From contig NZ_JAFIQX010000003.1 of the NCBI RefSeq assembly GCF_017356035.1, positions 558,001 through 622,000 on the forward strand: 64,000 nt of DNA, written 5' to 3'. The notes under the pieces are model-generated. The model ran no database searches. It saw nothing but the letters and a program-made list of their open reading frames with translations, and was not told the origin of the DNA. The position numbers and the translations under genes were made by a program. The stretch is from Longitalea luteola. Lineage in GTDB: Bacteria; Bacteroidota; Bacteroidia; Chitinophagales; Chitinophagaceae. Shown here piece by piece: positions 1 through 64,000 of the stretch; the stretch's first letter is position 1, and the number at the start of each line of letters is the position of its first letter.

Positions 1-289
1 AACCCGGTTTATCCTGCAAAACCGCATTAGCTGGCATTATAAAACTGAGCCTTCGTTTCAAGTCACAAAATGGCGATAAAAATTCAGTAAATTATATATT
101 GATGAAATAAATATATTAATCAAACTCGAATCCTGAGTAAAAATAATAACAAAAAGGCCTTATTTTTATTACACAGATCACAAAACGACGGTAAATTTTT
201 TAGCGAATTGCCATTTTAGTATTACATGTGATTTTATTTAATGTTTAACGATTGCTGCGGAAAATTAAATGACCTTAAATACGCAGATT
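1..289. other. AT-rich region upstream of nirB
   Basis: No gene is seen here. The stretch is AT-rich and must carry the promoter of the nitrite reductase operon, but I cannot find a clean TAnnTTTG box. A small palindrome AAGGCCTT near 155-164 is followed by a T-rich stretch, so it could end transcription coming from the left. The word AACGATTGC at 247-255 also occurs in the pectin promoters, but here it lacks the downstream box at the fixed distance. Confidence 0.4.
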
Positions 290-2791
290 ATGAAAATAGT
301 AGTTATTGGCAATGGAATGGTTGGTTACAAGTTTTGTGAAAAACTAACAGCCAAAGCCCAACCCGGGCAATTTGAAATCGTTGTTTTTGGGGAAGAAACC
401 CGCCCGGCTTATGATCGCGTGCATTTGAGCGAATATTTTGCCGGAAAAACGGCCGACGATCTTACTATGGCCGGCCTCGACTGGTATGCTGAAAAGAATA
501 TCAGGCTCTACCTGGGAGATCCCATCTCTTATATTGACCGCGACAATAAAACCGTTCGTTCTCACCACGGCATAAATGAATCATACGACTATCTGATCCT
601 GGCTACAGGCTCTGCCGCCTTTGTACCGCCCATTCCCGGCGTTGAAAAAGAAGGTGTATTTATTTACCGAACCATTGAAGACCTGGAATTGATGACCGCT
701 TATGCTAAAAAAGCAAAAGTAGGTGCCGTCATCGGCGGCGGTCTGTTGGGTTTGGAAGCAGCCAAGGCAATGATCGATCTGGGTGTTACCAACACCCATG
801 TAATTGAATTTGCGCCCCGCCTCATGCCCCGCCAGATCGATGAGGCCGGCTCCAATATATTAAAGACAAAGCTCGAATCGTTAGGACTTTCCATTCATAC
901 GAGCAAGAATACTTCGGAAATACTCGGTGATCAGTTCATTACCGGCATGCAGTTCACCGACGATACCAAACTCGATGTAGATATGCTGGTGATCTCTGCC
1001 GGCATTAAACCCCGCGATGAGTTGGCAAAACTGGCCGGACTGGAAACAGGTCACCGCGGTGGTATTGTTGTGAATGATAAATTAGGAACAGCCGATCCTT
1101 TCATTTTCGCTATTGGCGAATGTGCCTTACATAATGGAATGATCTATGGATTGGTGGCACCCGGTTATGAAATGGCCGAAGTGGTGGCTACCAACTTAAT
1201 GGGCGGTGATAAATCCTTTACCGGCTTTGACATGAGCACAAAGCTGAAGCTGATAGGTGTTGATGTGGCCAGCTTTGGCGATCCGTTTGTGGCTGCTTCG
1301 GAAGGAAAGACCATTGTGTTGGAAGATTCCATGAAGGGAATATACAAACGCATTAACGTTTCACCCGACGGAAAGTATTTGTTAGGCGGTATTCTGATAG
1401 GCGATGCAGAAGCATACAATATGCTGCTGCAAACAACCAAGAACAAAGTGGTGCTGCCGCCCAATCCGGAAGATGTGATCCTGGGCGCGCGTGGCGGATC
1501 GGGTAATGAAGGTGGCGCCGGTGTGCTAAGTCTGCCCGATGATGCATTGATCTGCAGCTGCGAAAGCGTTTCCAAAGGCGACATTTGCGGCGCCGTATGC
1601 GATGGTAACGAAACCATGGACGCTATTAAAAAATGCACAAAGGCAGGTACTGGTTGCGGTGGTTGCGTTCCCATGGTAAAAGACCTGATCACGCATACCC
1701 TGAAATCTCAGGGAAAATATGTACGTAATGTTATCTGCGAACACTTTAACTACAGCCGTCAGGAATTGTACGACCTGGTTAAGGTGCATAAACTGATGAC
1801 CTTTGATGAAGTGTTGGATAAACTGGGCACCGGCGATGGCTGCGAACTGTGCAAACCGCCCGTAGCATCGATCCTGGCCAGCTTATGGAATGAAATGATC
1901 CTGGCCAAAGGTAATGATACCGCCCAGGATAGCAACGACCGCTTTTTGGCCAACATCCAGAAAGGTGGCACTTACTCAGTGGTGCCCCGTATTCCCGGTG
2001 GAGAGATCACTCCCGAAAAACTGATCGTGATCGGCGAGGTAGCGAAGAAATACAATCTTTATACAAAGATCACCGGCGGTCAGCGTATTGATCTGTTCGG
2101 CGCTCATGTGAACGATCTGCCTGCCATATGGTCTGAGCTGATCGCCGCTGGTTTTGAAAGCGGTCATGCTTATGGAAAAGCCCTGCGTACCGTAAAAAGC
2201 TGCGTGGGCAGCACCTGGTGCCGCTTTGGCCTGCACGACAGCGTTAGCTTCGCCATCCGCATTGAAGAAAGATACCGCGGATTGCGCGCGCCGCATAAAC
2301 TGAAATCAGCAGTGTCAGGTTGCATTCGCGAATGTGCTGAAGCGCAAAGCAAGGACTTCGGTATTATAGCTACAGAAAAAGGATGGAACCTGTATGTATG
2401 CGGCAACGGCGGTTCAAAACCTCAACATGCTTTGTTGCTGGCTACTGATCTTGATTCAGAAACCTGTATCAAATATATCGATCGCTTTTTGATGTTCTAT
2501 ATTAAAACAGCCGATCCGTTAACCCGTACCGCCACCTGGCTGAATAAAATGGAAGGTGGTATCGATTACCTGCGCAACGTGGTGGTAAACGACAGTTTGG
2601 GCATTGGTGAACAGCTGGAAGCAGAAATGCAGACGCTGGTAGATAATTATAAATGCGAATGGAAAGAAGCGGTAGAGAATCCCGAGATCCGCAAACGCTT
2701 CACCCATTTCGTAAATGCACCGGAAGCAAAAGACCCTTCCATTCAGTTTGAACCCATGCGCGAGCAGAAAAAAGCGAAGGAATGGAAATAA
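290..2791 (+). CDS. nirB: Nitrite reductase [NAD(P)H] large subunit NirB
   Basis: Assimilatory NAD(P)H-dependent reduction of nitrite to ammonium in the cytoplasm, with NirD. The order matches NirB: an FAD/NAD(P)-binding reductase with the GNGMVG dinucleotide motif at the N-terminus; a BFD-like [2Fe-2S] module with Cys422, Cys424, Cys456 and Cys459; a second small Cys pair (GDGCELC); then ferredoxin-like and siroheme domains. The siroheme/[4Fe-4S] ligands are visible as Cys638-x5-Cys644 and Cys678-x3-Cys682. The length of 833 residues is close to the E. coli protein. An ATG 21 bases upstream (269) is in frame, but the dinucleotide fold begins directly after the ATG at 290, so I chose that. 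It heads a same-strand nitrate/nitrite cluster; nirD follows after about 470 bases. No siroheme synthase gene is in the window. Confidence 0.95.
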   Translation: MKIVVIGNGMVGYKFCEKLTAKAQPGQFEIVVFGEETRPAYDRVHLSEYFAGKTADDLTMAGLDWYAEKNIRLYLGDPISYIDRDNKTVRSHHGINESYDYLILATGSAAFVPPIPGVEKEGVFIYRTIEDLELMTAYAKKAKVGAVIGGGLLGLEAAKAMIDLGVTNTHVIEFAPRLMPRQIDEAGSNILKTKLESLGLSIHTSKNTSEILGDQFITGMQFTDDTKLDVDMLVISAGIKPRDELAKLAGLETGHRGGIVVNDKLGTADPFIFAIGECALHNGMIYGLVAPGYEMAEVVATNLMGGDKSFTGFDMSTKLKLIGVDVASFGDPFVAASEGKTIVLEDSMKGIYKRINVSPDGKYLLGGILIGDAEAYNMLLQTTKNKVVLPPNPEDVILGARGGSGNEGGAGVLSLPDDALICSCESVSKGDICGAVCDGNETMDAIKKCTKAGTGCGGCVPMVKDLITHTLKSQGKYVRNVICEHFNYSRQELYDLVKVHKLMTFDEVLDKLGTGDGCELCKPPVASILASLWNEMILAKGNDTAQDSNDRFLANIQKGGTYSVVPRIPGGEITPEKLIVIGEVAKKYNLYTKITGGQRIDLFGAHVNDLPAIWSELIAAGFESGHAYGKALRTVKSCVGSTWCRFGLHDSVSFAIRIEERYRGLRAPHKLKSAVSGCIRECAEAQSKDFGIIATEKGWNLYVCGNGGSKPQHALLLATDLDSETCIKYIDRFLMFYIKTADPLTRTATWLNKMEGGIDYLRNVVVNDSLGIGEQLEAEMQTLVDNYKCEWKEAVENPEIRKRFTHFVNAPEAKDPSIQFEPMREQKKAKEWK

Positions 2792-2797
2792 GCTCAA

Positions 2798-2831
2798 TGT
2801 GATAATTTGATAATGTGATGATGTGATAATG
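2798..2831. repeat. Octamer array, unit TGTGATAA
   Basis: Four in-register 8-bp units of the form TGTGATAA, TTTGATAA, TGTGATGA, TGTGATAA begin 7 bases after the nirB stop codon. The same octamer family, in reverse complement, recurs at 13321-13375, 29714-29749 and 59526-59689. Confidence 0.85.
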
Positions 2832-3261
2832 GAAATACAGGGTAATGGTATCCGCATAACGGCGGAATGAGGCCCGGCAATTAAAGGCCATTGACCAGGC
2901 AGCAGATAATAAGCAACACATTCAATTGGCAACGTGCAACAGATCAAAAGATCATTGCCAATTTCTTCTGATAACTTTCTGATATACTAAAACACTCACA
3001 CACATTTGCTATGTGGCCGACCGCCTGTTGGCTGGTCCTGGCTGCGTATTCTAACGATTGTTTGCCTGCATAACTGACGTTAGGCGAATGCCAATAGGTT
3101 ATAGCTAACAGTTCGGACAATAGAACTCAATAGACGAGTTTGAAATTGCCGGATTAGCCAATTGCGCATTGCCAATTGTCAATTGATTTTTCCCCCATTC
3201 GATGCCATAAGAAAAATGATCAGTGATAGCTGAGCCGGAATTTTTTTGTAAACACAATGAT
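2832..3261. other. nirB-nirD intergenic region
   Basis: No convincing gene is seen in these 430 bases. The region is dominated by low-complexity word-like sequence, including a heptamer array at 3157-3184. An ORF-free gap of this size between nirB and nirD is long for partners that are normally adjacent, so nirD may have its own promoter here; none is obvious. Confidence 0.5.
3157..3184. repeat. Heptamer array, unit GCCAATT
   Basis: Four in-register 7-bp units (GCCAATT, GCGCATT, GCCAATT, GTCAATT) followed by GATTTTT, located 78 bases before the nirD start. Confidence 0.75.
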
Positions 3262-3624
3262 ATGTTTATGATACAAGAAAAAGTAATTACCTGGTTTTTA
3301 GCCTGCCGTACAACAGACGTGCCCCAAAACGGAGGCGTATGTGTAAAATACCAGGACGAACAAATTGCGTTGTTCAATTTCAGCCGCCGGGGTGAGTGGT
3401 ACGCTACGCAGAATCTTTGTCCGCACCGCATGCAGATGGCCCTTAGCCGCGGGATGATCGGAACACAAAATGATGAGCCCAAAGTGGCTTGTCCATTCCA
3501 CAAGAAAACATTTTCACTGGCTTCAGGAAAATGTTTGAGTGGCGATGATTGCGGTGATATAAAAACATATCCCGTAAAAATTGAAAATGACCTTGTATAT
3601 ATAGGTGTAGAAGATAATGAGTAG
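3262..3624 (+). CDS. nirD: Nitrite reductase small subunit NirD (Rieske-type)
   Basis: Small subunit of the assimilatory NAD(P)H nitrite reductase, partner of NirB. It is a Rieske-like [2Fe-2S] domain: Cys53-Pro-His55 in the first cluster loop and Cys77-Pro-Phe-His80 in the second. Many stand-alone NirD proteins have lost cluster ligands; here all four (two Cys, two His) are present, so this copy can plausibly hold a cluster. The reading frame opens at 3223, but the first residues there do not look like the family; ATG codons at 3262 and 3268 are better and cannot be separated by sequence alone. Length is about 118-120 residues, normal for the family. Confidence 0.9.
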   Translation: MFMIQEKVITWFLACRTTDVPQNGGVCVKYQDEQIALFNFSRRGEWYATQNLCPHRMQMALSRGMIGTQNDEPKVACPFHKKTFSLASGKCLSGDDCGDIKTYPVKIENDLVYIGVEDNE

Positions 3625-3790
3625 TAATGTGCAATAATGCCCTGCCAAACGGATGGGGCTGGTTGTAAGAGATGATTCTATCGGTTGCCTGCTTATGCGT
3701 TTGAACGATTGTCTGCCATATTTCAAAACCCAATTGCTTATTAAAATTCACTGCATGGTAAGAACAAAAAACGCCAAAACCGAATAAAAA

Positions 3791-3817
3791 CCCCGGCAGA
3801 TGGCAGTCTGACCGGGG
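3791..3817. terminator. Strong GC hairpin upstream of the porin gene
   Basis: Stem CCCCGGCAGA (3791-3800) pairs with TCTG plus CCGGGG (3807-3817, one bulged A) around a 6-base loop. On the plus strand no T-run follows; on the minus strand the stem is followed by a T-rich tract. It therefore looks like a rho-independent terminator facing left, or a structured 5' leader element of the porin mRNA. No minus-strand gene that would need it is visible. Confidence 0.55.
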
Positions 3818-3869
3818 GGAAGCAAATCACGACAAATGAATCATCGTCTTAAACAACCAAAACAAAATT

Positions 3870-5426
3870 ATGAGGAAAAAATTAATTTTCATGGCAGTAA
3901 CCGGAATTGTGTGTTTTTTGGGCGATCCGATCAGCAGTACCGCTCAATTTTCATTGGCTGGACAACTGAGAACGCGTACCGAGGTACGTGATGGACTCGG
4001 TACCCTCAATGCCAAAGGAACTGACCCTGCTTTTTTCACCTCACAACGGACCCGATTAACATTCGGCTACAAATGGGACCGCTTGAACTTCAACGTTTCT
4101 GTTCAGGACATTCGCGTATGGGGCCAGGACGCTTCTACCATAAATAACGCTGATGGCAACAAACTGATGGTTCATGAGGCCTGGGCAGAACTTACCCTCA
4201 TGAACGTGGCTGATACCACCATTAAAACAAAAGGTATCGACAATCTTTCTTTAAAAATAGGCCGCCAGGCTTTGATATATGATGATGTGCGCTTACTGGG
4301 TGACCTTGATTGGTTGCAACAGGGCCGCCGCCACGATGCTGTATTGGTAAAAGCAGTACACCATGGGTGGCAGATCGACCTCGGTGCCGGCTTTAATCAA
4401 AATACCGATGCTTTCGGCTATACGGGAACAAGTTATACCGCTGGTAACGTACCAGCCTATGTTACGAATTCAAGTGGCGTTTTGGTGGGCACCCCTGCCG
4501 GCTTAATGCCGTTAGCGCCCAACGGCTCGGTGAGCGCTGCCAGCAACAAAGCAGGAATGCCGGTGCTTGCCAATGCAGTTAGCACCAATGGTATGAACCA
4601 GCAATATAAATCCATGCAAATGCTGTACGTGAGCCGCAAATTGGGCCAAACGAAATTTGCAGGATTGTTCTTTAAGGATGATTTCTCAAAATACCGCCTC
4701 GACTCGTCAGGCAGCGCTTCAGGTGGTTATGTATATGGTAGAAGATATGATGTAAAAGGCGTAAACAGCCGGCTTACTTATGGGTTAATGATCAACGGTT
4801 CCATAGGCAAATCATCCGGTTTGAAAAATGCCTGGCAGTTAGGTGCTTATTTTCAAAGTGGTAAAGACCGCGATGGAAAAGACCTCAACGCTTCACATTA
4901 TACCGCATCGCTCACCTTTCAAAAAGGCAGATTCAGTTTTGGTCCCGGTTATGATTACTTGTCAGGTAATGATGCCAACACTCCTGCCACTGAATCACGC
5001 CGTTTTGATCCCTTATATGGAACGCCGCATAAACACTGGGGTTATATGGACTATTACTACGTAGGCACCGGCTCTCCCGTAGGTGGATTGCAGGATGCTT
5101 ATTTTAAAGTAAAGTACCAGGCCAGCCTGTTTTTCATTAGCCTCGATGCACACAATTTCAGGCTGGCTGAAAATGTAACCAATGCAGCCGATCCTGATAA
5201 AATAAATATCGATAAGAACTTGGGTTATGAGTTCGATCTTATCGCCAGTTATTCACTAAACAGATTCACGGCACTTGAGCTCGGTTACTCTTTTATGAAG
5301 GCAAACAACAGTACCGAGTACGTTAAAAGAGGAACTATGAATGAGGCCCGGCACAACGCGAACTGGGCATACCTGATGATCAACATTCGCCCGGATTTTT
5401 TCTTTGGAAAATCTGCCGGCAAGTAA
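3870..5426 (+). CDS. Alginate-export-family outer-membrane porin, probable nitrate/nitrite channel
   Basis: A 518-residue protein with an N-terminal signal peptide (hydrophobic stretch then an STAQF cleavage region around residues 25-27) and alternating beta-strand character to the end, with an aromatic-rich C-terminal strand. The pattern (long barrel, opening LAGQLRTRTEVRDG, conserved SLKIGRQALIYDDVRLLGD block near residues 130-150) is that of the alginate-export/AlgE-like porin family. Family annotation is from recognition, not a search. Its place between nirD and narK suggests that it carries nitrate or nitrite across the outer membrane rather than alginate; no alginate genes are nearby. 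That substrate is an inference from context. Confidence 0.8.
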   Translation: MRKKLIFMAVTGIVCFLGDPISSTAQFSLAGQLRTRTEVRDGLGTLNAKGTDPAFFTSQRTRLTFGYKWDRLNFNVSVQDIRVWGQDASTINNADGNKLMVHEAWAELTLMNVADTTIKTKGIDNLSLKIGRQALIYDDVRLLGDLDWLQQGRRHDAVLVKAVHHGWQIDLGAGFNQNTDAFGYTGTSYTAGNVPAYVTNSSGVLVGTPAGLMPLAPNGSVSAASNKAGMPVLANAVSTNGMNQQYKSMQMLYVSRKLGQTKFAGLFFKDDFSKYRLDSSGSASGGYVYGRRYDVKGVNSRLTYGLMINGSIGKSSGLKNAWQLGAYFQSGKDRDGKDLNASHYTASLTFQKGRFSFGPGYDYLSGNDANTPATESRRFDPLYGTPHKHWGYMDYYYVGTGSPVGGLQDAYFKVKYQASLFFISLDAHNFRLAENVTNAADPDKINIDKNLGYEFDLIASYSLNRFTALELGYSFMKANNSTEYVKRGTMNEARHNANWAYLMINIRPDFFFGKSAGK

Positions 5427-5454
5427 ACGGTAATGGTGAATGACCAATTAGTTC

Positions 5455-5528
5455 GTTACCGGTTTCCGGGGCTGAAAATCGGAGCTCAAAAAAAAATCTG
5501 GCGGCCTGCTTTCCCGGTAACTGGTAAC
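5455..5528. repeat. Inverted repeat with heptamer-type right arm
   Basis: The left arm at 5455-5470 (GTTACCGGTTTCCGGG) and right arm at 5513-5528 (CCCGGTAACTGGTAAC) are complementary at 14 of 16 positions. The 42-base loop contains nine consecutive A. The right side continues as in-register heptamers of the CGGTAAC/CGGCAAC kind to about 5560. It lies between the porin and narK genes and could act as an mRNA hairpin. Confidence 0.75.
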
Positions 5529-5599
5529 CGGCCCTGAAACCGGCAACCGCCAACTGAAGAAAAACGACACAAATTTTAAAACGCATTAATCTATAAAAT

Positions 5600-6907
5600 A
5601 TGAATCAACCGCTTGGAAAGCTGAACATTTTTTCGGGAAAAGGCATACAAATGCGCACATTCCACATCACGTGGCTCACCTTTTTCTTTTGCTTTTTTGG
5701 CTGGTTTGGCATTGCGCCGTTGATGCCAATGGTACGCGAGCAATTGCATCTTACCAAAGAACAGGTAGGTAATATTACTATTGCATCGGTATCTGCCACC
5801 ATTATTGCACGGTTGATCATTGGACGCTTGTGCGATACATTGGGCCCCCGGTTATCCTACACTATATTGTTGGTTATAGGTGCTATACCGGTAATGTGTA
5901 TTGGGTTTGCGAACAGCTACGAATCCTTCCTGCTGTTCCGCCTGATCATCGGGATCATCGGCGCTTCCTTTGTTATTACCCAGTTCCATACTTCAGTGAT
6001 GTTTGCGCCCAATGTAGTAGGAACTGCCAATGCCGTTGCCGGTGGTTGGGGGAACCTGGGTGGTGGCGTTACCAACCTGGTAATGCCCCTGATCGCTGCT
6101 GCACTGGTAGGCGCCGGTTATATAGACAGTGCCAACTCGTGGCGCGTAGCCATGATCATACCAGGTGCTATTTTACTCATTATGGCGCTTGTATACTACC
6201 GCTTTACCAAAGACACCCCGAATGGTAACTATAATGAGATCAAACGCCAGGCGAAAGAAAAGAAGAAAGGCACTTTTATGGTAGCGTTGAAAGATTACCG
6301 CACCTGGATACTGGCCATTGCTTATGCAGCGTGTTTTGGGATCGAGATCACGGTTGATAACGTAGCAGCTACCTACTTCGTAGATAATTTTAAAGCAAGT
6401 CTGATTATGGCCGGCGCCCTGGCCAGCATCTTTGGGCTCATGAACCTGTTTGCCCGCGCCCTGGGTGGTATCATCAGCGATAAAGTAGGTAAAAAATATG
6501 GACTGCGTGGTAAGGGATTGTTACTGGCCGGCTTCCTGGTCTTTGAAGGCATTGGCATCATCTGTTTTGCCAATGCAGGCACGTTAACCCTGGCCATCAT
6601 TTCTATGTTGATCTTTGCGCTCTTCCTGAAAATGGCCAATGGCGGAACGTATTCGATAGTGCCGTTTATAAATAAAGATGCGATCGGTAGCGTGGCGGGC
6701 ATCGTTGGCGCCGGAGGTAATATTGGGGCCATGCTGGTAGGCTTCCTGTTCAAATCAAAGAACATTACGTATTCACAGGCATTTTTCTATATAGGTATTG
6801 GCGTAGCCGTAACCGGCTTGCTGGTTTTATTAACGCATTTGCGCACTTCGTCAAAAACAGAAGGTGCTACTGCCATGAAAGATGAGGCCGCACTCGCGAG
6901 GGCATAA
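5600..6907 (+). CDS. narK: MFS nitrate/nitrite transporter, NarK/NasA type
   Basis: Inner-membrane transporter of the nitrate/nitrite porter branch of the major facilitator superfamily, 435 residues with twelve predicted hydrophobic segments. Typical signatures include the HITWLTFFFCFFGWFGIAPLMP opening after a short cytoplasmic N-terminus, Arg in TM2 region RLIIGRLCDTLGPR, and Gly-rich nitrate-signature-like stretches (NAVAGGWGNLGGG near residue 150 and GIVGAGGNIGA near residue 370). These Gly-rich motifs are characteristic of nitrate porters. The start at 5600 is preferred over the ATG at residue 18, because family members begin with a short tail before the HxTW motif. It sits between the porin and the nitrate reductase, which fits uptake of nitrate for assimilation. 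Confidence 0.93.
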   Translation: MNQPLGKLNIFSGKGIQMRTFHITWLTFFFCFFGWFGIAPLMPMVREQLHLTKEQVGNITIASVSATIIARLIIGRLCDTLGPRLSYTILLVIGAIPVMCIGFANSYESFLLFRLIIGIIGASFVITQFHTSVMFAPNVVGTANAVAGGWGNLGGGVTNLVMPLIAAALVGAGYIDSANSWRVAMIIPGAILLIMALVYYRFTKDTPNGNYNEIKRQAKEKKKGTFMVALKDYRTWILAIAYAACFGIEITVDNVAATYFVDNFKASLIMAGALASIFGLMNLFARALGGIISDKVGKKYGLRGKGLLLAGFLVFEGIGIICFANAGTLTLAIISMLIFALFLKMANGGTYSIVPFINKDAIGSVAGIVGAGGNIGAMLVGFLFKSKNITYSQAFFYIGIGVAVTGLLVLLTHLRTSSKTEGATAMKDEAALARA

Positions 6908-7020
6908 AATGAATCCGGACGCCCGCCCCGATGAATCCGTTCAAACGGGCTTACCGCCGAATGCATAACAGATAGTTAAGATCATTAGAGAGTAGATAGA
7001 GATATACCAAAAGCAAAATC

Positions 7021-10000
7021 ATGAATAATCAGCATCCCGATTCAGTGACCACCACCTGCTGCTACTGCGGAGTGGGATGTGGTGTGGTAGTTAACAAGGA
7101 TAAAAAAGGGAATATTACGGTTGAGGGCGACAAACAACATCCGGTTAATAAAGGTATGTTGTGCAGCAAGGGCATGAATCTGCATTATACTATCAATGAT
7201 AAAAGCGATCGATTGTTGTACCCCCAGATGCGCTACAACAAGAACATGCCCCTGCAACGGGTGTCTTGGGACGAAGCACTGGAGCGTACAGCCGCTGTTT
7301 TCAAAACCTTTATTGATAAGTATGGACCTGATTCTGTTGCTTTCTATGTATCGGGACAATGTCTTACCGAAGAGTATTACGTCATCAATAAGCTGATAAA
7401 AGGATTTATTGGCAGTAATAACATCGACACCAATAGCAGGTTATGTATGAGCAGTGCGGTAGTCGGTTATAAAATGGCGTTGGGCGAAGATAGTGTGCCT
7501 GGTTGTTATGATGATATTGAGCTGGCTGATTGTTTTTATATAACCGGCGCCAATCCGGCCTGGTGTCATCCCATTTTATGGCGCAGGATAGAAGCGCATA
7601 AAGCGGCTAATCCGCATGTAAAGATCATTGTGGCCGATCCGCGTAAAACCGATACCTGCTCCCTGGCCGATGTGCATTTGCAGCTGAATCCCGGCACAGA
7701 CATCACGCTGAACCACGCTATCGGCAGGCTGTTGATCGAGAATGGGGATGTTGATCTTGATTTTGTAAAGAACCATACCGAAGGATTTGAACAATATAAA
7801 AAGATCGTTTTTCAGCGAACGCTGGCCGAAGCCGCCGAAATATGCGGCATCGATGAAGTGTCTATTAAACTGGCTGCACAACATATTGGCAATGCCAAAG
7901 GGTTTATGAGCCTGTGGACGATGGGACTAAACCAAAGTGCTGTGGGCGTAAACAAAAATCTCAGTCTGATCAACCTGAACCTGATCACCGGTCATATTGG
8001 TAAACCGGGGTCTGGTCCTTTTTCATTGACAGGGCAACCCAATGCCATGGGCGGCCGCGAAGTAGGTGGCCTGGCGAACCTCCTGCCGGCTCATCGCAAC
8101 TTGGCGAATCCGAAACACCGCGAAGAAGTACAAAAATTCTGGGGCGGAACCCATATTTCTGAAAAGGCTGGTCTTACCGCCACTGAAATGTTCGATGCTC
8201 TGAATGATGGCCGGTTAAAAGCCATCTGGATCATTTGCACCAACCCGCTGATCAGTTTACCGAATGTAAGAGTTGCAGAAGAGGGCTTGAAGAAGGCGAA
8301 GTTTGTTGTCGTGCAGGAGATGAGCAACCGGCCCGAAACCCTGAAATATGCCGACGTTATTCTGCCCGCTGCCACCTGGACGGAGAAAGAAGGCACCATG
8401 ACCAACTCTGAACGACGTATTACTTATCTCAATAAAATTGTGGATGCGCCTGGTGAAGCCTTACCCGATGCAGAAATTATCTGTCGCTTCGCGCAAAAGA
8501 TGGGCTATCATGGTTTTGATTACGCCGATGCTTCTGCCATTTATGACGAGCATGCGCAGTTAACTGCAGGTACAAATATCGATATAAGCGGACTAAACTA
8601 TAGTGTTCTGAAAAACAGGAGGTCAGTGCAATGGCCCTATCCCAAAGGGGAAACAGGCCAGGGCACTGTACGCTTGTTTGCCGACAAAACTTTTTATACA
8701 TCTTCTGCCAAAGCCATCCTTCACCCGGTGCCCGATGATATCACCAGCGAAAAACCGGATAATGATTTTCCATTTATACTAACGACGGGCCGCATACGTG
8801 ATCAATGGCATACGATGACCAAGACCGGTAAGGTGAACAAGCTGAAACAGCATATTCAGCAGTCGTTCCTGGAAATCCATCCCGAAGATGCGCGCCGCCT
8901 GCATTTGAAAGACGGCGATATAGCGGTGGTTAGTTCCCGCCGCGGCGAAATACGGGTTAAAGCCACTGTTTCACCTACGATAAAAAAAGGCGTTGTCTTT
9001 ATCCCAATGCATTGGGGTAAGATCCTGAACAACGACCTGAACCGGGCTAATAATGTGACCAGTCCGCTGATAGATCCCATTTCAAAAGAGCCCGATTTTA
9101 AATTTTGCGCCGTACAGGTAGCACCTTATAAAAAGCCACGGCAGCGCATTGTGATCATTGGCGCCGGCGCCGGTGCATTCGGCTTCGTGAAATCGTACCG
9201 CGAAATGAACCGTGAAGATGAGATCGTGATCTTCAGCAAAGAAAATTTCCCTTTTTATAACCGGGTAATGCTGCCCGATTATATCAGCGGTAGCCAGAGC
9301 TGGGACCAGCTGATCAAGATGAAGGAATCGGAGGAACCCGGTTACAATATCAAATTATATAAAGGTGTAAGCATCGAAAAAGTCGACCGCACGAATAAAT
9401 GTGTGATTGATTCTACCGGTCGCACTACGTATTATGACATTTTGATCATGGCAACTGGTAGCCGGGCAGCGGTGCCGCGCAATGTGCCTTCCCTGAAAGG
9501 GATTTTCACCATGCGCAGCCGTACTGATGCCGATGAGTTCAAGAACCACGTGCCGGCCGATGGCCATGTGGTTATTGTGGGCGGGGGCTTGCTGGGGCTC
9601 GAACTGGCCGCTTCATTACGCGAGGTAAATATCAAAGTGACCATTGTACAACGTATATCGCGCTTCCTCGACCGCCAGCTCGATCCGCTGGGCAGCCAGT
9701 TGCTGCATGAGGAAATGACCGATCATCATTGCGATATTTACTATGATGATGAAGTGCAGTTGTTCTATGGCCGCAGTGAGCTGACCGGCATCCGGTTAAA
9801 AAGCGGCAAGGTGATCGATTGTAATGCGCTGGTATTTGCGATTGGAACCATTCCCAATATTGAACTGGCAAAAGAGACCGGACTGCATTGTCAGCGTGGG
9901 GTAATCGTGAATGAACGCCTGCAAACCAGCGATCCGAACGTTTTTGCCATTGGCGAGATTGCCGAGTTCGAAGGCATGTTGTATGGCATTACTGCAGCAG

Positions 10001-10542
10001 CGGAACAACAGGCGCATGTGGTAGCCCGCTATTTACAGGGCGATATTGCCAGCTATTATGGCGGCAGCCTGTTCATGAACATCATCAAGATCCATGGATT
10101 TGACCTTTGCAGTATAGGTATACCGGAATGCCCGAATGAGCAGGAGTATGAGGAGATCATCTTCCTGGACAAAGCAAAACGGTATTATAAAAAATGTATT
10201 ATACACCAGGACCGCCTGGTAGGCGCCATTCTGATTGGCGACAAAAGCGAATTCCAGGAGTTCAGGGAGCTTATTGCCAACAAGATCGAACTGAATGAAA
10301 AACGCCTGCAGTTATTGCGCAGCGGTAAAAAAGCCGAGCCCGTATTGGGTAAGCTCGTATGTAGCTGTAACAATGTGGGCAGCGATAACCTGAAGAACAA
10401 GATCAATGAAGGTTGCACCGACTTCAAGCAGTTATGCGCCCTGACAGGAGCCGGAACCGGTTGTGGTTCCTGCCGGCCTGAAGTGCAACGAATATTAGAA
10501 GAAACTTTGCTAAATGCTACCGGTAGTGTGCTCGTTAAGTAG
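7021..10542 (+). CDS. Assimilatory nitrate reductase: catalytic, FAD/NADH and BFD domains fused
   Basis: Reduces nitrate to nitrite. Residues 1-700 form the molybdopterin catalytic subunit: N-terminal [4Fe-4S] site with Cys13, Cys16, Cys20 and Cys48, and the Mo-ligand candidate Cys142 in the NapA/NarB-like context RLCMSSA. From about residue 708 an FAD/NAD(P)-binding reductase begins (IVIIGAGAG, then a second dinucleotide motif VVIVGGGLLG), similar to the NirB N-terminus and Bacillus NasB. The C-terminus carries a BFD [2Fe-2S] module with Cys1114, Cys1116, Cys1148 and Cys1151. In better known systems the NADH-handling and catalytic parts are separate polypeptides (NasB/NasC or NasA/NasC); here one chain could carry electrons from NADH to molybdenum. 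No frameshift or linker decay is seen. mobA two genes downstream would supply the bis-MGD cofactor. Confidence 0.93.
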   Translation: MNNQHPDSVTTTCCYCGVGCGVVVNKDKKGNITVEGDKQHPVNKGMLCSKGMNLHYTINDKSDRLLYPQMRYNKNMPLQRVSWDEALERTAAVFKTFIDKYGPDSVAFYVSGQCLTEEYYVINKLIKGFIGSNNIDTNSRLCMSSAVVGYKMALGEDSVPGCYDDIELADCFYITGANPAWCHPILWRRIEAHKAANPHVKIIVADPRKTDTCSLADVHLQLNPGTDITLNHAIGRLLIENGDVDLDFVKNHTEGFEQYKKIVFQRTLAEAAEICGIDEVSIKLAAQHIGNAKGFMSLWTMGLNQSAVGVNKNLSLINLNLITGHIGKPGSGPFSLTGQPNAMGGREVGGLANLLPAHRNLANPKHREEVQKFWGGTHISEKAGLTATEMFDALNDGRLKAIWIICTNPLISLPNVRVAEEGLKKAKFVVVQEMSNRPETLKYADVILPAATWTEKEGTMTNSERRITYLNKIVDAPGEALPDAEIICRFAQKMGYHGFDYADASAIYDEHAQLTAGTNIDISGLNYSVLKNRRSVQWPYPKGETGQGTVRLFADKTFYTSSAKAILHPVPDDITSEKPDNDFPFILTTGRIRDQWHTMTKTGKVNKLKQHIQQSFLEIHPEDARRLHLKDGDIAVVSSRRGEIRVKATVSPTIKKGVVFIPMHWGKILNNDLNRANNVTSPLIDPISKEPDFKFCAVQVAPYKKPRQRIVIIGAGAGAFGFVKSYREMNREDEIVIFSKENFPFYNRVMLPDYISGSQSWDQLIKMKESEEPGYNIKLYKGVSIEKVDRTNKCVIDSTGRTTYYDILIMATGSRAAVPRNVPSLKGIFTMRSRTDADEFKNHVPADGHVVIVGGGLLGLELAASLREVNIKVTIVQRISRFLDRQLDPLGSQLLHEEMTDHHCDIYYDDEVQLFYGRSELTGIRLKSGKVIDCNALVFAIGTIPNIELAKETGLHCQRGVIVNERLQTSDPNVFAIGEIAEFEGMLYGITAAAEQQAHVVARYLQGDIASYYGGSLFMNIIKIHGFDLCSIGIPECPNEQEYEEIIFLDKAKRYYKKCIIHQDRLVGAILIGDKSEFQEFRELIANKIELNEKRLQLLRSGKKAEPVLGKLVCSCNNVGSDNLKNKINEGCTDFKQLCALTGAGTGCGSCRPEVQRILEETLLNATGSVLVK

Positions 10543-10637
10543 AATGTTAATCGTGAATTTATCAGGTGCCGGTTGCCGGTAATCGGACAAGAAATGCGGA
10601 GCCTCTGACCGAAGGTAGAGTGATCGGCATTTAAGGC

Positions 10638-10690
10638 CCGGCAACTGGATACTGGTAACAAGAACCTGAAATTAGGAACTAAGAACTTTA
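10638..10690. repeat. Heptamer array upstream of the rubredoxin gene
   Basis: In-register 7-bp units (CGGCAAC, TGGATAC, TGGTAAC, AAGAACC and later AGGAACT, AAGAACT) fill the gap and end 2-3 bases before the ATG of the next gene. A related GGTTGCCGGTAAT stretch at 10570-10582 is an inverted partner to the start of the array. Confidence 0.7.
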
Positions 10691-10692
10691 CA

Positions 10693-12180
10693 ATGCGTAA
10701 ATATCATCATATAAAGATAAACCTTCCAGGCGGCATCATGGCTGCCGGAGACCTGTTTGCCTGGATGGAAGCTGCAGAAAGATGTGGCGTGAGCCAGGTT
10801 CAATTTGGCAACCGCCAGCAATTGTATTGTGTGGCCGATAGCTCTAATGAAAAAGAGTTTCGCAATGAACTGGATCAACTGGGGGTGTTTTATGAAGCGA
10901 ACCATGACGATTATGCCAACATACTCACTTCCTATGTATCGGAAGATGTATTTCAAAACGCCAACTGGTTAAGTGAAGGTGTTTATAAAGATATTCTGGG
11001 TTTGTTCGATTACCGTCCGCAGTTGAAGCTGAACCTGGTGGATGCCAACCAGAGTTTTATTCCCTTTTTCACAGGTAATATCAATTTCATTTCATCGCCG
11101 GTAAATAATTACTGGTATTTGTATGTGCGCTTTCCCAAGAGTACGGTTATTTATTGCTGGAAGGGATTGATCTATTCAGATGATATTCCCAGGATGACGC
11201 GGCTGGTTGAGGAAGCCATAATTGCCAACAAGACACTGGCTGATGGCGATGCCTTGTACGAGATGGTGCACGCTAAGGAGCAGTTCATTACGCAGCCGGT
11301 TACGGCAGAGTTAAGTATCCCACAATTTGCATTGCCATATTATGAAGGTTTTAACCGCTACGGCGAAAAGACCTGGCTCGGTATCTACCGCCGAGATGAA
11401 TGCTTCCCGGTTTCATTTTTAAAAGATATTGCTTCCCTGTGTTTAAAGACGAAGGTGGGACAGTTATACGTGACCCCCTGGAAATCGCTTATTATAAAAG
11501 GTATTGCACAAAGCGATCGCATAGCATGGGAATATGTTTTGAACAGCCATCGCATCAATGTGCACCACGCTGCCAATGAACTGAACTGGCAGATTGAGGA
11601 CCTGAGCGAGGAAGGCTTGAATTTGAAAAGATACATCATTCGGCAGTTTGATAAAGATGATGTTCGTACCCACGGCCTCAGTTTTGCGGTTAAGACCAAA
11701 AGCAAATCGGGTTTGTTTGGATTGTTTGGCGCCGTGGTAATAGCCAAACAGAACAATACCAGCCGTAATAAAAGTGCGGCCATGAACCGGTACGACATTT
11801 TGTACACCAAAGATTTCAACCCCAACTCACGGGAGTATATCCTGTTCAGGAAAGGGGTGCAAAAAGAAGAGCTGGGCGCCTACCTTATTTCGCTCATCAA
11901 ATATTTTTATGATCTCACTACCGAAGCGGATAAAATATTGCACAGTGTGTACCGCCAGGAACTGGTACATGAACCTGCGCTGAAAGCGGCAGCGAACGTG
12001 CCGGTTATTTATCAGTGTAAGTATTGCTTTACCGTGTATGACGAACAGTACGGCGATGAAATAAACAACATAACGCCGGGAACACCATTTGGCCAGCTGC
12101 CCGATACGTATCATTGTCCGGTATGTGAATCGCCGAAATCAGATTTCCGGGGCCTGCAGCCGGAAGGTGTTAAGGCATAG
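10693..12180 (+). CDS. Rubredoxin protein on a nitrite/sulfite reductase-like scaffold
   Basis: 495 residues. The C-terminus is a clear rubredoxin: Cys442-x2-Cys445 and Cys475-x2-Cys478 around the aromatic-rich core, an Fe(Cys)4 electron carrier. The first 430 residues resemble ferredoxin-like half-domains of siroheme nitrite/sulfite reductases: a LPGG..A.DL..W...A...G...V.FG.RQ pattern at residues 10-45, and a second copy near residues 230-275 with TPWKSL. I see no Cys-x5-Cys or Cys-x3-Cys siroheme/[4Fe-4S] ligands, so the scaffold is probably non-catalytic. It is likely an electron-transfer partner of nitrate or nitrite reductase in this cluster. The domain reading of the N-terminal part is my inference; the rubredoxin is certain. 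Confidence 0.8.
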   Translation: MRKYHHIKINLPGGIMAAGDLFAWMEAAERCGVSQVQFGNRQQLYCVADSSNEKEFRNELDQLGVFYEANHDDYANILTSYVSEDVFQNANWLSEGVYKDILGLFDYRPQLKLNLVDANQSFIPFFTGNINFISSPVNNYWYLYVRFPKSTVIYCWKGLIYSDDIPRMTRLVEEAIIANKTLADGDALYEMVHAKEQFITQPVTAELSIPQFALPYYEGFNRYGEKTWLGIYRRDECFPVSFLKDIASLCLKTKVGQLYVTPWKSLIIKGIAQSDRIAWEYVLNSHRINVHHAANELNWQIEDLSEEGLNLKRYIIRQFDKDDVRTHGLSFAVKTKSKSGLFGLFGAVVIAKQNNTSRNKSAAMNRYDILYTKDFNPNSREYILFRKGVQKEELGAYLISLIKYFYDLTTEADKILHSVYRQELVHEPALKAAANVPVIYQCKYCFTVYDEQYGDEINNITPGTPFGQLPDTYHCPVCESPKSDFRGLQPEGVKA

Positions 12181-12256
12181 GACCGGGATGCCATTTTTTG
12201 ATCATATTTAACATTCTGTTTTCTCCAAAAATTGGTTGGCGATTGGTCTTGGGGCA

Positions 12257-12287
12257 CTTGCCCATGGGTTTTGAACCCTTATCTTTG
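12257..12287 (+). promoter_or_regulatory. Bacteroidota promoter of the SelW-like gene
   Basis: CTTG at 12257-12260, a 19-bp spacer, then TATCTTTG at 12280-12287: a near-perfect match to the known Bacteroidota -33 TTTG / -7 TAnnTTTG pattern. The ATG at 12292 is only 4 bases after the -7 box, so transcription would start at or next to the start codon (leaderless or nearly so). Confidence 0.7.
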
Positions 12288-12291
12288 TTAC

Positions 12292-12579
12292 ATGAAACCA
12301 ACCGTCACCATTGAATATTGTCCAAAATGCAATTGGCTGCTGCGGGCTGCGTATATGGCACAGGAGTTGTTAACCACGTTTACTGATGAGCTGCAGGGCG
12401 TTTTGCTGAAGCCCAGTGAAGTGAGTGGGCGGTACACAATTTGCATCGGAGAACAGAAGGTTTTTGATCGCAAAGAGGCTGGTGGTTTCCTTGAAATTAA
12501 AGAAGTGAAGCAATTAGTGCGCGACGTGGTGGCGCCTGGTAAAAGCCTGGGCCATGCCGATCGCAAGGTACATGACTGA
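12292..12579 (+). CDS. SelT/SelW/SelH (Rdx) family thioredoxin-like protein
   Basis: 95 residues beginning with the Rdx-family signature: a beta-strand then Cys10-Pro-Lys-Cys13 (VTIEYCPKCNW). In selenoprotein W one of these Cys positions is selenocysteine; here both are Cys and no UGA is in frame. The fold is thioredoxin-like, and a redox role is assumed. The middle has the family pattern of a glycine-serine-rich strand and a GGFLE turn. The frame is open upstream to 12232, but the signature and the -7 box right before 12292 fix the start. Placement between the rubredoxin gene and mobA suggests a link to the nitrate cluster, although it seems to have its own promoter. Confidence 0.85.
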   Translation: MKPTVTIEYCPKCNWLLRAAYMAQELLTTFTDELQGVLLKPSEVSGRYTICIGEQKVFDRKEAGGFLEIKEVKQLVRDVVAPGKSLGHADRKVHD

Positions 12580-12611
12580 TCCTTTATTCCTCACCTTCCA
12601 GTATTTACATT

Positions 12612-13223
12612 ATGGAAAACTTGTTAGGTGTTATTTTATGTGGCGGCGAAAGCAAACGCATGGGTTCCGATAAGGGACTGTTACCCATTCGTAATACCAT
12701 TTGGGCAAAGCATATGCACGAAAAGCTGGCCATGTTCCATCTGCCGGTCGTGTATTCGGTTAACCCGCAACAGGTACTTACCTATGCTGAAGAAATTTCG
12801 CCCGAACTGCTGGTGGTTGATAATGCAGAAGTGGAAGGTCCGCTCAAAGGATTGCTGAGTGTTCACACCCAGTTTCCCGATAAAGATCTGCTATTATTGG
12901 CCTGCGATATGCTCGATCTGGATGCCGGTTCCATCAATCATCTGTTACAGGAATACATGCGCGATAACCAGTTCGATTTTTATGTTTACCAGGATACAGA
13001 TTTTGCACAACCTTTTTGCGGCATTTATACCCGCACCGGCCTTGAAAAAGTGGCCGGACGTATTATGATCGGCCGGCTAAAAAATTATAGCTTACAGGCC
13101 ATCTTCGATGAAGGGTGCACCCTACGGTTACCCATACGCTCACCCCATTTTTTCCGCAACTACAATTCCAATGAGGATATTGAGGCGTATTTTGAACATC
13201 CGGTCTTGCCACCGGCGCATTAA
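12612..13223 (+). CDS. mobA: Molybdenum cofactor guanylyltransferase MobA
   Basis: Attaches GMP to molybdopterin to make the (bis-)MGD cofactor used by nitrate reductases of the DMSO-reductase family. The N-terminal nucleotidyltransferase motif L-C-G-G-E-S-K-R-M-G-S-D-K (residues 9-21) is intact, and the substrate-binding Asp in LLLACDMLDL is seen near residues 95-104. About 203 residues, normal for MobA. It follows the SelW-like gene by 32 bases and serves the molybdenum enzyme encoded upstream. Other Moco genes (moaA, moeA and so on) are not in the window. Confidence 0.93.
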   Translation: MENLLGVILCGGESKRMGSDKGLLPIRNTIWAKHMHEKLAMFHLPVVYSVNPQQVLTYAEEISPELLVVDNAEVEGPLKGLLSVHTQFPDKDLLLLACDMLDLDAGSINHLLQEYMRDNQFDFYVYQDTDFAQPFCGIYTRTGLEKVAGRIMIGRLKNYSLQAIFDEGCTLRLPIRSPHFFRNYNSNEDIEAYFEHPVLPPAH

Positions 13224-13233
13224 GCAATAGAAT

Positions 13234-13378
13234 AATTAGCAAATGTGTAAATGAATACACCCGACGCGGGTGTAACGGGCAGTTTGCAGTTGGCAATCGG
13301 CAATAACTGGCAGCATGTGTATTTCATTATCACATCATCACATTATCATATTAGCACATTAGCAAATTAGCACATTGC
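13234..13378. repeat. Composite inverted octamer/heptamer element between convergent genes
   Basis: The left arm at 13234-13260 (ATTAGCAAATGTG-like, ending ATACAC) is the approximate reverse complement of the right arm at 13317-13378 (GTGTATTTCATTATCAC and further in-register octamers such as ATTATCAC, ATTAGCAC, ATTAGCAA). The loop holds a small heptamer array at about 13277-13313 (TTTGCAG, TTGGCAA, TCGGCAA). It sits exactly between the convergent mobA and mocR-type genes, where a two-way terminator would be expected. Confidence 0.75.
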
Positions 13379-13392
13379 CTGACCGTTTCACC

Positions 13393-14832
13393 TCACATCA
13401 TTTTTTTCGTGATGTTCCCTAATATATGAAGGCCCCGCTCTACTTCATCATTCCACGGTTTTCCATAGCCTATGCGCATATAGTTGCTGTAACGATCGGG
13501 CATAGAGAAGATCCTGCCCGGCGCCAGCGATACCTGGTACTTCATCGCCTCCTGGTACAATTGGAATGTATTTACTTTTTTACTCAGCTCCAGCCACAGC
13601 ACAAAACCACCCTGTGGCCTTGATACTTTAATGCCTGGCGGAAAATGATCGAGAATGCCCTGCACATAGCGCAGTTGCTGGGTGTGTAATGCCGTGCGTA
13701 ATTTTTTCAGGTGATAATCGAAGCGGCCCATGGCCAGGAAATTAGCCATGGCCTGCTGCGTAATGGTAACACTCGATATCGTGTGCCGCATTTTCAACCT
13801 TATGAATTGCTCTTTAAAGCGGCCGGGGATCGTCCAGCCGATACGATAACCCGGCGCCAGTGATTTGCTGATAGAAGCGCAGTACAACACCCAGCCTTCG
13901 GTGTCGTAGGTCTTGCAGCAGCGCGGGCGATGATGACCGAAATACAGTTCCCCATAAATATCATCTTCGATCAGCGGAATGCGGTGTTTGGTGATCAGTT
14001 CCACCAGTGCCTTTTTATTTTCATCAGGCATGCAACAGCCCAGCGGGTTGTTAAAACTGGGCACGAACACACAGGCTTTGATGTTTGATTTTTTAATGGC
14101 CTGCTCAAAATAATTGAGGTCAATACCGGTTACTGCATCGGTGGGTATTTCAATAACATGTAAGCCCAATGTCTCCATTACCTGGAAGATGCCAAAGAAA
14201 GTAGGCGTTTCAATAGCTACCGTATCACCCGGCCGCGTAACGGCTTGCAGCGACAGTGACAATGCCTCCATACAACCGGCGGTGATCACCACATCATTGG
14301 CAGTAATTTTTCCGCCCCAGTTAAAAGCCATCCTCGCTACCTGGTTACGCAGTTCCAGGTTGCCCTGCACATCTTCGTATTGAATACAACTGGTGGGCGA
14401 TTGGCGAAAGGCATGCACTAAAGATTTATTCAGTTTGGCCGCAGGCAATAACTCCGTAGCTGGTGCTGCAACAGCCAGATTGGTGATGTCGGTAGCGCTC
14501 AGTTTTTTAAAAACGGCAGCTACCATTTCATCAACGCTTACTGTACCGGCCAGCGTTTCGGGATGGGGTGCAGCAGGCAGGGCCGGAAAACGTTTTTGAT
14601 TAAAGCGAACGTAGTAGCCCGATTTGGGGCGCGATTCAATGAGACCCTTGCCTTCGAGGTAATAATATGCCTGGAAGGCGGTACCCATGCTGATGCCGTA
14701 TTCCTCGCTCAGCATGCGTACGGAAGGCAGCTTGTCGCCGATCTTCAAGATCTCGTTATAAATCATCTGCTCCAGGCTTCCCGCGATCTGAAGATACAGG
14801 TGATCCGGGCCGTTCAGTTTGTTCTTGTGCAT
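13393..14832 (-). CDS. MocR-type GntR regulator with aminotransferase domain
   Basis: A 479-residue transcription factor of the GntR/MocR class: an N-terminal winged helix-turn-helix (DKLPSVRMLSEEYGISMGTAFQAYYYLEGKGLI, residues about 35-70) joined to a fold-type I PLP aminotransferase domain. The PLP lysine is Lys323 in the SISKSLAPGYR motif. Such proteins sense PLP or amino-acid-related ligands; the target here cannot be told from sequence. The reading frame extends 28 codons further upstream, but those residues do not fit the family, and the HTH begins soon after the ATG at 14832, so I chose that. It is convergent with mobA and codirectional with rpiA, with no obvious operon partner. Confidence 0.88.
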   Translation of the reverse strand: MHKNKLNGPDHLYLQIAGSLEQMIYNEILKIGDKLPSVRMLSEEYGISMGTAFQAYYYLEGKGLIESRPKSGYYVRFNQKRFPALPAAPHPETLAGTVSVDEMVAAVFKKLSATDITNLAVAAPATELLPAAKLNKSLVHAFRQSPTSCIQYEDVQGNLELRNQVARMAFNWGGKITANDVVITAGCMEALSLSLQAVTRPGDTVAIETPTFFGIFQVMETLGLHVIEIPTDAVTGIDLNYFEQAIKKSNIKACVFVPSFNNPLGCCMPDENKKALVELITKHRIPLIEDDIYGELYFGHHRPRCCKTYDTEGWVLYCASISKSLAPGYRIGWTIPGRFKEQFIRLKMRHTISSVTITQQAMANFLAMGRFDYHLKKLRTALHTQQLRYVQGILDHFPPGIKVSRPQGGFVLWLELSKKVNTFQLYQEAMKYQVSLAPGRIFSMPDRYSNYMRIGYGKPWNDEVERGLHILGNITKKMM

Positions 14833-14888
14833 CTTTGGTTGCGATCTGATGCAGTTGAAGTTACGAAAAAATAATCTGATACAGGCTG

Positions 14889-14930
14889 GAACAATGAGAT
14901 AAGAAATAGGAAACAAGAAGTAAGATAGGG
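14889..14930. repeat. Purine-rich heptamer array, unit GAAAYAR
   Basis: Six consecutive 7-bp units in exact register (GAACAAT, GAGATAA, GAAATAG, GAAACAA, GAAGTAA, GATAGGG). The register is kept although no two units are the same. It lies 57 bases upstream of the mocR-type start, in its promoter region. Confidence 0.8.
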
Positions 14931-15038
14931 TTAACCGGTTGTTAGTGCTTGGAGTTAGCTTGGGAAATCAGGGTCTTCATACATCCTGCGTCATACGTCC
15001 CGCTTGCCACGCTATAAACGCAAAATTCCCAACGGACC

Positions 15039-15722
15039 TCATTTATTCATGGTTTCCGTTTTCCCATCAGGATACCCGATAAGCGCCATGTCGGCCATGT
15101 TAATGAACAGACCATTGTCTACCACGCCGGGGATGGCGTTCAGGTCATAAGATAAGATATCGGGGTTGTCGATCCGGTCAAAAGGGCAGTCGAGAATATA
15201 ATGGCCATGATCGCTGATAAAAGGCTGATCGTCCTGCAAACGCAAAGCGGCTTCTATCTGGTAAGTTTCGCGCAGGTTCTTTTGCACCTGTTTCCAACCG
15301 AAAGGAATCACTTCTAACGGCAGGGGAAATTTGCCCAGGTGTTGAACCAGTTTGCTGTAATCGGCGAGGATGAGCAATTCGCGGGAGGCCGCTGCCACCA
15401 TTTTTTCCTGCAGCAGGGCGCCGCCGCCGCCTTTGATCAGTTGCAGGCTGCCGTCAATTTCATCGGCGCCATCGATCGTAAGATCTATTGAATCAACGGC
15501 GTTCAATTCGGCCAGCGGTATATTTTCTGCGGCCGCCAGGGCGGCCGTTTTTTTGGAGGTAGGAATGGCCCTGAAGAAAAGACCTTTCTTTACCCGTTTG
15601 CCCAGCTCCCGGATCAGGTAATATATCGTAGTGCCGGAACCAATACCAACGGTCATATTGTTTTGCACCAATTCAGCCGCCTGTTTAGCAACTAATTGTT
15701 TGATCTCATCCTGCGTAAGCAT
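15039..15722 (-). CDS. rpiA: Ribose-5-phosphate isomerase A
   Basis: Interconverts ribose-5-phosphate and ribulose-5-phosphate in the pentose phosphate pathway. Characteristic RpiA blocks are visible: GIGSGTTIYYLIRELG (residues 26-41), the catalytic DGADEID block near 83-89, and KGGGGALLQEK near 96-107. The 227-residue length is normal. Upstream of the start is TACCTTCA followed by CTGT and the ATG, a weak -7-like box at the same 4-base distance seen for the SelW-like gene. It is a stand-alone gene between two regulators. Confidence 0.94.
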   Translation of the reverse strand: MLTQDEIKQLVAKQAAELVQNNMTVGIGSGTTIYYLIRELGKRVKKGLFFRAIPTSKKTAALAAAENIPLAELNAVDSIDLTIDGADEIDGSLQLIKGGGGALLQEKMVAAASRELLILADYSKLVQHLGKFPLPLEVIPFGWKQVQKNLRETYQIEAALRLQDDQPFISDHGHYILDCPFDRIDNPDILSYDLNAIPGVVDNGLFINMADMALIGYPDGKTETMNK

Positions 15723-15864
15723 ACAGTGAAGGTAATTTGAAATATTGTGAATTGAACAGTGGGCAAAAACATTCTCTTAACCTGTATTGCCAGTTAATAT
15801 AATGTATTTAACTGCAAAGGCGAGGTGGTAGGTTCAAAAATGCTCTCGCATCCGGCCTCGGGCG

Positions 15865-15953
15865 GCTGGTAACTGGTAACCGGTAACTGATGGTGACTCG
15901 CAACTGGCAATTGATAACAGGTAACCGCCGAGTGATCGGCAACTGGTAACTGC
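15865..15953. repeat. Heptamer array, unit TGGTAAC/CGGTAAC
   Basis: Runs of 7-bp units such as TGGTAAC, TGGTAAC, CGGTAAC, then TCGCAAC, TGGCAAT, TGATAAC, AGGTAAC, and again TGGTAAC, with two short interruptions. It ends 8 bases before the 3' end of the LacI-type gene. The same words recur at 17561-17574 and 5513-5528. The rest of the rpiA-lacI gap shows nothing else. Confidence 0.8.
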
Positions 15954-15960
15954 TCCGGCT

Positions 15961-17001
15961 CTAAGACGCTGGCGGGTGTTCCGTAGATTCCCTTGTAAAC
16001 AACTCTGTATCCAGGATCCGCGTTTCAAATTCCGTAACCGGCCGTTTGCTTTCTATGATCTGAATAAGCAGTTCGGTGGCAGTTTGCCCCATATCGAATG
16101 CCGGCTGGCGCACCGCAGATAAAGGCGGATTAAACAGGTCGGCAATATTGGTATTGGTAAAACCGATCACTGAAATATCATCAGGGATCTTTTTGCCGGC
16201 GGCTTTCAGGGCCGTTAGGCAGGAGGTGGTAATACGGTCGCTGGCCGTCAAAATAGCATCAGGCTTTTGACGGGCGCTGAACATTTTCTGGATCTCGCCC
16301 TCGATCTCATCATAGATCATTCCACCATGCAGGGTATAGAACACCAGCTTTTCATCGAAGGGCAGGTTGTTCTTTTTCAGCGCCTCCTGGTAGCCCTGCA
16401 GTCTTTCCCTGGTAATAGACAGGTTGGGCGAATTGGTCACGTGCGCAATGCGGGTAAAACCTTTATTGATCAGGTGCTGGGTGGCGTCAAAAGCACCTTT
16501 TACATTATTGGCGGTAACCTTATGGGTGTTTATTTCATCGGTGATGCGGTCAAAGAAAACGATCGGTAAGCCTTTATCGTGCAGTTGCTTCAGGTGCGAA
16601 AGATCAATGGTCTCGTTCGACAGGGAAACCAGCAACCCGTCTACCGACCGGGAGGCCAGGTGTTGAATGGTCACTTTTTCGCGCTCGTATGATTCATGGC
16701 TTTGGGAAATAATTACATGGTACCCGCGATTGTACGCAATGGATTCAATGCCATTGATCGCCTGCGAGAAAAACGTATTAGCTATCTCGCTAACGACCAC
16801 GCCGATCGACCTGCTTTTGCGTTCTTTCAGGCTCAAAGCGATCGGGTTCGGCCGGTAATTGATCTTCTCGGCGTACTCCAGTACCAGTTTTTTTGTTTCG
16901 GGACTGATCTCATAGCTACCACGTAACGCACGCGATACCGTAGAAGTAGAAAGTCCCAGCGCCCTGGCAATATCCTTTATGGTTACAGTCTCAAATTTCA
17001 C
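15961..17001 (-). CDS. LacI family transcriptional regulator of the pectin locus
   Basis: 346 residues. An N-terminal LacI-type helix-turn-helix (IKDIARALGLSTSTVSRALRG, residues 8-28) and hinge (NYRPNPIALSLKERKSRSIGVV) are followed by a periplasmic-binding-protein-like sensor domain (FFDRITDEI, TASDRITTSCLTALKAAGKKIP). It is divergent from the first susC and is the only one-component sugar-type regulator in the locus. An operator-like site AACGATTGC lies 82 bases upstream of its start, between it and susC; the same site occurs before the pectate lyase and polygalacturonase genes. It probably senses a pectin breakdown product such as a uronate, but the ligand and whether it represses or activates are not shown by the sequence. 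Confidence 0.9.
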   Translation of the reverse strand: MKFETVTIKDIARALGLSTSTVSRALRGSYEISPETKKLVLEYAEKINYRPNPIALSLKERKSRSIGVVVSEIANTFFSQAINGIESIAYNRGYHVIISQSHESYEREKVTIQHLASRSVDGLLVSLSNETIDLSHLKQLHDKGLPIVFFDRITDEINTHKVTANNVKGAFDATQHLINKGFTRIAHVTNSPNLSITRERLQGYQEALKKNNLPFDEKLVFYTLHGGMIYDEIEGEIQKMFSARQKPDAILTASDRITTSCLTALKAAGKKIPDDISVIGFTNTNIADLFNPPLSAVRQPAFDMGQTATELLIQIIESKRPVTEFETRILDTELFTRESTEHPPAS

Positions 17002-17082
17002 AGTGGTGGCAGCAAAGTGCCGTTAAAAATAGTCTTTTTTTTAAAAGCCAGCGGAATCCTCTTTTATGAAATCGATCTCGGG

Positions 17083-17144
17083 AACGATTGCACAGAAAAA
17101 GGGAAGCGGAAATTGTGTTATTTAAAAATATCTCATTAGAATTG
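17083..17144 (+). promoter_or_regulatory. Operator-promoter module 1 (lacI-susC region)
   Basis: AACGATTGC at 17083-17091, ATATCT at 17128-17133 and a -7-like TAGAATTG at 17137-17144. The distance from the first A of the operator word to the -7 box is 54 bp, identical in modules 2 (22954) and 3 (36733). The operator word matches half of the PurR/LacI-type palindrome. The left half is poor. It could also control the divergent lacI-type gene. Confidence 0.65.
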
Positions 17145-17651
17145 AATTAGAATTTTTGAAAACTCCTGTATTTATTGCTACAAATTGTTCGCTGGAATTG
17201 ATAAGTGCTCCTGTTGCCGCACCGGGCCGGGCGTAACTATCAGCAATCACCTACCGAATCCTTCTGATTAGCAGATGGTGCCTGGGACGTAGTCATAAAC
17301 CTGTTTCAGTACCCCAAATAAGGCTTAACGCAGTATGCTTAACCTGCCTGCCGGCTTTGCTTCGCCAAAGGCGCAGCATTCAGGCGCGGAACGCTGCATG
17401 CTCAATGTTTAACGCAAGATCCTGTCAAAAGCGGAAAGTGCATAGCAATAGCGTTTGCGCATGCGCATGCAAAATAGCGCTATAGTCTCAACGTGAGCCG
17501 AAATAACCATGATGCGGTTACGACAATGTAACCTGCAACCTGTAACCGGCTCCCGGCACCTGGTAACCGGTAACTGAAAGCCAGAATACCAACAACGATT
17601 GCTATACGAAATAAAAATGACTTGTTGTTCCTAACTTAAAAGAGTCGCCAT
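17145..17651 (+). other. Long leader region upstream of susC
   Basis: No gene is seen. If module 1 is the susC promoter, the mRNA leader is about 500 bases. It holds a GCGCATGCGC palindrome at 17457-17466 within a larger foldable stretch (17440-17485), a CCTGCCTGCCGGC half-palindrome at 17344-17356 that is shared with 56146-56165, and a heptamer array at 17526-17574. Another AACGATTGC at 17594-17602 has no -7 box at the usual spacing. A second promoter nearer to susC cannot be excluded. Confidence 0.45.
17526..17574. repeat. Seven-unit heptamer array, unit CTGTAAC/CGGTAAC
   Basis: Seven consecutive 7-bp units in perfect register: ATGTAAC, CTGCAAC, CTGTAAC, CGGCTCC, CGGCACC, TGGTAAC, CGGTAAC. 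The third and fourth bases vary while the terminal AAC or ACC is kept. It lies 78 bases before the susC start codon. Confidence 0.88.
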
Positions 17652-20600
17652 ATGAGTAAATTAAAACAATTACCAGCACTGCTGTTATTCATTCCATTTT
17701 TTCTGCAAGCACAAACCCGGCAAATAACGGGAACGGTCACTGATGACAGAGGAGCGCCGGCTGCCAACGTTACTGTACAGGTTAAGGGCGGGCGGGCTGT
17801 GCAAACGGATGCTAAAGGCCAGTTTACCGTTCCTGCCACCGGCACAGGCAATATAAGTCTTACATTGTCCAGTGTGGGCTTCAAACCGGTAACCATAACC
17901 GCAGATGGTACCCGGGATGTGCGCGTTCAGCTGGAGCGTGATGCTGCTACCCTGCAGGAAGTGGTGATCGGTTATCAAACCGTTCCCCGAAGTAAAGTCA
18001 GTGGTTCGGTGTCATCCATTGCTGCGAAACAAATAAAAGACGTACCGTTGGCCTCAGCAGCCGAAGCCCTGCAGGGCCGGCTGGCCGGTGTTCAGGTAAC
18101 CGCCACAGAAGGCGCGCCCGGTTCTGAGGTCGTTGTACGGGTACGTGGCGGCGGCTCCATAACCCAGGATAATTCGCCCCTGTACATTGTTGATGGGGTG
18201 GTGGTCGAAAACGCCCTGAGTGTGATCTCACCGCAGGATATCGCTTCCATCGACGTTTTGAAAGATGCTTCCACCACTGCTATCTATGGCGCGCGTGCTG
18301 CCAACGGAGTAGTGATCATTACCACCAAAGGAGGCCGGCCTGGCAAAACGCAGATCACCTACAATGGCGCTTTTGGCTGGCGGGAGCTGCCCGAGACCAT
18401 GGAAGTAATGAGCCCCTATGATTTCGTGCGCTGGCAATACGAAAGAAGCCGCGGCAACCGCGAAGACAGCATCAGCTTTGTTCGCACCTATGGCAGCACG
18501 TGGGATACGCTTAACGTTTATAAAGACCTGCCGGCCATCAACTGGCAAAGTGAAGTGTTTGGCCAAAAGGCAAAGTTCAATAACCAGAACCTGGCGCTGA
18601 ATGGCGGCGGTGAGAACACTACCTTCAATTTAAGCCTTACCAGCAACAGGGAAGATGGGATCTTGATAGAATCGGGTTTCGATCGCAAACTGGTGAACTT
18701 TAAACTGGAACACAGGGCATCGGATAAATTGAGAATAGGGTTTAATGCCCGTTATCTCGATCAAACCATTCGCGGCGCCGGTACTACCAACAGCGGCACG
18801 CGCGCTACCAACCGCCTCCGCCATACCATAAACTACCGGCCATTTGAACTGCCGACCCCAGCCGGCGGCATCGATGATTTTGATGAAGCGTATTTTCTCG
18901 CATCCAGCGGCGCTATCAATCCCGTATTATTAACCAGGGCCGAATACCGGCGTCAATATACAAAAGCCACTTACCTGAGTGGTTTCTTCAATTACACCAT
19001 TGTAAAGAACCTGAGTTTACGCTCTACGTTTGGCTATGACAATGCGGTGGTTGAAACAGACCTCTTCTTTAGTAAGATCACTCCAACAGCGCGCAATTTC
19101 GCCTCCCTGCCGGTGGCATCTATAGGCGAGCAATACAACAATACCCTCACCAACTCAAACGTATTGCAGTACAACCTGGCGAACTATAAAGGTAAACACG
19201 ATATCAACGTACTGATAGGGCAGGAGGTGATCGACCAACGAGTGCGCACAAGCGCTTTTGAGACCCGCTATTTTCCTTCAGATATTTCGGCCGAAAAAGC
19301 GTTGGAGAACATGGGTGCCGGCTCGGCGCCTCCAGGCTCATCGCAACCATTGCCCACGACCTTTACGCAACCACCCAGCCGCATTTTCTCCTGGTTTGGC
19401 CGGGCAAGTTATGAGTTTGACGATAAGTACGCCGCTACCTTTAACCTGCGGGCCGACCGCTCTTCCAAATTTGCATCTGAAAATGGAACACTCGTTTTCC
19501 CGTCAGGATCGGTGTCGTGGCGTTTCAGCCAGGAAGATTTTATGCAAGATCTCTCGTGGGTGAACGATGCCAAACTACGTTTCGGTTACGGATCGGTGGG
19601 AAACAACCGCATCGACAACCTGCTATATCTGCAATTATACGGGGTAACGGGTCAGTATGCATTTAATCATATCATTCAACCCGGGGTAGCGCCAGTTTAC
19701 CTGCGTAACCCTGATCTGCGATGGGAACGGAATACCAACATGAACCTGGGAATGGATTGGTCGCTGTTCAATAACCGCCTGCAGTTTACGGTGGATGTAT
19801 ATAAGAATTCCGCCAAAGACCTGCTGCTCGCCGTGAACATTCCACCTACCACCGGTTATACGTCGCAGTTGCAGAACCTGGGTGCCACCTCTAACCGCGG
19901 TATTGAATTCCAGATCAATGCCATTCCGGTTTCCAAAAAAGATTTTAGCTGGAACACCAACTTCAATATTTCTTTCAATAAGAACCGGGTCGAAAACCTG
20001 GGGGGCGTAGATGAAATTACCCGTACTTCCGGCTGGCAGGGCAGCGATGGCGTTGATGATTACATCGTAAAAGTAGGCGAGCCTGCCGGTTTGATGTATG
20101 GCTTTGTGACCGAAGGTATGTTCAGTGTGGATGATTTCAATTACAACCCCGCCAATCAAACCTACACCCTGAAACCAGATATTGCCAATAATGGCGTATA
20201 CGGTGTTGCACAACCGGGTATGCTAAAATGGCGTGACATCAGCGGTCCCGATGGGGTGCCTGACGGCATAATAACCGCTGATTATGACCGCGTGGTGGTA
20301 GGCGACGCCAACCCCACATTCACCGGCGGCTGGAACAACCAGCTTGCTTATAAAGGATTTGATCTAAGTGTTTTCGTCAACTTTGTTTATGGCAATGACA
20401 TTTATAATGCCAATAAAATAGAATGGACCGATGGCGCTTTTCCTAACCTGAATATGCTGAACATTATGAAAGACCGCTTTACGTACATCAATGACGCGGG
20501 ACAACGGGTAACCGATCCCAAGGAGCTGGCGGCGTTGAATGAGAACGCCAAGATCTGGACACCGGTGCGGGTACAACGCTGGTGGTTACACTCCTGGGCT

Positions 20601-20855
20601 GTGGAAGATGGTTCGTACCTGCGGATCAATAACCTCACAGTGGGCTATTCATTACCAAAAACGGTGATCAATAAGATCAAGCTGTCTACCTTCCGCGTGT
20701 ATGCAACTGTGAACAACCTGGCCACGTTGACCAGTTATTCGGGATACGACCCCGATGTTACGGCCCGCAGAAACGATCCGTTAACACCCGGGGTTGACTT
20801 TGCCGCGTATCCGCGCTCACGTACCTGGGTCTTTGGCGTAAATGTTACATTTTAA
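17652..20855 (+). CDS. SusC/RagA TonB-dependent outer-membrane transporter (pair 1)
   Basis: 1067 residues. A signal peptide (MSKLKQLPALLLFIPFFLQAQ) is followed by a carboxypeptidase-regulatory-like domain (QITGTVTDDRGAPAANVTV), a TonB-box/plug region (EVVIGYQTVPRSKVSGSVSS, ALQGRLAGVQV, ASTTAIYGARAANGVVIITTKGG) and a 22-strand barrel ending in an aromatic terminal strand (WVFGVNVTF). No STN domain is present, so it is a plain transporter, not an anti-sigma signalling type. With the SusD 20 bases downstream it should import pectin oligosaccharides. Control by the divergent LacI-type regulator is inferred from position and the operator-like site. Confidence 0.95.
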   Translation: MSKLKQLPALLLFIPFFLQAQTRQITGTVTDDRGAPAANVTVQVKGGRAVQTDAKGQFTVPATGTGNISLTLSSVGFKPVTITADGTRDVRVQLERDAATLQEVVIGYQTVPRSKVSGSVSSIAAKQIKDVPLASAAEALQGRLAGVQVTATEGAPGSEVVVRVRGGGSITQDNSPLYIVDGVVVENALSVISPQDIASIDVLKDASTTAIYGARAANGVVIITTKGGRPGKTQITYNGAFGWRELPETMEVMSPYDFVRWQYERSRGNREDSISFVRTYGSTWDTLNVYKDLPAINWQSEVFGQKAKFNNQNLALNGGGENTTFNLSLTSNREDGILIESGFDRKLVNFKLEHRASDKLRIGFNARYLDQTIRGAGTTNSGTRATNRLRHTINYRPFELPTPAGGIDDFDEAYFLASSGAINPVLLTRAEYRRQYTKATYLSGFFNYTIVKNLSLRSTFGYDNAVVETDLFFSKITPTARNFASLPVASIGEQYNNTLTNSNVLQYNLANYKGKHDINVLIGQEVIDQRVRTSAFETRYFPSDISAEKALENMGAGSAPPGSSQPLPTTFTQPPSRIFSWFGRASYEFDDKYAATFNLRADRSSKFASENGTLVFPSGSVSWRFSQEDFMQDLSWVNDAKLRFGYGSVGNNRIDNLLYLQLYGVTGQYAFNHIIQPGVAPVYLRNPDLRWERNTNMNLGMDWSLFNNRLQFTVDVYKNSAKDLLLAVNIPPTTGYTSQLQNLGATSNRGIEFQINAIPVSKKDFSWNTNFNISFNKNRVENLGGVDEITRTSGWQGSDGVDDYIVKVGEPAGLMYGFVTEGMFSVDDFNYNPANQTYTLKPDIANNGVYGVAQPGMLKWRDISGPDGVPDGIITADYDRVVVGDANPTFTGGWNNQLAYKGFDLSVFVNFVYGNDIYNANKIEWTDGAFPNLNMLNIMKDRFTYINDAGQRVTDPKELAALNENAKIWTPVRVQRWWLHSWAVEDGSYLRINNLTVGYSLPKTVINKIKLSTFRVYATVNNLATLTSYSGYDPDVTARRNDPLTPGVDFAAYPRSRTWVFGVNVTF

Positions 20856-20875
20856 AAACAAAAAACGATTGATCT

Positions 20876-22693
20876 ATGAAGCGTTTTCGATCATATCAAA
20901 TAATTGCCACAGCCGTTCTTTGGATCTTAATTGTCAATATAACGGGTTGTAAAAAATATACGGAAGTAGAACCTGATTCGGCGTATACCATTCCGGAGGT
21001 GTTCAGTGATGTGCCCAATGCCACCATGGCTGTTATAGGGGCCTATGATGAATTGCAGGGAGATGCAGGTTATGGCATTCGCATCAGTATGTATTACCCA
21101 TACGATTCCGATGAAGGAATTGTGAGTGGTAATATCGACAATGGCCGCCGGGGAATTGGCCGTTATCAGCTGTTGCTGACCAATACAGAGATAGCAAATC
21201 CTTTCCGCCAGTTATATCGTGGTGTTGAAAAAGCCAATTTGTGTATTGAACAGATACCGCAGATGCGGTTGTATGAAGAAGGAACGGATACAGAGAAAAA
21301 AGAATTAAGGCGTTTACTCGGTGAAGCGCTTACGTTACGGGCGCAATTCTATTTTGAGCTCATCCGTAACTGGGGCGATGTGCCGGCGCCCATGGTTCCT
21401 TCTTATCGACAATCTGATCTATTCCTGCCCCGCACCGATCGCGATTCAACCTATGATATTATCTTGACCGACCTGGCTACTGCCATTGACCTGTTGCCCT
21501 GGCGAACTGAAGTGGCGCGCAATGAACGCATCACGAAAGGCGCGGCTAAGGCATTGCGGGCAAGAATAGCTTTGTTCAGGGGTGGTTATGCCTTGCGCAA
21601 CAATGCCCGCATCGAGCGCCGCAGCGATTATCTGAAATATTACGAGATGGCCAAAAAGGAATGTGAAGATCTGATGGCCCGGCGTGATCAGCATACTTTG
21701 AATCCGAACTTTGAAAATATCTGGCGCAACGTAACCTCATTTACTTACGATCCGCAAGCCGAGATCTTGTTTGAAGTGGGCGCCGGTGGAGGTAACGGCA
21801 ATAGCGACAGCCGCATGGGTAATTACGATGGCCCTAATCTTAACAATGCTTCGCGCTATGGCGCCGGCGGCGGTGGCATCATTATGCTGCCCAATTATTT
21901 TTATGCCTTTGATTCGGTAGATACCCGGCGTGATGTTACCGTAACCTGGTACCAGGTTACGTCGGCCAGTAATGTAAAATCGATGCGCCGCCTCACTGAA
22001 TTGAATACCGGTAAATACCGGCGTGACTGGCGGGTGCCGCTGTTGCCCGGTACCGTATTGAATGTAGGATATAACTGGGTGATGATCCGTTTTTCTGATG
22101 TGCTGCTGATGTACGCCGAAGCCGTGAACGAACTTAATAACGGGCCAACCGCCGCGGCCATTGCAGCTTTTGAAGAAGTTAGAAAAAGAGCCTATCGCGG
22201 CAATACAAATCTCATCGGCGCCACCCCAACTGATAAAGCAGGTTTTTTTGCTGCATTGGACAACGAACGGTTCCTTGAGTTCGGGCATGAAGGCATTCGC
22301 AAATATGATCTGTTACGTTGGGGACAGCTGGCTAATAAACTCAGTGAAGCAAAAACAAAAATTGAACAAATAAGAACGGCCTCGGGAAGATATGCGAATG
22401 TACCAGACACTGTTTACTGGCGCAATGCAGGGGAGGAGATACAATTTTATGCAGGTGCCAATACGGCACCAACAGCGCAACCTTTCTGGCAGCCAAAACA
22501 AAAGCCCACAGCGGGATCCTGGAATGCTTTGGCATGGCGAACTTCCCTTGGAATAAATGTTATAGATGGTAAACCGTTGGCTGCAGGGATGGCCAGCTTT
22601 TTTGTATCCGGAAAAAGTGAGTTGTTTCCCTTCGATCAGGCAACACTGGCTGCCTACCAGGGAAGGTTATCACAGAACCCGGGTTATCAATAA
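20876..22693 (+). CDS. SusD/RagB family glycan-binding lipoprotein (pair 1)
   Basis: 605 residues. A lipoprotein signal peptide ends at Cys25 (ILIVNITGCKK). The TPR-rich SusD fold is seen from GEALTLRAQFYFELIRNWGDVP (residues about 145-167) and the C-terminal KYDLLRWGQ motif typical of RagB/SusD proteins. It forms the outer-membrane lid of the SusC transporter encoded 20 bases upstream and binds the pectin-derived ligand. A Gly-rich stretch (GAGGGNGNSDSRMG) around residues 300-315 is a probable surface loop. It is cotranscribed with susC and probably ends the short operon, because the following gene has its own promoter module. Confidence 0.94.
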   Translation: MKRFRSYQIIATAVLWILIVNITGCKKYTEVEPDSAYTIPEVFSDVPNATMAVIGAYDELQGDAGYGIRISMYYPYDSDEGIVSGNIDNGRRGIGRYQLLLTNTEIANPFRQLYRGVEKANLCIEQIPQMRLYEEGTDTEKKELRRLLGEALTLRAQFYFELIRNWGDVPAPMVPSYRQSDLFLPRTDRDSTYDIILTDLATAIDLLPWRTEVARNERITKGAAKALRARIALFRGGYALRNNARIERRSDYLKYYEMAKKECEDLMARRDQHTLNPNFENIWRNVTSFTYDPQAEILFEVGAGGGNGNSDSRMGNYDGPNLNNASRYGAGGGGIIMLPNYFYAFDSVDTRRDVTVTWYQVTSASNVKSMRRLTELNTGKYRRDWRVPLLPGTVLNVGYNWVMIRFSDVLLMYAEAVNELNNGPTAAAIAAFEEVRKRAYRGNTNLIGATPTDKAGFFAALDNERFLEFGHEGIRKYDLLRWGQLANKLSEAKTKIEQIRTASGRYANVPDTVYWRNAGEEIQFYAGANTAPTAQPFWQPKQKPTAGSWNALAWRTSLGINVIDGKPLAAGMASFFVSGKSELFPFDQATLAAYQGRLSQNPGYQ

Positions 22694-22818
22694 TGCAGAT
22701 GATTAACGGCAATGCTCAATGTTAAGAAACGGAAAATATTCCGCAGCATCCAGAGCTTGAACGATTGGGGCTGACCGGATGAACGTTGACCGCTCGATTG
22801 CCGGTGGCCGAAAAGCCG

Positions 22819-22847
22819 AAACGCTGCTTAACCGCTAAGCAGCGTTT
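22819..22847. terminator. Perfect 12-bp stem hairpin after susD
   Basis: AAACGCTGCTTA at 22819-22830 pairs perfectly with 22836-22847 around the 5-base loop ACCGC. No T-run follows, so it may be an mRNA-stabilising or pausing structure rather than a classical terminator. It lies 126 bases after the susD stop codon. The rest of the 22694-22950 gap holds word-like repeats but no gene. Confidence 0.6.
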
Positions 22848-22903
22848 GGCATTATACGCAGCTTTGCAACCGCTCACCTGAAACCTGCATCTTGAAGACT
22901 TTG

Positions 22904-22945
22904 AACTATTAACTGAGAACTGTGAACTGTAAACTGTGAACTCCG
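22904..22945. repeat. Heptamer array, unit AACTGTG
   Basis: Six in-register units: AACTATT, AACTGAG, AACTGTG, AACTGTA, AACTGTG, AACTCCG. The array ends 8 bases before the operator word of promoter module 2, so a change in copy number would alter the region just upstream of that operator. As a rotation the unit equals CTGTAAA, close to the CTGTAAC arrays. Confidence 0.88.
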
Positions 22946-22953
22946 ATTCCGGG

Positions 22954-23015
22954 AACGTTTGCATAGAAAAAGGAACGCTGAATCAGCCATTTAACAAAAT
23001 ATCTCACTAGAATTG
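22954..23015 (+). promoter_or_regulatory. Operator-promoter module 2 (pectate lyase operon)
   Basis: AACGTTTGC at 22954-22962, ATATCT at 22999-23004 and TAGAATTG at 23008-23015. Operator to -7 distance is 54 bp. About 70 bases around it align with module 1 at high identity, including GGGAACG, the A-run after it and CTAGAATTGA. The predicted start site near 23022 gives a leader of about 50 bases to the ATG at 23075. Confidence 0.7.
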
Positions 23016-23074
23016 ACATCAGATGTATGATAAAACGATTGTTAATCTGTAAGCAACCCAGGGTAGATCGCCGT

Positions 23075-24463
23075 ATGAAAATGAAGATCATTCTGGCAAT
23101 TATTCATTTTATTTTTTATGCTGACCTTACAGCGCAACCCATTGCCTTCCCTGGTGCGGAAGGGTTTGGCCAGTACACTACCGGCGGCCGCGGCGGTAAA
23201 GTGTTCGTGGTAACTACCCTCGATGATGATGGACCCGGCAGCTTTAGAAAAGCAGTGCAGTCCGGCGAACCGCGCATCATTGTATTTGCTGTTTCGGGCA
23301 CCATTCACCTGCAATCAAAGCTTGAGATAAAAGGAAACGTTACCATTGCCGGGCAAACAGCGCCCGGTGATGGCATTTGTCTGGCCGATCACCCCGTTGG
23401 TTTGGCCGGTGATAATATTATTGTGCGTTATCTGCGCTTTCGCATGGGCGATAAGAACCAGCGCGGCGGCATGGTCGACGGCAGCGGAAGTGATGACGCT
23501 TTTGGCGGAACCCGCAAAAAGAATATTGTCATCGATCATTGTTCCATGAGCTGGAGCACCGACGAAGTGTTTTCAGTATATAATGGCGACAGCACCACGC
23601 TGCAATGGAACCTCATTGCAGAGCCGTTGAACTACAGTTATCATTTCGAAAAAGGCGATAAAGATTATGAACGCCATGGCTATGGCGGTATCTGGGGCGG
23701 GAAACATTTGTCAGCACATCATAATCTCTTCGCGCATTGCAATAGCCGCAATCCCCGTTTCAATGGCATTCGCAACATGCCCGATGAAAATGTGGATTAC
23801 CGCAATAATGTGATCTACAACTGGGGCGGCAACAATGTATATGCCGGTGAAGGGGGTAATTACAATATTGTAAACAATTACTACAAGTACGGTCCCAATA
23901 CCAATAAGAATGTAAAGTACCAGGTTGTGAATCCCTGGAGTAAACCACCGAATATAGCGTACGGTAAATATTTTGTGGATGGAAATTATGTAGATGGATC
24001 AAATGAAGTAACCAGCAACAACTGGCTCGGTGTGCGTATGGGCGATAATAAGCGGGGCGACGATCCGGCACTGGCGAAAGCAAATGCTCCGTTTGCCATT
24101 GTACCGGTAACTACGCAGCAGGCTAAAGATGCCTATGAACTGGTGCTGAAGCAGGTTGGTTGCAGTTTGCCCAACAGGGATACGCTGGATGCACGTATCA
24201 TCAACGATGTAAAACACCGCACCGGCCGTTTCATTGATGTGCAGGGCGGCTATCCGCATGGAACTGCCTATGAAGCTACCGTGAAAGCATGGCCGGCTTT
24301 GAGTACAACACCAGCTGCTCCCGATAAAGACCGGGATGGCATGCCCGATGCCTGGGAAAAGAAACAAAAACTGGATCCGGCTGATGCCAGTGATGCAGCG
24401 GGTTACAAACTCGATAAACAATACACAAATATTGAGGTGTATGTTAATGGACTAGTGAAGTAA
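23075..24463 (+). CDS. Pectate lyase, polysaccharide lyase family 1 type
   Basis: Secreted beta-elimination of polygalacturonate. After a signal peptide (KIILAIIHFIFYADLTAQ) the mature protein opens with AFPGAEGFG and GGRGGKVF.VT.LDD.GPGS.R.A, the hallmark of the Bacteroidota pectate-lyase subgroup, followed by parallel beta-helix repeats. The VDGSGSDDAF and IDHCSMSWSTDE blocks (residues about 145-175) hold the Ca-binding Asp/Glu residues, and the NRNPRFNG-like block NSRNPRFNGIRN supplies the catalytic Arg. The C-terminus (DKDRDGMPDAWEKKQKLDP) is a Ca-binding dockerin-like or thrombospondin-type-3-like repeat. The frame opens at 23027; the signal peptide points to 23075. Confidence 0.92.
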   Translation: MKMKIILAIIHFIFYADLTAQPIAFPGAEGFGQYTTGGRGGKVFVVTTLDDDGPGSFRKAVQSGEPRIIVFAVSGTIHLQSKLEIKGNVTIAGQTAPGDGICLADHPVGLAGDNIIVRYLRFRMGDKNQRGGMVDGSGSDDAFGGTRKKNIVIDHCSMSWSTDEVFSVYNGDSTTLQWNLIAEPLNYSYHFEKGDKDYERHGYGGIWGGKHLSAHHNLFAHCNSRNPRFNGIRNMPDENVDYRNNVIYNWGGNNVYAGEGGNYNIVNNYYKYGPNTNKNVKYQVVNPWSKPPNIAYGKYFVDGNYVDGSNEVTSNNWLGVRMGDNKRGDDPALAKANAPFAIVPVTTQQAKDAYELVLKQVGCSLPNRDTLDARIINDVKHRTGRFIDVQGGYPHGTAYEATVKAWPALSTTPAAPDKDRDGMPDAWEKKQKLDPADASDAAGYKLDKQYTNIEVYVNGLVK

Positions 24464-24464
24464 T

Positions 24465-24500
24465 GTTGATAAAGTTAAAAAGTTGATAAGGTTATAAATG
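24465..24500. repeat. Degenerate 9-bp array, unit AGTTGATAA
   Basis: GTTGATAAA, GTTAAAAA, GTTGATAAG, GTTATAAAT fill the whole gap between the pectate lyase and the esterase genes. The same word occurs in 27295-27320 and 36319-36420. Confidence 0.65.
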
Positions 24501-24507
24501 AACAGCA

Positions 24508-25242
24508 ATGAACAAGTTGGTAGTTATTGCACTATTTATGTTGATGGCGTTTGTCATGCCACCTAAAAAAAAGATCACGGTATGGCTGATCGGGGATTCG
24601 ACCATGTCGGTTAAAGACGTGAAAGCATACCCTGAGCACGGGTGGGGAATGCCCTTTGTTTACTTTTTCGATTCAACGGTGACGGTTGATAACCGCGCAC
24701 AAAACGGCCGCAGTACCAGAACCTTTATGGAGGAGAACCGATGGGCGCCCGTAGTAGCGGCTATGCAGGAAGGCGATTATGTGTTTGTTCAGTTCGGACA
24801 TAATGACGAGGTAAAAACTAAGAGAAGTTATACGCCAGAAGCGCAATTCAAAGCCAACCTGGTGAAATACATTACTGATACGAGGAGCAAAAAGGCTACA
24901 CCGGTCTTATTGACACCGGTAGCGCGCCGCAATTTCGACTCAACCGGTCACATCGTAGGCACGCACGACCTGTATGCACAAATTGTGCGTGACGTGGCCA
25001 AAGAGAATAAGGTGCCATTGATCGACCTCGATAAACAAGGCCAGGCATTGATGCAGCAATGGGGTGTTGACAAATCAAAATTGTTGTTCAATCACCTGGC
25101 GCCCGATGAGCACCCCAATTATCCGAAAGGAAAAGAAGATAACACCCACTTCAATGAACTTGGCGCCCGCATGATAGCACAGCTCGTGCTGAAAGGAATA
25201 AAAAGCCTGGGGCTGGAACTGGCGGAAAGAGTGAGGAAATGA
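24508..25242 (+). CDS. Rhamnogalacturonan acetylesterase-like SGNH hydrolase (CE12 type)
   Basis: Removes acetyl groups from pectin, most likely from rhamnogalacturonan. The SGNH blocks are visible: GDST with nucleophile Ser31, the block II Gly in NGRSTRTF, block III Asn in QFGHND, and block V Asp211-x2-His214 (DNTHF). 244 residues is typical of the family. The N-terminus has a short hydrophobic segment (VVIALFMLMAFVM) that is a plausible signal peptide. The gene begins 44 bases after the pectate lyase and continues the pectin degradation operon. Confidence 0.9.
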   Translation: MNKLVVIALFMLMAFVMPPKKKITVWLIGDSTMSVKDVKAYPEHGWGMPFVYFFDSTVTVDNRAQNGRSTRTFMEENRWAPVVAAMQEGDYVFVQFGHNDEVKTKRSYTPEAQFKANLVKYITDTRSKKATPVLLTPVARRNFDSTGHIVGTHDLYAQIVRDVAKENKVPLIDLDKQGQALMQQWGVDKSKLLFNHLAPDEHPNYPKGKEDNTHFNELGARMIAQLVLKGIKSLGLELAERVRK

Positions 25243-25276
25243 TTAGCTGATGTGATAATTAGCTAATGTGATAATG
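25242..25276. repeat. Octamer array starting within the esterase stop codon
   Basis: Units ATTAGCTG, ATGTGATA, ATTAGCTA, ATGTGATA form two 16-bp copies that differ at one base. The first base of the array is the last base of the stop codon, showing how tightly the arrays border coding sequence. Confidence 0.8.
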
Positions 25277-25306
25277 AACACCCAACATCAGTATTAAATA
25301 TTTTAC

Positions 25307-26221
25307 ATGTATCGAAAGATCGCTTGTTTATTGCTTGTAATTTTTTCAGGACGATTGGTTATACAGGCGCAGGAATTCATTCCCTTGTGGCCCGCCGGTA
25401 AAATGCCTAATACGAAAGGCATGCGATTAAAAGATAGTATTTACAACGAACGGGTGTACCAGGTGGGAACGCCGGGTGTTTATGCATTCTTTCCCTCTGT
25501 GCAGGAGAATAAACATTGTGCAGTGCTTATTTGTCCGGGTGGCGGCTACCATCATCTGTCATACCAGGTCAGCGGTTTTCAGCTGGCCAAATGGTTTAAC
25601 ACAATGGGCATTAGTGCTTTTGTCTTGAACTACCGCCTGCCCGTTTCGCCCGATCTCATACAACGTGAAAAAGGACCCTTGCAGGATGCACAACGCGCCA
25701 TGCGGGTAATACGGGCCAATGCCGGCAAATGGAATCTTCAACAGAACAGGATCGGCATCATGGGGGTTTCTGCCGGCGGACACCTCGCTGCCTGGGTGGG
25801 CAACAGCAGCGAAGATGTAGCTGCCATTGGCGATACCATGAATGCAATAACCTACCGGCCCGATTTTACCATTCTGGTTTCACCGGTTATCACTTTGGAG
25901 CAATATGCGCATAAAGGCAGCCGCGATAATTTGCTGGGCAATAATGTTTCTAAAGAGCAATTGGAAAAATATTCCATGGAATTACAGGTAAAGCCAACCA
26001 CACCCCCCTGTTTCCTGGCACATGCAAACAATGACAAAGCGGTTGATCCCCGCAACAGTGTTTATTTCTATCAGGCATTGTTGGATAAAAACATTGCAGC
26101 AAGCATTCATGTTTTTCCCCAGGGAGCACATAACATAGCGCTGCGTAACAATCCCGGCTCTACTGCATTGTGGACAACATTATGCGAACAGTGGCTTATT
26201 GAAATGGGATTTTTGAAATAG
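25307..26221 (+). CDS. Secreted alpha/beta-hydrolase, probable carbohydrate (pectin) esterase
   Basis: 304 residues with a signal peptide ending near AQEFIPLW. The catalytic triad can be read as Ser155 in GVSAGGH, an Asp in ANNDKAVDP and a His in QGAHN. The oxyanion-hole motif CPGGGYHHLSY (HGGG-like) near residue 80 places it with the hormone-sensitive-lipase/acetyl-xylan-esterase-like group, close to the Bacteroidota acetyl and feruloyl esterases. The context between CE12-type and CE8 genes suggests it deacetylates pectin or its side chains. The substrate itself is not shown by sequence. Confidence 0.87.
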   Translation: MYRKIACLLLVIFSGRLVIQAQEFIPLWPAGKMPNTKGMRLKDSIYNERVYQVGTPGVYAFFPSVQENKHCAVLICPGGGYHHLSYQVSGFQLAKWFNTMGISAFVLNYRLPVSPDLIQREKGPLQDAQRAMRVIRANAGKWNLQQNRIGIMGVSAGGHLAAWVGNSSEDVAAIGDTMNAITYRPDFTILVSPVITLEQYAHKGSRDNLLGNNVSKEQLEKYSMELQVKPTTPPCFLAHANNDKAVDPRNSVYFYQALLDKNIAASIHVFPQGAHNIALRNNPGSTALWTTLCEQWLIEMGFLK

Positions 26222-26281
26222 TTATTGAGTTATTGGGTTATTGGGTTATTGGGCTATTGAGGGGCTTAATAACTCAATAAC
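26221..26281. repeat. Octamer array GTTATTGG with perfect inverted end
   Basis: Five in-register octamers GTTATTGA, GTTATTGG (three times), GCTATTGA at 26221-26260. The first 14 bases (26221-26234) are an exact reverse complement of 26268-26281, giving a 14-bp hairpin stem. The array begins with the last base of the esterase stop codon. Confidence 0.88.
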
Positions 26282-26310
26282 TGACGAACTAAAACGAGAA
26301 CCAGAATAAG

Positions 26311-27291
26311 ATGAAAAAAGCTTCTTTTTTATTGTTGTTATTTTTCCCCCTTGTGCACGCTGTTAGCCAGCAACAAACCTATCCCAGCTACCTGACAGTA
26401 GCGCAGGATGGCAGCGGCAACTACAAGACCATTCAGGAAGCAGTGAATGCCATGCGCGATTTTTCGCAGGAGCGGGTGACCATTTTTATTAAGAAAGGTG
26501 TGTATCACGAAAAGCTGGTCATTCCAAGCTGGAAGACCAATATTTCGCTGGTAGGTGAAAGCCGCGACAGCACCATTATCACTAATTCAGATTATAGCGG
26601 CAAGCCCTATGCCGATGGAAGAAAAGATGAAAGAGGGCGCGACAAGTTCAGCACCTTTAATAGTTATACCGTACTGGTAAAAGGAAACGATTTCCGGGCA
26701 GAAAATCTTACCATCCAAAACGCGGCGGGTCGCGTTGGGCAGGCCGTTGCCCTGCATGCAGAAAGCGATCGCTGTGTGATCCTGAATTGCCGCTTGCTCG
26801 GTAACCAGGATACCCTGTATGTTGGTATCGATAGCAGTCGCCAGTATTATAAAGATTGCTATATAGAAGGCACTACCGATTTTATTTTTGGTCCGGCTAC
26901 CGTCGTTTTCCAGAATTGCACGATCAAAAGCCTGTCAAATTCTTATATAACAGCAGCGTCAACTACGCCAAGGCAATCATACGGATTGGTATTCTTCAAC
27001 TGTAAATTGGTGGCTGATACCGGTGCAAAAAAGGTCTTGCTGGGACGCCCCTGGCGGCCACATGCAAGAACGGTATTTATCAATACAGAAATGGGTGAAC
27101 ATATAACTGCCACCGGTTGGGATAACTGGCGGAATCCCGAAAATGAAAAAACGGCTTACTATGCCGAGTTCAACAGCAGGGGACCCGGCGCCAATCCAAA
27201 AGGCCGCGCCGCCTGGTCGCATCAGCTCACCAAAAAACAGGCAAAAGAATATACCCTGAAGAATATTTTTGGTGACTGGCAGCCTTTGTGA
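26311..27291 (+). CDS. Pectin methylesterase (CE8)
   Basis: Hydrolyses methyl esters of homogalacturonan so that lyases and polygalacturonases can act. The protein is a right-handed beta-helix of 326 residues with a signal peptide (SFLLLLFFPLVHAVSQ). Active-site blocks are intact: GNQDTLY with Asp167, GTTDFIFG with Asp190, and the LGRPWRP block with Arg246 and Trp248. The opening TVAQDGSGNYKTIQEAV is the classic pectinesterase start. The gene is inside the pectate lyase operon. Confidence 0.95.
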   Translation: MKKASFLLLLFFPLVHAVSQQQTYPSYLTVAQDGSGNYKTIQEAVNAMRDFSQERVTIFIKKGVYHEKLVIPSWKTNISLVGESRDSTIITNSDYSGKPYADGRKDERGRDKFSTFNSYTVLVKGNDFRAENLTIQNAAGRVGQAVALHAESDRCVILNCRLLGNQDTLYVGIDSSRQYYKDCYIEGTTDFIFGPATVVFQNCTIKSLSNSYITAASTTPRQSYGLVFFNCKLVADTGAKKVLLGRPWRPHARTVFINTEMGEHITATGWDNWRNPENEKTAYYAEFNSRGPGANPKGRAAWSHQLTKKQAKEYTLKNIFGDWQPL

Positions 27292-27332
27292 CGAGTTAGT
27301 AAGTTGATAAAGTTGCCAGTTGCAACCAACTC

Positions 27333-27353
27333 ACCATTGACCATTCACCATTG
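27333..27353. repeat. Heptamer array ACCATTG/ACCATTC (short copy)
   Basis: Three alternating units ACCATTG, ACCATTC, ACCATTG. The same three units in the same order form half of the array before uxaC at 44217-44258, about 17 kb away. GTTGATAA-like words precede it at 27295-27320. Confidence 0.8.
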
Positions 27354-27373
27354 ACTACAAGAAACCGACTATA

Positions 27374-28978
27374 ATGAAAAAACTGTTTGCACTAAGTTTC
27401 ACACTCTTTAGTTTATATGCCACCGCACAACAGCCATATATTTCCAAAGTGTGGGTGTCAGATAACAAAAATGGAACGTTTAAGAATCCGGTTATTTATG
27501 CTGATTATTCCGACCCCGATGCCTGTCGCGTGGGCGACGATTATTATATGATAGCCTCCAGCTTCGATGCCATTCCGGGACTGCCCATTCTGCATTCTAA
27601 AGACCTCGTAAACTGGACGCTCATCGGCCATGCGTTGAAACGCCAGCCTCCCTACGATCATTTTTCACAACCCCGTCATGGTGGTGGCGTGTGGGCGCCT
27701 TCCATCCGCTATCATAATAACGAGTTCTACATTTATTATCCCGATCCTGATTTCGGCATTTATGTTGTAAAAGCAAAAAACATCAACGGCCCCTGGTCTG
27801 ACCCCATTTTAGTCGAAGGCGGAAAAGGATTGATCGATCCCTGTCCGTTGTGGGACGATGATGGTAAAGTATATCTCGTGCATGCCTATGCAGGCAGCAG
27901 AGCCGGTATAAAAAGTATAATTGTAGTAAAAACACTCGATGCCACAGGCACCAGAGTGACCGATGGTGGCGTACTGGTATTTGATGGGCACGATCAGGAT
28001 CCTACACTGGAAGGTCCAAAATTCTATAAACGCAATGGGTTTTATTACATTTTTGCACCGGCTGGCGGCGTAGCTACCGGCTGGCAACTGGTGTTGCGCT
28101 CAAAAAATATTTATGGTCCTTACGAAAGAAAAGTGGTGATGGACCAGGGCAGCACAAAGATCAACGGTCCACACCAGGGCGCATGGGTCGATACAAAGAC
28201 CGGTGAACACTGGTTCCTGCATTTCCAGGATGTAGGCGCTTATGGCCGTATCGTTCACCTGCAACCGATGAAGTGGGTGAATAACTGGCCGGTGATCGGC
28301 ATTGATAAAGATGGAGATGGTAAAGGGGAGCCGGTGATTGAATATAAAAAGCCGAATGTTGGTAAGAGCTATCCACTACAAACGCCGCAGGAATCGGATG
28401 AGTTCAACGGCCGCACCCTGGCATTACAATGGCAATGGCAGGCCAATCCAAAACCATATTGGGCTTTTCCCGGTAATGGATATCTGCGGTTGTTCAGCGG
28501 TATGGTAGCTGATACCGCAAAGAACCTGTGGTTTGTGCCCAACGTGTTAATGCAGAAATTTCCGGCAGAAGAATTTACGACTACTGTAAAGCTGGATTTT
28601 AAACCCCGGCTGGCAGGCGAGAGAACCGGGTTGATCATAATGGGCTCCGACTATGCATACGTGGGTCTTACTAAAAAAGAAGACGGTATTTATCTATCTT
28701 ATGTGGTTTGCGATAAAGCGGAAGGCGGCAAGCCAGAGCAGGAAAAACTAATTGGTAAAATAAGCGGGGGAACTACCTACCTGCGCGTACAGGTTGGTAA
28801 AGGAGCCAAATGTAATTTCATGTACAGCGAAGATGGAAAAAAATTCACTTCTGCTGGTGATACCTTTACGGCAGTGCCCGGCAGATGGATCGGCGCAAAA
28901 ATCGGATTGTTCTGTACCCGCACTGCAGTTACTAATGATGCAGGCTTTGCCGATATAGATTGGTTCAGGGTTGAATAG
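27374..28978 (+). CDS. GH43 family glycoside hydrolase, probable arabinan/xylan side-chain enzyme
   Basis: 534 residues with a signal peptide (MKKLFALSFTLFSLYATAQQ). The five-bladed beta-propeller of family 43 is seen with its three acidic residues: base Asp47 in YSDPDA, Asp155 in GLIDPCPLWDDDG and the general acid Glu213 in TLEGPKFYKR. The last 200 residues (ESDEFNGRTLALQWQWQ onward) form a beta-sandwich resembling the beta-xylosidase C-terminal/concanavalin-like domain. In a pectin locus the likely role is removal of arabinose from pectin side chains. GH43 has many specificities, so arabinofuranosidase or xylosidase cannot be told apart here. It is the last gene of this operon, followed by a terminator. 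Confidence 0.9.
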   Translation: MKKLFALSFTLFSLYATAQQPYISKVWVSDNKNGTFKNPVIYADYSDPDACRVGDDYYMIASSFDAIPGLPILHSKDLVNWTLIGHALKRQPPYDHFSQPRHGGGVWAPSIRYHNNEFYIYYPDPDFGIYVVKAKNINGPWSDPILVEGGKGLIDPCPLWDDDGKVYLVHAYAGSRAGIKSIIVVKTLDATGTRVTDGGVLVFDGHDQDPTLEGPKFYKRNGFYYIFAPAGGVATGWQLVLRSKNIYGPYERKVVMDQGSTKINGPHQGAWVDTKTGEHWFLHFQDVGAYGRIVHLQPMKWVNNWPVIGIDKDGDGKGEPVIEYKKPNVGKSYPLQTPQESDEFNGRTLALQWQWQANPKPYWAFPGNGYLRLFSGMVADTAKNLWFVPNVLMQKFPAEEFTTTVKLDFKPRLAGERTGLIIMGSDYAYVGLTKKEDGIYLSYVVCDKAEGGKPEQEKLIGKISGGTTYLRVQVGKGAKCNFMYSEDGKKFTSAGDTFTAVPGRWIGAKIGLFCTRTAVTNDAGFADIDWFRVE

Positions 28979-29002
28979 AACTGACCGTAATTATAAGATA
29001 TA

Positions 29003-29055
29003 GTGCCATGCTGTGCTGTCGTTTTTGGCGGTAGCCGCATGGCGCTTTCATTTTA
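29003..29055 (+). terminator. Rho-independent terminator after GH43
   Basis: GTGCCATGC at 29003-29011 pairs with GCATGGCGC at 29037-29045 (one G-U pair), followed by TTTCATTTTAT. It separates the degradation operon from the sigma factor gene. Confidence 0.7.
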
Positions 29056-29103
29056 TCTAAAAAATGACTACATTTATCACCGATTGATTGCTTATTGAAA
29101 ATT

Positions 29104-29688
29104 ATGACCATTAGCCTGCCACATATTCAGCAAGGTATATATGCCGGAAATGAACAATGTCTGGCGGAGCTATACCGGTTATTCAGTAAACGCCTGCATC
29201 ATTTTGCCCGCGTTATCACCCGCTCGCCGGAAATAGCTGAAGAAATAGTAGAAGATGTGTTCGTGAAATTGTGGAGCAACCGCCATCGCATAAACGAAGT
29301 TGAAAATCTCACCGTTTATTTATATGTAGCGGTCAAGAACAGATCCCTGAATGCCATCTCGCAGAAAGCTACTGAGCTCATCAGGGCGCCTTTCGATGAT
29401 CTTGACATAGAAGCCGCGCAAGTTGTTTCCGATCCCTATAATCTACTGGTCACTGCCGAAATGATGAAACGGATGCAGCAGGCGGTAGACAATTTACCGC
29501 CCCGTTGTAAAATGATCTTCAAGCTGGTGCGGGAAGATGGTCTTAAACACCGCGAAGTAGCCGAGATCCTCAATATTTCCCACAATACCGTCGATGTGCA
29601 AATGGCCATCGCCATTAAAAAGATCTGTGCCGAGCTCCAGGTAAACCGCGTTGCAAAAGGTTTTGGAATATCGAAGAAAGAGTTTTAA
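29104..29688 (+). CDS. ECF sigma factor, FecI-like (Bacteroidota SusC-linked type)
   Basis: 194 residues with sigma-70 region 2 (FARVITRSPEIAEEIVEDVFVKLW) and region 4 (CKMIFKLVREDGLKHREVAEILNISHNTVDVQM) separated by a short linker. It directs RNA polymerase to the SusC/SusD genes when released by the FecR protein encoded next. A TTG codon at 29095 could start the frame three codons earlier, but the ATG at 29104 is the natural choice. The set sigma, anti-sigma, STN-bearing SusC, SusD is the standard trans-envelope signalling unit in Bacteroidota. Confidence 0.92.
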   Translation: MTISLPHIQQGIYAGNEQCLAELYRLFSKRLHHFARVITRSPEIAEEIVEDVFVKLWSNRHRINEVENLTVYLYVAVKNRSLNAISQKATELIRAPFDDLDIEAAQVVSDPYNLLVTAEMMKRMQQAVDNLPPRCKMIFKLVREDGLKHREVAEILNISHNTVDVQMAIAIKKICAELQVNRVAKGFGISKKEF

Positions 29689-29713
29689 AGAACCGCGGCA
29701 GTTTCGGGCATTT

Positions 29714-29749
29714 TATTATCAATTATCACATTATCAAATTAGCTAATTG
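29714..29749. repeat. Octamer array ATTATCAC-like
   Basis: ATTATCA, ATTATCAC, ATTATCAA, ATTAGCTA then ATTGC, between the sigma and anti-sigma genes. The words are those of 13321-13375 and 59651-59689. Confidence 0.75.
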
Positions 29750-29850
29750 CTTTATCCATTTCACTTTCAGGGTTGAAAAATATTTTTCAAAAGCCTTAAT
29801 GGTGTTTTTAAAAATGCCTGTCCATATATGCATAAACGCATCTGGCGAAA

Positions 29851-30942
29851 ATGGAAACACCCGAAAGAATATGGTTTTTGCTGTCTCGCAGTTTGAGCGG
29901 AGATATAACTGATCAGGATAAGGACGAACTGAATAGCTTATTACAAGAACATCCCGAACTGATGCAGCAATATGAAATGTTGCACCAGTTATGGTCAGTG
30001 AATATGGCTGCCCCGGAAGAGCCGGGAGATGGAGATAAGATCAACCGCATCCTGCAATTATCGGCAGCAGAAACGGATCTGTCACAACGGGACGCTCCTG
30101 CCGTACGTATCAAAAGAAGATATAAACTTTACTGGGCCGCCGCCATAGTTACTGCACTATCGGTAGGTGCCTGGCTATTTACAACCTGGAACAGGAAACA
30201 GCATGCCCTTGCCGCTAACGAAGTGATAGCGCCCAAAGGCAGTAAAACCCGCACCATTCTACCGGATGGGTCAACGGTTTGGCTGAATGCAGGCTCGCGG
30301 ATAATATATGCTAATTTCAGTGGCCCCGTGCGTGAAATAACCCTTGAAGGCGAAGCTTATTTTGACGTGGTAAAGGTTACTTCTTCATCAACCCATCAAA
30401 AAAAGCCCTTCATCGTGCATGCCGGTAATATCGATATTAAAGTGCTGGGTACAGCCTTTAATGTGAAGTCGTATCCCGAAGAAAAAACAATAGAAACAAC
30501 CCTCATTCGCGGGCTGGTGCAGATCACCCGGAAAGGCGATACCAAAAGCAAACCTGTTTACCTGCATCCGAATGAAAAAATTGTGTTGCCAGCCAACAGC
30601 TTTCTGGCAGAAGCCAAGGCGCCCGCCAACACCATTACACCGCCTGCAGAACAGCAGATCATTCGCATAGACAGCACTGCTGCCGAGCATGAGCACATGG
30701 AAACAGCCTGGGTTTATAACCGGCTCGAGTTCCGGGGCGACAATTTTGAACAGCTGGCGCTGAAGCTGGAAAGATGGTATAATATCAGGGTCTACTTCGA
30801 GGATGATGCAGCCAGGCAGCTGGTATTTAATGGTTCGTTGCAAAACGAAACAGTTGAACAGGCTTTCATGGCCCTGAAAGCAGCTGTGCCGTTCAACGTA
30901 TCAATTAATAATAATGAGGTTTTTATAAAATCGATAAAATAA
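29851..30942 (+). CDS. FecR-type anti-sigma factor
   Basis: 363 residues. A cytoplasmic N-terminal sigma-binding segment is followed by one membrane helix (YWAAAIVTALSVGAWLFTTW, about residues 93-112), the periplasmic FecR domain (APKGSKTRTILPDGSTVWLNAGSRI, then GEAYFDV) and a C-terminal STN-like/DUF4974 domain (LEFRGDNFEQLALKLERWYNI). It holds the FecI-type sigma inactive until the STN domain of the cognate SusC signals ligand uptake. The gap to the sigma gene is 162 bases and holds an octamer array. Confidence 0.93.
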   Translation: METPERIWFLLSRSLSGDITDQDKDELNSLLQEHPELMQQYEMLHQLWSVNMAAPEEPGDGDKINRILQLSAAETDLSQRDAPAVRIKRRYKLYWAAAIVTALSVGAWLFTTWNRKQHALAANEVIAPKGSKTRTILPDGSTVWLNAGSRIIYANFSGPVREITLEGEAYFDVVKVTSSSTHQKKPFIVHAGNIDIKVLGTAFNVKSYPEEKTIETTLIRGLVQITRKGDTKSKPVYLHPNEKIVLPANSFLAEAKAPANTITPPAEQQIIRIDSTAAEHEHMETAWVYNRLEFRGDNFEQLALKLERWYNIRVYFEDDAARQLVFNGSLQNETVEQAFMALKAAVPFNVSINNNEVFIKSIK

Positions 30943-30970
30943 AATATGCATCCTACGTAACCAAAGAAAA

Positions 30971-30995
30971 CGGAGAATGTTGGCAGCATTCTCCG
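30971..30995. terminator. Hairpin between fecR and susC2
   Basis: CGGAGAATG at 30971-30979 pairs perfectly with CATTCTCCG at 30987-30995, loop 7 bases. No T-run follows on the plus strand. It is probably a pausing, attenuation or processing site that sets the level of susC against its regulators. A second copy of part of the stem (ATTCTCCGC) occurs at 31026-31034. Confidence 0.55.
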
Positions 30996-31091
30996 CGCAT
31001 TACAGGTTAAATTTTCGGTGTTGTATTCTCCGCAATCCCGCTGGCAGGCGGGAAGGGGAAGTGATTTCTTAACCCATAATAATACTAATGT

Positions 31092-34000
31092 ATGAAAAGT
31101 TTTAGAACGGGCGGAAAAAACCCGTTGCTTTCCAATGCGCTGCTTGTTATGAAAATAACTACTTTTTTTCTGCTTGTTGGTGTGCTGCAGGTGTCGGCAA
31201 GAGGTTTCGGCCAGGATAAGCTGAACCTCAGGTATAAAAATGCCGAGATCGCGGGTATTTTGATCAATATAGAAAAGCAGACACACTACCGTTTCCTGTA
31301 TAATAACCAGTTACCGGCCATCCGGCAAAAGGTGACCATCAACCTCGAAAATGTTGATATTAAACAGGCGCTCGACAATTTGTTCTCCCAAACCATACTT
31401 ACTTACCGCTTCATGGCCAATGGCCTCATTGTGATCAATGAAGGCAACAACCGCCCTGACGAAAAAAAGGTCACGGGTAAGATCACTGACCCAAACGGAG
31501 CTCCGCTCTCCGGCGTAACAGTAACCATAAAAGGCACAACAAGAGCCACTACCACCAATGAGCAGGGGGTGTTTACCATATCGGCCGATGACAATGATGT
31601 GCTTGTATTTTCCTACGTGGGATACGAATCACAGGAGATAAAAGTGGGCGACAAAACGAATATCAATCTGTCATTGATTTCTGCCGCTTCGAGCCTCGAG
31701 AATATTGTAGTGATCGGTTATGGTACTGTAAAGAAAAGAGATCTTACCGGTGCTGTTGTATCGCTCAAGGGTGATGAAGTGAAGAAAGTGCCGGCCGGTA
31801 ACGTAATGGAAAGCGTACAGGGAAAAGTGGCCGGGGTTGACATTACCCGCACCAGCGGTGGTGCCGGTTCTAACGTGAATATTACCGTTAGAGGCAACAG
31901 GTCGGTATTGGCGCAGAACACACCATTATTCATCGTTGATGGCATACAGTATGCGAACTTTCAGGATATTAACCCGAACGATATCCAGTCGATGGAAGTA
32001 TTGAAAGATGCTTCTTCTACAGCTATCTATGGTTCACGCGGCGCAAATGGCGTTGTTATCATAACCACGAAAAGAGGCGCTTCCGGAAAAGTACGGGTAG
32101 GGGCTAATGCCTATTATGGAGTGAGTGAAGTGGCCGGCTATCCCGAGCCGATGAACGGCCCACAATATGCAGAATTAAAACGGCAGGCGAGCCGCACCGC
32201 CGGTGCCTGGAACTCGCCGGCAGATGACGCCAATGTGTTCAAGGCCGATCTTGCTGCTGCAACAAGTGGCCAGTCTACTTATTGGCCTGGCCTTCTGTTA
32301 CAGGATGGCTCACAGCAGGACTATGGCGTTAATGTGGCCGCAGGCAGTGAAAAAACAAAAGTGTTCTTCTCTTTCGATTATTTCAAGGAAAAAGGTATTC
32401 TCAATAATGATTTTTCCGGTCGGTACACGTTACGCCTGAACATCGATCAAACCATTATAGGCACCTTTAAGGTTGGATTGCAAAGCCAGTTAACGTATTA
32501 TGATGAGAACAGGCGTACCGACAATATCCTGAATGTAGCCAATAAAGTGATACCTTATTTTACACCTTATAATCCGGACGGTTCAATTATAAGAATTCCC
32601 GGCAATGCCAACCAGGTTAACCCCTTGTTGGAAGAATTGCCGGGGGCTTATATCAATGAGACAAATACCACCCGCATTTTATCTTCTGCCTATGCAGAAT
32701 GGAAACCTTTCCCTAACCTTACGCTCCGGTCAAACCTGGGTATTACCAACAGCAGCAGTCGAAATGGCCTGTTCCTGGGAGAAAATACCATTACCCGTTT
32801 TACGTCAACCGGTTCACTGGCAAAAGTTACCAACGCTACCCAGGCCGATCTTATCTGGGAAAATATCATTACCTGGAATAAAAAGTTCGGTGAGCATAGT
32901 CTGGATGTGACTGCCGTAACCAGCTATCTTTCCAATAAGACCGATAGCGCCTACTCGCAAGGTACAGGGCAGATCATTCCCGGCCAATCGTGGCATGCGC
33001 TGCTGAGCAACCCCAGCAACATCAGTATCTGGAGTAATTATATAGGCAGCAACCTGTTATCGGGTGCGCTGCGGTTAAACTATAATTACAAAGGAAAATA
33101 CCTGTTGACGCTGACGGGTCGCGCCGATGGTTCTTCTGTACTGTTAAAAGAGAACCGCTGGTCGTTCTTCCCGTCTGCAGCAGTAGCCTGGCGAATAATT
33201 GATGAAAATTTTATGGCTGGCCAGAACCTCTTCAGCGACCTGAAACTCCGCGCCAGCTATGGTGTTGCCGGTAACGCGGCCGTTAAACCGTATTCAACGA
33301 ACAGCGGATTGATACTCATTCCTTTTTCGTGGAACGATGTAAGTATGATCGCCTATGGTTATGATCCCCAGAACGGTAACCGCAGCCTGAACTGGGAGCT
33401 TACCGGTACGCAGAATATCGGGCTAGACTTCGGTTTATTCAAGAACCGCTTAAGCGCCAGTGTGGATTATTATGATTCAAGGACCCGCGACCTGTTGTTG
33501 CTGCGTCCATTACCAGGTTCATCAGGCCATACCAAAGTGGTGGAAAATGTAGGTAAAACACGGAACAATGGGATAGAGATCCAGTTACGTACAGTGAACG
33601 TGCAAAACCAGCAATTCAGCTGGACAAGCGCCATCACGTACACGCGCAATAAGGAACGCATTACCGAACTCGCAAACGGGAAGAATGATATTGCCAGTGG
33701 ATTGTTCATCGGTCATCCGGTGAGATCGTTCTATGATTTCAAAAAAGAAGGCATTTGGCAAACGGCAGATACCGCTTTGGCGAGAAGTTTTGGCTATAAG
33801 GCCGGCGACATTCGCGTAGCCGACCTGAGTGGCGATAAAGGGCAGCCCGATGGCAAGCTGGATGCTACTTACGACAGAACAGTGGTAGGGTCAGCGGTTC
33901 CTGATTATACCCTTGGTTTCAGCAATGACATCAGCTACAAAAATTTTGATTTGAATATTTATGTATTTGCCCGGGTTGGACAAACCTTTGTATCTGACTA

Positions 34001-34361
34001 TGCAAACAAATTTGAGCCCAACGCCATTGAGAACGGCGCCAATGTTGATTACTGGACACCGGAAAACCCTACCAATGATTATCCCCGGCCGAATATCAAT
34101 ATCTCAAGAGCTTCGATGCCATTTGCAACCACGCTTGGTTATAAAGATGGTTCATTCGTGAAGATCAGGAACATCACCCTCGGTTATACACTTCCAAAAA
34201 CTCTTACGCAAAGGTTTCATGTGAACAGCCTGCGCTGGTATGTAAGCGCCAAGAACTATTTCACCTTTGCAAAGGAGAAAGATTATGATCCGGAAGGCGA
34301 GGGGTCTTTTGACCGCCCGCTCACCAAACTGATCGTCACCGGAATAAATCTTGAGTTCTAA
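31092..34361 (+). CDS. SusC/RagA TonB-dependent transducer with STN domain (pair 2)
   Basis: 1089 residues. After a signal sequence (ALLVMKITTFFLLVGVLQVSA) comes a secretin/TonB short N-terminal (STN) domain (LNLRYKNAEIAGILINIEKQTHYRFLYNNQ, to about residue 115), which contacts FecR. A carboxypeptidase-regulatory-like domain (VTGKITDPNGAPLSGVTVTIKGT) and the plug with the classic VVIGYGTVKKRDLTGAV box and DASSTAIYGSRGANGVVIITTK follow, then the barrel. The STN domain marks it as a signalling transporter able to induce its own expression through the adjacent sigma/anti-sigma pair. It differs in sequence from pair 1 and probably takes a different pectin fragment. Confidence 0.95.
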   Translation: MKSFRTGGKNPLLSNALLVMKITTFFLLVGVLQVSARGFGQDKLNLRYKNAEIAGILINIEKQTHYRFLYNNQLPAIRQKVTINLENVDIKQALDNLFSQTILTYRFMANGLIVINEGNNRPDEKKVTGKITDPNGAPLSGVTVTIKGTTRATTTNEQGVFTISADDNDVLVFSYVGYESQEIKVGDKTNINLSLISAASSLENIVVIGYGTVKKRDLTGAVVSLKGDEVKKVPAGNVMESVQGKVAGVDITRTSGGAGSNVNITVRGNRSVLAQNTPLFIVDGIQYANFQDINPNDIQSMEVLKDASSTAIYGSRGANGVVIITTKRGASGKVRVGANAYYGVSEVAGYPEPMNGPQYAELKRQASRTAGAWNSPADDANVFKADLAAATSGQSTYWPGLLLQDGSQQDYGVNVAAGSEKTKVFFSFDYFKEKGILNNDFSGRYTLRLNIDQTIIGTFKVGLQSQLTYYDENRRTDNILNVANKVIPYFTPYNPDGSIIRIPGNANQVNPLLEELPGAYINETNTTRILSSAYAEWKPFPNLTLRSNLGITNSSSRNGLFLGENTITRFTSTGSLAKVTNATQADLIWENIITWNKKFGEHSLDVTAVTSYLSNKTDSAYSQGTGQIIPGQSWHALLSNPSNISIWSNYIGSNLLSGALRLNYNYKGKYLLTLTGRADGSSVLLKENRWSFFPSAAVAWRIIDENFMAGQNLFSDLKLRASYGVAGNAAVKPYSTNSGLILIPFSWNDVSMIAYGYDPQNGNRSLNWELTGTQNIGLDFGLFKNRLSASVDYYDSRTRDLLLLRPLPGSSGHTKVVENVGKTRNNGIEIQLRTVNVQNQQFSWTSAITYTRNKERITELANGKNDIASGLFIGHPVRSFYDFKKEGIWQTADTALARSFGYKAGDIRVADLSGDKGQPDGKLDATYDRTVVGSAVPDYTLGFSNDISYKNFDLNIYVFARVGQTFVSDYANKFEPNAIENGANVDYWTPENPTNDYPRPNINISRASMPFATTLGYKDGSFVKIRNITLGYTLPKTLTQRFHVNSLRWYVSAKNYFTFAKEKDYDPEGEGSFDRPLTKLIVTGINLEF

Positions 34362-34469
34362 ATCTTATTCATATTGAAATCTTCCTGGAATATGAAAAGA
34401 GCCGATTTCATCAGTGATGAAAACTTTATGGCGAATTCCATATGGCCAAAGGACAATAAAAATGAACAT

Positions 34470-36167
34470 ATGAAACGTAACATAAATACAGTATTGCTTT
34501 TAGTGCTGGCCGGTGCTGTGGTATTTACATCATGCGATAAAAAACTGACCGAGTACAACCCCAGCGGGCTAACGCCTGAAGCTACCTATACCAGTGCAAA
34601 GGGTTTTGATGCGCTGGTGAATGCAGCCTATACCTATACCCGCTTTTGGTACGGAAAAGAAGAAGGCTATAGCTTGTCAGAAATGGGTACCGATATCTGG
34701 ACGAACGGCACCGGTGATGTGTTCCCGCAATTATCGCGCTACGATAACCTGCAGGGCAGCAACACCTCTGCGCTCAACCTGGAATGGGATAATTTTTATG
34801 CAGCCATTTATTTATGTAACGACGGCATTGCCAAAGTGGGTGATGTCACCGATTACACTGCTGCTCAGAAAACAACCCGTGAAGCAGAGCTTCGTTTTTT
34901 GCGGGCCTTTTATTACTGGCATATCGTTGAAACCTGGGGCGGCGTACATTTTACCACGGTGGCAACGCCGGCAGGGGTGATCGAATCAACCGCCAACAAA
35001 ACCCCCGTTGATCAGTTTTATACCCAAATTTTTGCCGATCTGGATTTTGCTGTAAAGAATTTACCAAAAACGTCGGGCGATTATGGCCGGGCTACCATTC
35101 CGGTGGCCAAAGCTTTCCTGGCACGTATGTACTTAACCCGCGGTATGAACGAACAGGCCCTTGCCATGGCCAATGATGTGATAAATAATTACGGCTATCA
35201 GCTGGTGCCCAGGTATGCCGACTTGTGGAATATGGGCAACCTGAAAAATAAGGAAGTGATCTGGGCAGTTGATTATTCTACCAATCTTTCAAATAATGAC
35301 CTTGCCACCTCAGCTTTTCCTACCGGTCATAGCCGGGGCAGCAACAGCGGTCACATGTTATTCCTGCAGGTTTATGACCAGGTGAACTCAGCTATCCTTC
35401 AACGTGATATACCCAATGGCCGTCCGTTTAACCGGTATATGCCAACGCGGACATTGTTGAACCTGTTTAACGAGAACGACGATAGCCGTTACGAGGCTTC
35501 TTTTCAAACCGTTTGGTATTGCAATAAGGCAGCACGGGCTGCCGGTAATACGTTCAATTCGAAAGATACCAATGATTTCAAGGTGGGCGATACGGTATGT
35601 TTTACATCAAAGAATACGCTGACCGCAGCTTCAATGAATGCAAAGCGGTACACCACGTATGACATGTCGCGCGTATATAACGCTACTACCGGTATTCCCA
35701 GTCAGCGGAGGTTTTATGTATCGTTGAAGAAGTTTAAAGATTCAACGCGCGCCGGGTTCAATGAAGCGCAGAGTGTGCGCGATGTATTTGTGATCAGGCT
35801 GGCCGAAATGCACCTGATCGCAGCAGAAGCACAGTTCAAGTTGAATAAACCGGATCTTGCCGCCAATTACCTGAACACGATCCGCCGGCGTGCTGCTATG
35901 CCCGGTCGTGAAAATGCTATGGAGATCACTGCTGCCGACGTGAGCCTGGACTTTATACTCGATGAGCGGGCGCGGGAACTGGCCGGAGAGCAATTGCGCT
36001 GGTTCGATCTGAAACGCACCAATAAACTGATCGACCGGGTTACGAGGCTGAATCCCGATGCGGCGCAGTATATAAAATCATTTCACACCGTACGGCCTAT
36101 TCCGCAATCGCAGTTGGATGCGGTTACGAATAAAGGTGAGTTTATGCAGAATGAGGGGTATCAGTAG
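34470..36167 (+). CDS. SusD/RagB family glycan-binding lipoprotein (pair 2)
   Basis: 565 residues from the ATG at 34470. A lipoprotein signal (KRNINTVLLLVLAGAVVFTSCDKK) places the acylated Cys at about residue 21. The frame is open to 34374 through a TTG codon, but the signal peptide fixes the start. SusD-type TPR features include TREAELRFLRAFYYWHIVETWGGV and the C-terminal DERARELAGEQLRWFDLKRTN motif near residue 510, which is highly typical of RagB/SusD. It pairs with the STN-bearing SusC 108 bases upstream. A terminator about 95 bases downstream ends the unit. Confidence 0.94.
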   Translation: MKRNINTVLLLVLAGAVVFTSCDKKLTEYNPSGLTPEATYTSAKGFDALVNAAYTYTRFWYGKEEGYSLSEMGTDIWTNGTGDVFPQLSRYDNLQGSNTSALNLEWDNFYAAIYLCNDGIAKVGDVTDYTAAQKTTREAELRFLRAFYYWHIVETWGGVHFTTVATPAGVIESTANKTPVDQFYTQIFADLDFAVKNLPKTSGDYGRATIPVAKAFLARMYLTRGMNEQALAMANDVINNYGYQLVPRYADLWNMGNLKNKEVIWAVDYSTNLSNNDLATSAFPTGHSRGSNSGHMLFLQVYDQVNSAILQRDIPNGRPFNRYMPTRTLLNLFNENDDSRYEASFQTVWYCNKAARAAGNTFNSKDTNDFKVGDTVCFTSKNTLTAASMNAKRYTTYDMSRVYNATTGIPSQRRFYVSLKKFKDSTRAGFNEAQSVRDVFVIRLAEMHLIAAEAQFKLNKPDLAANYLNTIRRRAAMPGRENAMEITAADVSLDFILDERARELAGEQLRWFDLKRTNKLIDRVTRLNPDAAQYIKSFHTVRPIPQSQLDAVTNKGEFMQNEGYQ

Positions 36168-36170
36168 GTA

Positions 36171-36209
36171 GTTGACTAGTTGATAAGTTGACTAGTTAAC
36201 GAGTTAAGG
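36171..36209. repeat. Octamer array GTTGACTA after susD2
   Basis: GTTGACTA, GTTGATAA, GTTGACTA, GTTAACGA, GTTAAGG in register starting 4 bases after the susD stop codon. The unit is the same family as 36319-36493 and 61084-61163. Confidence 0.8.
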
Positions 36210-36261
36210 GGCCAACCGATTTTTCGCTCTGATGTGTTCATAGCAATGCAGTGGGTTTTCA

Positions 36262-36299
36262 GGGTGGGCAGTTTTAGGAGTTTCTGCCCACCCATTTTT
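36262..36299 (+). terminator. Rho-independent terminator of the susCD pair 2 operon
   Basis: GGGTGGGCAG at 36262-36271 pairs perfectly with CTGCCCACCC at 36284-36293, loop 12 bases, followed by ATTTTTA. This is the cleanest terminator in the pectin locus. Confidence 0.88.
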
Positions 36300-36318
36300 A
36301 CCCCGGCCGCCTTTTATA

Positions 36319-36493
36319 GTTGACAAAGTTGAAAAGTTGGCAATGCTGATAGAGTTGACACGTTGACAGAGTTGACAGGTTGATAAAGTTGACAGGTTGA
36401 TAAAGTTGACAAGTTGATAAGGTTACTAGTTAACTGGTAAACAGGTTAACAGGTTAACTGGTTAACTGGTGAACAGGTTAACTGCTTAACAGC
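36319..36493. repeat. Long 8/9-bp array, GTTGACAG then GTTAACWG
   Basis: The first part (36319-36420) is built from GTTGACAA, GTTGACAG, GTTGATAAA and similar 8-9-bp words. From about 36421 it changes to octamers GTTAACTG, GTAAACAG, GTTAACAG, GTTAACTG, GTGAACAG. At roughly 175 bases it is the longest array in the window. There is no gene in the 36168-37041 gap; the rest is terminator, hairpin repeats and promoter module 3. Confidence 0.85.
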
Positions 36494-36551
36494 GATTAAA
36501 TGTTAAAAACACACTAAAATAAATCTATAATCCCTACCCTTAGTATTAATT

Positions 36552-36637
36552 ATTCCCCCTTTAGGGGGTTAGGGAGTATGATTCCCCTTTAGGGGGCTCG
36601 GGGGTACAATTCCCCCTTTAGGGGGTTAGGGGGTATC
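36552..36637. repeat. Three tandem 28-29-bp GC hairpin repeats
   Basis: Three copies (36552-36580, 36581-36608, 36609-36637) each start ATTCCCC(C)TTTAGGGGG and end in a second G-run. Each copy can fold as CCCCC-TTTA-GGGGG. The copies differ at a few positions and one lacks a C. Similar C-run/TTTA/G-run repeats are, from memory, common between genes in Bacteroidota. The many G-runs also permit G-quadruplex folding. Confidence 0.85.
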
Positions 36638-36732
36638 TTCTTGCTGGCAGTCGCGTAAAGGGGTATGGTTCTGGGTAATTTACGTTGATTGCCAGCATTT
36701 TATTTCCAACCAGGTATGTTATCGTTGCCGGT

Positions 36733-36794
36733 AACGTTTGCGTAAATAAAATTCCTTATTCGTTTCTGCGGGTTTAAATATCTGTGTACACTTG
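36733..36794 (+). promoter_or_regulatory. Operator-promoter module 3 (polygalacturonase operon)
   Basis: AACGTTTGC at 36733-36741 (continuing GT, a perfect PurR/LacI-type half-site CGTTTGCGT), ATATCT at 36778-36783, TACACTTG at 36787-36794. The 54-bp distance equals that of modules 1 and 2, while the sequence between is much less conserved, which supports real constraint. Predicted leader to the GH28 start is about 240 bases. Confidence 0.68.
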
Positions 36795-36816
36795 CCCTTG
36801 AAAAACAGGTATTAAC

Positions 36817-36886
36817 GTTACAGGTTGCATGTTTCAGCGCCTGTCCCGTTGAATGAGGGGACAGCCTGCAACTTGTAGCCTGTAAC
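36817..36886 (+). repeat. Heptamer-built hairpin in the GH28 leader
   Basis: Left units GTTACAG, GTTGCAT (36817-36830) face right units CTGCAAC, TTGTAGC, CTGTAAC (36866-36886) in reverse complement. An inner stem CTGTCCC/GGGACAG (36841-36847 and 36858-36864) lengthens the hairpin. The right arm has one extra heptamer. It lies about 20 bases after the predicted transcription start of module 3. Confidence 0.8.
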
Positions 36887-37041
36887 TTACATCTTTGGGA
36901 CGATTGCCTTGCAACGCGCTGATAACATGATTTTACCTTTTCCAAAACTACTGCAGGTACACGCAAAAAACGTTAAATCATCCTATTGGTTCTGCGGGGC
37001 AATACCTAAGCATATTAATTTATTGAAGTAAACAATTTGTA

Positions 37042-38688
37042 ATGAACAATTGGTTTAAAGCAGCAGCAGTAATTGGATTAATGACCTGTTCTTCGGGTGT
37101 ATTTGCTCAGGGCAAATTGCCGGTTATTCAACAGACAAGTTTCAAAAAGGATTCAACGTACATTACCAAATTCGGAGCAGTAGCCGATGGCCAAACCCTG
37201 AATACAAAGGCCATTAACGACGCTATTGACGCCTGTAACAAAAAAGGCGGTGGCGTAGTAGTTATTCCCGCCGGATTATGGCTTACAGGTCCGGTAGTAT
37301 TAAAAAGTAATGTGAACCTGCACCTGAAAAAAGGCGCCCTGTTACAATTCACCAAGGATAAAGACCAATACCCGCTGGTAGAAGGCAACTGGGAAGGGTT
37401 ACCACAAATGCGTAACCAGTCGCCCATTTCGGCTACCAATGCAACCAATATCGGCATTACCGGCCATGGCGTCATCGACGGCGGTGGCGAAGCCTGGCGC
37501 CAGGTGCGAAAAGAAAAGCTCACCGAGAGCCAGTGGAAAAAATGGATAGCGCAGGGCGGCGTAGTAAGCGATGATGGCAGATCATGGTATCCCTCCGAGC
37601 AATGGTTGAAGCCAACTAAAATGAAGAACCCCGGTGAGATCACAAAAGATAAAACGCCGGAATTCTATAAAAGTATTAAAGATTTTCTGCGTCCCAACCT
37701 CGTGGTTATTACCAAATGTAAAAAGATCCTGCTCGAAGGCGTAACCTTCCAGAACTCAGCAGCCTGGTGTTTACATCCGCTCATGAGCGAGGATCTGACC
37801 GTACGCAACGTAACCGTATTGAATCCCTGGTTTGCGCAGAACGGAGATGGCATCGATGTAGAGAGCTGCAAGAATGTTCTGATTGAAAACTCGGTATTTG
37901 ATGTAGGGGACGATGGTCTGTGTATGAAAAGCGGCCGCGATCATTGGGGAAGAGAAAGAGGCATGCCAACTGAAAATGTAATTATCCGCGATTGTAAAGT
38001 ATACCACGCCCATGGCGGATTTGTGATCGGCAGTGAAATGAGTGGCGGCGCCCGCAATATGTGGATCAGCAATTGTACATTCATTGGAACCGATATCGGC
38101 CTTCGCTTCAAAACTACCCGTGGCCGTGGCGGAGTTGTAGAGAATATTTACATCAGCGATATTCAAATGATCAATATCCCCGGCGAGGCCATTCTGTTCG
38201 ATATGTATTATATGTCGGTTGATCCCGTTGCGCTGGCTGGCGAAAAACGCGAACTGCCTAAAGTAGAAACCCTGCCGGTGACCGAAGCCACCCCCCAGTT
38301 CCAGAATTTCGTGATCAAGAATGTGGTTTGTAACGGAGCTGCCAAAGGCATCTTCATTCGCGGCGTACCCGAAATGCATGTAAAAAATGTGCACCTCGAG
38401 AACATGGTACTGGATGCTGCAAAAGGCATCGATATCCAGGAAGCCTCAGGCATTACCTTGAAGAACATTAAAATTCTGAGCGCCGATACCAAACCCGTTG
38501 TAGACATCATCAACAGCGATAACCTCACCTTTGATAAGCTCACTTATAATAAAGATGCTGAATTATTGTTCAGGGTGGCTGGCGACAGAACCAAAAAGAT
38601 CAACATCCTGAATACGGATGCATCAAAGGCCAAAGAAAAGATCCAGTATGAGTTTGGAGCATCTGAACAAAATGTAACAATTAAGTAA
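37042..38688 (+). CDS. Polygalacturonase-type glycoside hydrolase (GH28)
   Basis: 548 residues with a signal peptide (FKAAAVIGLMTCSSGVFAQG). It is a right-handed beta-helix with all GH28 signature sites: N267-G-D-G-I-D272, the catalytic pair Asp290-Asp291 in VGDDGLCMKSG, a His-containing block YHAHGGFVIGSEM, and Arg355-x-Lys357 in RFKT. The opening SYITKFGAVADG-like stretch (TYITKFGAVADGQTLNT) is typical. It cleaves galacturonan or rhamnogalacturonan oligomers in the periplasm or outside. An internal region after NGDGID is normal, and a loop insert near residues 155-205 (WYPSEQWLKPTKMKN) may shape an exo-acting site. It leads the second degradation operon. Confidence 0.95.
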   Translation: MNNWFKAAAVIGLMTCSSGVFAQGKLPVIQQTSFKKDSTYITKFGAVADGQTLNTKAINDAIDACNKKGGGVVVIPAGLWLTGPVVLKSNVNLHLKKGALLQFTKDKDQYPLVEGNWEGLPQMRNQSPISATNATNIGITGHGVIDGGGEAWRQVRKEKLTESQWKKWIAQGGVVSDDGRSWYPSEQWLKPTKMKNPGEITKDKTPEFYKSIKDFLRPNLVVITKCKKILLEGVTFQNSAAWCLHPLMSEDLTVRNVTVLNPWFAQNGDGIDVESCKNVLIENSVFDVGDDGLCMKSGRDHWGRERGMPTENVIIRDCKVYHAHGGFVIGSEMSGGARNMWISNCTFIGTDIGLRFKTTRGRGGVVENIYISDIQMINIPGEAILFDMYYMSVDPVALAGEKRELPKVETLPVTEATPQFQNFVIKNVVCNGAAKGIFIRGVPEMHVKNVHLENMVLDAAKGIDIQEASGITLKNIKILSADTKPVVDIINSDNLTFDKLTYNKDAELLFRVAGDRTKKINILNTDASKAKEKIQYEFGASEQNVTIK

Positions 38689-38716
38689 GTAAGGAACTTT
38701 AATAAATAAATTGGCT

Positions 38717-38794
38717 GTTGCAGGTTACAAGTTCCAGGGTAGAGGGCCCTTAGAACCTGCAACCCCCTGAAACCTGGAACCTGTAACTTGTAAC
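38717..38794 (+). repeat. Inverted heptamer hairpin between GH28 and GH105-type genes
   Basis: Left units GTTGCAG, GTTACAA, GTTCCAG (38717-38737), a central AGGGCCCT palindrome, and right units CTGCAAC, CTGAAAC, CTGGAAC, CTGTAAC, TTGTAAC (to 38794). The right arm has extra units relative to the left. The three left units are identical, in order, to 61164-61184. Confidence 0.88.
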
Positions 38795-38815
38795 CTTTAT
38801 CTAAAAAAACAACTC

Positions 38816-40756
38816 ATGAAGTTTACACGCGCTTTGATTGCCATAAGCACTGTATTTACAATAACTACGCACGCCCAGCAGGGAACTGCCGTGTCGGGCG
38901 TGGCCACGTCAGATAAAATGAACTGGTCGCAGGGAATGGCGGCCTCCGTAATGAGCTGGTGGAACGATGCTGAAGCCCAAAAGCCCGGCAGATGGAGCTA
39001 TGATATGGGCGTAGTATTAAAAGGCATGGAAGCTTTATGGAAAGCTACCGGCGATGCCTCCTACTTCAAATACATCCAGAAAAGCATGGACGCCTGGGTA
39101 GATGAAGAAGGCAACATCCGCAATTATGAAGCCGATGAATACAATATCGACCACGTAAATAATGGTAAACTGTTATTGCTGTTATACCGGGTAACCGAAA
39201 AACCCAAGTATAAAAAAGCGGCCGAACATTTACGCGCCCAATTGCAAACGCATCCCCGCACCAAACAGGGCGGTTTCTGGCACAAGAAAATATATCCCTG
39301 GCAGGTATGGCTCGATGGGCTGTATATGGGGCAGCCCTTTTATGCCGAATACGCTATGCTGTTTGGAGAAGATACCGTCTTCAATGATATCACCCGCCAG
39401 TTTGCCAACATCGAGCGCAATACCCGCGACCCGAAAACCGGCTTGCTGTACCATGGCTGGGACGAATCAAAAGAACAGCAATGGGCCAATAAACAAACCG
39501 GAACATCACCGCATTTCTGGGGCCGCGCTTTAGGCTGGTACGGAATGGCTATGGTGGATGTGCTGGATTATTTCCCCGCCAATCACCCCGGCCGCGATAC
39601 CATCATCGGTATTTTGAACCGGTTCACCAAAGCCGTTACCAAAGTACAGGACGCTAAAACCGGTTTATGGTACGATATAGTTGACCTGCCAACCCGGCCT
39701 AAGAACTACCTGGAAGCATCGGCTTCTGCCATGCTGGTATATACCATGGCCAAAGGTGTTCGCAAAGGTTACCTGCCTGCCAGCTACTGGGCCAATGCCC
39801 AAAAAGGCTACGCCGGCATTCTGAAAACATTTGTTGACAGGAATGCAGAAGGGCAGGTGCAGTTGAAAGGAACGGTAAAAGTTTCCGGCCTGGGTGGTAA
39901 CCCTTATCGCGATGGCAGCTTTGAATACTATATGCGTGAGCCGGTGATCGTGAACGACTGGAAAGGTATAGGTGCTTACCTGCTGGCCGGCGCCGAAATG
40001 GAGAACCTGCCTGCCGATATGCCCGGTAAAGGCAAAACGGTAACGCTCGATTACTACTTCAATCACGAGGATAAAAAGAACCTGCATGGTTTTCAGTATC
40101 CAACCCATTATACCTGGAATGAAATGAGCTATAACGGGTTCAGCTACCTGGGAGATGTTTTCAGCAGCTACGGCGCCAAACTCAATACCCTGGAAGCAGC
40201 GCCAACAGCAGCCAACCTCGCCAAGTCTGATGTATATATCATTGTTGACCCGGATGGACTGAAAGATAACAAGAACCCCAACTATGTAGAAGACGCGCAC
40301 GTCAAGACCATCAGCGACTGGGTGAAAAAAGGCGGCGTACTGGTATTGATGGCGAACGATAGTGTGAACTGCGACCTGGCTCATTTTAATAAGCTGGCCA
40401 ATACCTTTGGTATTAACTTCAGTAACCGCGGCCGCAACTTTGTAAAAGGCGATCAATATGAGACCGGCGCTGTACCCATAGCACCCGGTAACGAGATTTT
40501 CAAACAAACCAAAAAGACCTACCTGAAGGAGATCAGCATCATTGAAACCAAGGCGCCAGCCCGCCCTGTAGTGAAAGCCGAAAACGATGTGGTGATGGCA
40601 GTGGCCAAATATGGCAAAGGAACCGTATTCGCTGTAGGCGATCCCTGGTTATATAACGAGTACACCGACGGCCGTAAAATACCCGCGGAGTACCAAAATG
40701 CCAAAGCAGCTTATGAATTAGCCAAATGGCTGCTTTTACAGGTACCGAAGAAGTAA
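38816..40756 (+). CDS. Unsaturated rhamnogalacturonyl hydrolase (GH105 type) with C-terminal DUF4350-like domain
   Basis: 646 residues, signal peptide at the start (ALIAISTVFTITTHAQQ). Residues about 40-400 form the (alpha/alpha)6 barrel of the GH88/GH105 enzymes: WLDGLYMGQPF contains the catalytic-type Asp, and FWGRALGWYGMAMVD and GGNPYRDGSFEYYM are family blocks. It removes the unsaturated uronic acid left by pectate or rhamnogalacturonan lyases. Residues about 415-646 form a separate domain (DYYFNHEDKKN, then DVYIIVDPDG and GGVLVLMANDSVN) resembling DUF4350/GATase-like folds. Fusion of these two is known in Bacteroidota from recognition; the function of the second domain is not clear. The gene lies 127 bases after GH28. 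Confidence 0.88.
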   Translation: MKFTRALIAISTVFTITTHAQQGTAVSGVATSDKMNWSQGMAASVMSWWNDAEAQKPGRWSYDMGVVLKGMEALWKATGDASYFKYIQKSMDAWVDEEGNIRNYEADEYNIDHVNNGKLLLLLYRVTEKPKYKKAAEHLRAQLQTHPRTKQGGFWHKKIYPWQVWLDGLYMGQPFYAEYAMLFGEDTVFNDITRQFANIERNTRDPKTGLLYHGWDESKEQQWANKQTGTSPHFWGRALGWYGMAMVDVLDYFPANHPGRDTIIGILNRFTKAVTKVQDAKTGLWYDIVDLPTRPKNYLEASASAMLVYTMAKGVRKGYLPASYWANAQKGYAGILKTFVDRNAEGQVQLKGTVKVSGLGGNPYRDGSFEYYMREPVIVNDWKGIGAYLLAGAEMENLPADMPGKGKTVTLDYYFNHEDKKNLHGFQYPTHYTWNEMSYNGFSYLGDVFSSYGAKLNTLEAAPTAANLAKSDVYIIVDPDGLKDNKNPNYVEDAHVKTISDWVKKGGVLVLMANDSVNCDLAHFNKLANTFGINFSNRGRNFVKGDQYETGAVPIAPGNEIFKQTKKTYLKEISIIETKAPARPVVKAENDVVMAVAKYGKGTVFAVGDPWLYNEYTDGRKIPAEYQNAKAAYELAKWLLLQVPKK

Positions 40757-40944
40757 TATTTTACCCGCTGGTTGTCAACATACTGAATAAGTACCAAACA
40801 GCGGGTTCAAGGTAAGTGCAGGACAGCACACCTGAAATTAATACGCATCTTGTGGCTGCATCCGGCAGTTGACCGGCGATTTTTTGACGTATAGCAAAAA
40901 TTGATTACCTAAATAAAGATTTATAAAAATTAAACGCGTAGTGT

Positions 40945-42459
40945 ATGATCCTTTCGAGGTATAACCTGAAAAATATCAGTGCGCAGGATATAGAAACGCC
41001 TGCAGAATCTGTTTTTGATCTTCCTGAAAAAGTGTTGCAATTTGGTACAGGCGTACTGTTGCGTGGTTTACCCGATTATTTTATCGACAAAGCCAATCGC
41101 CAGGGCGTATTTAATGGCCGGGTGGTTGTGGTTAAATCAACCGACAGCGATTCTTCCGCATTCGATAAACAGGATGGATTATATACTTTATGCGTTCGCG
41201 GTCTGGAAGGCGGTAAAAAAGTAGAAGAGAACATCGTTAACTCCTCTATCAGCCGCGTATTGAGCGCAAAGGACGAATGGAGCGAAATTCTGCAATGTGC
41301 TCATAATCCCAATATGCAGATCATCATTTCCAATACGACAGAAGTAGGTATTCAGCTGGTACAGGACGATATCAACCGCATGCCGCCGGTTTCTTTCCCC
41401 GGCAAACTGCTGGCTTTCCTGTTAGAGCGGTATAAAGCATTCGACGGCAGCCGCCAGAGCGGTATGGTCATCGTACCTACCGAGCTGATCCCCGACAATG
41501 GTAAAAAACTGGAATCGATCGTATTGGAACTGGCCCATTTGAACGGCCTCGACGATAATTTCATTCAATGGCTCGAGAACTGCAATTATTTCTGCAGTTC
41601 CCTGGTCGACCGTATTGTTCCCGGTAAACCTGATGCAGCCACCCGCGAACAGCTCGAAAAACAGTTCGGTTACAAAGACGAGCTGCTGACTATGTCAGAA
41701 GTATACCGCCTTTGGGCTATTGAGGGCGGCGAACACATAAGATCAGTGCTTACTTTCGCCTCGGTTGACGAAGGCGTGGTAATAGCACCTGACATCAACC
41801 TCTTCAGAGAACTGAAATTACGTATGCTGAATGGTACGCATACTTTATCGTGCGGACTGGCGTACCTGGGTGGCTTTGGCACCGTAAAGCAGGCGATGGA
41901 TGATGCAGGCATGCAAACATTTATCTCTCAACTGATGTTAAATGAAATAGCAACCGGCATTCCTTACAATGTAGAACCTGGCGTTTCTCAAACGTTTGGC
42001 AATAAAGTACTGGACCGCTTCGCCAATCCGAATATCGAGCACCACTGGATCAACATTACCATGCAATACACGTCAAAAATGAAAATGCGTAATGTGCCCG
42101 TGATCCTGACGTATGCAGAACGGATAAAGACAGTACCCGAGAATATTGCTCTGGGATTTGCTGCTTATCTGTTATTTTTGAAGCCCGTAAATAAAAAACA
42201 GGATAAATATTACGGCGAATGGCAGGGAAAAGAGTACCTGATCCAGGACGACTTTGCCGCTTATTTCTTTGAAAAATGGAGCAAGCTGAAACCGGCCCAA
42301 CTGGCCGATGAAGTATTGGCCGATACTTCCCTGTGGGGAGCCGACCTGAGCGCCATACCTGGCTTTGCCCAGGCAGTAAAAGATAATATGGCTTCATTGC
42401 TGGAAGCTGGCGTTGCTAAAACAATTCAAACACATCAGACCAAAAAAGTATTGGCGTAA
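40945..42459 (+). CDS. uxaB: Tagaturonate reductase (altronate oxidoreductase) UxaB
   Basis: NADH-dependent reduction of D-tagaturonate to D-altronate, second step of galacturonate catabolism. 504 residues of the mannitol dehydrogenase/UxaB family: an N-terminal nucleotide-binding motif QFGTGVLLRG (residues about 32-41), NTTEVGIQ near 133-140, and a C-terminal substrate block with KLRMLNGTHTLSCGLAYLGG (residues about 292-311) holding the conserved Lys-x-Leu-x-Asn-x-x-H. The stop codon overlaps the uxaA start as TAATG, so the two are translationally coupled. The 188-base gap upstream shows no clear TAnnTTTG box and no operator module, so it could be read through from GH105 or use an unseen promoter. 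Confidence 0.94.
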   Translation: MILSRYNLKNISAQDIETPAESVFDLPEKVLQFGTGVLLRGLPDYFIDKANRQGVFNGRVVVVKSTDSDSSAFDKQDGLYTLCVRGLEGGKKVEENIVNSSISRVLSAKDEWSEILQCAHNPNMQIIISNTTEVGIQLVQDDINRMPPVSFPGKLLAFLLERYKAFDGSRQSGMVIVPTELIPDNGKKLESIVLELAHLNGLDDNFIQWLENCNYFCSSLVDRIVPGKPDAATREQLEKQFGYKDELLTMSEVYRLWAIEGGEHIRSVLTFASVDEGVVIAPDINLFRELKLRMLNGTHTLSCGLAYLGGFGTVKQAMDDAGMQTFISQLMLNEIATGIPYNVEPGVSQTFGNKVLDRFANPNIEHHWINITMQYTSKMKMRNVPVILTYAERIKTVPENIALGFAAYLLFLKPVNKKQDKYYGEWQGKEYLIQDDFAAYFFEKWSKLKPAQLADEVLADTSLWGADLSAIPGFAQAVKDNMASLLEAGVAKTIQTHQTKKVLA

Positions 42460-44114
42460 TGAAGAAAAAGGTCTTAAAAGTTCATGAAGATGATAATGTG
42501 GTGGTAGCACTCACCAACTTATCAAAAGGTGAAACAGTATCCCTGAATGGCCAGGAATATACCCTGCAGGAAGATATAACTGCAAAACACAAATTTGTAG
42601 CAACTGATCTCAATGCAGGCGACTCCATCATCATGTATGGAGTATTGGTTGGAAAAGCCCAGTCACCCATCAGGAAAGGCGGTCTTATTTCTACCGCCAA
42701 CGTTAAACACGCAGCCAACGATTTCGAGATCAGCCCACAACGTAATATTCAATGGAAGAAGCCCGATGTTTCGAAGTTCGTCGGCCGCACGTTTATGGGC
42801 TATCATCGCCCCAACGGTGAGGTAGGTACTGCAAACTACTGGCTCGTTATTCCAATGGTGTTCTGCGAAAACCGTAACCTCGATGTGTTACAGGAATCGC
42901 TGGTGCGCGATCTGGGTTATGGCCGTAATAAAAAATACAAATACCAGGCACAACAGCTCATAGAGTTATATAAGACGGGTAAAAGCGTTGAAGACATTCT
43001 GAACGCTGATCTCCGTGCTACCGCCAGCGAAGAGAACGCTCAGCGGTTGTTCCCCAACGTTGACGGAATCAAGTTCCTGAACCACGAAGGCGGTTGCGGC
43101 GGAACCCGCCAGGATGCACAGGCATTATGCGGTCTGCTCGCCGGGTACATTACGCACCCCAACTGTGCCGGCGCTACCGTACTGAGCCTGGGCTGCCAGA
43201 ATGCACAGGTATCTATTCTGGAAGAAGAGATCAAAAAGCGCGATGCTAAATTCAGCAAGCCTTTATACATCCTGGAGCAACAGAAGATCGGACTGGAATC
43301 TGATCTGCTGGCGGCTGCTATTAAACATACTTTCGCCGGCTTGATCATTGCCAACCAAACCAAACGCGAACCGGCGCCGCTGAGCAGGCTGTGCATCGGG
43401 TTGGAGTGCGGCGGCAGTGATGGCTTCTCCGGTATTTCTGCCAACCCCGCCATCGGTTACACATCCGATTTGCTGGTAGGTTTGGGCGGTTCGGTTATTC
43501 TTTCCGAATTCCCTGAACTGTGCGGCGTAGAGCAGGAACTGAGCGACCGTTGCGTTCAGGTTGACGTTGCAAAACGGTTCTCGCACCTGATGAAAACCTA
43601 TAATGCCGCAGCCGTTGCTGTAGGCAGTGGTTTTGATATGAACCCATCTCCGGGTAATATCAAGGACGGTCTCATTACCGATGCCATTAAATCGGCCGGT
43701 GCTGCTAAAAAAGGTGGTACCTCACCGGTAACTGATGTACTGGATTATCCTGAAAAGGTAACCAAACCCGGTTTGAACCTGCTGTGCACACCTGGTAATG
43801 ATGTAGAATCAACTACCGCCGAAGTAGCCAGTGGTGCCAACGTGGTGCTGTTCACCACAGGCCTGGGTACACCAACCGGTAATCCTATTGCACCGGTTAT
43901 TAAATTGTCGAGCAACACCGCTTTATATAATAAAATGCGCGATATCATCGATATCAACACCGGCACCATCATCGAAGGGGAAGAGACCATCGAGCAGGCT
44001 GGTGAGCGCATACTGGACTATGTGATCAAAGTAGCCAGCGGTGAACTGGAGGTCAGTGCCGTTCGGCATGGCCAGGATGATTTCATTCCCTGGAAACGCG
44101 GGGTATCGTTATAA
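42459..44114 (+). CDS. uxaA: Altronate dehydratase UxaA
   Basis: Dehydrates D-altronate to 2-keto-3-deoxy-D-gluconate. 551 residues with the small N-terminal SAF domain (HEDDNVVVALTNLSKGETVSLNGQEYTL) and the large iron-dependent catalytic domain with EGGCGGTRQDAQALCGLLAGYI near residues 208-229, ECGGSDGFSGISANPAIG near 311-328 and GNDVESTTAEVASGANVV near 447-464. The start overlaps the uxaB stop by one base. UxaA completes the galacturonate to KDG conversion before kdgK and kdgA. Confidence 0.95.
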   Translation: MKKKVLKVHEDDNVVVALTNLSKGETVSLNGQEYTLQEDITAKHKFVATDLNAGDSIIMYGVLVGKAQSPIRKGGLISTANVKHAANDFEISPQRNIQWKKPDVSKFVGRTFMGYHRPNGEVGTANYWLVIPMVFCENRNLDVLQESLVRDLGYGRNKKYKYQAQQLIELYKTGKSVEDILNADLRATASEENAQRLFPNVDGIKFLNHEGGCGGTRQDAQALCGLLAGYITHPNCAGATVLSLGCQNAQVSILEEEIKKRDAKFSKPLYILEQQKIGLESDLLAAAIKHTFAGLIIANQTKREPAPLSRLCIGLECGGSDGFSGISANPAIGYTSDLLVGLGGSVILSEFPELCGVEQELSDRCVQVDVAKRFSHLMKTYNAAAVAVGSGFDMNPSPGNIKDGLITDAIKSAGAAKKGGTSPVTDVLDYPEKVTKPGLNLLCTPGNDVESTTAEVASGANVVLFTTGLGTPTGNPIAPVIKLSSNTALYNKMRDIIDINTGTIIEGEETIEQAGERILDYVIKVASGELEVSAVRHGQDDFIPWKRGVSL

Positions 44115-44122
44115 ATTCTAAC

Positions 44123-44153
44123 AAGTGTGCCACACCTCGAGGTGCGGCCACTT
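44123..44153 (+). terminator. Hairpin after uxaA
   Basis: AAGTGTGCCACACCTC (44123-44138) faces GAGGTGCGGCCACTT (44139-44153), a nearly closed stem-loop with a few internal mismatches. There is no T-run on the plus strand, so it may pause or protect mRNA rather than stop transcription. It divides uxaBA from uxaC-kdgKA. Confidence 0.55.
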
Positions 44154-44216
44154 TGAGTTTGAAATAATAATCTTTAATAACTAATAGGAGAGTGGAGAAT
44201 ATAGTGAGCCGATTTC

Positions 44217-44258
44217 ACCATTGACCATTCACCATTGACCATTCACCATTGACCATTC
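44217..44258 (+). repeat. Six-unit heptamer array directly before uxaC
   Basis: ACCATTG and ACCATTC alternate three times in perfect register (42 bases) and end 3 bases before the uxaC ATG. The array thus fills the ribosome-landing region. Changes in copy number would change the distance between the ATG and anything upstream by 7 or 14 bases without touching the coding frame. Confidence 0.9.
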
Positions 44259-44261
44259 ACA

Positions 44262-45662
44262 ATGAAAAAATTTGTTGACGAGCATTTTTTACTGCAAACA
44301 CCCACTGCACAGAAGCTGTACCATGAGTTTGCCAAACAAATGCCCATTATAGATTATCATTGTCATTTACCGCCCGATCAGATTGCCAATGATACCCAAT
44401 TTGAAAATCTGACCCAGATCTGGTTGTATGGCGACCATTACAAATGGCGCGCTATGCGTACCAACGGGGTGAATGAAGAGTATATCACCGGTAATAAAAG
44501 CGATTACGAGAAGTTTGAAAAATGGGCGGAAACCGTTCCATACACTTTACGCAATCCCTTATATCACTGGACGCACCTTGAACTGCAGCGTTATTTTGGA
44601 ATAACTGATATACTGGACGGCAGAACAGCCAAAAAAGTGTACGAAGAAGCTACTGCCAAGCTGCAAACAAAAGAATACTCGGTTCGTGGCCTGCTGCGCA
44701 AGATGAATGTAAAAGTGGTGTGCACCACCGACGATCCCATCGATAACCTCGAGTATCATAAGAAGATCAAAGAAGACGGCTTCGAAATAAAAATATTGCC
44801 TGCATTCCGCCCCGATAAGGCGATGAATGTAGACGATGCCGCTGCCTTCAATGCCTATGTGGCAAAAGTGGAAGCAGCAGCCAATACGTCAATAGGCAGC
44901 TATAGCGATTTTCTGGCTGCGTTAAAAAAGCGGCACGATTTCTTTGCCACCATGAGTTGTTCGGTTAGTGACCATGGCCTCGAGCAGATCTATGCAGAAG
45001 ACTATACCGAGACCGAGATCAAAAATGCCTTCGCCAAGATCAGAAGCGGCAAAGAACTGTCGCTCGAAGAGAACCTGAAATTCAAATCAGCCATGCTGGT
45101 GGAATTTGCCAAATGGGATTGGGAAAAGGGCTGGGTACAACAATATCACCTGGGCGCGCTGCGCAACAACAACAGCCGCATGCTGAAACGGCTCGGTCCC
45201 GATACCGGTTGGGATTCAATCGGTGATTTCTCACAGGGGCGCCAACTCGCTAAGTTCCTCAACAAACTCGATACAGAGAATCAACTGGCAAAAACCATTC
45301 TTTACAACCTGAACCCAGCCGATAATGAGCTGATGGCTACCATGATCGGTAACTTTAACGACGGCAGCGTAGCAGGAAAGATCCAGTTCGGTTCGGGCTG
45401 GTGGTTCCTCGATCAGAAAGACGGTATGACCAAACAGATCAATGCCCTGTCGAACATGGGATTGCTGAGCAGGTTTGTAGGAATGCTGACAGACTCAAGA
45501 AGTTTCCTGTCGTACCCCCGTCACGAATATTTCCGGCGCCTGCTGTGTAACATGTTTGGTGACGATATCGAAAATGGCGAATTGCCGGCTGATATCGACT
45601 GGGTAGGAAAAGTGATCCAGGACATTTGTTTTAACAACGCTAAAAACTACTTCAACTGGTAA
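44262..45662 (+). CDS. uxaC: Glucuronate (uronate) isomerase UxaC
   Basis: Isomerises D-galacturonate to D-tagaturonate (and glucuronate to fructuronate), the first step of the pathway. 466 residues. The metal-dependent hydrolase-like fold opens with IIDYHCHLPP (His-x-His near residues 33-35), and CTTDDPIDNLEYHKKI near 150 and the terminal DSRSFLSYPRHEYFRRLLCN block are typical of UxaC. The stop overlaps the kdgK start as TAATG. The first 3 bases after the heptamer array lead directly to this start codon. Confidence 0.95.
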   Translation: MKKFVDEHFLLQTPTAQKLYHEFAKQMPIIDYHCHLPPDQIANDTQFENLTQIWLYGDHYKWRAMRTNGVNEEYITGNKSDYEKFEKWAETVPYTLRNPLYHWTHLELQRYFGITDILDGRTAKKVYEEATAKLQTKEYSVRGLLRKMNVKVVCTTDDPIDNLEYHKKIKEDGFEIKILPAFRPDKAMNVDDAAAFNAYVAKVEAAANTSIGSYSDFLAALKKRHDFFATMSCSVSDHGLEQIYAEDYTETEIKNAFAKIRSGKELSLEENLKFKSAMLVEFAKWDWEKGWVQQYHLGALRNNNSRMLKRLGPDTGWDSIGDFSQGRQLAKFLNKLDTENQLAKTILYNLNPADNELMATMIGNFNDGSVAGKIQFGSGWWFLDQKDGMTKQINALSNMGLLSRFVGMLTDSRSFLSYPRHEYFRRLLCNMFGDDIENGELPADIDWVGKVIQDICFNNAKNYFNW

Positions 45663-46669
45663 TGGGCAACGTTCTAAGCTTTGGAGAGCTCTTGCTCCGT
45701 TTATCACCCGATACAGAAGGGCAGTGGTTGGCAAATGCATCGTTGCCCGTGCACGTAGGCGGCGCCGAACTGAATGTAGCCCGGGCGCTGGCCCTGTGGA
45801 ACATACCGGTGAAGTACTGCACAGGTTTACCTGATAATTATTTATCGCAACAACTGGTTAAACAGCTGCAGGAATGGAAGATCGATACGTCGGCCATCCA
45901 ATACGGTGGTCACCGTATTGGCATCTATTACCTGCCGCAGGGCCTTGATGTAAAGAACGCCGGAGTTATTTACGACCGGGCTGATTCATCATTTGCCCGC
46001 CTGCAAAAAGGCACGATCAACTGGGATGCTTTACTGGAAGGCGTCAGCTGGTTCCATTTAAGTGCCATTTGTCCGGCCCTGAATGCCGATGCAGCCGATG
46101 TATGTGCCGAAGTGATGCAGGTATGCAACAAAAAAGGCATTACCGTTTCCATTGACCTGAACTACCGCGCCAAATTATGGCAGTACGGTGTACCGGTGCA
46201 TCAAGTAATGATGCGGCTGGCGCCTTACTGTGATGTGATCATGGGGAATGTATGGGCAGCAGAAAAAATGTTACAGATACCCGTGCATCCTGATCTGGTT
46301 ACCACCGATACCAAAGAAATGTACCTGGAGCAGGCGCTGGTAACCTCTAAAGCGATCATCAAGCAATACCCGCGTTGTAAAGCAGTAGCAAATACCTTCC
46401 GCTTCGACCATAAAGGAATTTTATATTATACCACTTTATATACCAATGAGCAGCTGCATGTTTCCCAGGTATATACAACCGAGACCGTAATAGATAAGGT
46501 AGGCAGTGGCGATTGTTATATGGCAGGGTTGATCTATGGTTTCTACAATAAGCAGGCGCCCCAGGAGATCCTTGAGTTTGCCACGGCAGCAGCTTTTCAG
46601 AAACTGTTCATCAAAGGCGACGCCACCAACAAAACGGTTGAAGAAATAAAAGCATCTATAAAGAAATAA
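45662..46669 (+). CDS. kdgK: 2-keto-3-deoxygluconate kinase
   Basis: Phosphorylates KDG to KDPG. 335 residues of the PfkB/ribokinase family: GGAELNVARALALW (N-terminal Gly-rich motif near residues 33-46), Asn-Leu-Asn-Tyr-Arg in SIDLNYRAKLWQ, and the C-terminal anion-hole motif with catalytic Asp284 in DKVGSGDCYMAGL. The usual DTxGAGD reads DKVGSGD here, a mild departure. Stop codon overlaps the kdgA start as TAATG. Confidence 0.92.
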   Translation: MGNVLSFGELLLRLSPDTEGQWLANASLPVHVGGAELNVARALALWNIPVKYCTGLPDNYLSQQLVKQLQEWKIDTSAIQYGGHRIGIYYLPQGLDVKNAGVIYDRADSSFARLQKGTINWDALLEGVSWFHLSAICPALNADAADVCAEVMQVCNKKGITVSIDLNYRAKLWQYGVPVHQVMMRLAPYCDVIMGNVWAAEKMLQIPVHPDLVTTDTKEMYLEQALVTSKAIIKQYPRCKAVANTFRFDHKGILYYTTLYTNEQLHVSQVYTTETVIDKVGSGDCYMAGLIYGFYNKQAPQEILEFATAAAFQKLFIKGDATNKTVEEIKASIKK

Positions 46670-47328
46670 TGAAGAATCAACAGGATATCATAGCACAGAT
46701 CAGGCAGCAGAAAATGCTGCCCCTGTACTTTCATAAGGATGTAGAAGTAAGCATTAATGTACTAAAAGCATTATACGAAGCCGGTATCAGGTCTGTAGAG
46801 TATACCAACCGGGGCGCAGAAGCCGTAGCTAATTTCAAGGCCATGCGTAAACTGGTGAACGAAAGCATGCCGGGCATGCTGTTAGGCATTGGCACGGTAA
46901 AAACAGTGGAAGATGCCGAACAGTTCATTAAAGCCGGTGCCGATTTTATCATCAGTCCGGTAGTATATCCGCCGGTTGCCAAAGTGGTGCAGGATGCCGG
47001 ACTGTTATGGATCCCTGGTTGTTTAACGCCTACTGAGATATTTACGGCTGAGATGAATGGCGCTAAATTGGTGAAGATCTTTCCGGGCAGCGTTGTAGGT
47101 CCTTCTTATATTTCCGCAATCAAAGAATTGTTCCCTGGTTTATTGTTCATGCCCACGGGTGGTGTTGATACCACTGCAGAGAACATTAAAGAGTGGTTCG
47201 ATGCGGGCGTGGTAGCCGTTGGAATGGGTAGTAAGCTGATCACTAAAAAGATCCTGCAGGAAAAGCAATATGATGAACTGACCACACTTACGAAAGTAGT
47301 ACAGGAAATACTAATTAACATTCAATAA
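46669..47328 (+). CDS. kdgA: KDPG/KHG aldolase
   Basis: Splits 2-keto-3-deoxy-6-phosphogluconate into pyruvate and glyceraldehyde-3-phosphate, the last step of uronate breakdown. Class I aldolase of 219 residues with the Schiff-base lysine Lys136 in AKLVKIFPG, the conserved Glu in SVEYTNRGA, and MLLGIGTV and FMPTGGV phosphate-binding blocks. It is coupled to kdgK by a one-base overlap. A strong hairpin terminator follows 6 bases after the stop codon. Confidence 0.95.
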   Translation: MKNQQDIIAQIRQQKMLPLYFHKDVEVSINVLKALYEAGIRSVEYTNRGAEAVANFKAMRKLVNESMPGMLLGIGTVKTVEDAEQFIKAGADFIISPVVYPPVAKVVQDAGLLWIPGCLTPTEIFTAEMNGAKLVKIFPGSVVGPSYISAIKELFPGLLFMPTGGVDTTAENIKEWFDAGVVAVGMGSKLITKKILQEKQYDELTTLTKVVQEILINIQ

Positions 47329-47333
47329 AATTG

Positions 47334-47372
47334 AAAAGACGTGCCACGTTCAGTTGATGGTGCACGTCTTTT
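47334..47372 (+). terminator. Strong terminator between kdgA and exuT
   Basis: AAAAGACGTGC at 47334-47344 pairs perfectly with GCACGTCTTTT at 47362-47372, loop 17. The T-run is part of the stem, so it can work in both directions. It should cut exuT expression relative to the enzymes unless read through or unless exuT has its own promoter, for which only 20 bases remain. Confidence 0.85.
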
Positions 47373-47392
47373 CCCCTTAAAAAAGGACTGAT

Positions 47393-48688
47393 ATGCAAGC
47401 TATAGGAAAATACAGGTGGACCATTTGCGGACTTGTCTTCTTTGCCACCACTGTGAATTACCTCGACCGGGCGGTGATCAGCTTACTGAAAGGCACCCTA
47501 ACCACAGAAATGCATTGGGATGATGCCGATTATGCCAATGTGGAAATTGCTTTTAAGGTGGCCTATGCCATCGGCTTATTGCTCGCAGGACGGGTTGTTG
47601 ATAAACTGGGCACCAAGATCGGGTATGCACTGGCAACCGCTTTATGGAGCCTTTCTGCCGTTGCGCATGCATTTGCCACCAGTGTTCTTGGCTTTGGTGT
47701 AGCAAGAGCGGCATTGGGCGTGAGTGAAGCCGGTAACTTTCCTGCAGCTATTAAAACAGTGGCAGAATGGTTCCCGAAAAAAGAAAGAGCATTGGCTACC
47801 GGTATATTCAATTCCGGCGCGAATGTAGGTGCTATTCTGGCGCCGTTAACAGTACCCTTCATAGCAGAAAAAATGGGCTGGCAATGGGCATTTATCATTA
47901 CCGGTGCATTGGGTTTTGTATGGCTGGTCCTGTGGTTCATGTATTATGAAGTACCCAAAAGACAAAAGAAATTATCACAGGCTGAATACGAATACATTCA
48001 CAGCGACAAAGACGAAACACCGGTTCTTGAGCAGGTTAAACCAGGCGTGTCATGGTTCAAATTGCTCGGTTTTCGCCAAACCTGGGCTTTTGCCATCGGT
48101 AAATTGCTTACAGATCCCATCTGGTGGTTCTATCTCTTCTGGTTACCCGATTTTCTGACGAGCGAATACGGCGTTCAGGGCACTGATATGGCCCTGCCGG
48201 TGGCCCTGGTGTATACCATGTCTACGGTAGGAAGTATATTCGGTGGCTGGTTGCCCATGAAATTTATCAGTAATGGAATGTCTACCTACAGAGCCCGGAA
48301 AACATCCATGCTTATTTATGCGTTCTTCGTTATTCCTATAATTTTTGCACAGTTGGCTGGTAATTTAAATATGTGGCTGGCAGTAATTATCATTGGTATT
48401 GCAGCTTCTGCCCACCAGGCGTGGAGCGCTAACATCTTCACTACTGTAAGTGATATGTTCCCCAAAAGAACAACCGGTTCAGTAACCGGTATCGGCGGAA
48501 TGTTCGGTGCTGTAGGCGGCATCCTGTTATCGGCCGCAGTACAGAAGAACCTGTTTGTGCATTACCGCAGTATCGGTAAAATTGAAATTGCCTATTACAT
48601 CATGTTTGCAGTATGTGGTGGCGCTTACCTGCTGGCCTGGTTGATCATGCACTTCCTGGTGCCACGGGAAAAAAGAGTAGAAGTATAA
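47393..48688 (+). CDS. exuT: MFS hexuronate transporter, ExuT-like
   Basis: Inner-membrane proton symporter for galacturonate/glucuronate, 431 residues with twelve hydrophobic segments. The anion:cation symporter family signature TVNYLDRAVIS is in TM1, with RVVDKLGTKIGYALATALWSLSAVAHAFA after TM2 and ALGVSEAGNFPAAIKTVAEWFPKKERALATGIFNSGANVGAILAPL in TM4-5, both typical of ExuT/hexuronate porters. It follows the uronate catabolic genes and is the natural uptake route for uronates released in the periplasm. Confidence 0.93.
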   Translation: MQAIGKYRWTICGLVFFATTVNYLDRAVISLLKGTLTTEMHWDDADYANVEIAFKVAYAIGLLLAGRVVDKLGTKIGYALATALWSLSAVAHAFATSVLGFGVARAALGVSEAGNFPAAIKTVAEWFPKKERALATGIFNSGANVGAILAPLTVPFIAEKMGWQWAFIITGALGFVWLVLWFMYYEVPKRQKKLSQAEYEYIHSDKDETPVLEQVKPGVSWFKLLGFRQTWAFAIGKLLTDPIWWFYLFWLPDFLTSEYGVQGTDMALPVALVYTMSTVGSIFGGWLPMKFISNGMSTYRARKTSMLIYAFFVIPIIFAQLAGNLNMWLAVIIIGIAASAHQAWSANIFTTVSDMFPKRTTGSVTGIGGMFGAVGGILLSAAVQKNLFVHYRSIGKIEIAYYIMFAVCGGAYLLAWLIMHFLVPREKRVEV

Positions 48689-48709
48689 AAGAACTTATAT
48701 AGAATATTG

Positions 48710-48754
48710 AACGGGGAAGTAGCCGGTAAAACGGTTCCTTCCCCGTTTTATTTT
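48710..48754 (+). terminator. Rho-independent terminator after exuT
   Basis: AACGGGGAAG at 48710-48719 pairs with CTTCCCCGTT at 48738-48747, followed by TTATTTT. It closes the uronate operon and the pectin locus. The rest of the gap to 48968 is AT-rich with no gene seen. Confidence 0.85.
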
Positions 48755-48968
48755 AAATCCATTTAGCCTGGTGCCATGCTGCCAAAACGCATTAAAAGCG
48801 TAAGAATCATTTTTATTGTGCAAGCATAAAAAATGCGTAAAAAAGTCACATTAAGGGCAAATTGCGCCCCAGGGATTCGAATAATTCGAAAATTTTGGAA
48901 TCTAATGGCGTTTATTGATCGTCGTATAGAAGAATTTTGTAAATTAGAAATAATCTAAATCGACTGTT

Positions 48969-49244
48969 ATGGAAAGAGCCTACAAATGCTGTCAATCCTG
49001 CGGTATGCCTATGAAACGGGATGCTGGTGGCACTCATGCGGATGGCACCAGAAGCACGATGTATTGCAGTCACTGTTTTCAGGATGGGAAATTTACAGTG
49101 CGTAACATTACAGTTGATGATATGAAGGAACGGGTAAAAGGAAAATTAAAAGAGGTTGGCTTTCCTGGTTTCCTGACCGGCTTTTACACCCGTAACATAC
49201 ACAAACTGGAGCGCTGGAAATCACATCCCCTTGCTGTAGAATAA
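48969..49244 (+). CDS. Small putative zinc-ribbon protein
   Basis: 91 residues. The N-terminal half has Cys7-Cys8-x2-Cys11 (KCCQSCGMPM) and a later Cys-x2-Cys (MYCSHCFQDG), the pattern of the putative zinc ribbon domain found alone or joined to GyrI/AraC-type proteins. The C-terminal half is helical and basic (DDMKERVKGKLKEVGFPGFLTGF). Zinc binding and a role in nucleic-acid or protein contact are inferred. It is not in an obvious operon. Confidence 0.8.
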   Translation: MERAYKCCQSCGMPMKRDAGGTHADGTRSTMYCSHCFQDGKFTVRNITVDDMKERVKGKLKEVGFPGFLTGFYTRNIHKLERWKSHPLAVE

Positions 49245-49515
49245 ATATACCTTCAGCAGGGCGTTATTATGAACACAGATCTATTGCAATTCTCCACCCG
49301 AAAATTTTAAGGTGCTGTCCGTAGGCCGGATGGCAAATGACTTGTTTTTGCAGTATCGTAAAAAGGTATTGCCGGCTGACTGTTGCTCCTGGTCCACGAG
49401 GGTCGCGAGGCAGTTTGTTATCGGGTTGCTGGATTATTTTTTAAATTGTGGTAATATAGAAGACCAGGATATTGCTGTGGCCACTGCGACCAACCAGCCA
49501 TCCTTAATTACTGCA

Positions 49516-50283
49516 ATGAAAAAAATACCAGTCCTGTTAACCGGCTTCCTGTTATTGACCCTTGTATTGCATGCCCAGGAAGGTGAATCGAAATATTTTG
49601 TTGAGCTGGCTGCCGGCTCCTCTTTTCCCATAGGGAAATTTGGTGAAAGGTCATTCAGGAGTCCATTGGAAGATGATGAACCTGCGGGTTTGGCCAAACC
49701 GGGTCTGCAACTTCAGGCCGCAATAGGATATTATATTGCTGAAAATTTCGGTGTGTTGTTATCGCCGGGCTACAGCATTCATGCGCAGGATGGATCCGGT
49801 TATGAAGAGTACCTGAAACAAAATACCGGTGGAATGGGCGCACCACCTGCATCTCGTGTGGAGGTGGATGCTGAGCGTTGGAAGCTTCTGAAACTAATGG
49901 CAGGTGGTTTTCTGGTAACTCCGCTGACAATGGAGGAAGACCTGGTATTGCAAACGAAAATAACGGCCGGCGCCTGTAAAACAGCTGTTCCGGCGTTTAA
50001 TTTCAATGCCTATAGTGATCAGGCCGGAAGCTCATATGCCGGCAGAACAGATGAAACCTCACTGAACTGGGCCTTTTGTTACCAGGTAAGCCTGGGACTG
50101 AAATACCGGTTGAATAAAAGACTGCATGTGCTGTTTGATGTTAATTCCTTCAATGCAACAACTTCCAAAGAATATACATTTACCTTCCCATTCTCGCCCA
50201 ATCCGGTTCCTGCCAGAACAGAAAAAGTAAAATACAGGCTGGCGGAAGTGAATATCATGGCGGGCGTAGGGTTTGCTTTTTAG
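49516..50283 (+). CDS. Outer-membrane beta-barrel protein of unknown role
   Basis: 255 residues starting with a good signal peptide (KKIPVLLTGFLLLTLVLHAQEG). The mature part alternates hydrophobic and polar residues as in an eight-stranded OmpA-like barrel, ending in the aromatic strand IMAGVGFAF. The frame is open 68 codons upstream to 49312, but that part is not coding-like and would bury the signal peptide, so the ATG at 49516 is chosen. No function can be assigned. Neighbouring genes are unrelated. Confidence 0.8.
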   Translation: MKKIPVLLTGFLLLTLVLHAQEGESKYFVELAAGSSFPIGKFGERSFRSPLEDDEPAGLAKPGLQLQAAIGYYIAENFGVLLSPGYSIHAQDGSGYEEYLKQNTGGMGAPPASRVEVDAERWKLLKLMAGGFLVTPLTMEEDLVLQTKITAGACKTAVPAFNFNAYSDQAGSSYAGRTDETSLNWAFCYQVSLGLKYRLNKRLHVLFDVNSFNATTSKEYTFTFPFSPNPVPARTEKVKYRLAEVNIMAGVGFAF

Positions 50284-50349
50284 GAATGACTTTGCATTAA
50301 TCCGCCAACTTACTAATCTCATTCTAATCCGGTGTTTATTTAGTGAATG

Positions 50350-50357
50350 TATCTTTG
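50350..50357 (+). promoter_or_regulatory. -7 box upstream of the ClC gene
   Basis: TATCTTTG matches TAnnTTTG exactly. No clear -33 element is present. The predicted leader to the ATG at 50482 is about 120 bases. Confidence 0.5.
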
Positions 50358-50481
50358 CGGCCACACAAGCCTGGGACCTTTTGCCCATATCTTTCTACTT
50401 GTCATACAATACCGGTACAACCCTCAAAATGGAATTCGACCACCATTGGGTATTGTCATAATGCCAGGCTGTTAATAAAAT

Positions 50482-51897
50482 ATGAAGCAATTTATCAATG
50501 TGCTGCGCAGCCGCCTCAAACGTATCTATGACCGGTTGCAAAATGAAAAGTTCAAAAACAATCTTTTACAGGCCATACCCTTTTGGATCGCTTCTGTTAT
50601 CACAGGGCTTATTGCGGTTTTTTACGCCAAATTATTTTCCTGGGCTGAAATGGGTACAGAGTGGGTGCTGCATCATGATGTGCGCTGGCTGTTTATTGTA
50701 ATGCCCTTTTGTTTTGTTATCGCCTGGTGGCTCGTGTATAAATTTGCCCCGAATGCGCGTGGAAGCGGTATTCCCCAGGTGATCGCTGCGGTAGAGCTGG
50801 CTACGCCCAGGGAGATCCATAAAGTGAAAAAGCTGTTGAGCGTGCGGATCGTCATTGTAAAAATAGTATCGAGCATCATCATGGTATTTGGCGGTGGGGT
50901 AGTGGGGCGCGAAGGTCCTACCATCCAGATCGCCGGCTCTGTATTCAGGACCATCAACCAGCTGTTGCCATCGTGGTGGCCCAAGATCTCGAAACGGAAT
51001 ATGATCAAGGCCGGCGCTGCGGCCGGACTGGCAGCCGCTTTTAATACACCGCTGGGGGGTGTGGTGTTTGCCATGGAGGAAGTGACCCGCACGCATATAA
51101 GTTATTTTAAAACGGCTTTGTTCACCGCCGTGATCATTGCCGGTTTAACGGCACAGGCATTACTCGGCCCATACTTATACCTGGGTTATCCCGATGTAAG
51201 CAATTTATCAGGTTATATTTTCTTTGGGGTCATTGCAGTGGGCATTGTTACCGGTTTATTGGGGAGTACCATGGCCCGCGTGATCTTAAGTATCATGAAA
51301 TGGACAAGATCACTCGTATCTGTGCCTAAAAGGGTCCTGTACATCATTGGGTGTGCCCTGGCCATCGCCACCCTGGCCTGGTTTGTAGGTTCCCATGCCT
51401 TGGGATCAGGCAAGGAGATCATGACCCATGCTTTGTTTACCAATGATAAACACCTGCCCTGGTATATGCCATTGATCCGGATCGTTGGCCCCATATTATC
51501 ATTCACTACCGGGGCTGCCGGCGGCGTGTTTGCGCCTGCATTAACGGCCGGCGCCAGCATAGGCGCCGTGATGGGCGAATGGTTCCACGTAACAGGTACC
51601 AATGTGAACCTGTTGATCCTGGCAGGTATGGTGGGTTTTCTCACAGGCGTAACCCGTACGCCATTTACGTCTGCTATACTGGTGCTTGAAATGACCGACC
51701 GGCACAATGTTATCTTTCACCTGTTGCTGGCCGGTATGATCGCCAGCATGGCGGCTTACCTGATCGACCGGCATTCATTCTACGATCATTTGAAAATGCT
51801 TTTTATCCACGATCTGCATCACGAAGATCTTACCCTTGAAGAAAATACCTCAGGTCCCCGGAAGGATTTGGAAACTGATAAAGAAGAGATTAATTAA
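50482..51897 (+). CDS. ClC-family chloride channel or H+/Cl- antiporter
   Basis: 471-residue inner-membrane protein. The ClC selectivity signatures are intact: GSGIPQV in helix D region, GREGP with gating Glu144, and AAGGVFAPALTAGASIG for the third motif. The block AAAFNTPLGGVVFAMEEV has a Glu-Glu pair (199-200) at the place of the proton glutamate of E. coli ClC-ec1, which points to a Cl-/H+ exchanger rather than a channel. No CBS domains are present. A terminator follows. Confidence 0.92.
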   Translation: MKQFINVLRSRLKRIYDRLQNEKFKNNLLQAIPFWIASVITGLIAVFYAKLFSWAEMGTEWVLHHDVRWLFIVMPFCFVIAWWLVYKFAPNARGSGIPQVIAAVELATPREIHKVKKLLSVRIVIVKIVSSIIMVFGGGVVGREGPTIQIAGSVFRTINQLLPSWWPKISKRNMIKAGAAAGLAAAFNTPLGGVVFAMEEVTRTHISYFKTALFTAVIIAGLTAQALLGPYLYLGYPDVSNLSGYIFFGVIAVGIVTGLLGSTMARVILSIMKWTRSLVSVPKRVLYIIGCALAIATLAWFVGSHALGSGKEIMTHALFTNDKHLPWYMPLIRIVGPILSFTTGAAGGVFAPALTAGASIGAVMGEWFHVTGTNVNLLILAGMVGFLTGVTRTPFTSAILVLEMTDRHNVIFHLLLAGMIASMAAYLIDRHSFYDHLKMLFIHDLHHEDLTLEENTSGPRKDLETDKEEIN

Positions 51898-51919
51898 GAG
51901 CCTTATGTAACTTATAGCA

Positions 51920-51958
51920 AACCCGTGCTGCGCTCAGGCGTTGCACGGGTTGTTTATT
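51920..51958 (+). terminator. Terminator after the ClC gene
   Basis: AACCCGTGC at 51920-51928 pairs perfectly with GCACGGGTT at 51943-51951, followed by GTTTATT. It lies between convergent genes and may serve both. Confidence 0.85.
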
Positions 51959-51986
51959 AAATTAAAACTCGTCAACAAATTAGTCA

Positions 51987-53468
51987 TCAACTTTTCAACT
52001 TATCCGAGTCCCATCCTTTGAACTGGATCAGGTTATCAAAATCGAGCGAGAAACCTTTTTTAAATACAATGGCTGTTCGCAGGTTAAGCCAGCGGCGCAG
52101 CAATGGCAGGTGATGCCTGTTGCGTACTTTCTTTTTGAATGTATGTTGTAATTCAGCAACCAGCAGTTTTTTGTCGCGTTCGCCATTTTCCTGAACAGTC
52201 CTCAGGAGTTTCAGTGATAACACGCCTACAGCAGCGCCGGTCATAAACAGCAGGTTCCACTGCCCGCGGCCGAAAAGATCAATTACAAAATGACTTGTAA
52301 AGAAGTCGGCCAGTAAACCACCCGCCAGCGGAGCAGTAGCAGAGAAAACAGCGGTAACGATATTTTTCGAGACCAGGTACACAATGCCTTCTTCGGCAGG
52401 CGCCAGCTTCAAGCCGATATTTTGCAAGGCAAGTGTAATGCCGGCATTGGAGGCGCCCATCAGTATATGCATGATCACCAGCAGCGGAAATAATACTGCT
52501 GTGCTCATGATGCCTATTACCGACCAGGCCATGACGCAACCAATGTACACAGGAGCACAAATACGTATAATGGTCTTGTTGCTGAACCGGTCTGAACACC
52601 GGCCCCACAATTTTATTGACGTGATGCTGCTCAACTGGCTGACAATGTTCAGGCTGATGACATATACGAGGGGCAGGCCCAGCGTCTTCATCATGTACAC
52701 AGAAAAGAAGGGGGTTACCAGGTTGAAGGCAAAGATCCAGCAGGAATTAAAGACCAGCAGCTTCCGGAAATTAGGTACTGTAAGCGGTTTGCTGAACAGC
52801 TTTATAATGTTGTCATGAATGGGTTTCGATTTTGGTTCAGGCGTACGGGCGAGGGCATATACTCCCCACAGGCCGGTAGCGCCGCTGATGATGAACATGC
52901 AGCAATAAGCCGTGATCTCATGCGCAGGATAGTGTTCCTTGATATAATCAATGGTCATGGCGATCAACAGGCTGAGCGTAACGTTCAGGATCTGCATGAG
53001 GCGGCTGCGATGTGAAAAATAACTGCCCAGTATTTGTTGCGGAATCAGATCGCGCATCCACGAGTTCCAGCTGCCGCCGGCAATGGAGGCGAACAGGCAC
53101 TGAAACGTTAAAATACAGATCAGGGCAGAAACGCTGGCGCTGGCGGAGAATAACAAAGGCAGTGTTCCTATTACCAGCAAAGGAATACGGGCGCATAATG
53201 CGCCGATTACGGTAATAGCACGCCGGTTATTGAAACGCTGAACCAGCCACACAGATACCAGTTGAAATATATTGGTGAAAGTGGGAAGGGCTGCCAGTAT
53301 ACCTATCTGAACATTGGAAGCGCCCATGTATAATGCAATGGCTACGAGGAAAGTGCCTGCTGTAAGGGTACTCATGGTCTCTGTTGCCAGGCCATCCTTT
53401 AAAATTAAATGCAGCCCGGTCTTTACCTGGGCGTTGGTTAATTGATCAGATGGTTGAAGTTTTTTCAC
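51987..53468 (-). CDS. MFS transporter of unknown substrate
   Basis: 493 residues with about twelve hydrophobic segments and MFS-like features (GILAALPTFTNIFQLVSVWLVQRF in TM2-3, and KLWGRCSDRFSNKTII in the central loop). The N-terminal cytoplasmic segment (QLTNAQVKTGLHLILKDGLATETMSTL) and a basic C-terminal tail of about 70 residues (LLRTVQENGERDKKLLVAELQ and beyond) set it apart from sugar porters. The family is common in Bacteroidota, but I cannot name the substrate. It is convergent with the ClC gene. Confidence 0.8.
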   Translation of the reverse strand: MKKLQPSDQLTNAQVKTGLHLILKDGLATETMSTLTAGTFLVAIALYMGASNVQIGILAALPTFTNIFQLVSVWLVQRFNNRRAITVIGALCARIPLLVIGTLPLLFSASASVSALICILTFQCLFASIAGGSWNSWMRDLIPQQILGSYFSHRSRLMQILNVTLSLLIAMTIDYIKEHYPAHEITAYCCMFIISGATGLWGVYALARTPEPKSKPIHDNIIKLFSKPLTVPNFRKLLVFNSCWIFAFNLVTPFFSVYMMKTLGLPLVYVISLNIVSQLSSITSIKLWGRCSDRFSNKTIIRICAPVYIGCVMAWSVIGIMSTAVLFPLLVIMHILMGASNAGITLALQNIGLKLAPAEEGIVYLVSKNIVTAVFSATAPLAGGLLADFFTSHFVIDLFGRGQWNLLFMTGAAVGVLSLKLLRTVQENGERDKKLLVAELQHTFKKKVRNRHHLPLLRRWLNLRTAIVFKKGFSLDFDNLIQFKGWDSDKLKS

Positions 53469-53563
53469 AGCATCTTAATGGATACACAAAATTAACGCTC
53501 ATATTAGGAACGAATTTTAAATGTGGATATTATAACATGCTTTTAAATATTCCCGCTTATCGG

Positions 53564-53690
53564 GCTTAACGCTTAATGCTTAACGGCGGTCGTCTGTTGT
53601 TTTCATATAGCTCAGGCACAGAAAGCCGGCCGGCAAACAGGGCATTTTGCGTTTCGCGTTAAGCGTTCTGCGTTCAGCATTCAGCATAAA
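53564..53690. repeat. Inverted heptamer arrays GCTTAAC / GCGTTCA
   Basis: Left: GCTTAAC, GCTTAAT, GCTTAAC (53564-53584). Right: six in-register units GCGTTTC, GCGTTAA, GCGTTCT, GCGTTCA, GCATTCA, GCATAAA (53649-53690). GTTAAGC formed on the right is the reverse complement of the left unit. The 53469-53800 gap between MFS and DUF892 genes holds no gene; it has these arrays and a minus-strand terminator. Confidence 0.85.
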
Positions 53691-53718
53691 AGAAGCCATC
53701 TGCCTGCGGCAAATGGCT
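53684..53718 (-). terminator. Terminator of the DUF892 gene
   Basis: AGCCATCTGCC (53694-53704) and GGCAAATGGCT (53708-53718) form an 11-bp stem with one mismatch. Read leftward the stem is followed by TTCTTTTA, as expected for a minus-strand terminator. It is about 85 bases after the stop codon. Confidence 0.75.
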
Positions 53719-53800
53719 CCATAAAATAAAGACGGTCCTTAAACAGCCTTTATGTTTTATCGCCGACTACTAATTGGTTGGGTTGATCATCAGATCATGA

Positions 53801-54361
53801 TCAGTTGTCATATTTTTCAGTGCTTGCTTTAACATTCGCATCTTCTTCTGCGATTTTGGTCAGCAGGTTGTCCGTCATTTTTTCTTCTGCCAGGGTTTGG
53901 TCCAACAGCTCAGCCACATCATCATGCCCCATGGTACGGGCTAACGTTACCAAACCACCGTAGGTGGCAATTTCATAGTGCTCTGCTTTTTGTGCTGCAA
54001 AAATCAAACCCACATCGCGTTGTGCACTTCCATCATCAGTTTCATCAATGATATCTGACCCTTCTTCGATAATACCCGACATGGCAGGGCATTTGAGTGC
54101 ACGCGGCTCTTCGCCCAACAAGCGGAATATATTTTCGAGGCGGGTCACATGATTTATGGTTTGCTCCAGGTGGTCATTAAATGCTTGCTTTAAGCGGGGT
54201 GATGTAGCTGCATCTGATAGTTTGGGTAATGTTTTTACCAATTTCTTTTCTGCCCAGTACACATCCTGCAATTGTTGTAAAAAGAATTGATGCAATTTTG
54301 AATCGGGCATAACCGAAGCGCGGGCTGTTGATTGGGAACCTGCATTAGTTTGAATAGCCAT
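53801..54361 (-). CDS. DUF892 ferritin-like protein (YciE/YciF type)
   Basis: 186 residues. A four-helix ferritin-like bundle with the family opening LHQFFLQQLQDVYWAEKKLVKTLPKLSDAA (residues about 22-50), then HLEQTINHVTRLENIFRLLGE and a late QKAEHYEIATYGGLVTLAR block that holds the di-metal Glu/His ligands. The family is linked to stress response; enzymatic activity is unknown. It is a single gene with its own terminator. Confidence 0.92.
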   Translation of the reverse strand: MAIQTNAGSQSTARASVMPDSKLHQFFLQQLQDVYWAEKKLVKTLPKLSDAATSPRLKQAFNDHLEQTINHVTRLENIFRLLGEEPRALKCPAMSGIIEEGSDIIDETDDGSAQRDVGLIFAAQKAEHYEIATYGGLVTLARTMGHDDVAELLDQTLAEEKMTDNLLTKIAEEDANVKASTEKYDN

Positions 54362-54469
54362 ACAAAGTGTTTAATAGAATTATAAAAAAGGGGCAGGGTT
54401 TAATTTCTTTTAACAGTGCTTGCGAAGGTGTAGGTTGCAATTATTATACCCCCGATCGTACGTTATTAA

Positions 54470-54699
54470 ATGGGGATCGATGTTGCTGAAGCAGAAGCGA
54501 TCGATGAACCATGGTATGAGGAAGATCATGTGAGAAGTGATAGGTTTGCATTTATTTTGAGCAGTATTGATAATGTAGTTCACCTGGTATTATCTTGAAA
54601 ACCAAAGACGGTATTCAGGTGTTTATATCCTGTAGATGGACTGTGGAATGCCTCAATGGCCATTTGGTAATCAATGAGATAGTGGAGGATATGCACTGA
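54470..54699 (+). pseudogene. Possible two-frame remnant of a small gene
   Basis: Within the 384-base gap 54362-54745, ATG 54470 opens a 42-codon frame ending at 54598 (peptide rich in Asp/Glu, with DEPWYEEDHV and FAFILSSIDNVVHLVLS). From 54595, one base back, a second frame runs 34 codons to 54699 (KTKDGIQVFISCRWTVECL, then NGHLVINEIVEDMH). Both parts look protein-like, as if one gene of about 77 codons had suffered a -1 frameshift. No family is recognised, and both frames could be chance. No other feature is seen in this gap. Confidence 0.25.
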
Positions 54700-54745
54700 G
54701 AGATCACATAAATGAGCCAACTGGCCAAAAAAAGATCAGGAACAA

Positions 54746-55141
54746 ATGAAAAAAGACATTACAAACAGGGCCGACATTCAGTTACTGGTAGATTCCTTTT
54801 ACAACAAGGTTCGGGCCGATGAAACGATCGGGTACCTGTTCAATGATGTAGCCCGGGTGAACTGGGAGCATCATTTACCCCGCATGTATGATTTCTGGGA
54901 GAACATCCTTTTTCAAACCGGCAGCTTTAAAGGCAATCCCATGGTGGTTCACACCCAACTGCACCAGAAATCACCGTTGAACAAAGCACATTTCGACCGG
55001 TGGCAGCAGCTGTTCATGGCAACGGTTGACGAATTATTCGATGGTGAAAAGGCAGAAATTATCAAACAGCGCGCCCGCTCCATTGCCACCATGATGCTGA
55101 TCAAGGTAACGCCCTCCAACGATCCCAGATCTGTTTTGTAA
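54746..55141 (+). CDS. Group III truncated haemoglobin
   Basis: 131 residues binding haem. The family pattern is clear: LVDSFYNKVRADETIGYLFND (A-B helix region), NWEHHLPRMYDFWENILF with the Trp and Tyr of the distal pocket, and the F-helix HFDRWQQLF with the proximal His. Group III globins are often tied to nitric oxide or low-oxygen chemistry. Although nitrate genes lie in the same window, they are 45 kb away, so a link is not implied. The start follows an A-rich stretch typical of Bacteroidota ribosome sites. Confidence 0.92.
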   Translation: MKKDITNRADIQLLVDSFYNKVRADETIGYLFNDVARVNWEHHLPRMYDFWENILFQTGSFKGNPMVVHTQLHQKSPLNKAHFDRWQQLFMATVDELFDGEKAEIIKQRARSIATMMLIKVTPSNDPRSVL

Positions 55142-55160
55142 GCTGCGTATAATAAAAAAA

Positions 55161-55210
55161 GTCCTCCCGCCAGCTGGCGGAAGGACAATACTTTTGGCGG
55201 GTTCCAAAAG
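55161..55210. terminator. Two tandem hairpins after the globin gene
   Basis: GTCCTCCCGCCAG/CTGGCGGAAGGAC (55161-55186) is an almost perfect palindrome with one mismatch pair; CTTTTGG/CCAAAAG (55191-55197 and 55204-55210) follows. On the minus strand the first hairpin is followed by eight consecutive T-rich bases, a classical terminator, yet no minus-strand gene is visible to its right. On the plus strand a weaker T-run follows the second hairpin. Confidence 0.65.
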
Positions 55211-55317
55211 ACGGGTTTTACGGATTTCATTGGAATTGGATCAGGGTACGTCTCAATAAGGTCATAGGGTGTCGGAATAAAACGGGCTCGGGTTGGGAAC
55301 TGCAAGGGTACGTATTA

Positions 55318-55451
55318 CGCTTAAAGCTTACCGCTTATTACTCAACGCTTGATTTTCGTTGCTGCCAGGCTTGCTTCACAGAAGCCAGGCGATGGCGCAG
55401 TTCGCGGACAGGTTTTGCTTTAAGGTTTAGCGTTCAGCGTTCTGCTTTAGG
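55318..55451. repeat. Inverted heptamer arrays CGCTTAA / CGTTCAG
   Basis: Left: CGCTTAA, AGCTTAC, CGCTTAT, an unrelated 7-mer, CGCTTGA (55318-55352). Right: GGTTTAG, CGTTCAG, CGTTCTG, CTTTAGG (55424-55451). The words are the same family as at 53564-53690 and 56101-56142. From 55211 to 56190 no gene is seen. Confidence 0.78.
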
Positions 55452-55729
55452 CGATCTTTAGTTTTCAAAGGATACCATGTATGCTCACTGCTTTGGCTGA
55501 GATCCGGGTTTTCAGCGTTTGGCGTTTGCGTACTATGGATTGATTTCAAAGGATACGATCTTCGTTATTTCAGTTAAGGTTTAGGGGTTTCAGAGGTTAG
55601 CGCTATTTGTTTGCTTGCTGATGTAAAAGTACAACCTGGAACAGGCGGTTTGCAAATTTCGGTTAACCTGTTTGTGTAGAATATCCGTATTGTTTAAACG
55701 GTGCTACAGGGTAGTATGTAGCGTTAGTA

Positions 55730-55890
55730 GCCAATGAATAATGGACAATAGGCAGTTGGCAATAGACAATAGACAAAAGGGCAAAAAGGCAACGAGGCAA
55801 AAAGGAACAGTCAAATACAATAGGCAATAGACAATGGACAAAAGGCAAAAAGGCAATCGGCAAACGTGAAACGGCAAACGAGAAACGGAA
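55730..55890. repeat. Long array CAATAGA/CAATAGG to CAAAAAGG
   Basis: Units AATGGAC, AATAGGC, AGTTGGC, AATAGAC, AATAGAC drift into octamers AAAAGGGC, AAAAAGGC, AACGAGGC, and the cycle repeats with CAATAGG, CAATAGA, CAATGGA, CAAAAGG, then CAAACGTG and CAAACGAG with AAACGG. About 160 bases, all purine-rich on the plus strand, with a gradual change of consensus and unit length. Confidence 0.8.
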
Positions 55891-56100
55891 AAAACGCAGC
55901 TTACAGGGCTCCGTATCGTCTCTCACTAATAAGCGTTAATTCAATAACTCAAAACTCGTCAATCGGCAACCGGCAATGCTGGCCCGTGCGGCGTTCAACG
56001 TTTTGCGATCAATGTTCTACGTGCAGCTCCTTTACTGGTAACAGTCAACCAGTGATCTCTTTTGGGTGTACTATTAGTCCGCGCTGGCTTTTTGCCTTTT

Positions 56101-56165
56101 GCGTTCAGCGTTCCGCGTGCAGCGTTAAGCGTTTGGCGTTAGGCGCCTGCCTGCCGGCAGGCAGG
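56101..56165. repeat. Six-unit GCGTTNN heptamer array and a 20-bp perfect palindrome
   Basis: GCGTTCA, GCGTTCC, GCGTGCA, GCGTTAA, GCGTTTG, GCGTTAG run in exact register at 56101-56142. Four bases later CCTGCCTGCC and its exact reverse complement form a 20-bp palindrome at 56146-56165. Half of that palindrome also occurs at 17344-17356. Confidence 0.88.
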
Positions 56166-56190
56166 TTCCGCGTTCTAAGGGTTTTTAATT

Positions 56191-56221
56191 TTTGACAATC
56201 CACAAATCTTGTTTACATTTA
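56191..56221 (+). promoter_or_regulatory. Promoter of the unknown 153-residue gene
   Basis: TTTG at 56191-56194, a 19-bp spacer and TACATTTA at 56214-56221 (one mismatch to TAnnTTTG). The spacing is ideal, and the start site would lie about 55 bases before the ATG. Confidence 0.6.
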
Positions 56222-56283
56222 AACTGCAAACCAAGCTCTGATTGTAGCATAGCATTTTATTACTACTATAAAACTAACGAGCT

Positions 56284-56745
56284 ATGCCACGCCACAGTCT
56301 GCAAAAACACCTCGGGCCTTACACGATCGACAAGGCATTGATACAACGGGTTGAAGGATATATTAACCGGAACATTCCACGCATTCTGTTACTGAATCTC
56401 GAAAAAGGTAAAGACAACCCCCTGAGCCCATTCATCACCATTACCATTCAGAAGCAACAGGGTAAAGAAGTATTACGCTCTATCGATGAATACGGGTATG
56501 AACTATTTGATGAGAATGTAGAGGAAGTGTCGGTTGAACTGGTGCATAATAATGCATTTAATTTCTGGGGACAAAAGGTGATCGTACTTATAATGACTTT
56601 CAACGTCGAAAGCGGCTATTGCGATCTCTCGATCGCCCTGCATGAAGAAGATCCCACCGATAAGGTGAACATTATTGAAAAAGGTTTGAAAGGGGTGATG
56701 AGCCGGAATAAAAAGCTGCTGCCCCTGACGAGGTTCTTCAGGTAA
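56284..56745 (+). CDS. Unknown conserved-looking 153-residue protein
   Basis: I do not recognise this protein. It is soluble, without signal peptide or membrane segment. It begins with a basic helix region (ALIQRVEGYINRNIPRILLL), then alternates predicted strands (FITITIQKQQG, EEVSVELVHNN, QKVIVLIMTFN, CDLSIALHEED) and ends in a basic tail (SRNKKLLPLTRFFR). A small alpha/beta fold is likely. A good promoter lies upstream and a strong terminator downstream, so it is a real single-gene unit. It is convergent with the metalloprotease gene. Confidence 0.75.
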   Translation: MPRHSLQKHLGPYTIDKALIQRVEGYINRNIPRILLLNLEKGKDNPLSPFITITIQKQQGKEVLRSIDEYGYELFDENVEEVSVELVHNNAFNFWGQKVIVLIMTFNVESGYCDLSIALHEEDPTDKVNIIEKGLKGVMSRNKKLLPLTRFFR

Positions 56746-56779
56746 CACCGGGCTTGTGTTGTTTAATGTTTTCAATAAA

Positions 56780-56815
56780 AAAGCCCTCCTTACGCATCGG
56801 AGGGCTTTGTTATGA
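56780..56815. terminator. Bidirectional terminator between convergent genes
   Basis: AAAGCCCTCC at 56780-56789 pairs perfectly with GGAGGGCTTT at 56799-56808. T-runs lie on both sides when read from each strand, so it can end the plus-strand unknown gene and the minus-strand metalloprotease. Confidence 0.88.
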
Positions 56816-56817
56816 AC

Positions 56818-56856
56818 AGGTGTGCCACCTTTTCAAGGATGGCACACCTTATTTTT
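56818..56856 (+). terminator. Second hairpin terminator
   Basis: AGGTGTGCCA at 56818-56827 pairs with TGGCACACCT at 56840-56849, followed by TATTTTTTATTT on the plus strand. It touches the 3' end of the metalloprotease gene and acts as a backup plus-strand terminator. Confidence 0.8.
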
Positions 56857-59438
56857 TATTTGTTATCAAGCGCAGTGTTGATCAGGAACACCAGGTTGGT
56901 GCGGTGCGCCTTCGTTTCTTCATTTACAGAAACCGCAGTGCCCAATTGTGTTTTGATCTTCTTCAATGTATACAGCGCTGCTGCCTTCGATACATCATCG
57001 AACTGCTGGCTCTTGGGATCCACCATGGCAACCAGTTGCCGTACAAAATAGGTTTGCAGGCACTGGCGGTAAATGTTCACATTGGTTGCAATATCCGCAC
57101 TAAAGATACCTTTTTGCAGATCGCTCATCATGCTGGCAACACTGTACTGGTTGCCATATAAACGGGTATTGGTGATTCGCTGCAAAGTGGCGCCATGCAA
57201 CAGGTGCGTGAGTGCACCAGTGGTTTGTATGGTCATCAGATTTTCGGTAATGCGAAAATCATCTCCGGTGCTGTTTTGGGTAAAGGCCCGGCGTTGCGGT
57301 TGCAGGTAAGCAAATACCGCATCATCGGCATCAAATGCATTGGGTGCAAACACATATTTGTTCAGCATGTCCATAGCCCTTTTTTGCGTGGCCAGCGGCA
57401 CCGGTGTATACGGTTTCACGCCTGGTTTCTGCTCTGGGTAACTTCTGTCGATATAAATTCCACCGATATACCGGCTTAAAGCAGATGCCATGGCATAACG
57501 CTGGCTGAGCAATGTTCCGTAACGTGTGCGCAGTTCAGCATAAGATTGTCCCTCTTTAGAATATTTTGCTACCAGCTTGCTCATCGTCTGGTTCACTATT
57601 TTAAAGCGGTCTTCCGCATAACCGATGGCGTCGCTGGTAAGCTCATTGATATTTACCCGGGGATCCATGGCTTTACCAGGTGCACGCATATCATCGCCAT
57701 CATTGCCAAACATTAATTGTGGTTCGGTGCTGCGTGCGGTGATCTTTTTCAAACCCGCGGCTTCCTCACCTTCATTGAACTCCGTATAACCGTATTGAAT
57801 AGCCCAAATATCGTAAGGACCCGCCTTGGTTGTATAATAATCACCCTGTTTGCTTCTGTCCAATGCAATATTGATGGCAGGATAATCCATTACAGAACCG
57901 ATCAATCCCAGTTTATGGGTGATCTCGGTGTTGTTGACCTCGGCAGGAGACAGCATCTGGCTTGCTTTCATATTGTGGTTCAGGCCCAGCGTGTGTCCCA
58001 TTTCATGCAGGATGAGGTAAGTAAGGAACTGCTTGTGCATTTCTTTTACTTCACTGGCTGAAGCGCCGCTGGCATCGAGCACGGTCATACCCGTAAGCAA
58101 TTGGCTTTTCAGTTCGCCGGCCAGGGTGCAATGGGCGGCATGGTTCGGATCCATACCCGGGAATTGCAGATCGCCCGCAGCGGCCGTGGTTTTGAACAGT
58201 TCATCGAGCACCGGCGTGGCGCTTCCGGAGAACCACTCAATGGTGATATCGGCGCCAATGATCTGTCCGGTCTTCGGATTTACAAAGCTGGGACCGATAG
58301 CGCCATACGTAGGCTGCGCTGAAGACACCCAGCGAATAACATTATAGCGGATGTCGGCAGGATCCCAGTCGGCATCATCTGGCATGATCTTCATTTGAAC
58401 GGCGTTCTTGAAGCCGGCTTTTTCAAATGCTTCATTCCATTTTAACCCGGCGTCGATGATCGTTTGGCGGTATTCATGCGGGGTAGTATTTTCTATCCAG
58501 TATACGATCGGTTCAACCGGTTCGCTCAGTTCGGCGGCGGGATCTTTTTTCTTCAGGAACCAGCGGTGTATATGGTCTTTGTAAGGTACCGGGCTGATGC
58601 TGGTTTGGTCGTTCACTAATTGCGAGAAATAACCTATCCGCGGATCGTCGCGGCGCGGACGGAAATCATTTTTCGGCATTTCTATCAGGCTGTGCTGCAT
58701 GCGAACGCGTACATAACGGGCATCAGTAATGTCTGTGCTGCCTGAATTGTAGGGGCTGGGATTGTCATAAGCCAGGTCTACAACAATGTCGCTGTTGCTG
58801 GGGAAGGAGCGAAGCGTGGTATAGCGCGATTTGGCCGGGTTTAAATTACCCAGGTTAAAGATAGCTGTAGGCGGAATGCCAATAGGCATAAGCGGTTTTA
58901 CAGGATCGAGTTTTTCGCTGATGAACAGGCCGTCGGCACTGATAAGATAACCGTCTGCATCTTCAGCAACCGTCTTTTCTACCAGGAATACCGCTTCGGG
59001 TTTGTCTACCAGCGCCGTTTTGCTCACCGGGTTGTTGGGATCGTACCAGAACCGCGTATTCACCCGGGAGAATTCCAGTTTATCGAATGCTTTCTGGATC
59101 TTGAAAACCAGGGTAGCGCGGTGCATGCTCTGGTTCAGGTACAGCTGGTTTGGACCATTGATAGAAAAGCTCTGGTAAATATATTCTTTTCCAAGTTGAT
59201 CTTTTTTCACATATAGTTGAACAGTACCGGTTGCAGTATCCTGGTACAGGGTAAAAAGGCCATCGAATTTGCGGCTGGTTTTCACTTTGTCGGAAATGCC
59301 GGCAGGTTTTTTCTGTTTGGCAGTAGTGTCGGTCAGTGGCGGAGGCATAGGAGCGGCTCCTTTTTTCTTATCCTGGGCACGAGCAGCAAGAACCAGCAAA
59401 CCCGGCGACAAAATCAGGACCATCAGGAAATTTTTCAT
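56856..59438 (-). CDS. Large secreted zinc metalloprotease (metzincin motif, DUF5117/DUF5118 type)
   Basis: 860 residues with a signal peptide (MVLILSPGLLVLAARAQD). The catalytic motif His478-Glu479-x2-His482-x5-His488 (HEMGHTLGLNH) is the metzincin zinc site HExxHxxGxxH, with a Met-turn candidate SVMDYP about 30 residues later. N-terminal parts (DGLFTLYQDTATGTVQLYVKKDQLGKEYIYQ and later SFPSNSDIVVDLAYDNP) match the DUF5118 and DUF5117 domains that accompany this family in Bacteroidota. It probably acts in the periplasm or at the surface; its substrate is unknown. It is a single gene ending at the bidirectional terminator. Confidence 0.9.
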   Translation of the reverse strand: MKNFLMVLILSPGLLVLAARAQDKKKGAAPMPPPLTDTTAKQKKPAGISDKVKTSRKFDGLFTLYQDTATGTVQLYVKKDQLGKEYIYQSFSINGPNQLYLNQSMHRATLVFKIQKAFDKLEFSRVNTRFWYDPNNPVSKTALVDKPEAVFLVEKTVAEDADGYLISADGLFISEKLDPVKPLMPIGIPPTAIFNLGNLNPAKSRYTTLRSFPSNSDIVVDLAYDNPSPYNSGSTDITDARYVRVRMQHSLIEMPKNDFRPRRDDPRIGYFSQLVNDQTSISPVPYKDHIHRWFLKKKDPAAELSEPVEPIVYWIENTTPHEYRQTIIDAGLKWNEAFEKAGFKNAVQMKIMPDDADWDPADIRYNVIRWVSSAQPTYGAIGPSFVNPKTGQIIGADITIEWFSGSATPVLDELFKTTAAAGDLQFPGMDPNHAAHCTLAGELKSQLLTGMTVLDASGASASEVKEMHKQFLTYLILHEMGHTLGLNHNMKASQMLSPAEVNNTEITHKLGLIGSVMDYPAINIALDRSKQGDYYTTKAGPYDIWAIQYGYTEFNEGEEAAGLKKITARSTEPQLMFGNDGDDMRAPGKAMDPRVNINELTSDAIGYAEDRFKIVNQTMSKLVAKYSKEGQSYAELRTRYGTLLSQRYAMASALSRYIGGIYIDRSYPEQKPGVKPYTPVPLATQKRAMDMLNKYVFAPNAFDADDAVFAYLQPQRRAFTQNSTGDDFRITENLMTIQTTGALTHLLHGATLQRITNTRLYGNQYSVASMMSDLQKGIFSADIATNVNIYRQCLQTYFVRQLVAMVDPKSQQFDDVSKAAALYTLKKIKTQLGTAVSVNEETKAHRTNLVFLINTALDNK

Positions 59439-59525
59439 ACATGTGTTTTTAGGTATTTCAATATACAGATGCTTTCTGCTTGGTTGAAATTTTTGGGATG
59501 GACGCCGGAAATTTAAGGATAGACG

Positions 59526-59689
59526 CTAATTTGATAATTAGCAAATTTGATAATGTGATAATGAATACAGCTGGTGTATACTAAAGGCAGCGGACCGTAA
59601 GCAAGAGGTATTTCCGGCAACTGGTAACCATTACCTGGTAATTGGTTTTTCATTATCAAATTATCGAATTATCACATTATCACATTAAT
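59526..59689. repeat. Inverted octamer arrays flanking a 90-base core
   Basis: Left octamers CTAATTTG, ATAATTAG, CAAATTTG, ATAATGTG (59526-59563) and right octamers TTATCGAA, TTATCACA, TTATCACA (59651-59689) are reverse complements of each other in their repeating word. The core includes a heptamer stretch with CTGGTAAC. The right arm runs into the -7 box of the small membrane protein gene. Confidence 0.8.
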
Positions 59690-59693
59690 TTTG
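59686..59693 (+). promoter_or_regulatory. -7 box of the 54-residue protein gene
   Basis: TAATTTTG matches TAnnTTTG exactly, and 4 bases (GGCT) separate it from the ATG at 59698. The -33 region falls inside the octamer array. The mRNA would be leaderless or nearly so. Confidence 0.6.
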
Positions 59694-59697
59694 GGCT

Positions 59698-59862
59698 ATG
59701 GGAGTATGGAGACAATTGCAGGAATATTTCTATTTGAAGAAACGGGATCCCAATGCGCCGCACACGCCCTGGATGCGCTATATGCATGGAATAAACAGGA
59801 TATCGCTGTTCATGTTCCTGATAGCGATCATTGTGATCATTATCAAACTGCTCCGTTCTTAA
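59698..59862 (+). CDS. Small single-pass membrane protein, 54 residues
   Basis: ATG at 59698, TAA at 59860-59862. The first half is polar and aromatic (EYFYLKKRDPNAPHTPWMRYMHGINRISL); the second half is one membrane helix (LFMFLIAIIVIIIKLL) with a basic end. The pattern HGINRISLxMF next to a short C-terminal helix is, as I recall, seen in a family of tiny Bacteroidota proteins (possibly DUF6728), so I think it is real; that family name is from memory. It is oriented opposite to both neighbours, with a canonical -7 box right before it. Confidence 0.7.
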   Translation: MGVWRQLQEYFYLKKRDPNAPHTPWMRYMHGINRISLFMFLIAIIVIIIKLLRS

Positions 59863-59870
59863 CAGACTTT

Positions 59871-59948
59871 GAGGTTTGAACCTTGATTCCAAACCTCGCG
59901 CCATCGGCTTTAAACTGTATGCTTCCGAACTGTAAACTTTGAATTGTA
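59871..59948. repeat. Hairpin and AACTGTA heptamers after the small gene
   Basis: GAGGTTTG (59871-59878) pairs perfectly with CAAACCTC (59890-59897). After a spacer, AACTGTA, AACTTTG, AATTGTA run in register at 59928-59948, the same words as at 22904-22945. The convergent lpxB gene ends 9 bases later. Confidence 0.65.
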
Positions 59949-59957
59949 AGGGGAACG

Positions 59958-61070
59958 TTACTTGCTTTGCAGGAAGGCAACGATACTGGCGGCTGCTCTT
60001 GCAGACGCATGACCACCCTGGCCAAGCAATTGCCGCAGATCGGCATAATCTTCCTTCAACTGGCGCTGCGTTGTTTCATTGGTGAGCAGGGCATCCAGTT
60101 CTTTACGCAGGTTGGCCGGCGTTAGTTCGTTTTGAATGAGCTCTTTCACCACCGGTTTATCCATGATGAGGTTAACCAGCGAAATGTATTTTACTTTTAT
60201 AAGACGTTTGGCGATCTGGTACGAAATATTGCTGCCCTTGTAGCACACCACCTCGGGTACGCCGAACAGGGCGGTTTCCAGTGTGGCGGTGCCGGAAGTT
60301 ACCAGGGCTGCCCTCGATTGTAAAAGCAGGTTATAGGTAGCATCGCGCACTGAAGAAACATTGGGGTACATAGCCAGGATGGATTCATAAAAGCTGTCTT
60401 CCTGTCCAGGCGCTTTGGCAACAATGAACTGGCAGGCAGGGAACATCCGGCTTACCTCCAGCATGATCGGCAGCTTTTTCAGGATTTCCTGTTTACGGCT
60501 GCCGGGTAATAATGCAATGATGGGTTTGTTGCTTAAAGGCTTACCGTCTGGTGTAAGCTGGGCTTCTTCCACCACCTCGATCAGCGGATGTCCCACATAT
60601 TCCACTTCCCAGTTCCATTTGTTCCTGTAATATTCTTTTTCGAAAGGAAGGATCACCAGCATTTTATCAATGCATTGCTTCATTTTATGAACACGGTTCT
60701 CTTTCCACGCCCATACCTGTGGTGAAATATAGTAGATGACTTTGTAGCCCTGTTGTTTGGCCCATTCGGCTATGCGTAAATTAAAACCCGGATAGTCGAT
60801 CAACACAAGCGCATCGGGCTTGTATTTGCTGATATCGTCTTTGCAGAACTGCAGGTTTTTCAGAATGGTGCCCAGGTTCTTGGCCACTTCCCAGAAACCC
60901 ATAAAAGCCAGGTTGCGGTAATGTTTTACCAGTTCACCGCCGGCTTGCTGCATGCGGTCGCCGCCCCAGCAGCGGATGGAAGCTGCGGTATCTGATTTCC
61001 TGATCTCTTTGATTAAATTACTGCCATGCAAATCTCCTGACGCTTCACCTGCTATAATGTAATAACGCAT
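59958..61070 (-). CDS. lpxB: Lipid-A-disaccharide synthase
   Basis: Glycosyltransferase (GT19) joining UDP-2,3-diacylglucosamine and lipid X in lipid A synthesis, at the inner membrane surface. 370 residues with the opening YYIIAGEASGDLHG, FMGFWEVAKNLGTI, the IDYPGFNLRIA block (residues about 90-100), YYISPQVWAWKENRV and VEYVGHPLIE blocks, and ALLPGSRKQEI near 185. All are typical LpxB signatures. A -7-like box TATCTTTA ends 4 bases before the ATG. Confidence 0.95.
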   Translation of the reverse strand: MRYYIIAGEASGDLHGSNLIKEIRKSDTAASIRCWGGDRMQQAGGELVKHYRNLAFMGFWEVAKNLGTILKNLQFCKDDISKYKPDALVLIDYPGFNLRIAEWAKQQGYKVIYYISPQVWAWKENRVHKMKQCIDKMLVILPFEKEYYRNKWNWEVEYVGHPLIEVVEEAQLTPDGKPLSNKPIIALLPGSRKQEILKKLPIMLEVSRMFPACQFIVAKAPGQEDSFYESILAMYPNVSSVRDATYNLLLQSRAALVTSGTATLETALFGVPEVVCYKGSNISYQIAKRLIKVKYISLVNLIMDKPVVKELIQNELTPANLRKELDALLTNETTQRQLKEDYADLRQLLGQGGHASARAAASIVAFLQSK

Positions 61071-61074
61071 GGGG

Positions 61075-61082
61075 TAAAGATA
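61075..61082 (-). promoter_or_regulatory. -7-like box of lpxB
   Basis: Read on the minus strand, TATCTTTA (one mismatch to TAnnTTTG) is followed by CCCC and the lpxB ATG: the same 4-base gap as for the SelW-like gene and the 54-residue protein gene. The octamer array starts 2 bases upstream of this box. Confidence 0.45.
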
Positions 61083-61083
61083 G

Positions 61084-61260
61084 GTTAACTAGTTGACAAG
61101 TTAACCAGTTGACGGGTTAACGAGTTGACAGGTTAACCAGTTGATCAGTTGACAGGTTGATAGGTTGCAGGTTACAAGTTCCAGGTTGCAGGGGCAGCGG
61201 GCAGTAAGCATTTTTGAGCTTACAATAGAGCCCTGTACCCTGTATCTTGTAACCTGTAAC
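61084..61260. repeat. Fourteen-unit octamer-to-heptamer array with inverted partner
   Basis: Ten consecutive octamers of consensus GTTRAYNR (61084-61163) pass without a break in register into four heptamers GTTGCAG, GTTACAA, GTTCCAG, GTTGCAG (61164-61191). After a core with a small GTAAGC/GCTTAC hairpin (61204-61223), four reverse-complement-type heptamers CTGTACC, CTGTATC, TTGTAAC, CTGTAAC occupy 61233-61260. Three of the left heptamers are identical, in order, to 38717-38737. It fills the gap before lpxB. Confidence 0.92.
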
Positions 61261-61303
61261 GCCTTACTACATTCAATTAGTTTCCAGCATTTACTACACG
61301 CTT

Positions 61304-61600
61304 CTACAGAATGAATTTAAGTAACAACGCGCCAATTGCATAAATAAGCGTAATGGCAAAAATGCCTTTGGCGGTTTTGTCGCGGCGGGTATTGATGTAA
61401 AAAGTGAACAGGGCGATATTCAACACCAGGCAGGGAACAGAAATGGCAGTGATCTGATTTTTGTTGTCGGCTATAAAAATTAAACAATCCTTCACGGAGA
61501 ACGTGGGATAGAATTTAATAAAATAATAGGCTACAAGGCTTAAAAGGGGGGCTATAAAGCCCAGCAACATGCCAAAGCGGAGGTTGTCTTTTTTGAACAT
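61304..61600 (-). CDS. Small multi-pass membrane protein coupled to surE
   Basis: 98 residues with three hydrophobic segments: FGMLLGFIAPLLSLVAYYFI (about 9-28), ITAISVPCLVLNIALFTFYI (about 50-69) and GIFAITLIYAIGALLLKFIL (79-98). I do not recognise a family with known function. Its start codon overlaps the surE stop codon (TAATG), so it is translationally coupled to surE and probably made in fixed ratio with it. Confidence 0.8.
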   Translation of the reverse strand: MFKKDNLRFGMLLGFIAPLLSLVAYYFIKFYPTFSVKDCLIFIADNKNQITAISVPCLVLNIALFTFYINTRRDKTAKGIFAITLIYAIGALLLKFIL

Positions 61601-62397
61601 TACAGTTTCCAGGTTTTTTCGAGCTTATCTTTCAGTTGATAGTTGGTCAGGTCAAATTGCACCGGTACAACGCTCACATAATTATTGGCAAGGGCCCACA
61701 CATCAGTATCTTTCCCTTTGTCGAAATTTACAAACTCACCGGTGAGCCAGTAATATTTACGGCCATTGGGGTCGTTGCGTTCGATAAAATCCTCTTCATA
61801 TTTCGCATAGGCCTGGCGGCAGATACGGATACCTTTGATCAGGTCGGGGGCAACAGGTGGGAAGTTTACATTCAATACCGTATGTTTCTCCGGCGTGCTT
61901 TGCAGCATCTGCTCAACAATGATCCGGGCATATTGGCGGGCAGCGCTAAAATCGGCTTCAATACTGTAATCCAGCAGCGAAAAACCTACCGAAGGAATGC
62001 TTTCAATGGCAGCTTCCACGGCGGCCGACATGGTGCCTGAGTAAATAACGTTGATCGAGTGATTGGCCCCGTGATTGATGCCGCTCAAACACAGATCGGG
62101 TTTACGGCGCAGGATCTTGTCAACGGCCAGCTTAACGCAATCAACCGGCGTGCCGGAGCACTGGTAGGCTTCAACCCCATCAAAGAACGTGCTCACCGGG
62201 CTCAGCCGCAGGGGCTGACCAATGGTAATGGCATGACCCATGCCTGATTGTGGTTTATCGGGGGCAACAACAATTATCTTTCCGAGATCTTTAACTGCTT
62301 CTACCAGATTGTGTATACCCGGTGCTGTTATACCATCGTCATTAGTTACCAGAATAACGGGTTTCGCTGCATTTGCTGCTTTCTTCTTTTTTGCCAT
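61600..62397 (-). CDS. surE: 5'/3'-nucleotidase SurE
   Basis: Metal-dependent phosphatase acting on nucleoside monophosphates. 265 residues with the family opening ILVTNDDGITAPGI, in which Asp20 and Asp21 bind the metal, QSGMGHAIT near residue 50, CSGTPVDCVKLAVDKI near 80, and SGINHGANHSINVIYSGTMSAA near 105, all SurE signatures. The N-terminus carries a short Lys/Ala-rich tail. The next gene overlaps it by one base. Confidence 0.95.
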   Translation of the reverse strand: MAKKKKAANAAKPVILVTNDDGITAPGIHNLVEAVKDLGKIIVVAPDKPQSGMGHAITIGQPLRLSPVSTFFDGVEAYQCSGTPVDCVKLAVDKILRRKPDLCLSGINHGANHSINVIYSGTMSAAVEAAIESIPSVGFSLLDYSIEADFSAARQYARIIVEQMLQSTPEKHTVLNVNFPPVAPDLIKGIRICRQAYAKYEEDFIERNDPNGRKYYWLTGEFVNFDKGKDTDVWALANNYVSVVPVQFDLTNYQLKDKLEKTWKL

Positions 62398-62763
62398 ATC
62401 TTATAACAAAAATGCTGAAAATTTCCATCAATTACGTTAAATACACGAAATAAGTGCAAGGCAGATCGATCCCGTGAATTATGGTTTGGATATCCTTACC
62501 TCCTGATTAAAACGATATTATTCCACGAACATTATAAATCTGCATACTATTTTATCGGCAATCGTCAAACGGCAGGATGGCAATGCCTGTCGCCATGCAC
62601 CGCGAGGTACCGATCCGTGACCGGCGTTGGGGAAAGAACCCCGGTTTCCGGCCGGTAAAAAGCGGCGACCACACACCTTGAACTTTGAACCGGGAACTGT
62701 AAGCTCACCACTGTGAAGTGGTTTACGGGGGTAAAATTTCGTGGAATTTTGGCAGCTTTCCGC
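62398..62763. other. Divergent surE-atpG intergenic region
   Basis: No gene is seen. It contains the surE promoter (no clear box found), GC-rich hairpin-prone sequence around 62570-62660 (for example CCCCGGTTTCCGGCCGG), a heptamer array at 62678-62705 and a CACCACTGTGAAGTGG hairpin at 62706-62721. The atpG -7 box follows. Confidence 0.5.
62678..62705. repeat. Heptamer array TTGAACT/GGGAACT
   Basis: TTGAACT, TTGAACC, GGGAACT, GTAAGCT in exact register, about 60 bases upstream of the atpG -7 box. Confidence 0.7.
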
Positions 62764-62771
62764 TACCTTTG
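62764..62771 (+). promoter_or_regulatory. -7 box of atpG
   Basis: TACCTTTG matches TAnnTTTG exactly. The upstream -33 region only offers TTTC at 62738-62741 (22-bp spacer). The leader to the ATG would be about 98 bases. Confidence 0.55.
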
Positions 62772-62875
62772 CAGCCGATTAAAACTACAGGTAGGTTTAT
62801 TGATTGTATTTCATTGATTTTTAAAATGTTACAGAAGAATTTACCTGGCAGTGATCAACTAATCAACTTTGCAAC

Positions 62876-63757
62876 ATGGCAGGTCAGTTAAAAGAAGTTC
62901 GTAATAAGATCAAGGCAACCCAGAATATGCAGCAGATTACCAAAGCAATGAAAATGGTAAGCGCTGCCAAATTGAGAAAAGCCCAGGATGCTATCGTTCA
63001 GATGCGTCCTTATGCCCGCAAATTGCAGGAGGTGCTGAGCAATATCGTCAGCAGTGCAGAAAGTGATGCAGGCATGTCACTGGCCGTAGAACGTCCGGTA
63101 GAAAAAGTGTTACTGATCGTTATTACCAGCGACCGCGGATTGTGCGGAGCTTATAATGCCAATGTAATTAAACTGGCCCGTACCACCATCCAGGAAAAAT
63201 ATGCAGCCCAGCAGGCCAAAGGCAACCTGCATATCTGGGGCATTGGTAAAAAAGGAACTGAATTCTTCCAGAAAAATAAATACAAGGTCAGCGATGCGCA
63301 CAAAGACCTGTTCCTGAACCTGAAGTTCGAGAACGTACAGGCTGTTGCCCAGGCTGCTGTAAAAGCATTCGAGGCAAAAGAGTACGATGTAATTGAGCTG
63401 ATCTACAGCGAGTTCCGTAATGCAGCCGTGCAACGTTTCGCAGTAGAGCGTTTCCTGCCTATTCCTAAAGTTGAAAAGAAAGAAGGCGCTAAAAAGAGCG
63501 ACTTCATTTTCGAACCTGCCAAAGACCAGCTGATCGCTGAGCTGATGCCCAAGATCCTGAATACACAATTGTACAAAGCAGTACTCGATGCCAATGCTTC
63601 TGAACATGGCGCACGGATGACTGCTATGGATAAAGCCAGCGAAAACGCCAATGAATTATTAAAGCACTATAAAATATCTTACAACCGGGCTCGTCAGGCA
63701 GCCATCACGACCGAGTTGACAGAGATCGTGAGTGGTGCAGCGGCATTACAAGGTTAA
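62876..63757 (+). CDS. atpG: F1 ATP synthase gamma subunit
   Basis: Central stalk subunit of F1Fo ATP synthase. 293 residues with the conserved N-terminal helix (LKEVRNKIKATQNMQQITKAMKMVSAAKLRKAQ) and C-terminal helix (RMTAMDKASENANELLKHYKISYNRARQAAITTELTEIVSGAAAL), and the ITSDRGLCGAYNAN block near residues 82-95. The preceding DNA holds no atpA, so gamma is not encoded directly after alpha here; the next gene is scpB-like. Confidence 0.96.
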   Translation: MAGQLKEVRNKIKATQNMQQITKAMKMVSAAKLRKAQDAIVQMRPYARKLQEVLSNIVSSAESDAGMSLAVERPVEKVLLIVITSDRGLCGAYNANVIKLARTTIQEKYAAQQAKGNLHIWGIGKKGTEFFQKNKYKVSDAHKDLFLNLKFENVQAVAQAAVKAFEAKEYDVIELIYSEFRNAAVQRFAVERFLPIPKVEKKEGAKKSDFIFEPAKDQLIAELMPKILNTQLYKAVLDANASEHGARMTAMDKASENANELLKHYKISYNRARQAAITTELTEIVSGAAALQG

Positions 63758-63768
63758 GACAGTTTATA

Positions 63769-63807
63769 GTTTATAGTTGTTGTTACCTGCTAACAACAGC
63801 TATAAAC
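63769..63807 (+). terminator. Near-perfect 17-bp hairpin between atpG and scpB
   Basis: 63769-63785 and 63791-63807 are reverse complements at 16 of 17 positions (the exception can be a G-U pair), with loop CCTGC. The left arm starts with two AGTTTAT heptamers, so it belongs to the same style of element as the arrays elsewhere. No T-run follows. Confidence 0.75.
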
Positions 63808-63828
63808 CGCAAATAATAAACTTCAATA

Positions 63829-64000
63829 ATGGAAATTTCCAACCTGATACCCCATATAGAGGCGTTAATCTTTGCCAGTGAAAAGCCACTCACAACTTTG
63901 GAGATCACTGACCTCATCAATAATGCCTTTGGCTTTATGGAGGATAAGATCACGCTCGATCAGATTGAATCGGCCATTGAAGGGATACTCGAAAAGTATA
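63829..64000 (+). CDS. scpB: Segregation and condensation protein B, 5' part
   Basis: Only the first 57 codons are in the window. They read EISNLIPHIEALIFASEKPLT followed by a helix (LEITDLINNAFGFM) and ITLDQIESAIEGILEKY, which is the typical first winged-helix of ScpB, a partner of SMC-ScpA in chromosome condensation. The start is the first ATG after the hairpin. Confidence 0.85.
   Translation, partial: MEISNLIPHIEALIFASEKPLTTLEITDLINNAFGFMEDKITLDQIESAIEGILEKY

Follow-up and report, generated by a model that had tools for sequence, protein, structure and literature searches.

Degenerate 7- and 8-nt arrays as putative directional modules in the intergenic DNA of Longitalea luteola

We found that the intergenic DNA of Longitalea luteola (Chitinophagaceae, Longitalea/Niastella group) carries hundreds of arrays of degenerate 7- or 8-nt units that follow common rules of direction, pairing and placement. 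Our favoured explanation, held with modest confidence, is that they are directional protein-binding modules, the main rival being REPIN-like mobile modules; that they form one genome-wide class of directional intergenic modules, putative protein-contact units at transcription-unit borders, is a tentative reading that falls short of probable. Repeats of this kind are already known but unexplained, and what is new here are the octamers, the multitude of words within a single genome and the fact that the rules hold with almost no quadruplex-forming arrays (1/342).

Most array families are polar: the strand that we call W tends to read outward from the nearer ORF, and facing pairs have the order W, then reverse complement of W. 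Arrays of the window, by which we mean the whole 64,000-nt stretch analyzed, are listed below; Pfam searches with ten of its ORFs returned ordinary genes and no lead.

2796..2831, + strand: 8-mer family F0, TGTGATAA words in orientation W, right behind the stop codon ending at 2791
3161..3185, - strand: 7-mer array of CAATTGG type
13320..13376, - strand: F0 array of CATTATCA words (reverse of W), inner cap TGTATTTC at the left edge
15848..15925, - strand: degenerate 7-mer array, GGTAACYG-like units; no word model fits at the cut-off
17527..17574, - strand: 7-mer GTAACCG/CCTGTAA-type array, reverse of W, with the gene at 17652 downstream
22898..22942, - strand: 7-mer array of AACTGTR type (reverse of W)
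26222..26290, + strand: 8-mer array TTATTGRG, immediately past a stop codon, facing AATAACTC units
27333..27355, - strand: 7-mer ACCATTS array, reverse of W, with the gene at 27374 downstream
29722..29748, - strand: F0 array that breaks the side rule
36169..36207, + strand: 8-mer array GTTRACNN, beginning at a stop codon
36318..36493, + strand: long 8-mer arrays GTTGAYNN / GTTAACNN
38766..38799, - strand: 7-mer CCTGNAA array, reverse of W, paired with a W array whose end is near 38746
44214..44260, - strand: 7-mer array ACCATTS, G/C alternating, ending 1 nt short of the start codon at 44262
53564..53583, + strand: GCGTTNN-family pair, left arm (W)
53642..53687, - strand: right arm of that GCGTTNN-family pair, reverse of W
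55733..55892, + strand: mixed 7-/8-mer arrays CAATAGG / AGGCAAA
56087..56145, - strand: 7-mer array GCGTTNN (reverse of W)
59527..59563, + strand: F0 left arm (W), cap-like GAATACA on the inner side
59652..59687, - strand: F0 right arm (reverse of W)
61084..61167, + strand: 8-mer array GTTRACNN, GTTAAC/GTTGAC alternating in part (period 16)
61162..61192, + strand: CCTGNAA-family pair, left arm (W)
61231..61260, - strand: right arm of that CCTGNAA-family pair, reverse of W
63761..63778, + strand: 7-mer array AGTTTAT behind the stop codon ending at 63757, then an ATAAAC sequence

Autocorrelation of the 35 intergenic segments of the window (8,569 nt), compared with 50 dinucleotide-preserving shuffles, gave 32.7% letter matches at lag 7 (25.9% shuffled, z 13.2) and 29.8% at lag 8 (25.8% shuffled, z 7.4), with z of 0.4, 0.5 and -1.2 at lags 6, 9 and 10; window coding sequence gave 24.9% at lag 7 and 24.2% at lag 8. 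A larger scan covered 1.6 Mb of the genome (310 kb intergenic, 1,288 kb coding), with genes called without annotation by an in-house simple codon-score caller, whose starts may be misplaced. Its intergenic DNA held 311 period-7 and 157 period-8 arrays, present in 310 of 828 gaps, versus 3.0 and 2.7 in shuffled intergenic sequence (three shuffles), and its coding sequence held 15 and 8, making intergenic density about 85-fold higher. Periods 5, 6, 9 and 10 were near background, an exclusivity of 7 and 8 that counts for the binding-module reading. The preliminary description of this DNA had named the lack of an intergenic excess, or an equal frequency in genes, as evidence against its arrays; neither applies, clearly so in the 1.6 Mb, the arrays are real, and the words it named exist as families. 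Its statement that most gaps longer than about 60 bases contain arrays went too far (the window has 33 gaps of at least 60 nt, and arrays, 31 altogether, occur in 17), and it had noticed none inside coding sequence, where a few exist. Taken as a whole, its pattern, its cyanobacterial comparison and its facing arrays hold, but not the novelty in Bacteroidota or the sufficiency of slippage. Among the causes that it put forward, a sequence-modular binding protein comes closest to the reading that we prefer.

In the families counted, runs of at least three units mostly comprise three to five units of 7 or 8 nt, with fixed anchor letters, whose constancy is about 90-100% for most families, and variation at set positions, and word families are repeated at many different loci. 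Run lengths of F0 peak at four units (28 runs of three, 45 of four, 18 of five, 4 of six and 1 of eight); three and four are about equally common in F8 (10, 11 and 3 runs of three, four and five units) and F6 (8, 9 and 2), and three is commonest in F2 (44, 34 and 11 from three units up) and F1 (14 and 4). A pooled peak at four is biased by the detection threshold. Array edges are sharp, the anchor match two unit slots beyond the array being 0.32-0.34 against a background of 0.29, and F0 has an inner cap, TGTATT[TC]C, found inside 22 of 96 modules and outside one (7 and 3 of 42 in the sister species). Directional array growth was rejected, as anchor conservation is equal from both ends in a test whose slot 1 is biased by partial units. 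Also rejected, by eye, were stop codons in all frames as the words' purpose, Rho sites (YC spacing) and Fur-like GATAAT arrays, several families being without the respective feature.

The order of facing pairs is fixed: all 44 adjacent opposite-strand pairs of the same family (anchor runs, 1.6 Mb, four families) are alike, 21 from F0, 20 from F2, two from F1 and one from F6, with none from F8, F5, F4 or F9 at the same settings. A previous scan of both species, which overlaps this one in part, yielded 46 pairs, with a consistent order within each family. In 271 of 342 family runs the closer ORF is the one 5' of W, with 71 exceptions (F0 79/96, F2 82/97, F6 26/29, F8 15/31), and a second detection in three data sets gave 153 of 186 (medians 29.5 versus 155 nt). 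The F8 word is near-palindromic. Arrays had been described as abutting both stop and start codons; this is strongly true of stop codons (21/134 within 2 nt, 2.8 expected; sister species 18/103, 3.5 expected) and weakly of start codons (6/128, 1.9 expected; sister species 2/85, 1.1 expected). The share of bases in arrays is highest in convergent gaps (14.9 and 18.3%, versus 6-9% in tandem and divergent gaps) and minimal within 25 nt of starts. With weak start flushness and this minimum, there is little support for start-near arrays as leader elements. Where a promoter-like motif was seen at the start side, it almost always sat between array and gene, TANNTTTG being downstream of 12 of 58 start-side arrays and upstream of one.

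How might such modules work? If the binding-module reading is correct, each unit would be one contact site of a putative sequence-specific nucleic-acid-binding protein, or of several paralogues, docking in 7- or 8-nt steps in one direction, and modules, each some 28 to 36 nt long, would mark or insulate transcription-unit borders. Selection would preserve anchors, spacing and direction, with units and whole modules free to turn over. Against this reading count the 71 exceptions to the side rule, the 122 of 328 arrays that fit none of the word models used, and the many words, which require many readers or one very tolerant reader.

Comparison of orthologous gaps with those of the sister species covered 88 in which one or both species have an array: the word is the same in 30 and different in 20, and in 38 only one species has arrays. 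Such fast turnover counts against the binding-module reading. Among gaps of up to 500 nt, the window's species has a median of 72 bp more in the 23 gaps where it alone carries arrays, and the sister 60 bp more in the 9 gaps where only the sister does, versus 0 for the 98 array-free gaps. In the same comparison, which relied on medians and fractions since zero variance makes some z values of very short gaps meaningless, inverted complementarity exceeded z 3 in 53 and 45% of gaps with arrays in both species and 48% of those with arrays solely in the window's species, versus 22% of sister-only gaps (9 gaps) and about 20% of array-free gaps. F0 is mostly ATTATC in 400 kb of one contig (C33) and mostly ATTAGC in the syntenic sister stretch, and loci with T or G majority (ties excluded) pool to 33:24 in the window's genome versus 3:19 in the sister (P = 0.0004). 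A species dialect as a clean genome-wide switch was nevertheless rejected: because contigs of one genome differ (T:G 16:6, 3:9, 5:3 and 9:6) and three triple words all occur in both whole genomes (window's genome/sister: CATTATCAC type 36/20, CATCAGCAC type 7/35, CATTAGCAC type 3/5), the F0 variants are subfamilies with shifted shares and no strict dialect.

What were the processes that generated these arrays? Replication slippage in 7-8 nt steps, followed by decay and with hairpin template switching keeping the arms complementary, would make them functionless, and we judge it decidedly unlikely. It would agree with heptamers being the commonest long repeats in many bacteria, a prevalence tied to the polymerase footprint (Mrazek 2007, as quoted in the available portions of PMC4679880 and PMC4692102), with a few near-perfect or long uniform arrays, and with all arrays pooled, where neighbors are more alike than permuted (z -12.3, -15.8 and -10.8 in three sets), as local duplication predicts, in sets that include mixed and out-of-register arrays and whose detection itself selects likeness. 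Identical neighbors are not in excess in these pooled sets (76, 40 and 40 versus 77.7, 40.3 and 36.8). In the permutation test by family, however, adjacent units were no more alike than permuted in six families of the window's species and three of the sister, and those of F0 in the window's species were even less alike (1.61 versus 1.40, P = 0.001). Nor do pair arms match unit by unit (best register 1.07 versus 1.11 permuted, P = 0.26), 117 arrays without a sister counterpart did not exceed 31 retained arrays in uniformity (mismatch between adjacent units 0.227 versus 0.204, P = 0.13), and 2 of 214 arrays were near-perfect. The F0 peak at four units also argues against slippage, simple copying slips are insufficient because of the fixed pair order (44 to 0), and slippage with template switching, as proposed in the preliminary description, does not suffice as an explanation. 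F4 and F7, which were outside the permutation test, have neighbors closer than non-neighbors in some sets, and units of one array resemble each other slightly more than when units are dealt out across loci (F0 1.39 versus 1.54, F6 1.28 versus 1.48); both, like the neighbor likeness of the pooled sets, count against the binding-module reading. A very unlikely alternative is an enzyme that adds repeat DNA to 3' ends in gaps from a loose 7-8 nt template, as telomerase does, so that arrays would be degenerate at birth with W outward. It would fit the degenerate arrays without sister counterpart, the near-exchangeable units of several families, the DNA added in array-bearing gaps and an outward strand with more G than C (286 arrays versus 134; sister 61 versus 28), but the many words would require many templates, and in some orthologous gaps (examples, by eye) old sequence lies between the arms.

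The main rival, which we regard as somewhat unlikely, is that a transposase-type enzyme spreads short inverted elements, similar to REPINs or MITEs, whose ends are the arrays, single arrays being halves or remnants. Element ends would yield the fixed pair order, and the added length of array-bearing gaps and the conserved F0 inner cap also speak for it. A 400-kb test had suggested no copying between loci; it was too small, and in the 1.6 Mb exact sharing exceeds permutation and a weak order signal remains. Exact 32-mers were shared by 38 gap pairs versus 10.2 under unit permutation, many from ACCATTS, AAATCTC and other near-uniform arrays, and some entire arrays are identical at two loci, identity stopping near the array edge. 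Shared unit strings exceed permutation in F2 (three-unit 31 versus 18.3, P = 0.003; four-unit 3 versus 0.7) and F0 (four-unit 4 versus 1.5, P = 0.03), and nearest-neighbor distances of four-unit windows lie below unit-permuted values (F0 2.36 versus 2.54, sister 2.50 versus 2.91; F2 1.92 versus 2.27). These mobile modules are opposed by first-order resampling, which shared strings did not exceed in any of five families (F0 three-unit 34 versus 43.9, four-unit 4 versus 3.0), and by a k-mer test for shared interiors that found none strong beyond the F0 cap, only a few hexamers in 6-10 of 96 cases as well as leftover array words. Alternatively, facing arms could form RNA hairpins at transcript ends, serving as terminator, RNase barrier or cleavage site, which would suit the stop-codon flushness, the high array share of convergent gaps and the better folding of convergent gaps with at least two arrays. 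The mean fold z of gaps of 60-350 nt with at least two arrays versus none was -4.3 versus -2.5 (convergent), -2.2 versus -1.6 (tandem) and -0.8 (only 4 gaps) versus -0.2 (divergent), a moderate lowering that lends little support to the mRNA end-protecting hairpins once suggested. As facing pairs also occur in divergent gaps, arms are unmatched unit by unit and, at the detection used, 125 of 206 assigned arrays are the sole member of their family in the gap, we consider hairpins highly improbable.

Cyanobacterial STRR are heptanucleotide tandem arrays, and the likeness noted earlier is right (period 7, mainly intergenic tandem units); we know of no STRR description with pairing, polarity or octamers, which set the present arrays apart from STRR as usually described. 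REP and REPIN sequences are short, intergenic and, as here, form facing pairs of fixed polarity, but REPs are single palindromic sequences, not tandem 7/8-mers. GGGNATC / GGGGA(C/T)T heptads of Xanthomonas and Nostoc, as described in the accessible part of PMC4692102, have period 7, are mainly intergenic, prefer four units and overlap stop codons; the nearer ORF lies at the 5' side of the GGGNATC strand regardless of ORF orientation, with convergent two-strand pairs in Xanthomonas and few paired repeats in Nostoc. Our arrays share with what is described there the period, the intergenic location and nearly the same placement rules (271/342; 153/186), but they differ in their octamers and many words per genome. 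As to unit number, F0 prefers four, F8 and F6 have three and four about equally often, and F2 and F1 prefer three. G-quadruplex repeats need four GGG tracts per array; since one of 342 runs has these (28 have four GG tracts, and at least one GGG occurs in 31 of 49 F4 and 2 of 96 F0 runs), the rules cannot in general be due to three-layer quadruplexes. TAACTGA heptamer arrays occur, according to the available text of PMC4679880, in Beggiatoaceae, Cyanobacteria and five Bacteroidetes, contrary to the idea that such arrays were undescribed in Bacteroidota; they stand forward ahead of start codons and, in one set, reversed behind the stop codon, differ by 7-nt indels between two close Cyanothece strains and were proposed as translational sites at start codons. 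Period, intergenic location and related words (TAACTG) are shared, but that text concerns one word and start-codon sites; in the present genome, by contrast, arrays take up the smallest share of bases within 25 nt of starts, and 8 of 213 array-start relations lie within 2 nt (3.0 expected). According to passages of PMC2700814, Geobacter metallireducens carries tandem sites built from four 8-mers (GTTGCTYN) or from five 7-mers (MTYCTGA), besides an element in which each strand has two tandem TWGTTGAY 8-mers; the sites form opposite-strand pairs at variable distance and are predicted to serve a global regulator. Paired tandem 8-mers and 7-mers are common to both systems, but those passages describe few classes and contain no analysis of polarity or turnover.

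Heptamers have so far been noted piecemeal and explained separately, by polymerase slippage, G-quadruplexes, translational sites or IHF/HU sites. With many words in one genome obeying the same rules of period, direction and facing pairs, these explanations become testable against each other: the placement rules need no four G-tracts, and simple slippage does not yield a fixed pair order. It is conceivable, although unlikely, that bacteria of several phyla share one hitherto undescribed system writing or reading directional 7-/8-nt modules at transcription-unit borders, with G-quadruplex heptads as one dialect. If so, the common physical rule would be the 7/8-nt step and fixed direction, not sequence; word sets would shift between species and swap within the same gap, and modules would appear already degenerate. 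A search with a single word, whose backwards control is itself a 7-nt repeat and provides no null, found it in 6 of 247 genomes of the phylum, the window's own included. In a word-free scan of other Bacteroidota from an 80-locus set (L083-L088 and L090, being Niastella or sister, were left out, and L089 was counted with Niastella), 82 kb held 25 period-7 and 15 period-8 arrays.

The presence of tandem arrays of degenerate 7- and 8-nt units in the gaps between genes is certain. The window, bases 558,001-622,000 of contig 33 (C33), has 31 of them, spread over 17 of the 33 gaps that reach 60 nt, and its gaps have an excess of matches at lag 7 (z 13.2) and lag 8 (z 7.4) that its genes do not. The host, with a 7.3-Mb genome, is a Chitinophagaceae of the Longitalea/Niastella group. 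Across 1.6 Mb of this genome (929 gaps; 310.5 kb between genes, 1,288 kb coding), the arrays that passed a fixed score threshold numbered 311 at period 7 against 3.0 in shuffles and 157 at period 8 against 2.7, and the intergenic excess on which the preliminary description had staked the pattern beforehand is therefore present. Periods 5, 6, 9 and 10 gave 2, 5, 3 and 2 arrays (shuffles 3.0, 2.0, 3.0 and 1.7) and periods 4, 11, 12 and 13 gave 15, 10, 7 and 8 (shuffles 2.0-3.3); signals at 14, 16, 21 and 24 are multiples. The sister species (G007), the nearest relative within the set compared, has 50 period-7 and 50 period-8 arrays in 60.6 kb. Thirteen stretches of other Niastella contain 52 arrays at period 7, 13 at period 8, 6 at period 9 and 4 at period 11. 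In 80 loci from other Bacteroidota there are 25 at period 7 and 15 at period 8, and none of the remaining periods between 4 and 13 exceeds 3.

The arrays fall into word families that come back at many loci; 122 of 328 arrays matched none of the word models used.

Word families of the arrays
F0, 8-mer, ATYAKCNN (reverse strand TGTGATAA)
F8, 8-mer, GTYAACNN, near-palindromic
F4, 8-mer, AAATCNNN
F1, 7-mer, GNAACYG
F2, 7-mer, CYTGNAA
F5, 7-mer, ACCATTS
F6, 7-mer, GCGTTNN
F7, 7-mer, CAATNGN
F9, 7-mer, AACTNNN

Within units, anchor letters are near-constant and the variable positions draw on few alternatives common to many loci. ACCATTS triples, with one mismatch allowed, had 148 + 166 genome matches against 0 for the backwards control. 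Array edges are sharp and runs short: F0 anchor runs of 3, 4, 5, 6 and 8 units numbered 28, 45, 18, 4 and 1, F2 runs of 3, 4 and 5 units 44, 34 and 11, and F8 runs 10, 11 and 3. A TGTATT[TC]C octamer lies in register on the inner side of 22 of 96 F0 cases. Neighbouring units alternate between ACCATTG and ACCATTC at window 44214-44260 (dimer period 14) and between GTTAAC and GTTGAC at 61084-61144 (dimer period 16). The shares of the ATTATC and ATTAGC subfamilies of F0 differ by contig (loci 16:6 on C33, 3:9 on C11), which looks as if neighbourhoods had been homogenised locally within one genome. A genome from another family of the order (G189) gave 78 matches to the backwards-control pattern, as YGGYYAA triples, and its repeat word may therefore be a different 7-mer; no 7/8 arrays appeared in the one stretch of 20 kb examined from it.

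Arrays had been described as close to both stop and start codons; arrays beginning at stop codons are far above chance, those at start codons hardly above it. Array share peaks in convergent gaps and up to roughly 125 nt from stops, and is low within 25 nt of starts. On the start side the TANNTTTG motif, promoter-like in Bacteroidota, separates the array from its gene in 12 of 58 cases and precedes the array in 1 of 58, and start-side arrays thus tend to sit outside the leader. If W denotes the strand of the first array in a facing pair and rcW its reverse complement, all 44 adjacent opposite-strand pairs in the 1.6 Mb have the order W...rcW, with none reversed; F8, F5, F4 and F9 had no pairs in this count. 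An earlier scan of two species found 46 pairs, 44 of them in the same order under our strand labels; the other two, both F7, are alike under the opposite label, and the order is therefore consistent within every family. The nearer ORF is on the 5' side of W in 271 of 342 runs in the 1.6 Mb, as in 153 of 186 arrays by a second detection and 166 of 206 by half-gap side (102 of 125 for arrays without a same-family companion in the gap); the near-palindromic F8 had no side preference (15 of 31 runs). On the outward strand G prevailed over C in 286 versus 134 arrays, with 61 versus 28 in the sister, 42 versus 16 in other Niastella and 20 versus 11, not significant, in other Bacteroidota.

Facing arrays had been described as built of reverse-complement units; the two arms are not unit-by-unit complements. 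Among gaps of 60-350 nt, those with at least two arrays fold moderately better than those with none. The published account of GGGNATC heptads reports a four-unit preference, closer proximity to the ORF on their 5' side, stop-codon overlap and convergent pairs, and proposes G-quadruplexes (Rehm et al., 2015; PMC4692102). Our arrays share the rules of placement and pairing among these, yet their words are nearly without G-tracts (four GGG tracts in 1 of 342 runs, four GG tracts in 28). The earlier supposition that nothing of the sort had been described in Bacteroidota does not survive MacGregor (2015; PMC4679880), who places TAACTGA arrays in five Bacteroidetes, and the 2009 Geobacter metallireducens genome paper describes paired tandem octanucleotides (PMC2700814). 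No paper on the pattern in Niastella or Chitinophaga was among the matches listed from the open-licence literature. The kind of repeat is already known; what is new is a form with many words and octamers, for the most part non-quadruplex, together with a strict order within pairs.

What are the arrays for? Tentatively, we read them as directional protein-binding modules at transcription-unit borders; ranked next, and unlikely, is that they are REPIN-like mobile modules. Between the window's species and its sister (median identity 92.5% over reciprocal best proteins) 196 orthologous gaps were compared, of which 108 have no arrays, 30 the same word, 20 a different word, 27 arrays in the window's species only and 11 in the sister only. 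One locus has a GTTACC pair in the window's species and a ATTAGCAC pair at the same place in the sister, and gaps with arrays in a single species are longer in that species. Of 214 arrays of at least 3 units, 117 have no sister counterpart, 31 are retained and 66 lie in between; only 2 are near-perfect. The 117 are no more uniform than the 31, although some may be sister losses and the two species are far enough apart that variation could have built up even in young arrays.

Permutation of adjacent units (F0, F8, F5, F2, F1 and F6 in the window's species; F0, F2 and F1 in the sister) revealed no significant extra likeness in either species. F0 neighbours were less alike than permuted ones (1.61 vs 1.40, P = 0.001; sister 1.73 vs 1.65, P = 0.11), and F2 leaned to likeness (P = 0.16 and 0.08). 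F7 and F4, outside this test, had closer neighbours in some sets, and with all arrays pooled, mixed-word and shifted ones included, adjacent units were more alike than permuted, which counts against our own reading of binding modules. Units within F0 and F6 arrays were somewhat more alike than units dealt randomly among loci. In larger data, long shared strings were in excess and shared unit strings had some excess over permutation and none over a first-order model; nearest-neighbour distances of four-unit windows were slightly short. Some whole-module copying between loci is therefore likely, and the tests do not show it to be the source of most arrays.

The gaps also contain other elements. 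At window 36552-36636, a repeat of a different, longer kind, with a 29-bp unit (TTCCCCCTTTAGGGGG type), stands in three tandem copies; array clusters lie on one side of it and the next gene on the other. The gap at 54362-54745 resembles, by eye, the remains of a broken gene. Hairpins of GTGTGGCACACC type, possibly a dispersed terminator-like element, occur in several gaps (window 44115-44160 and 56746-56855; 13446-13689 of the joined loci L023-L042).
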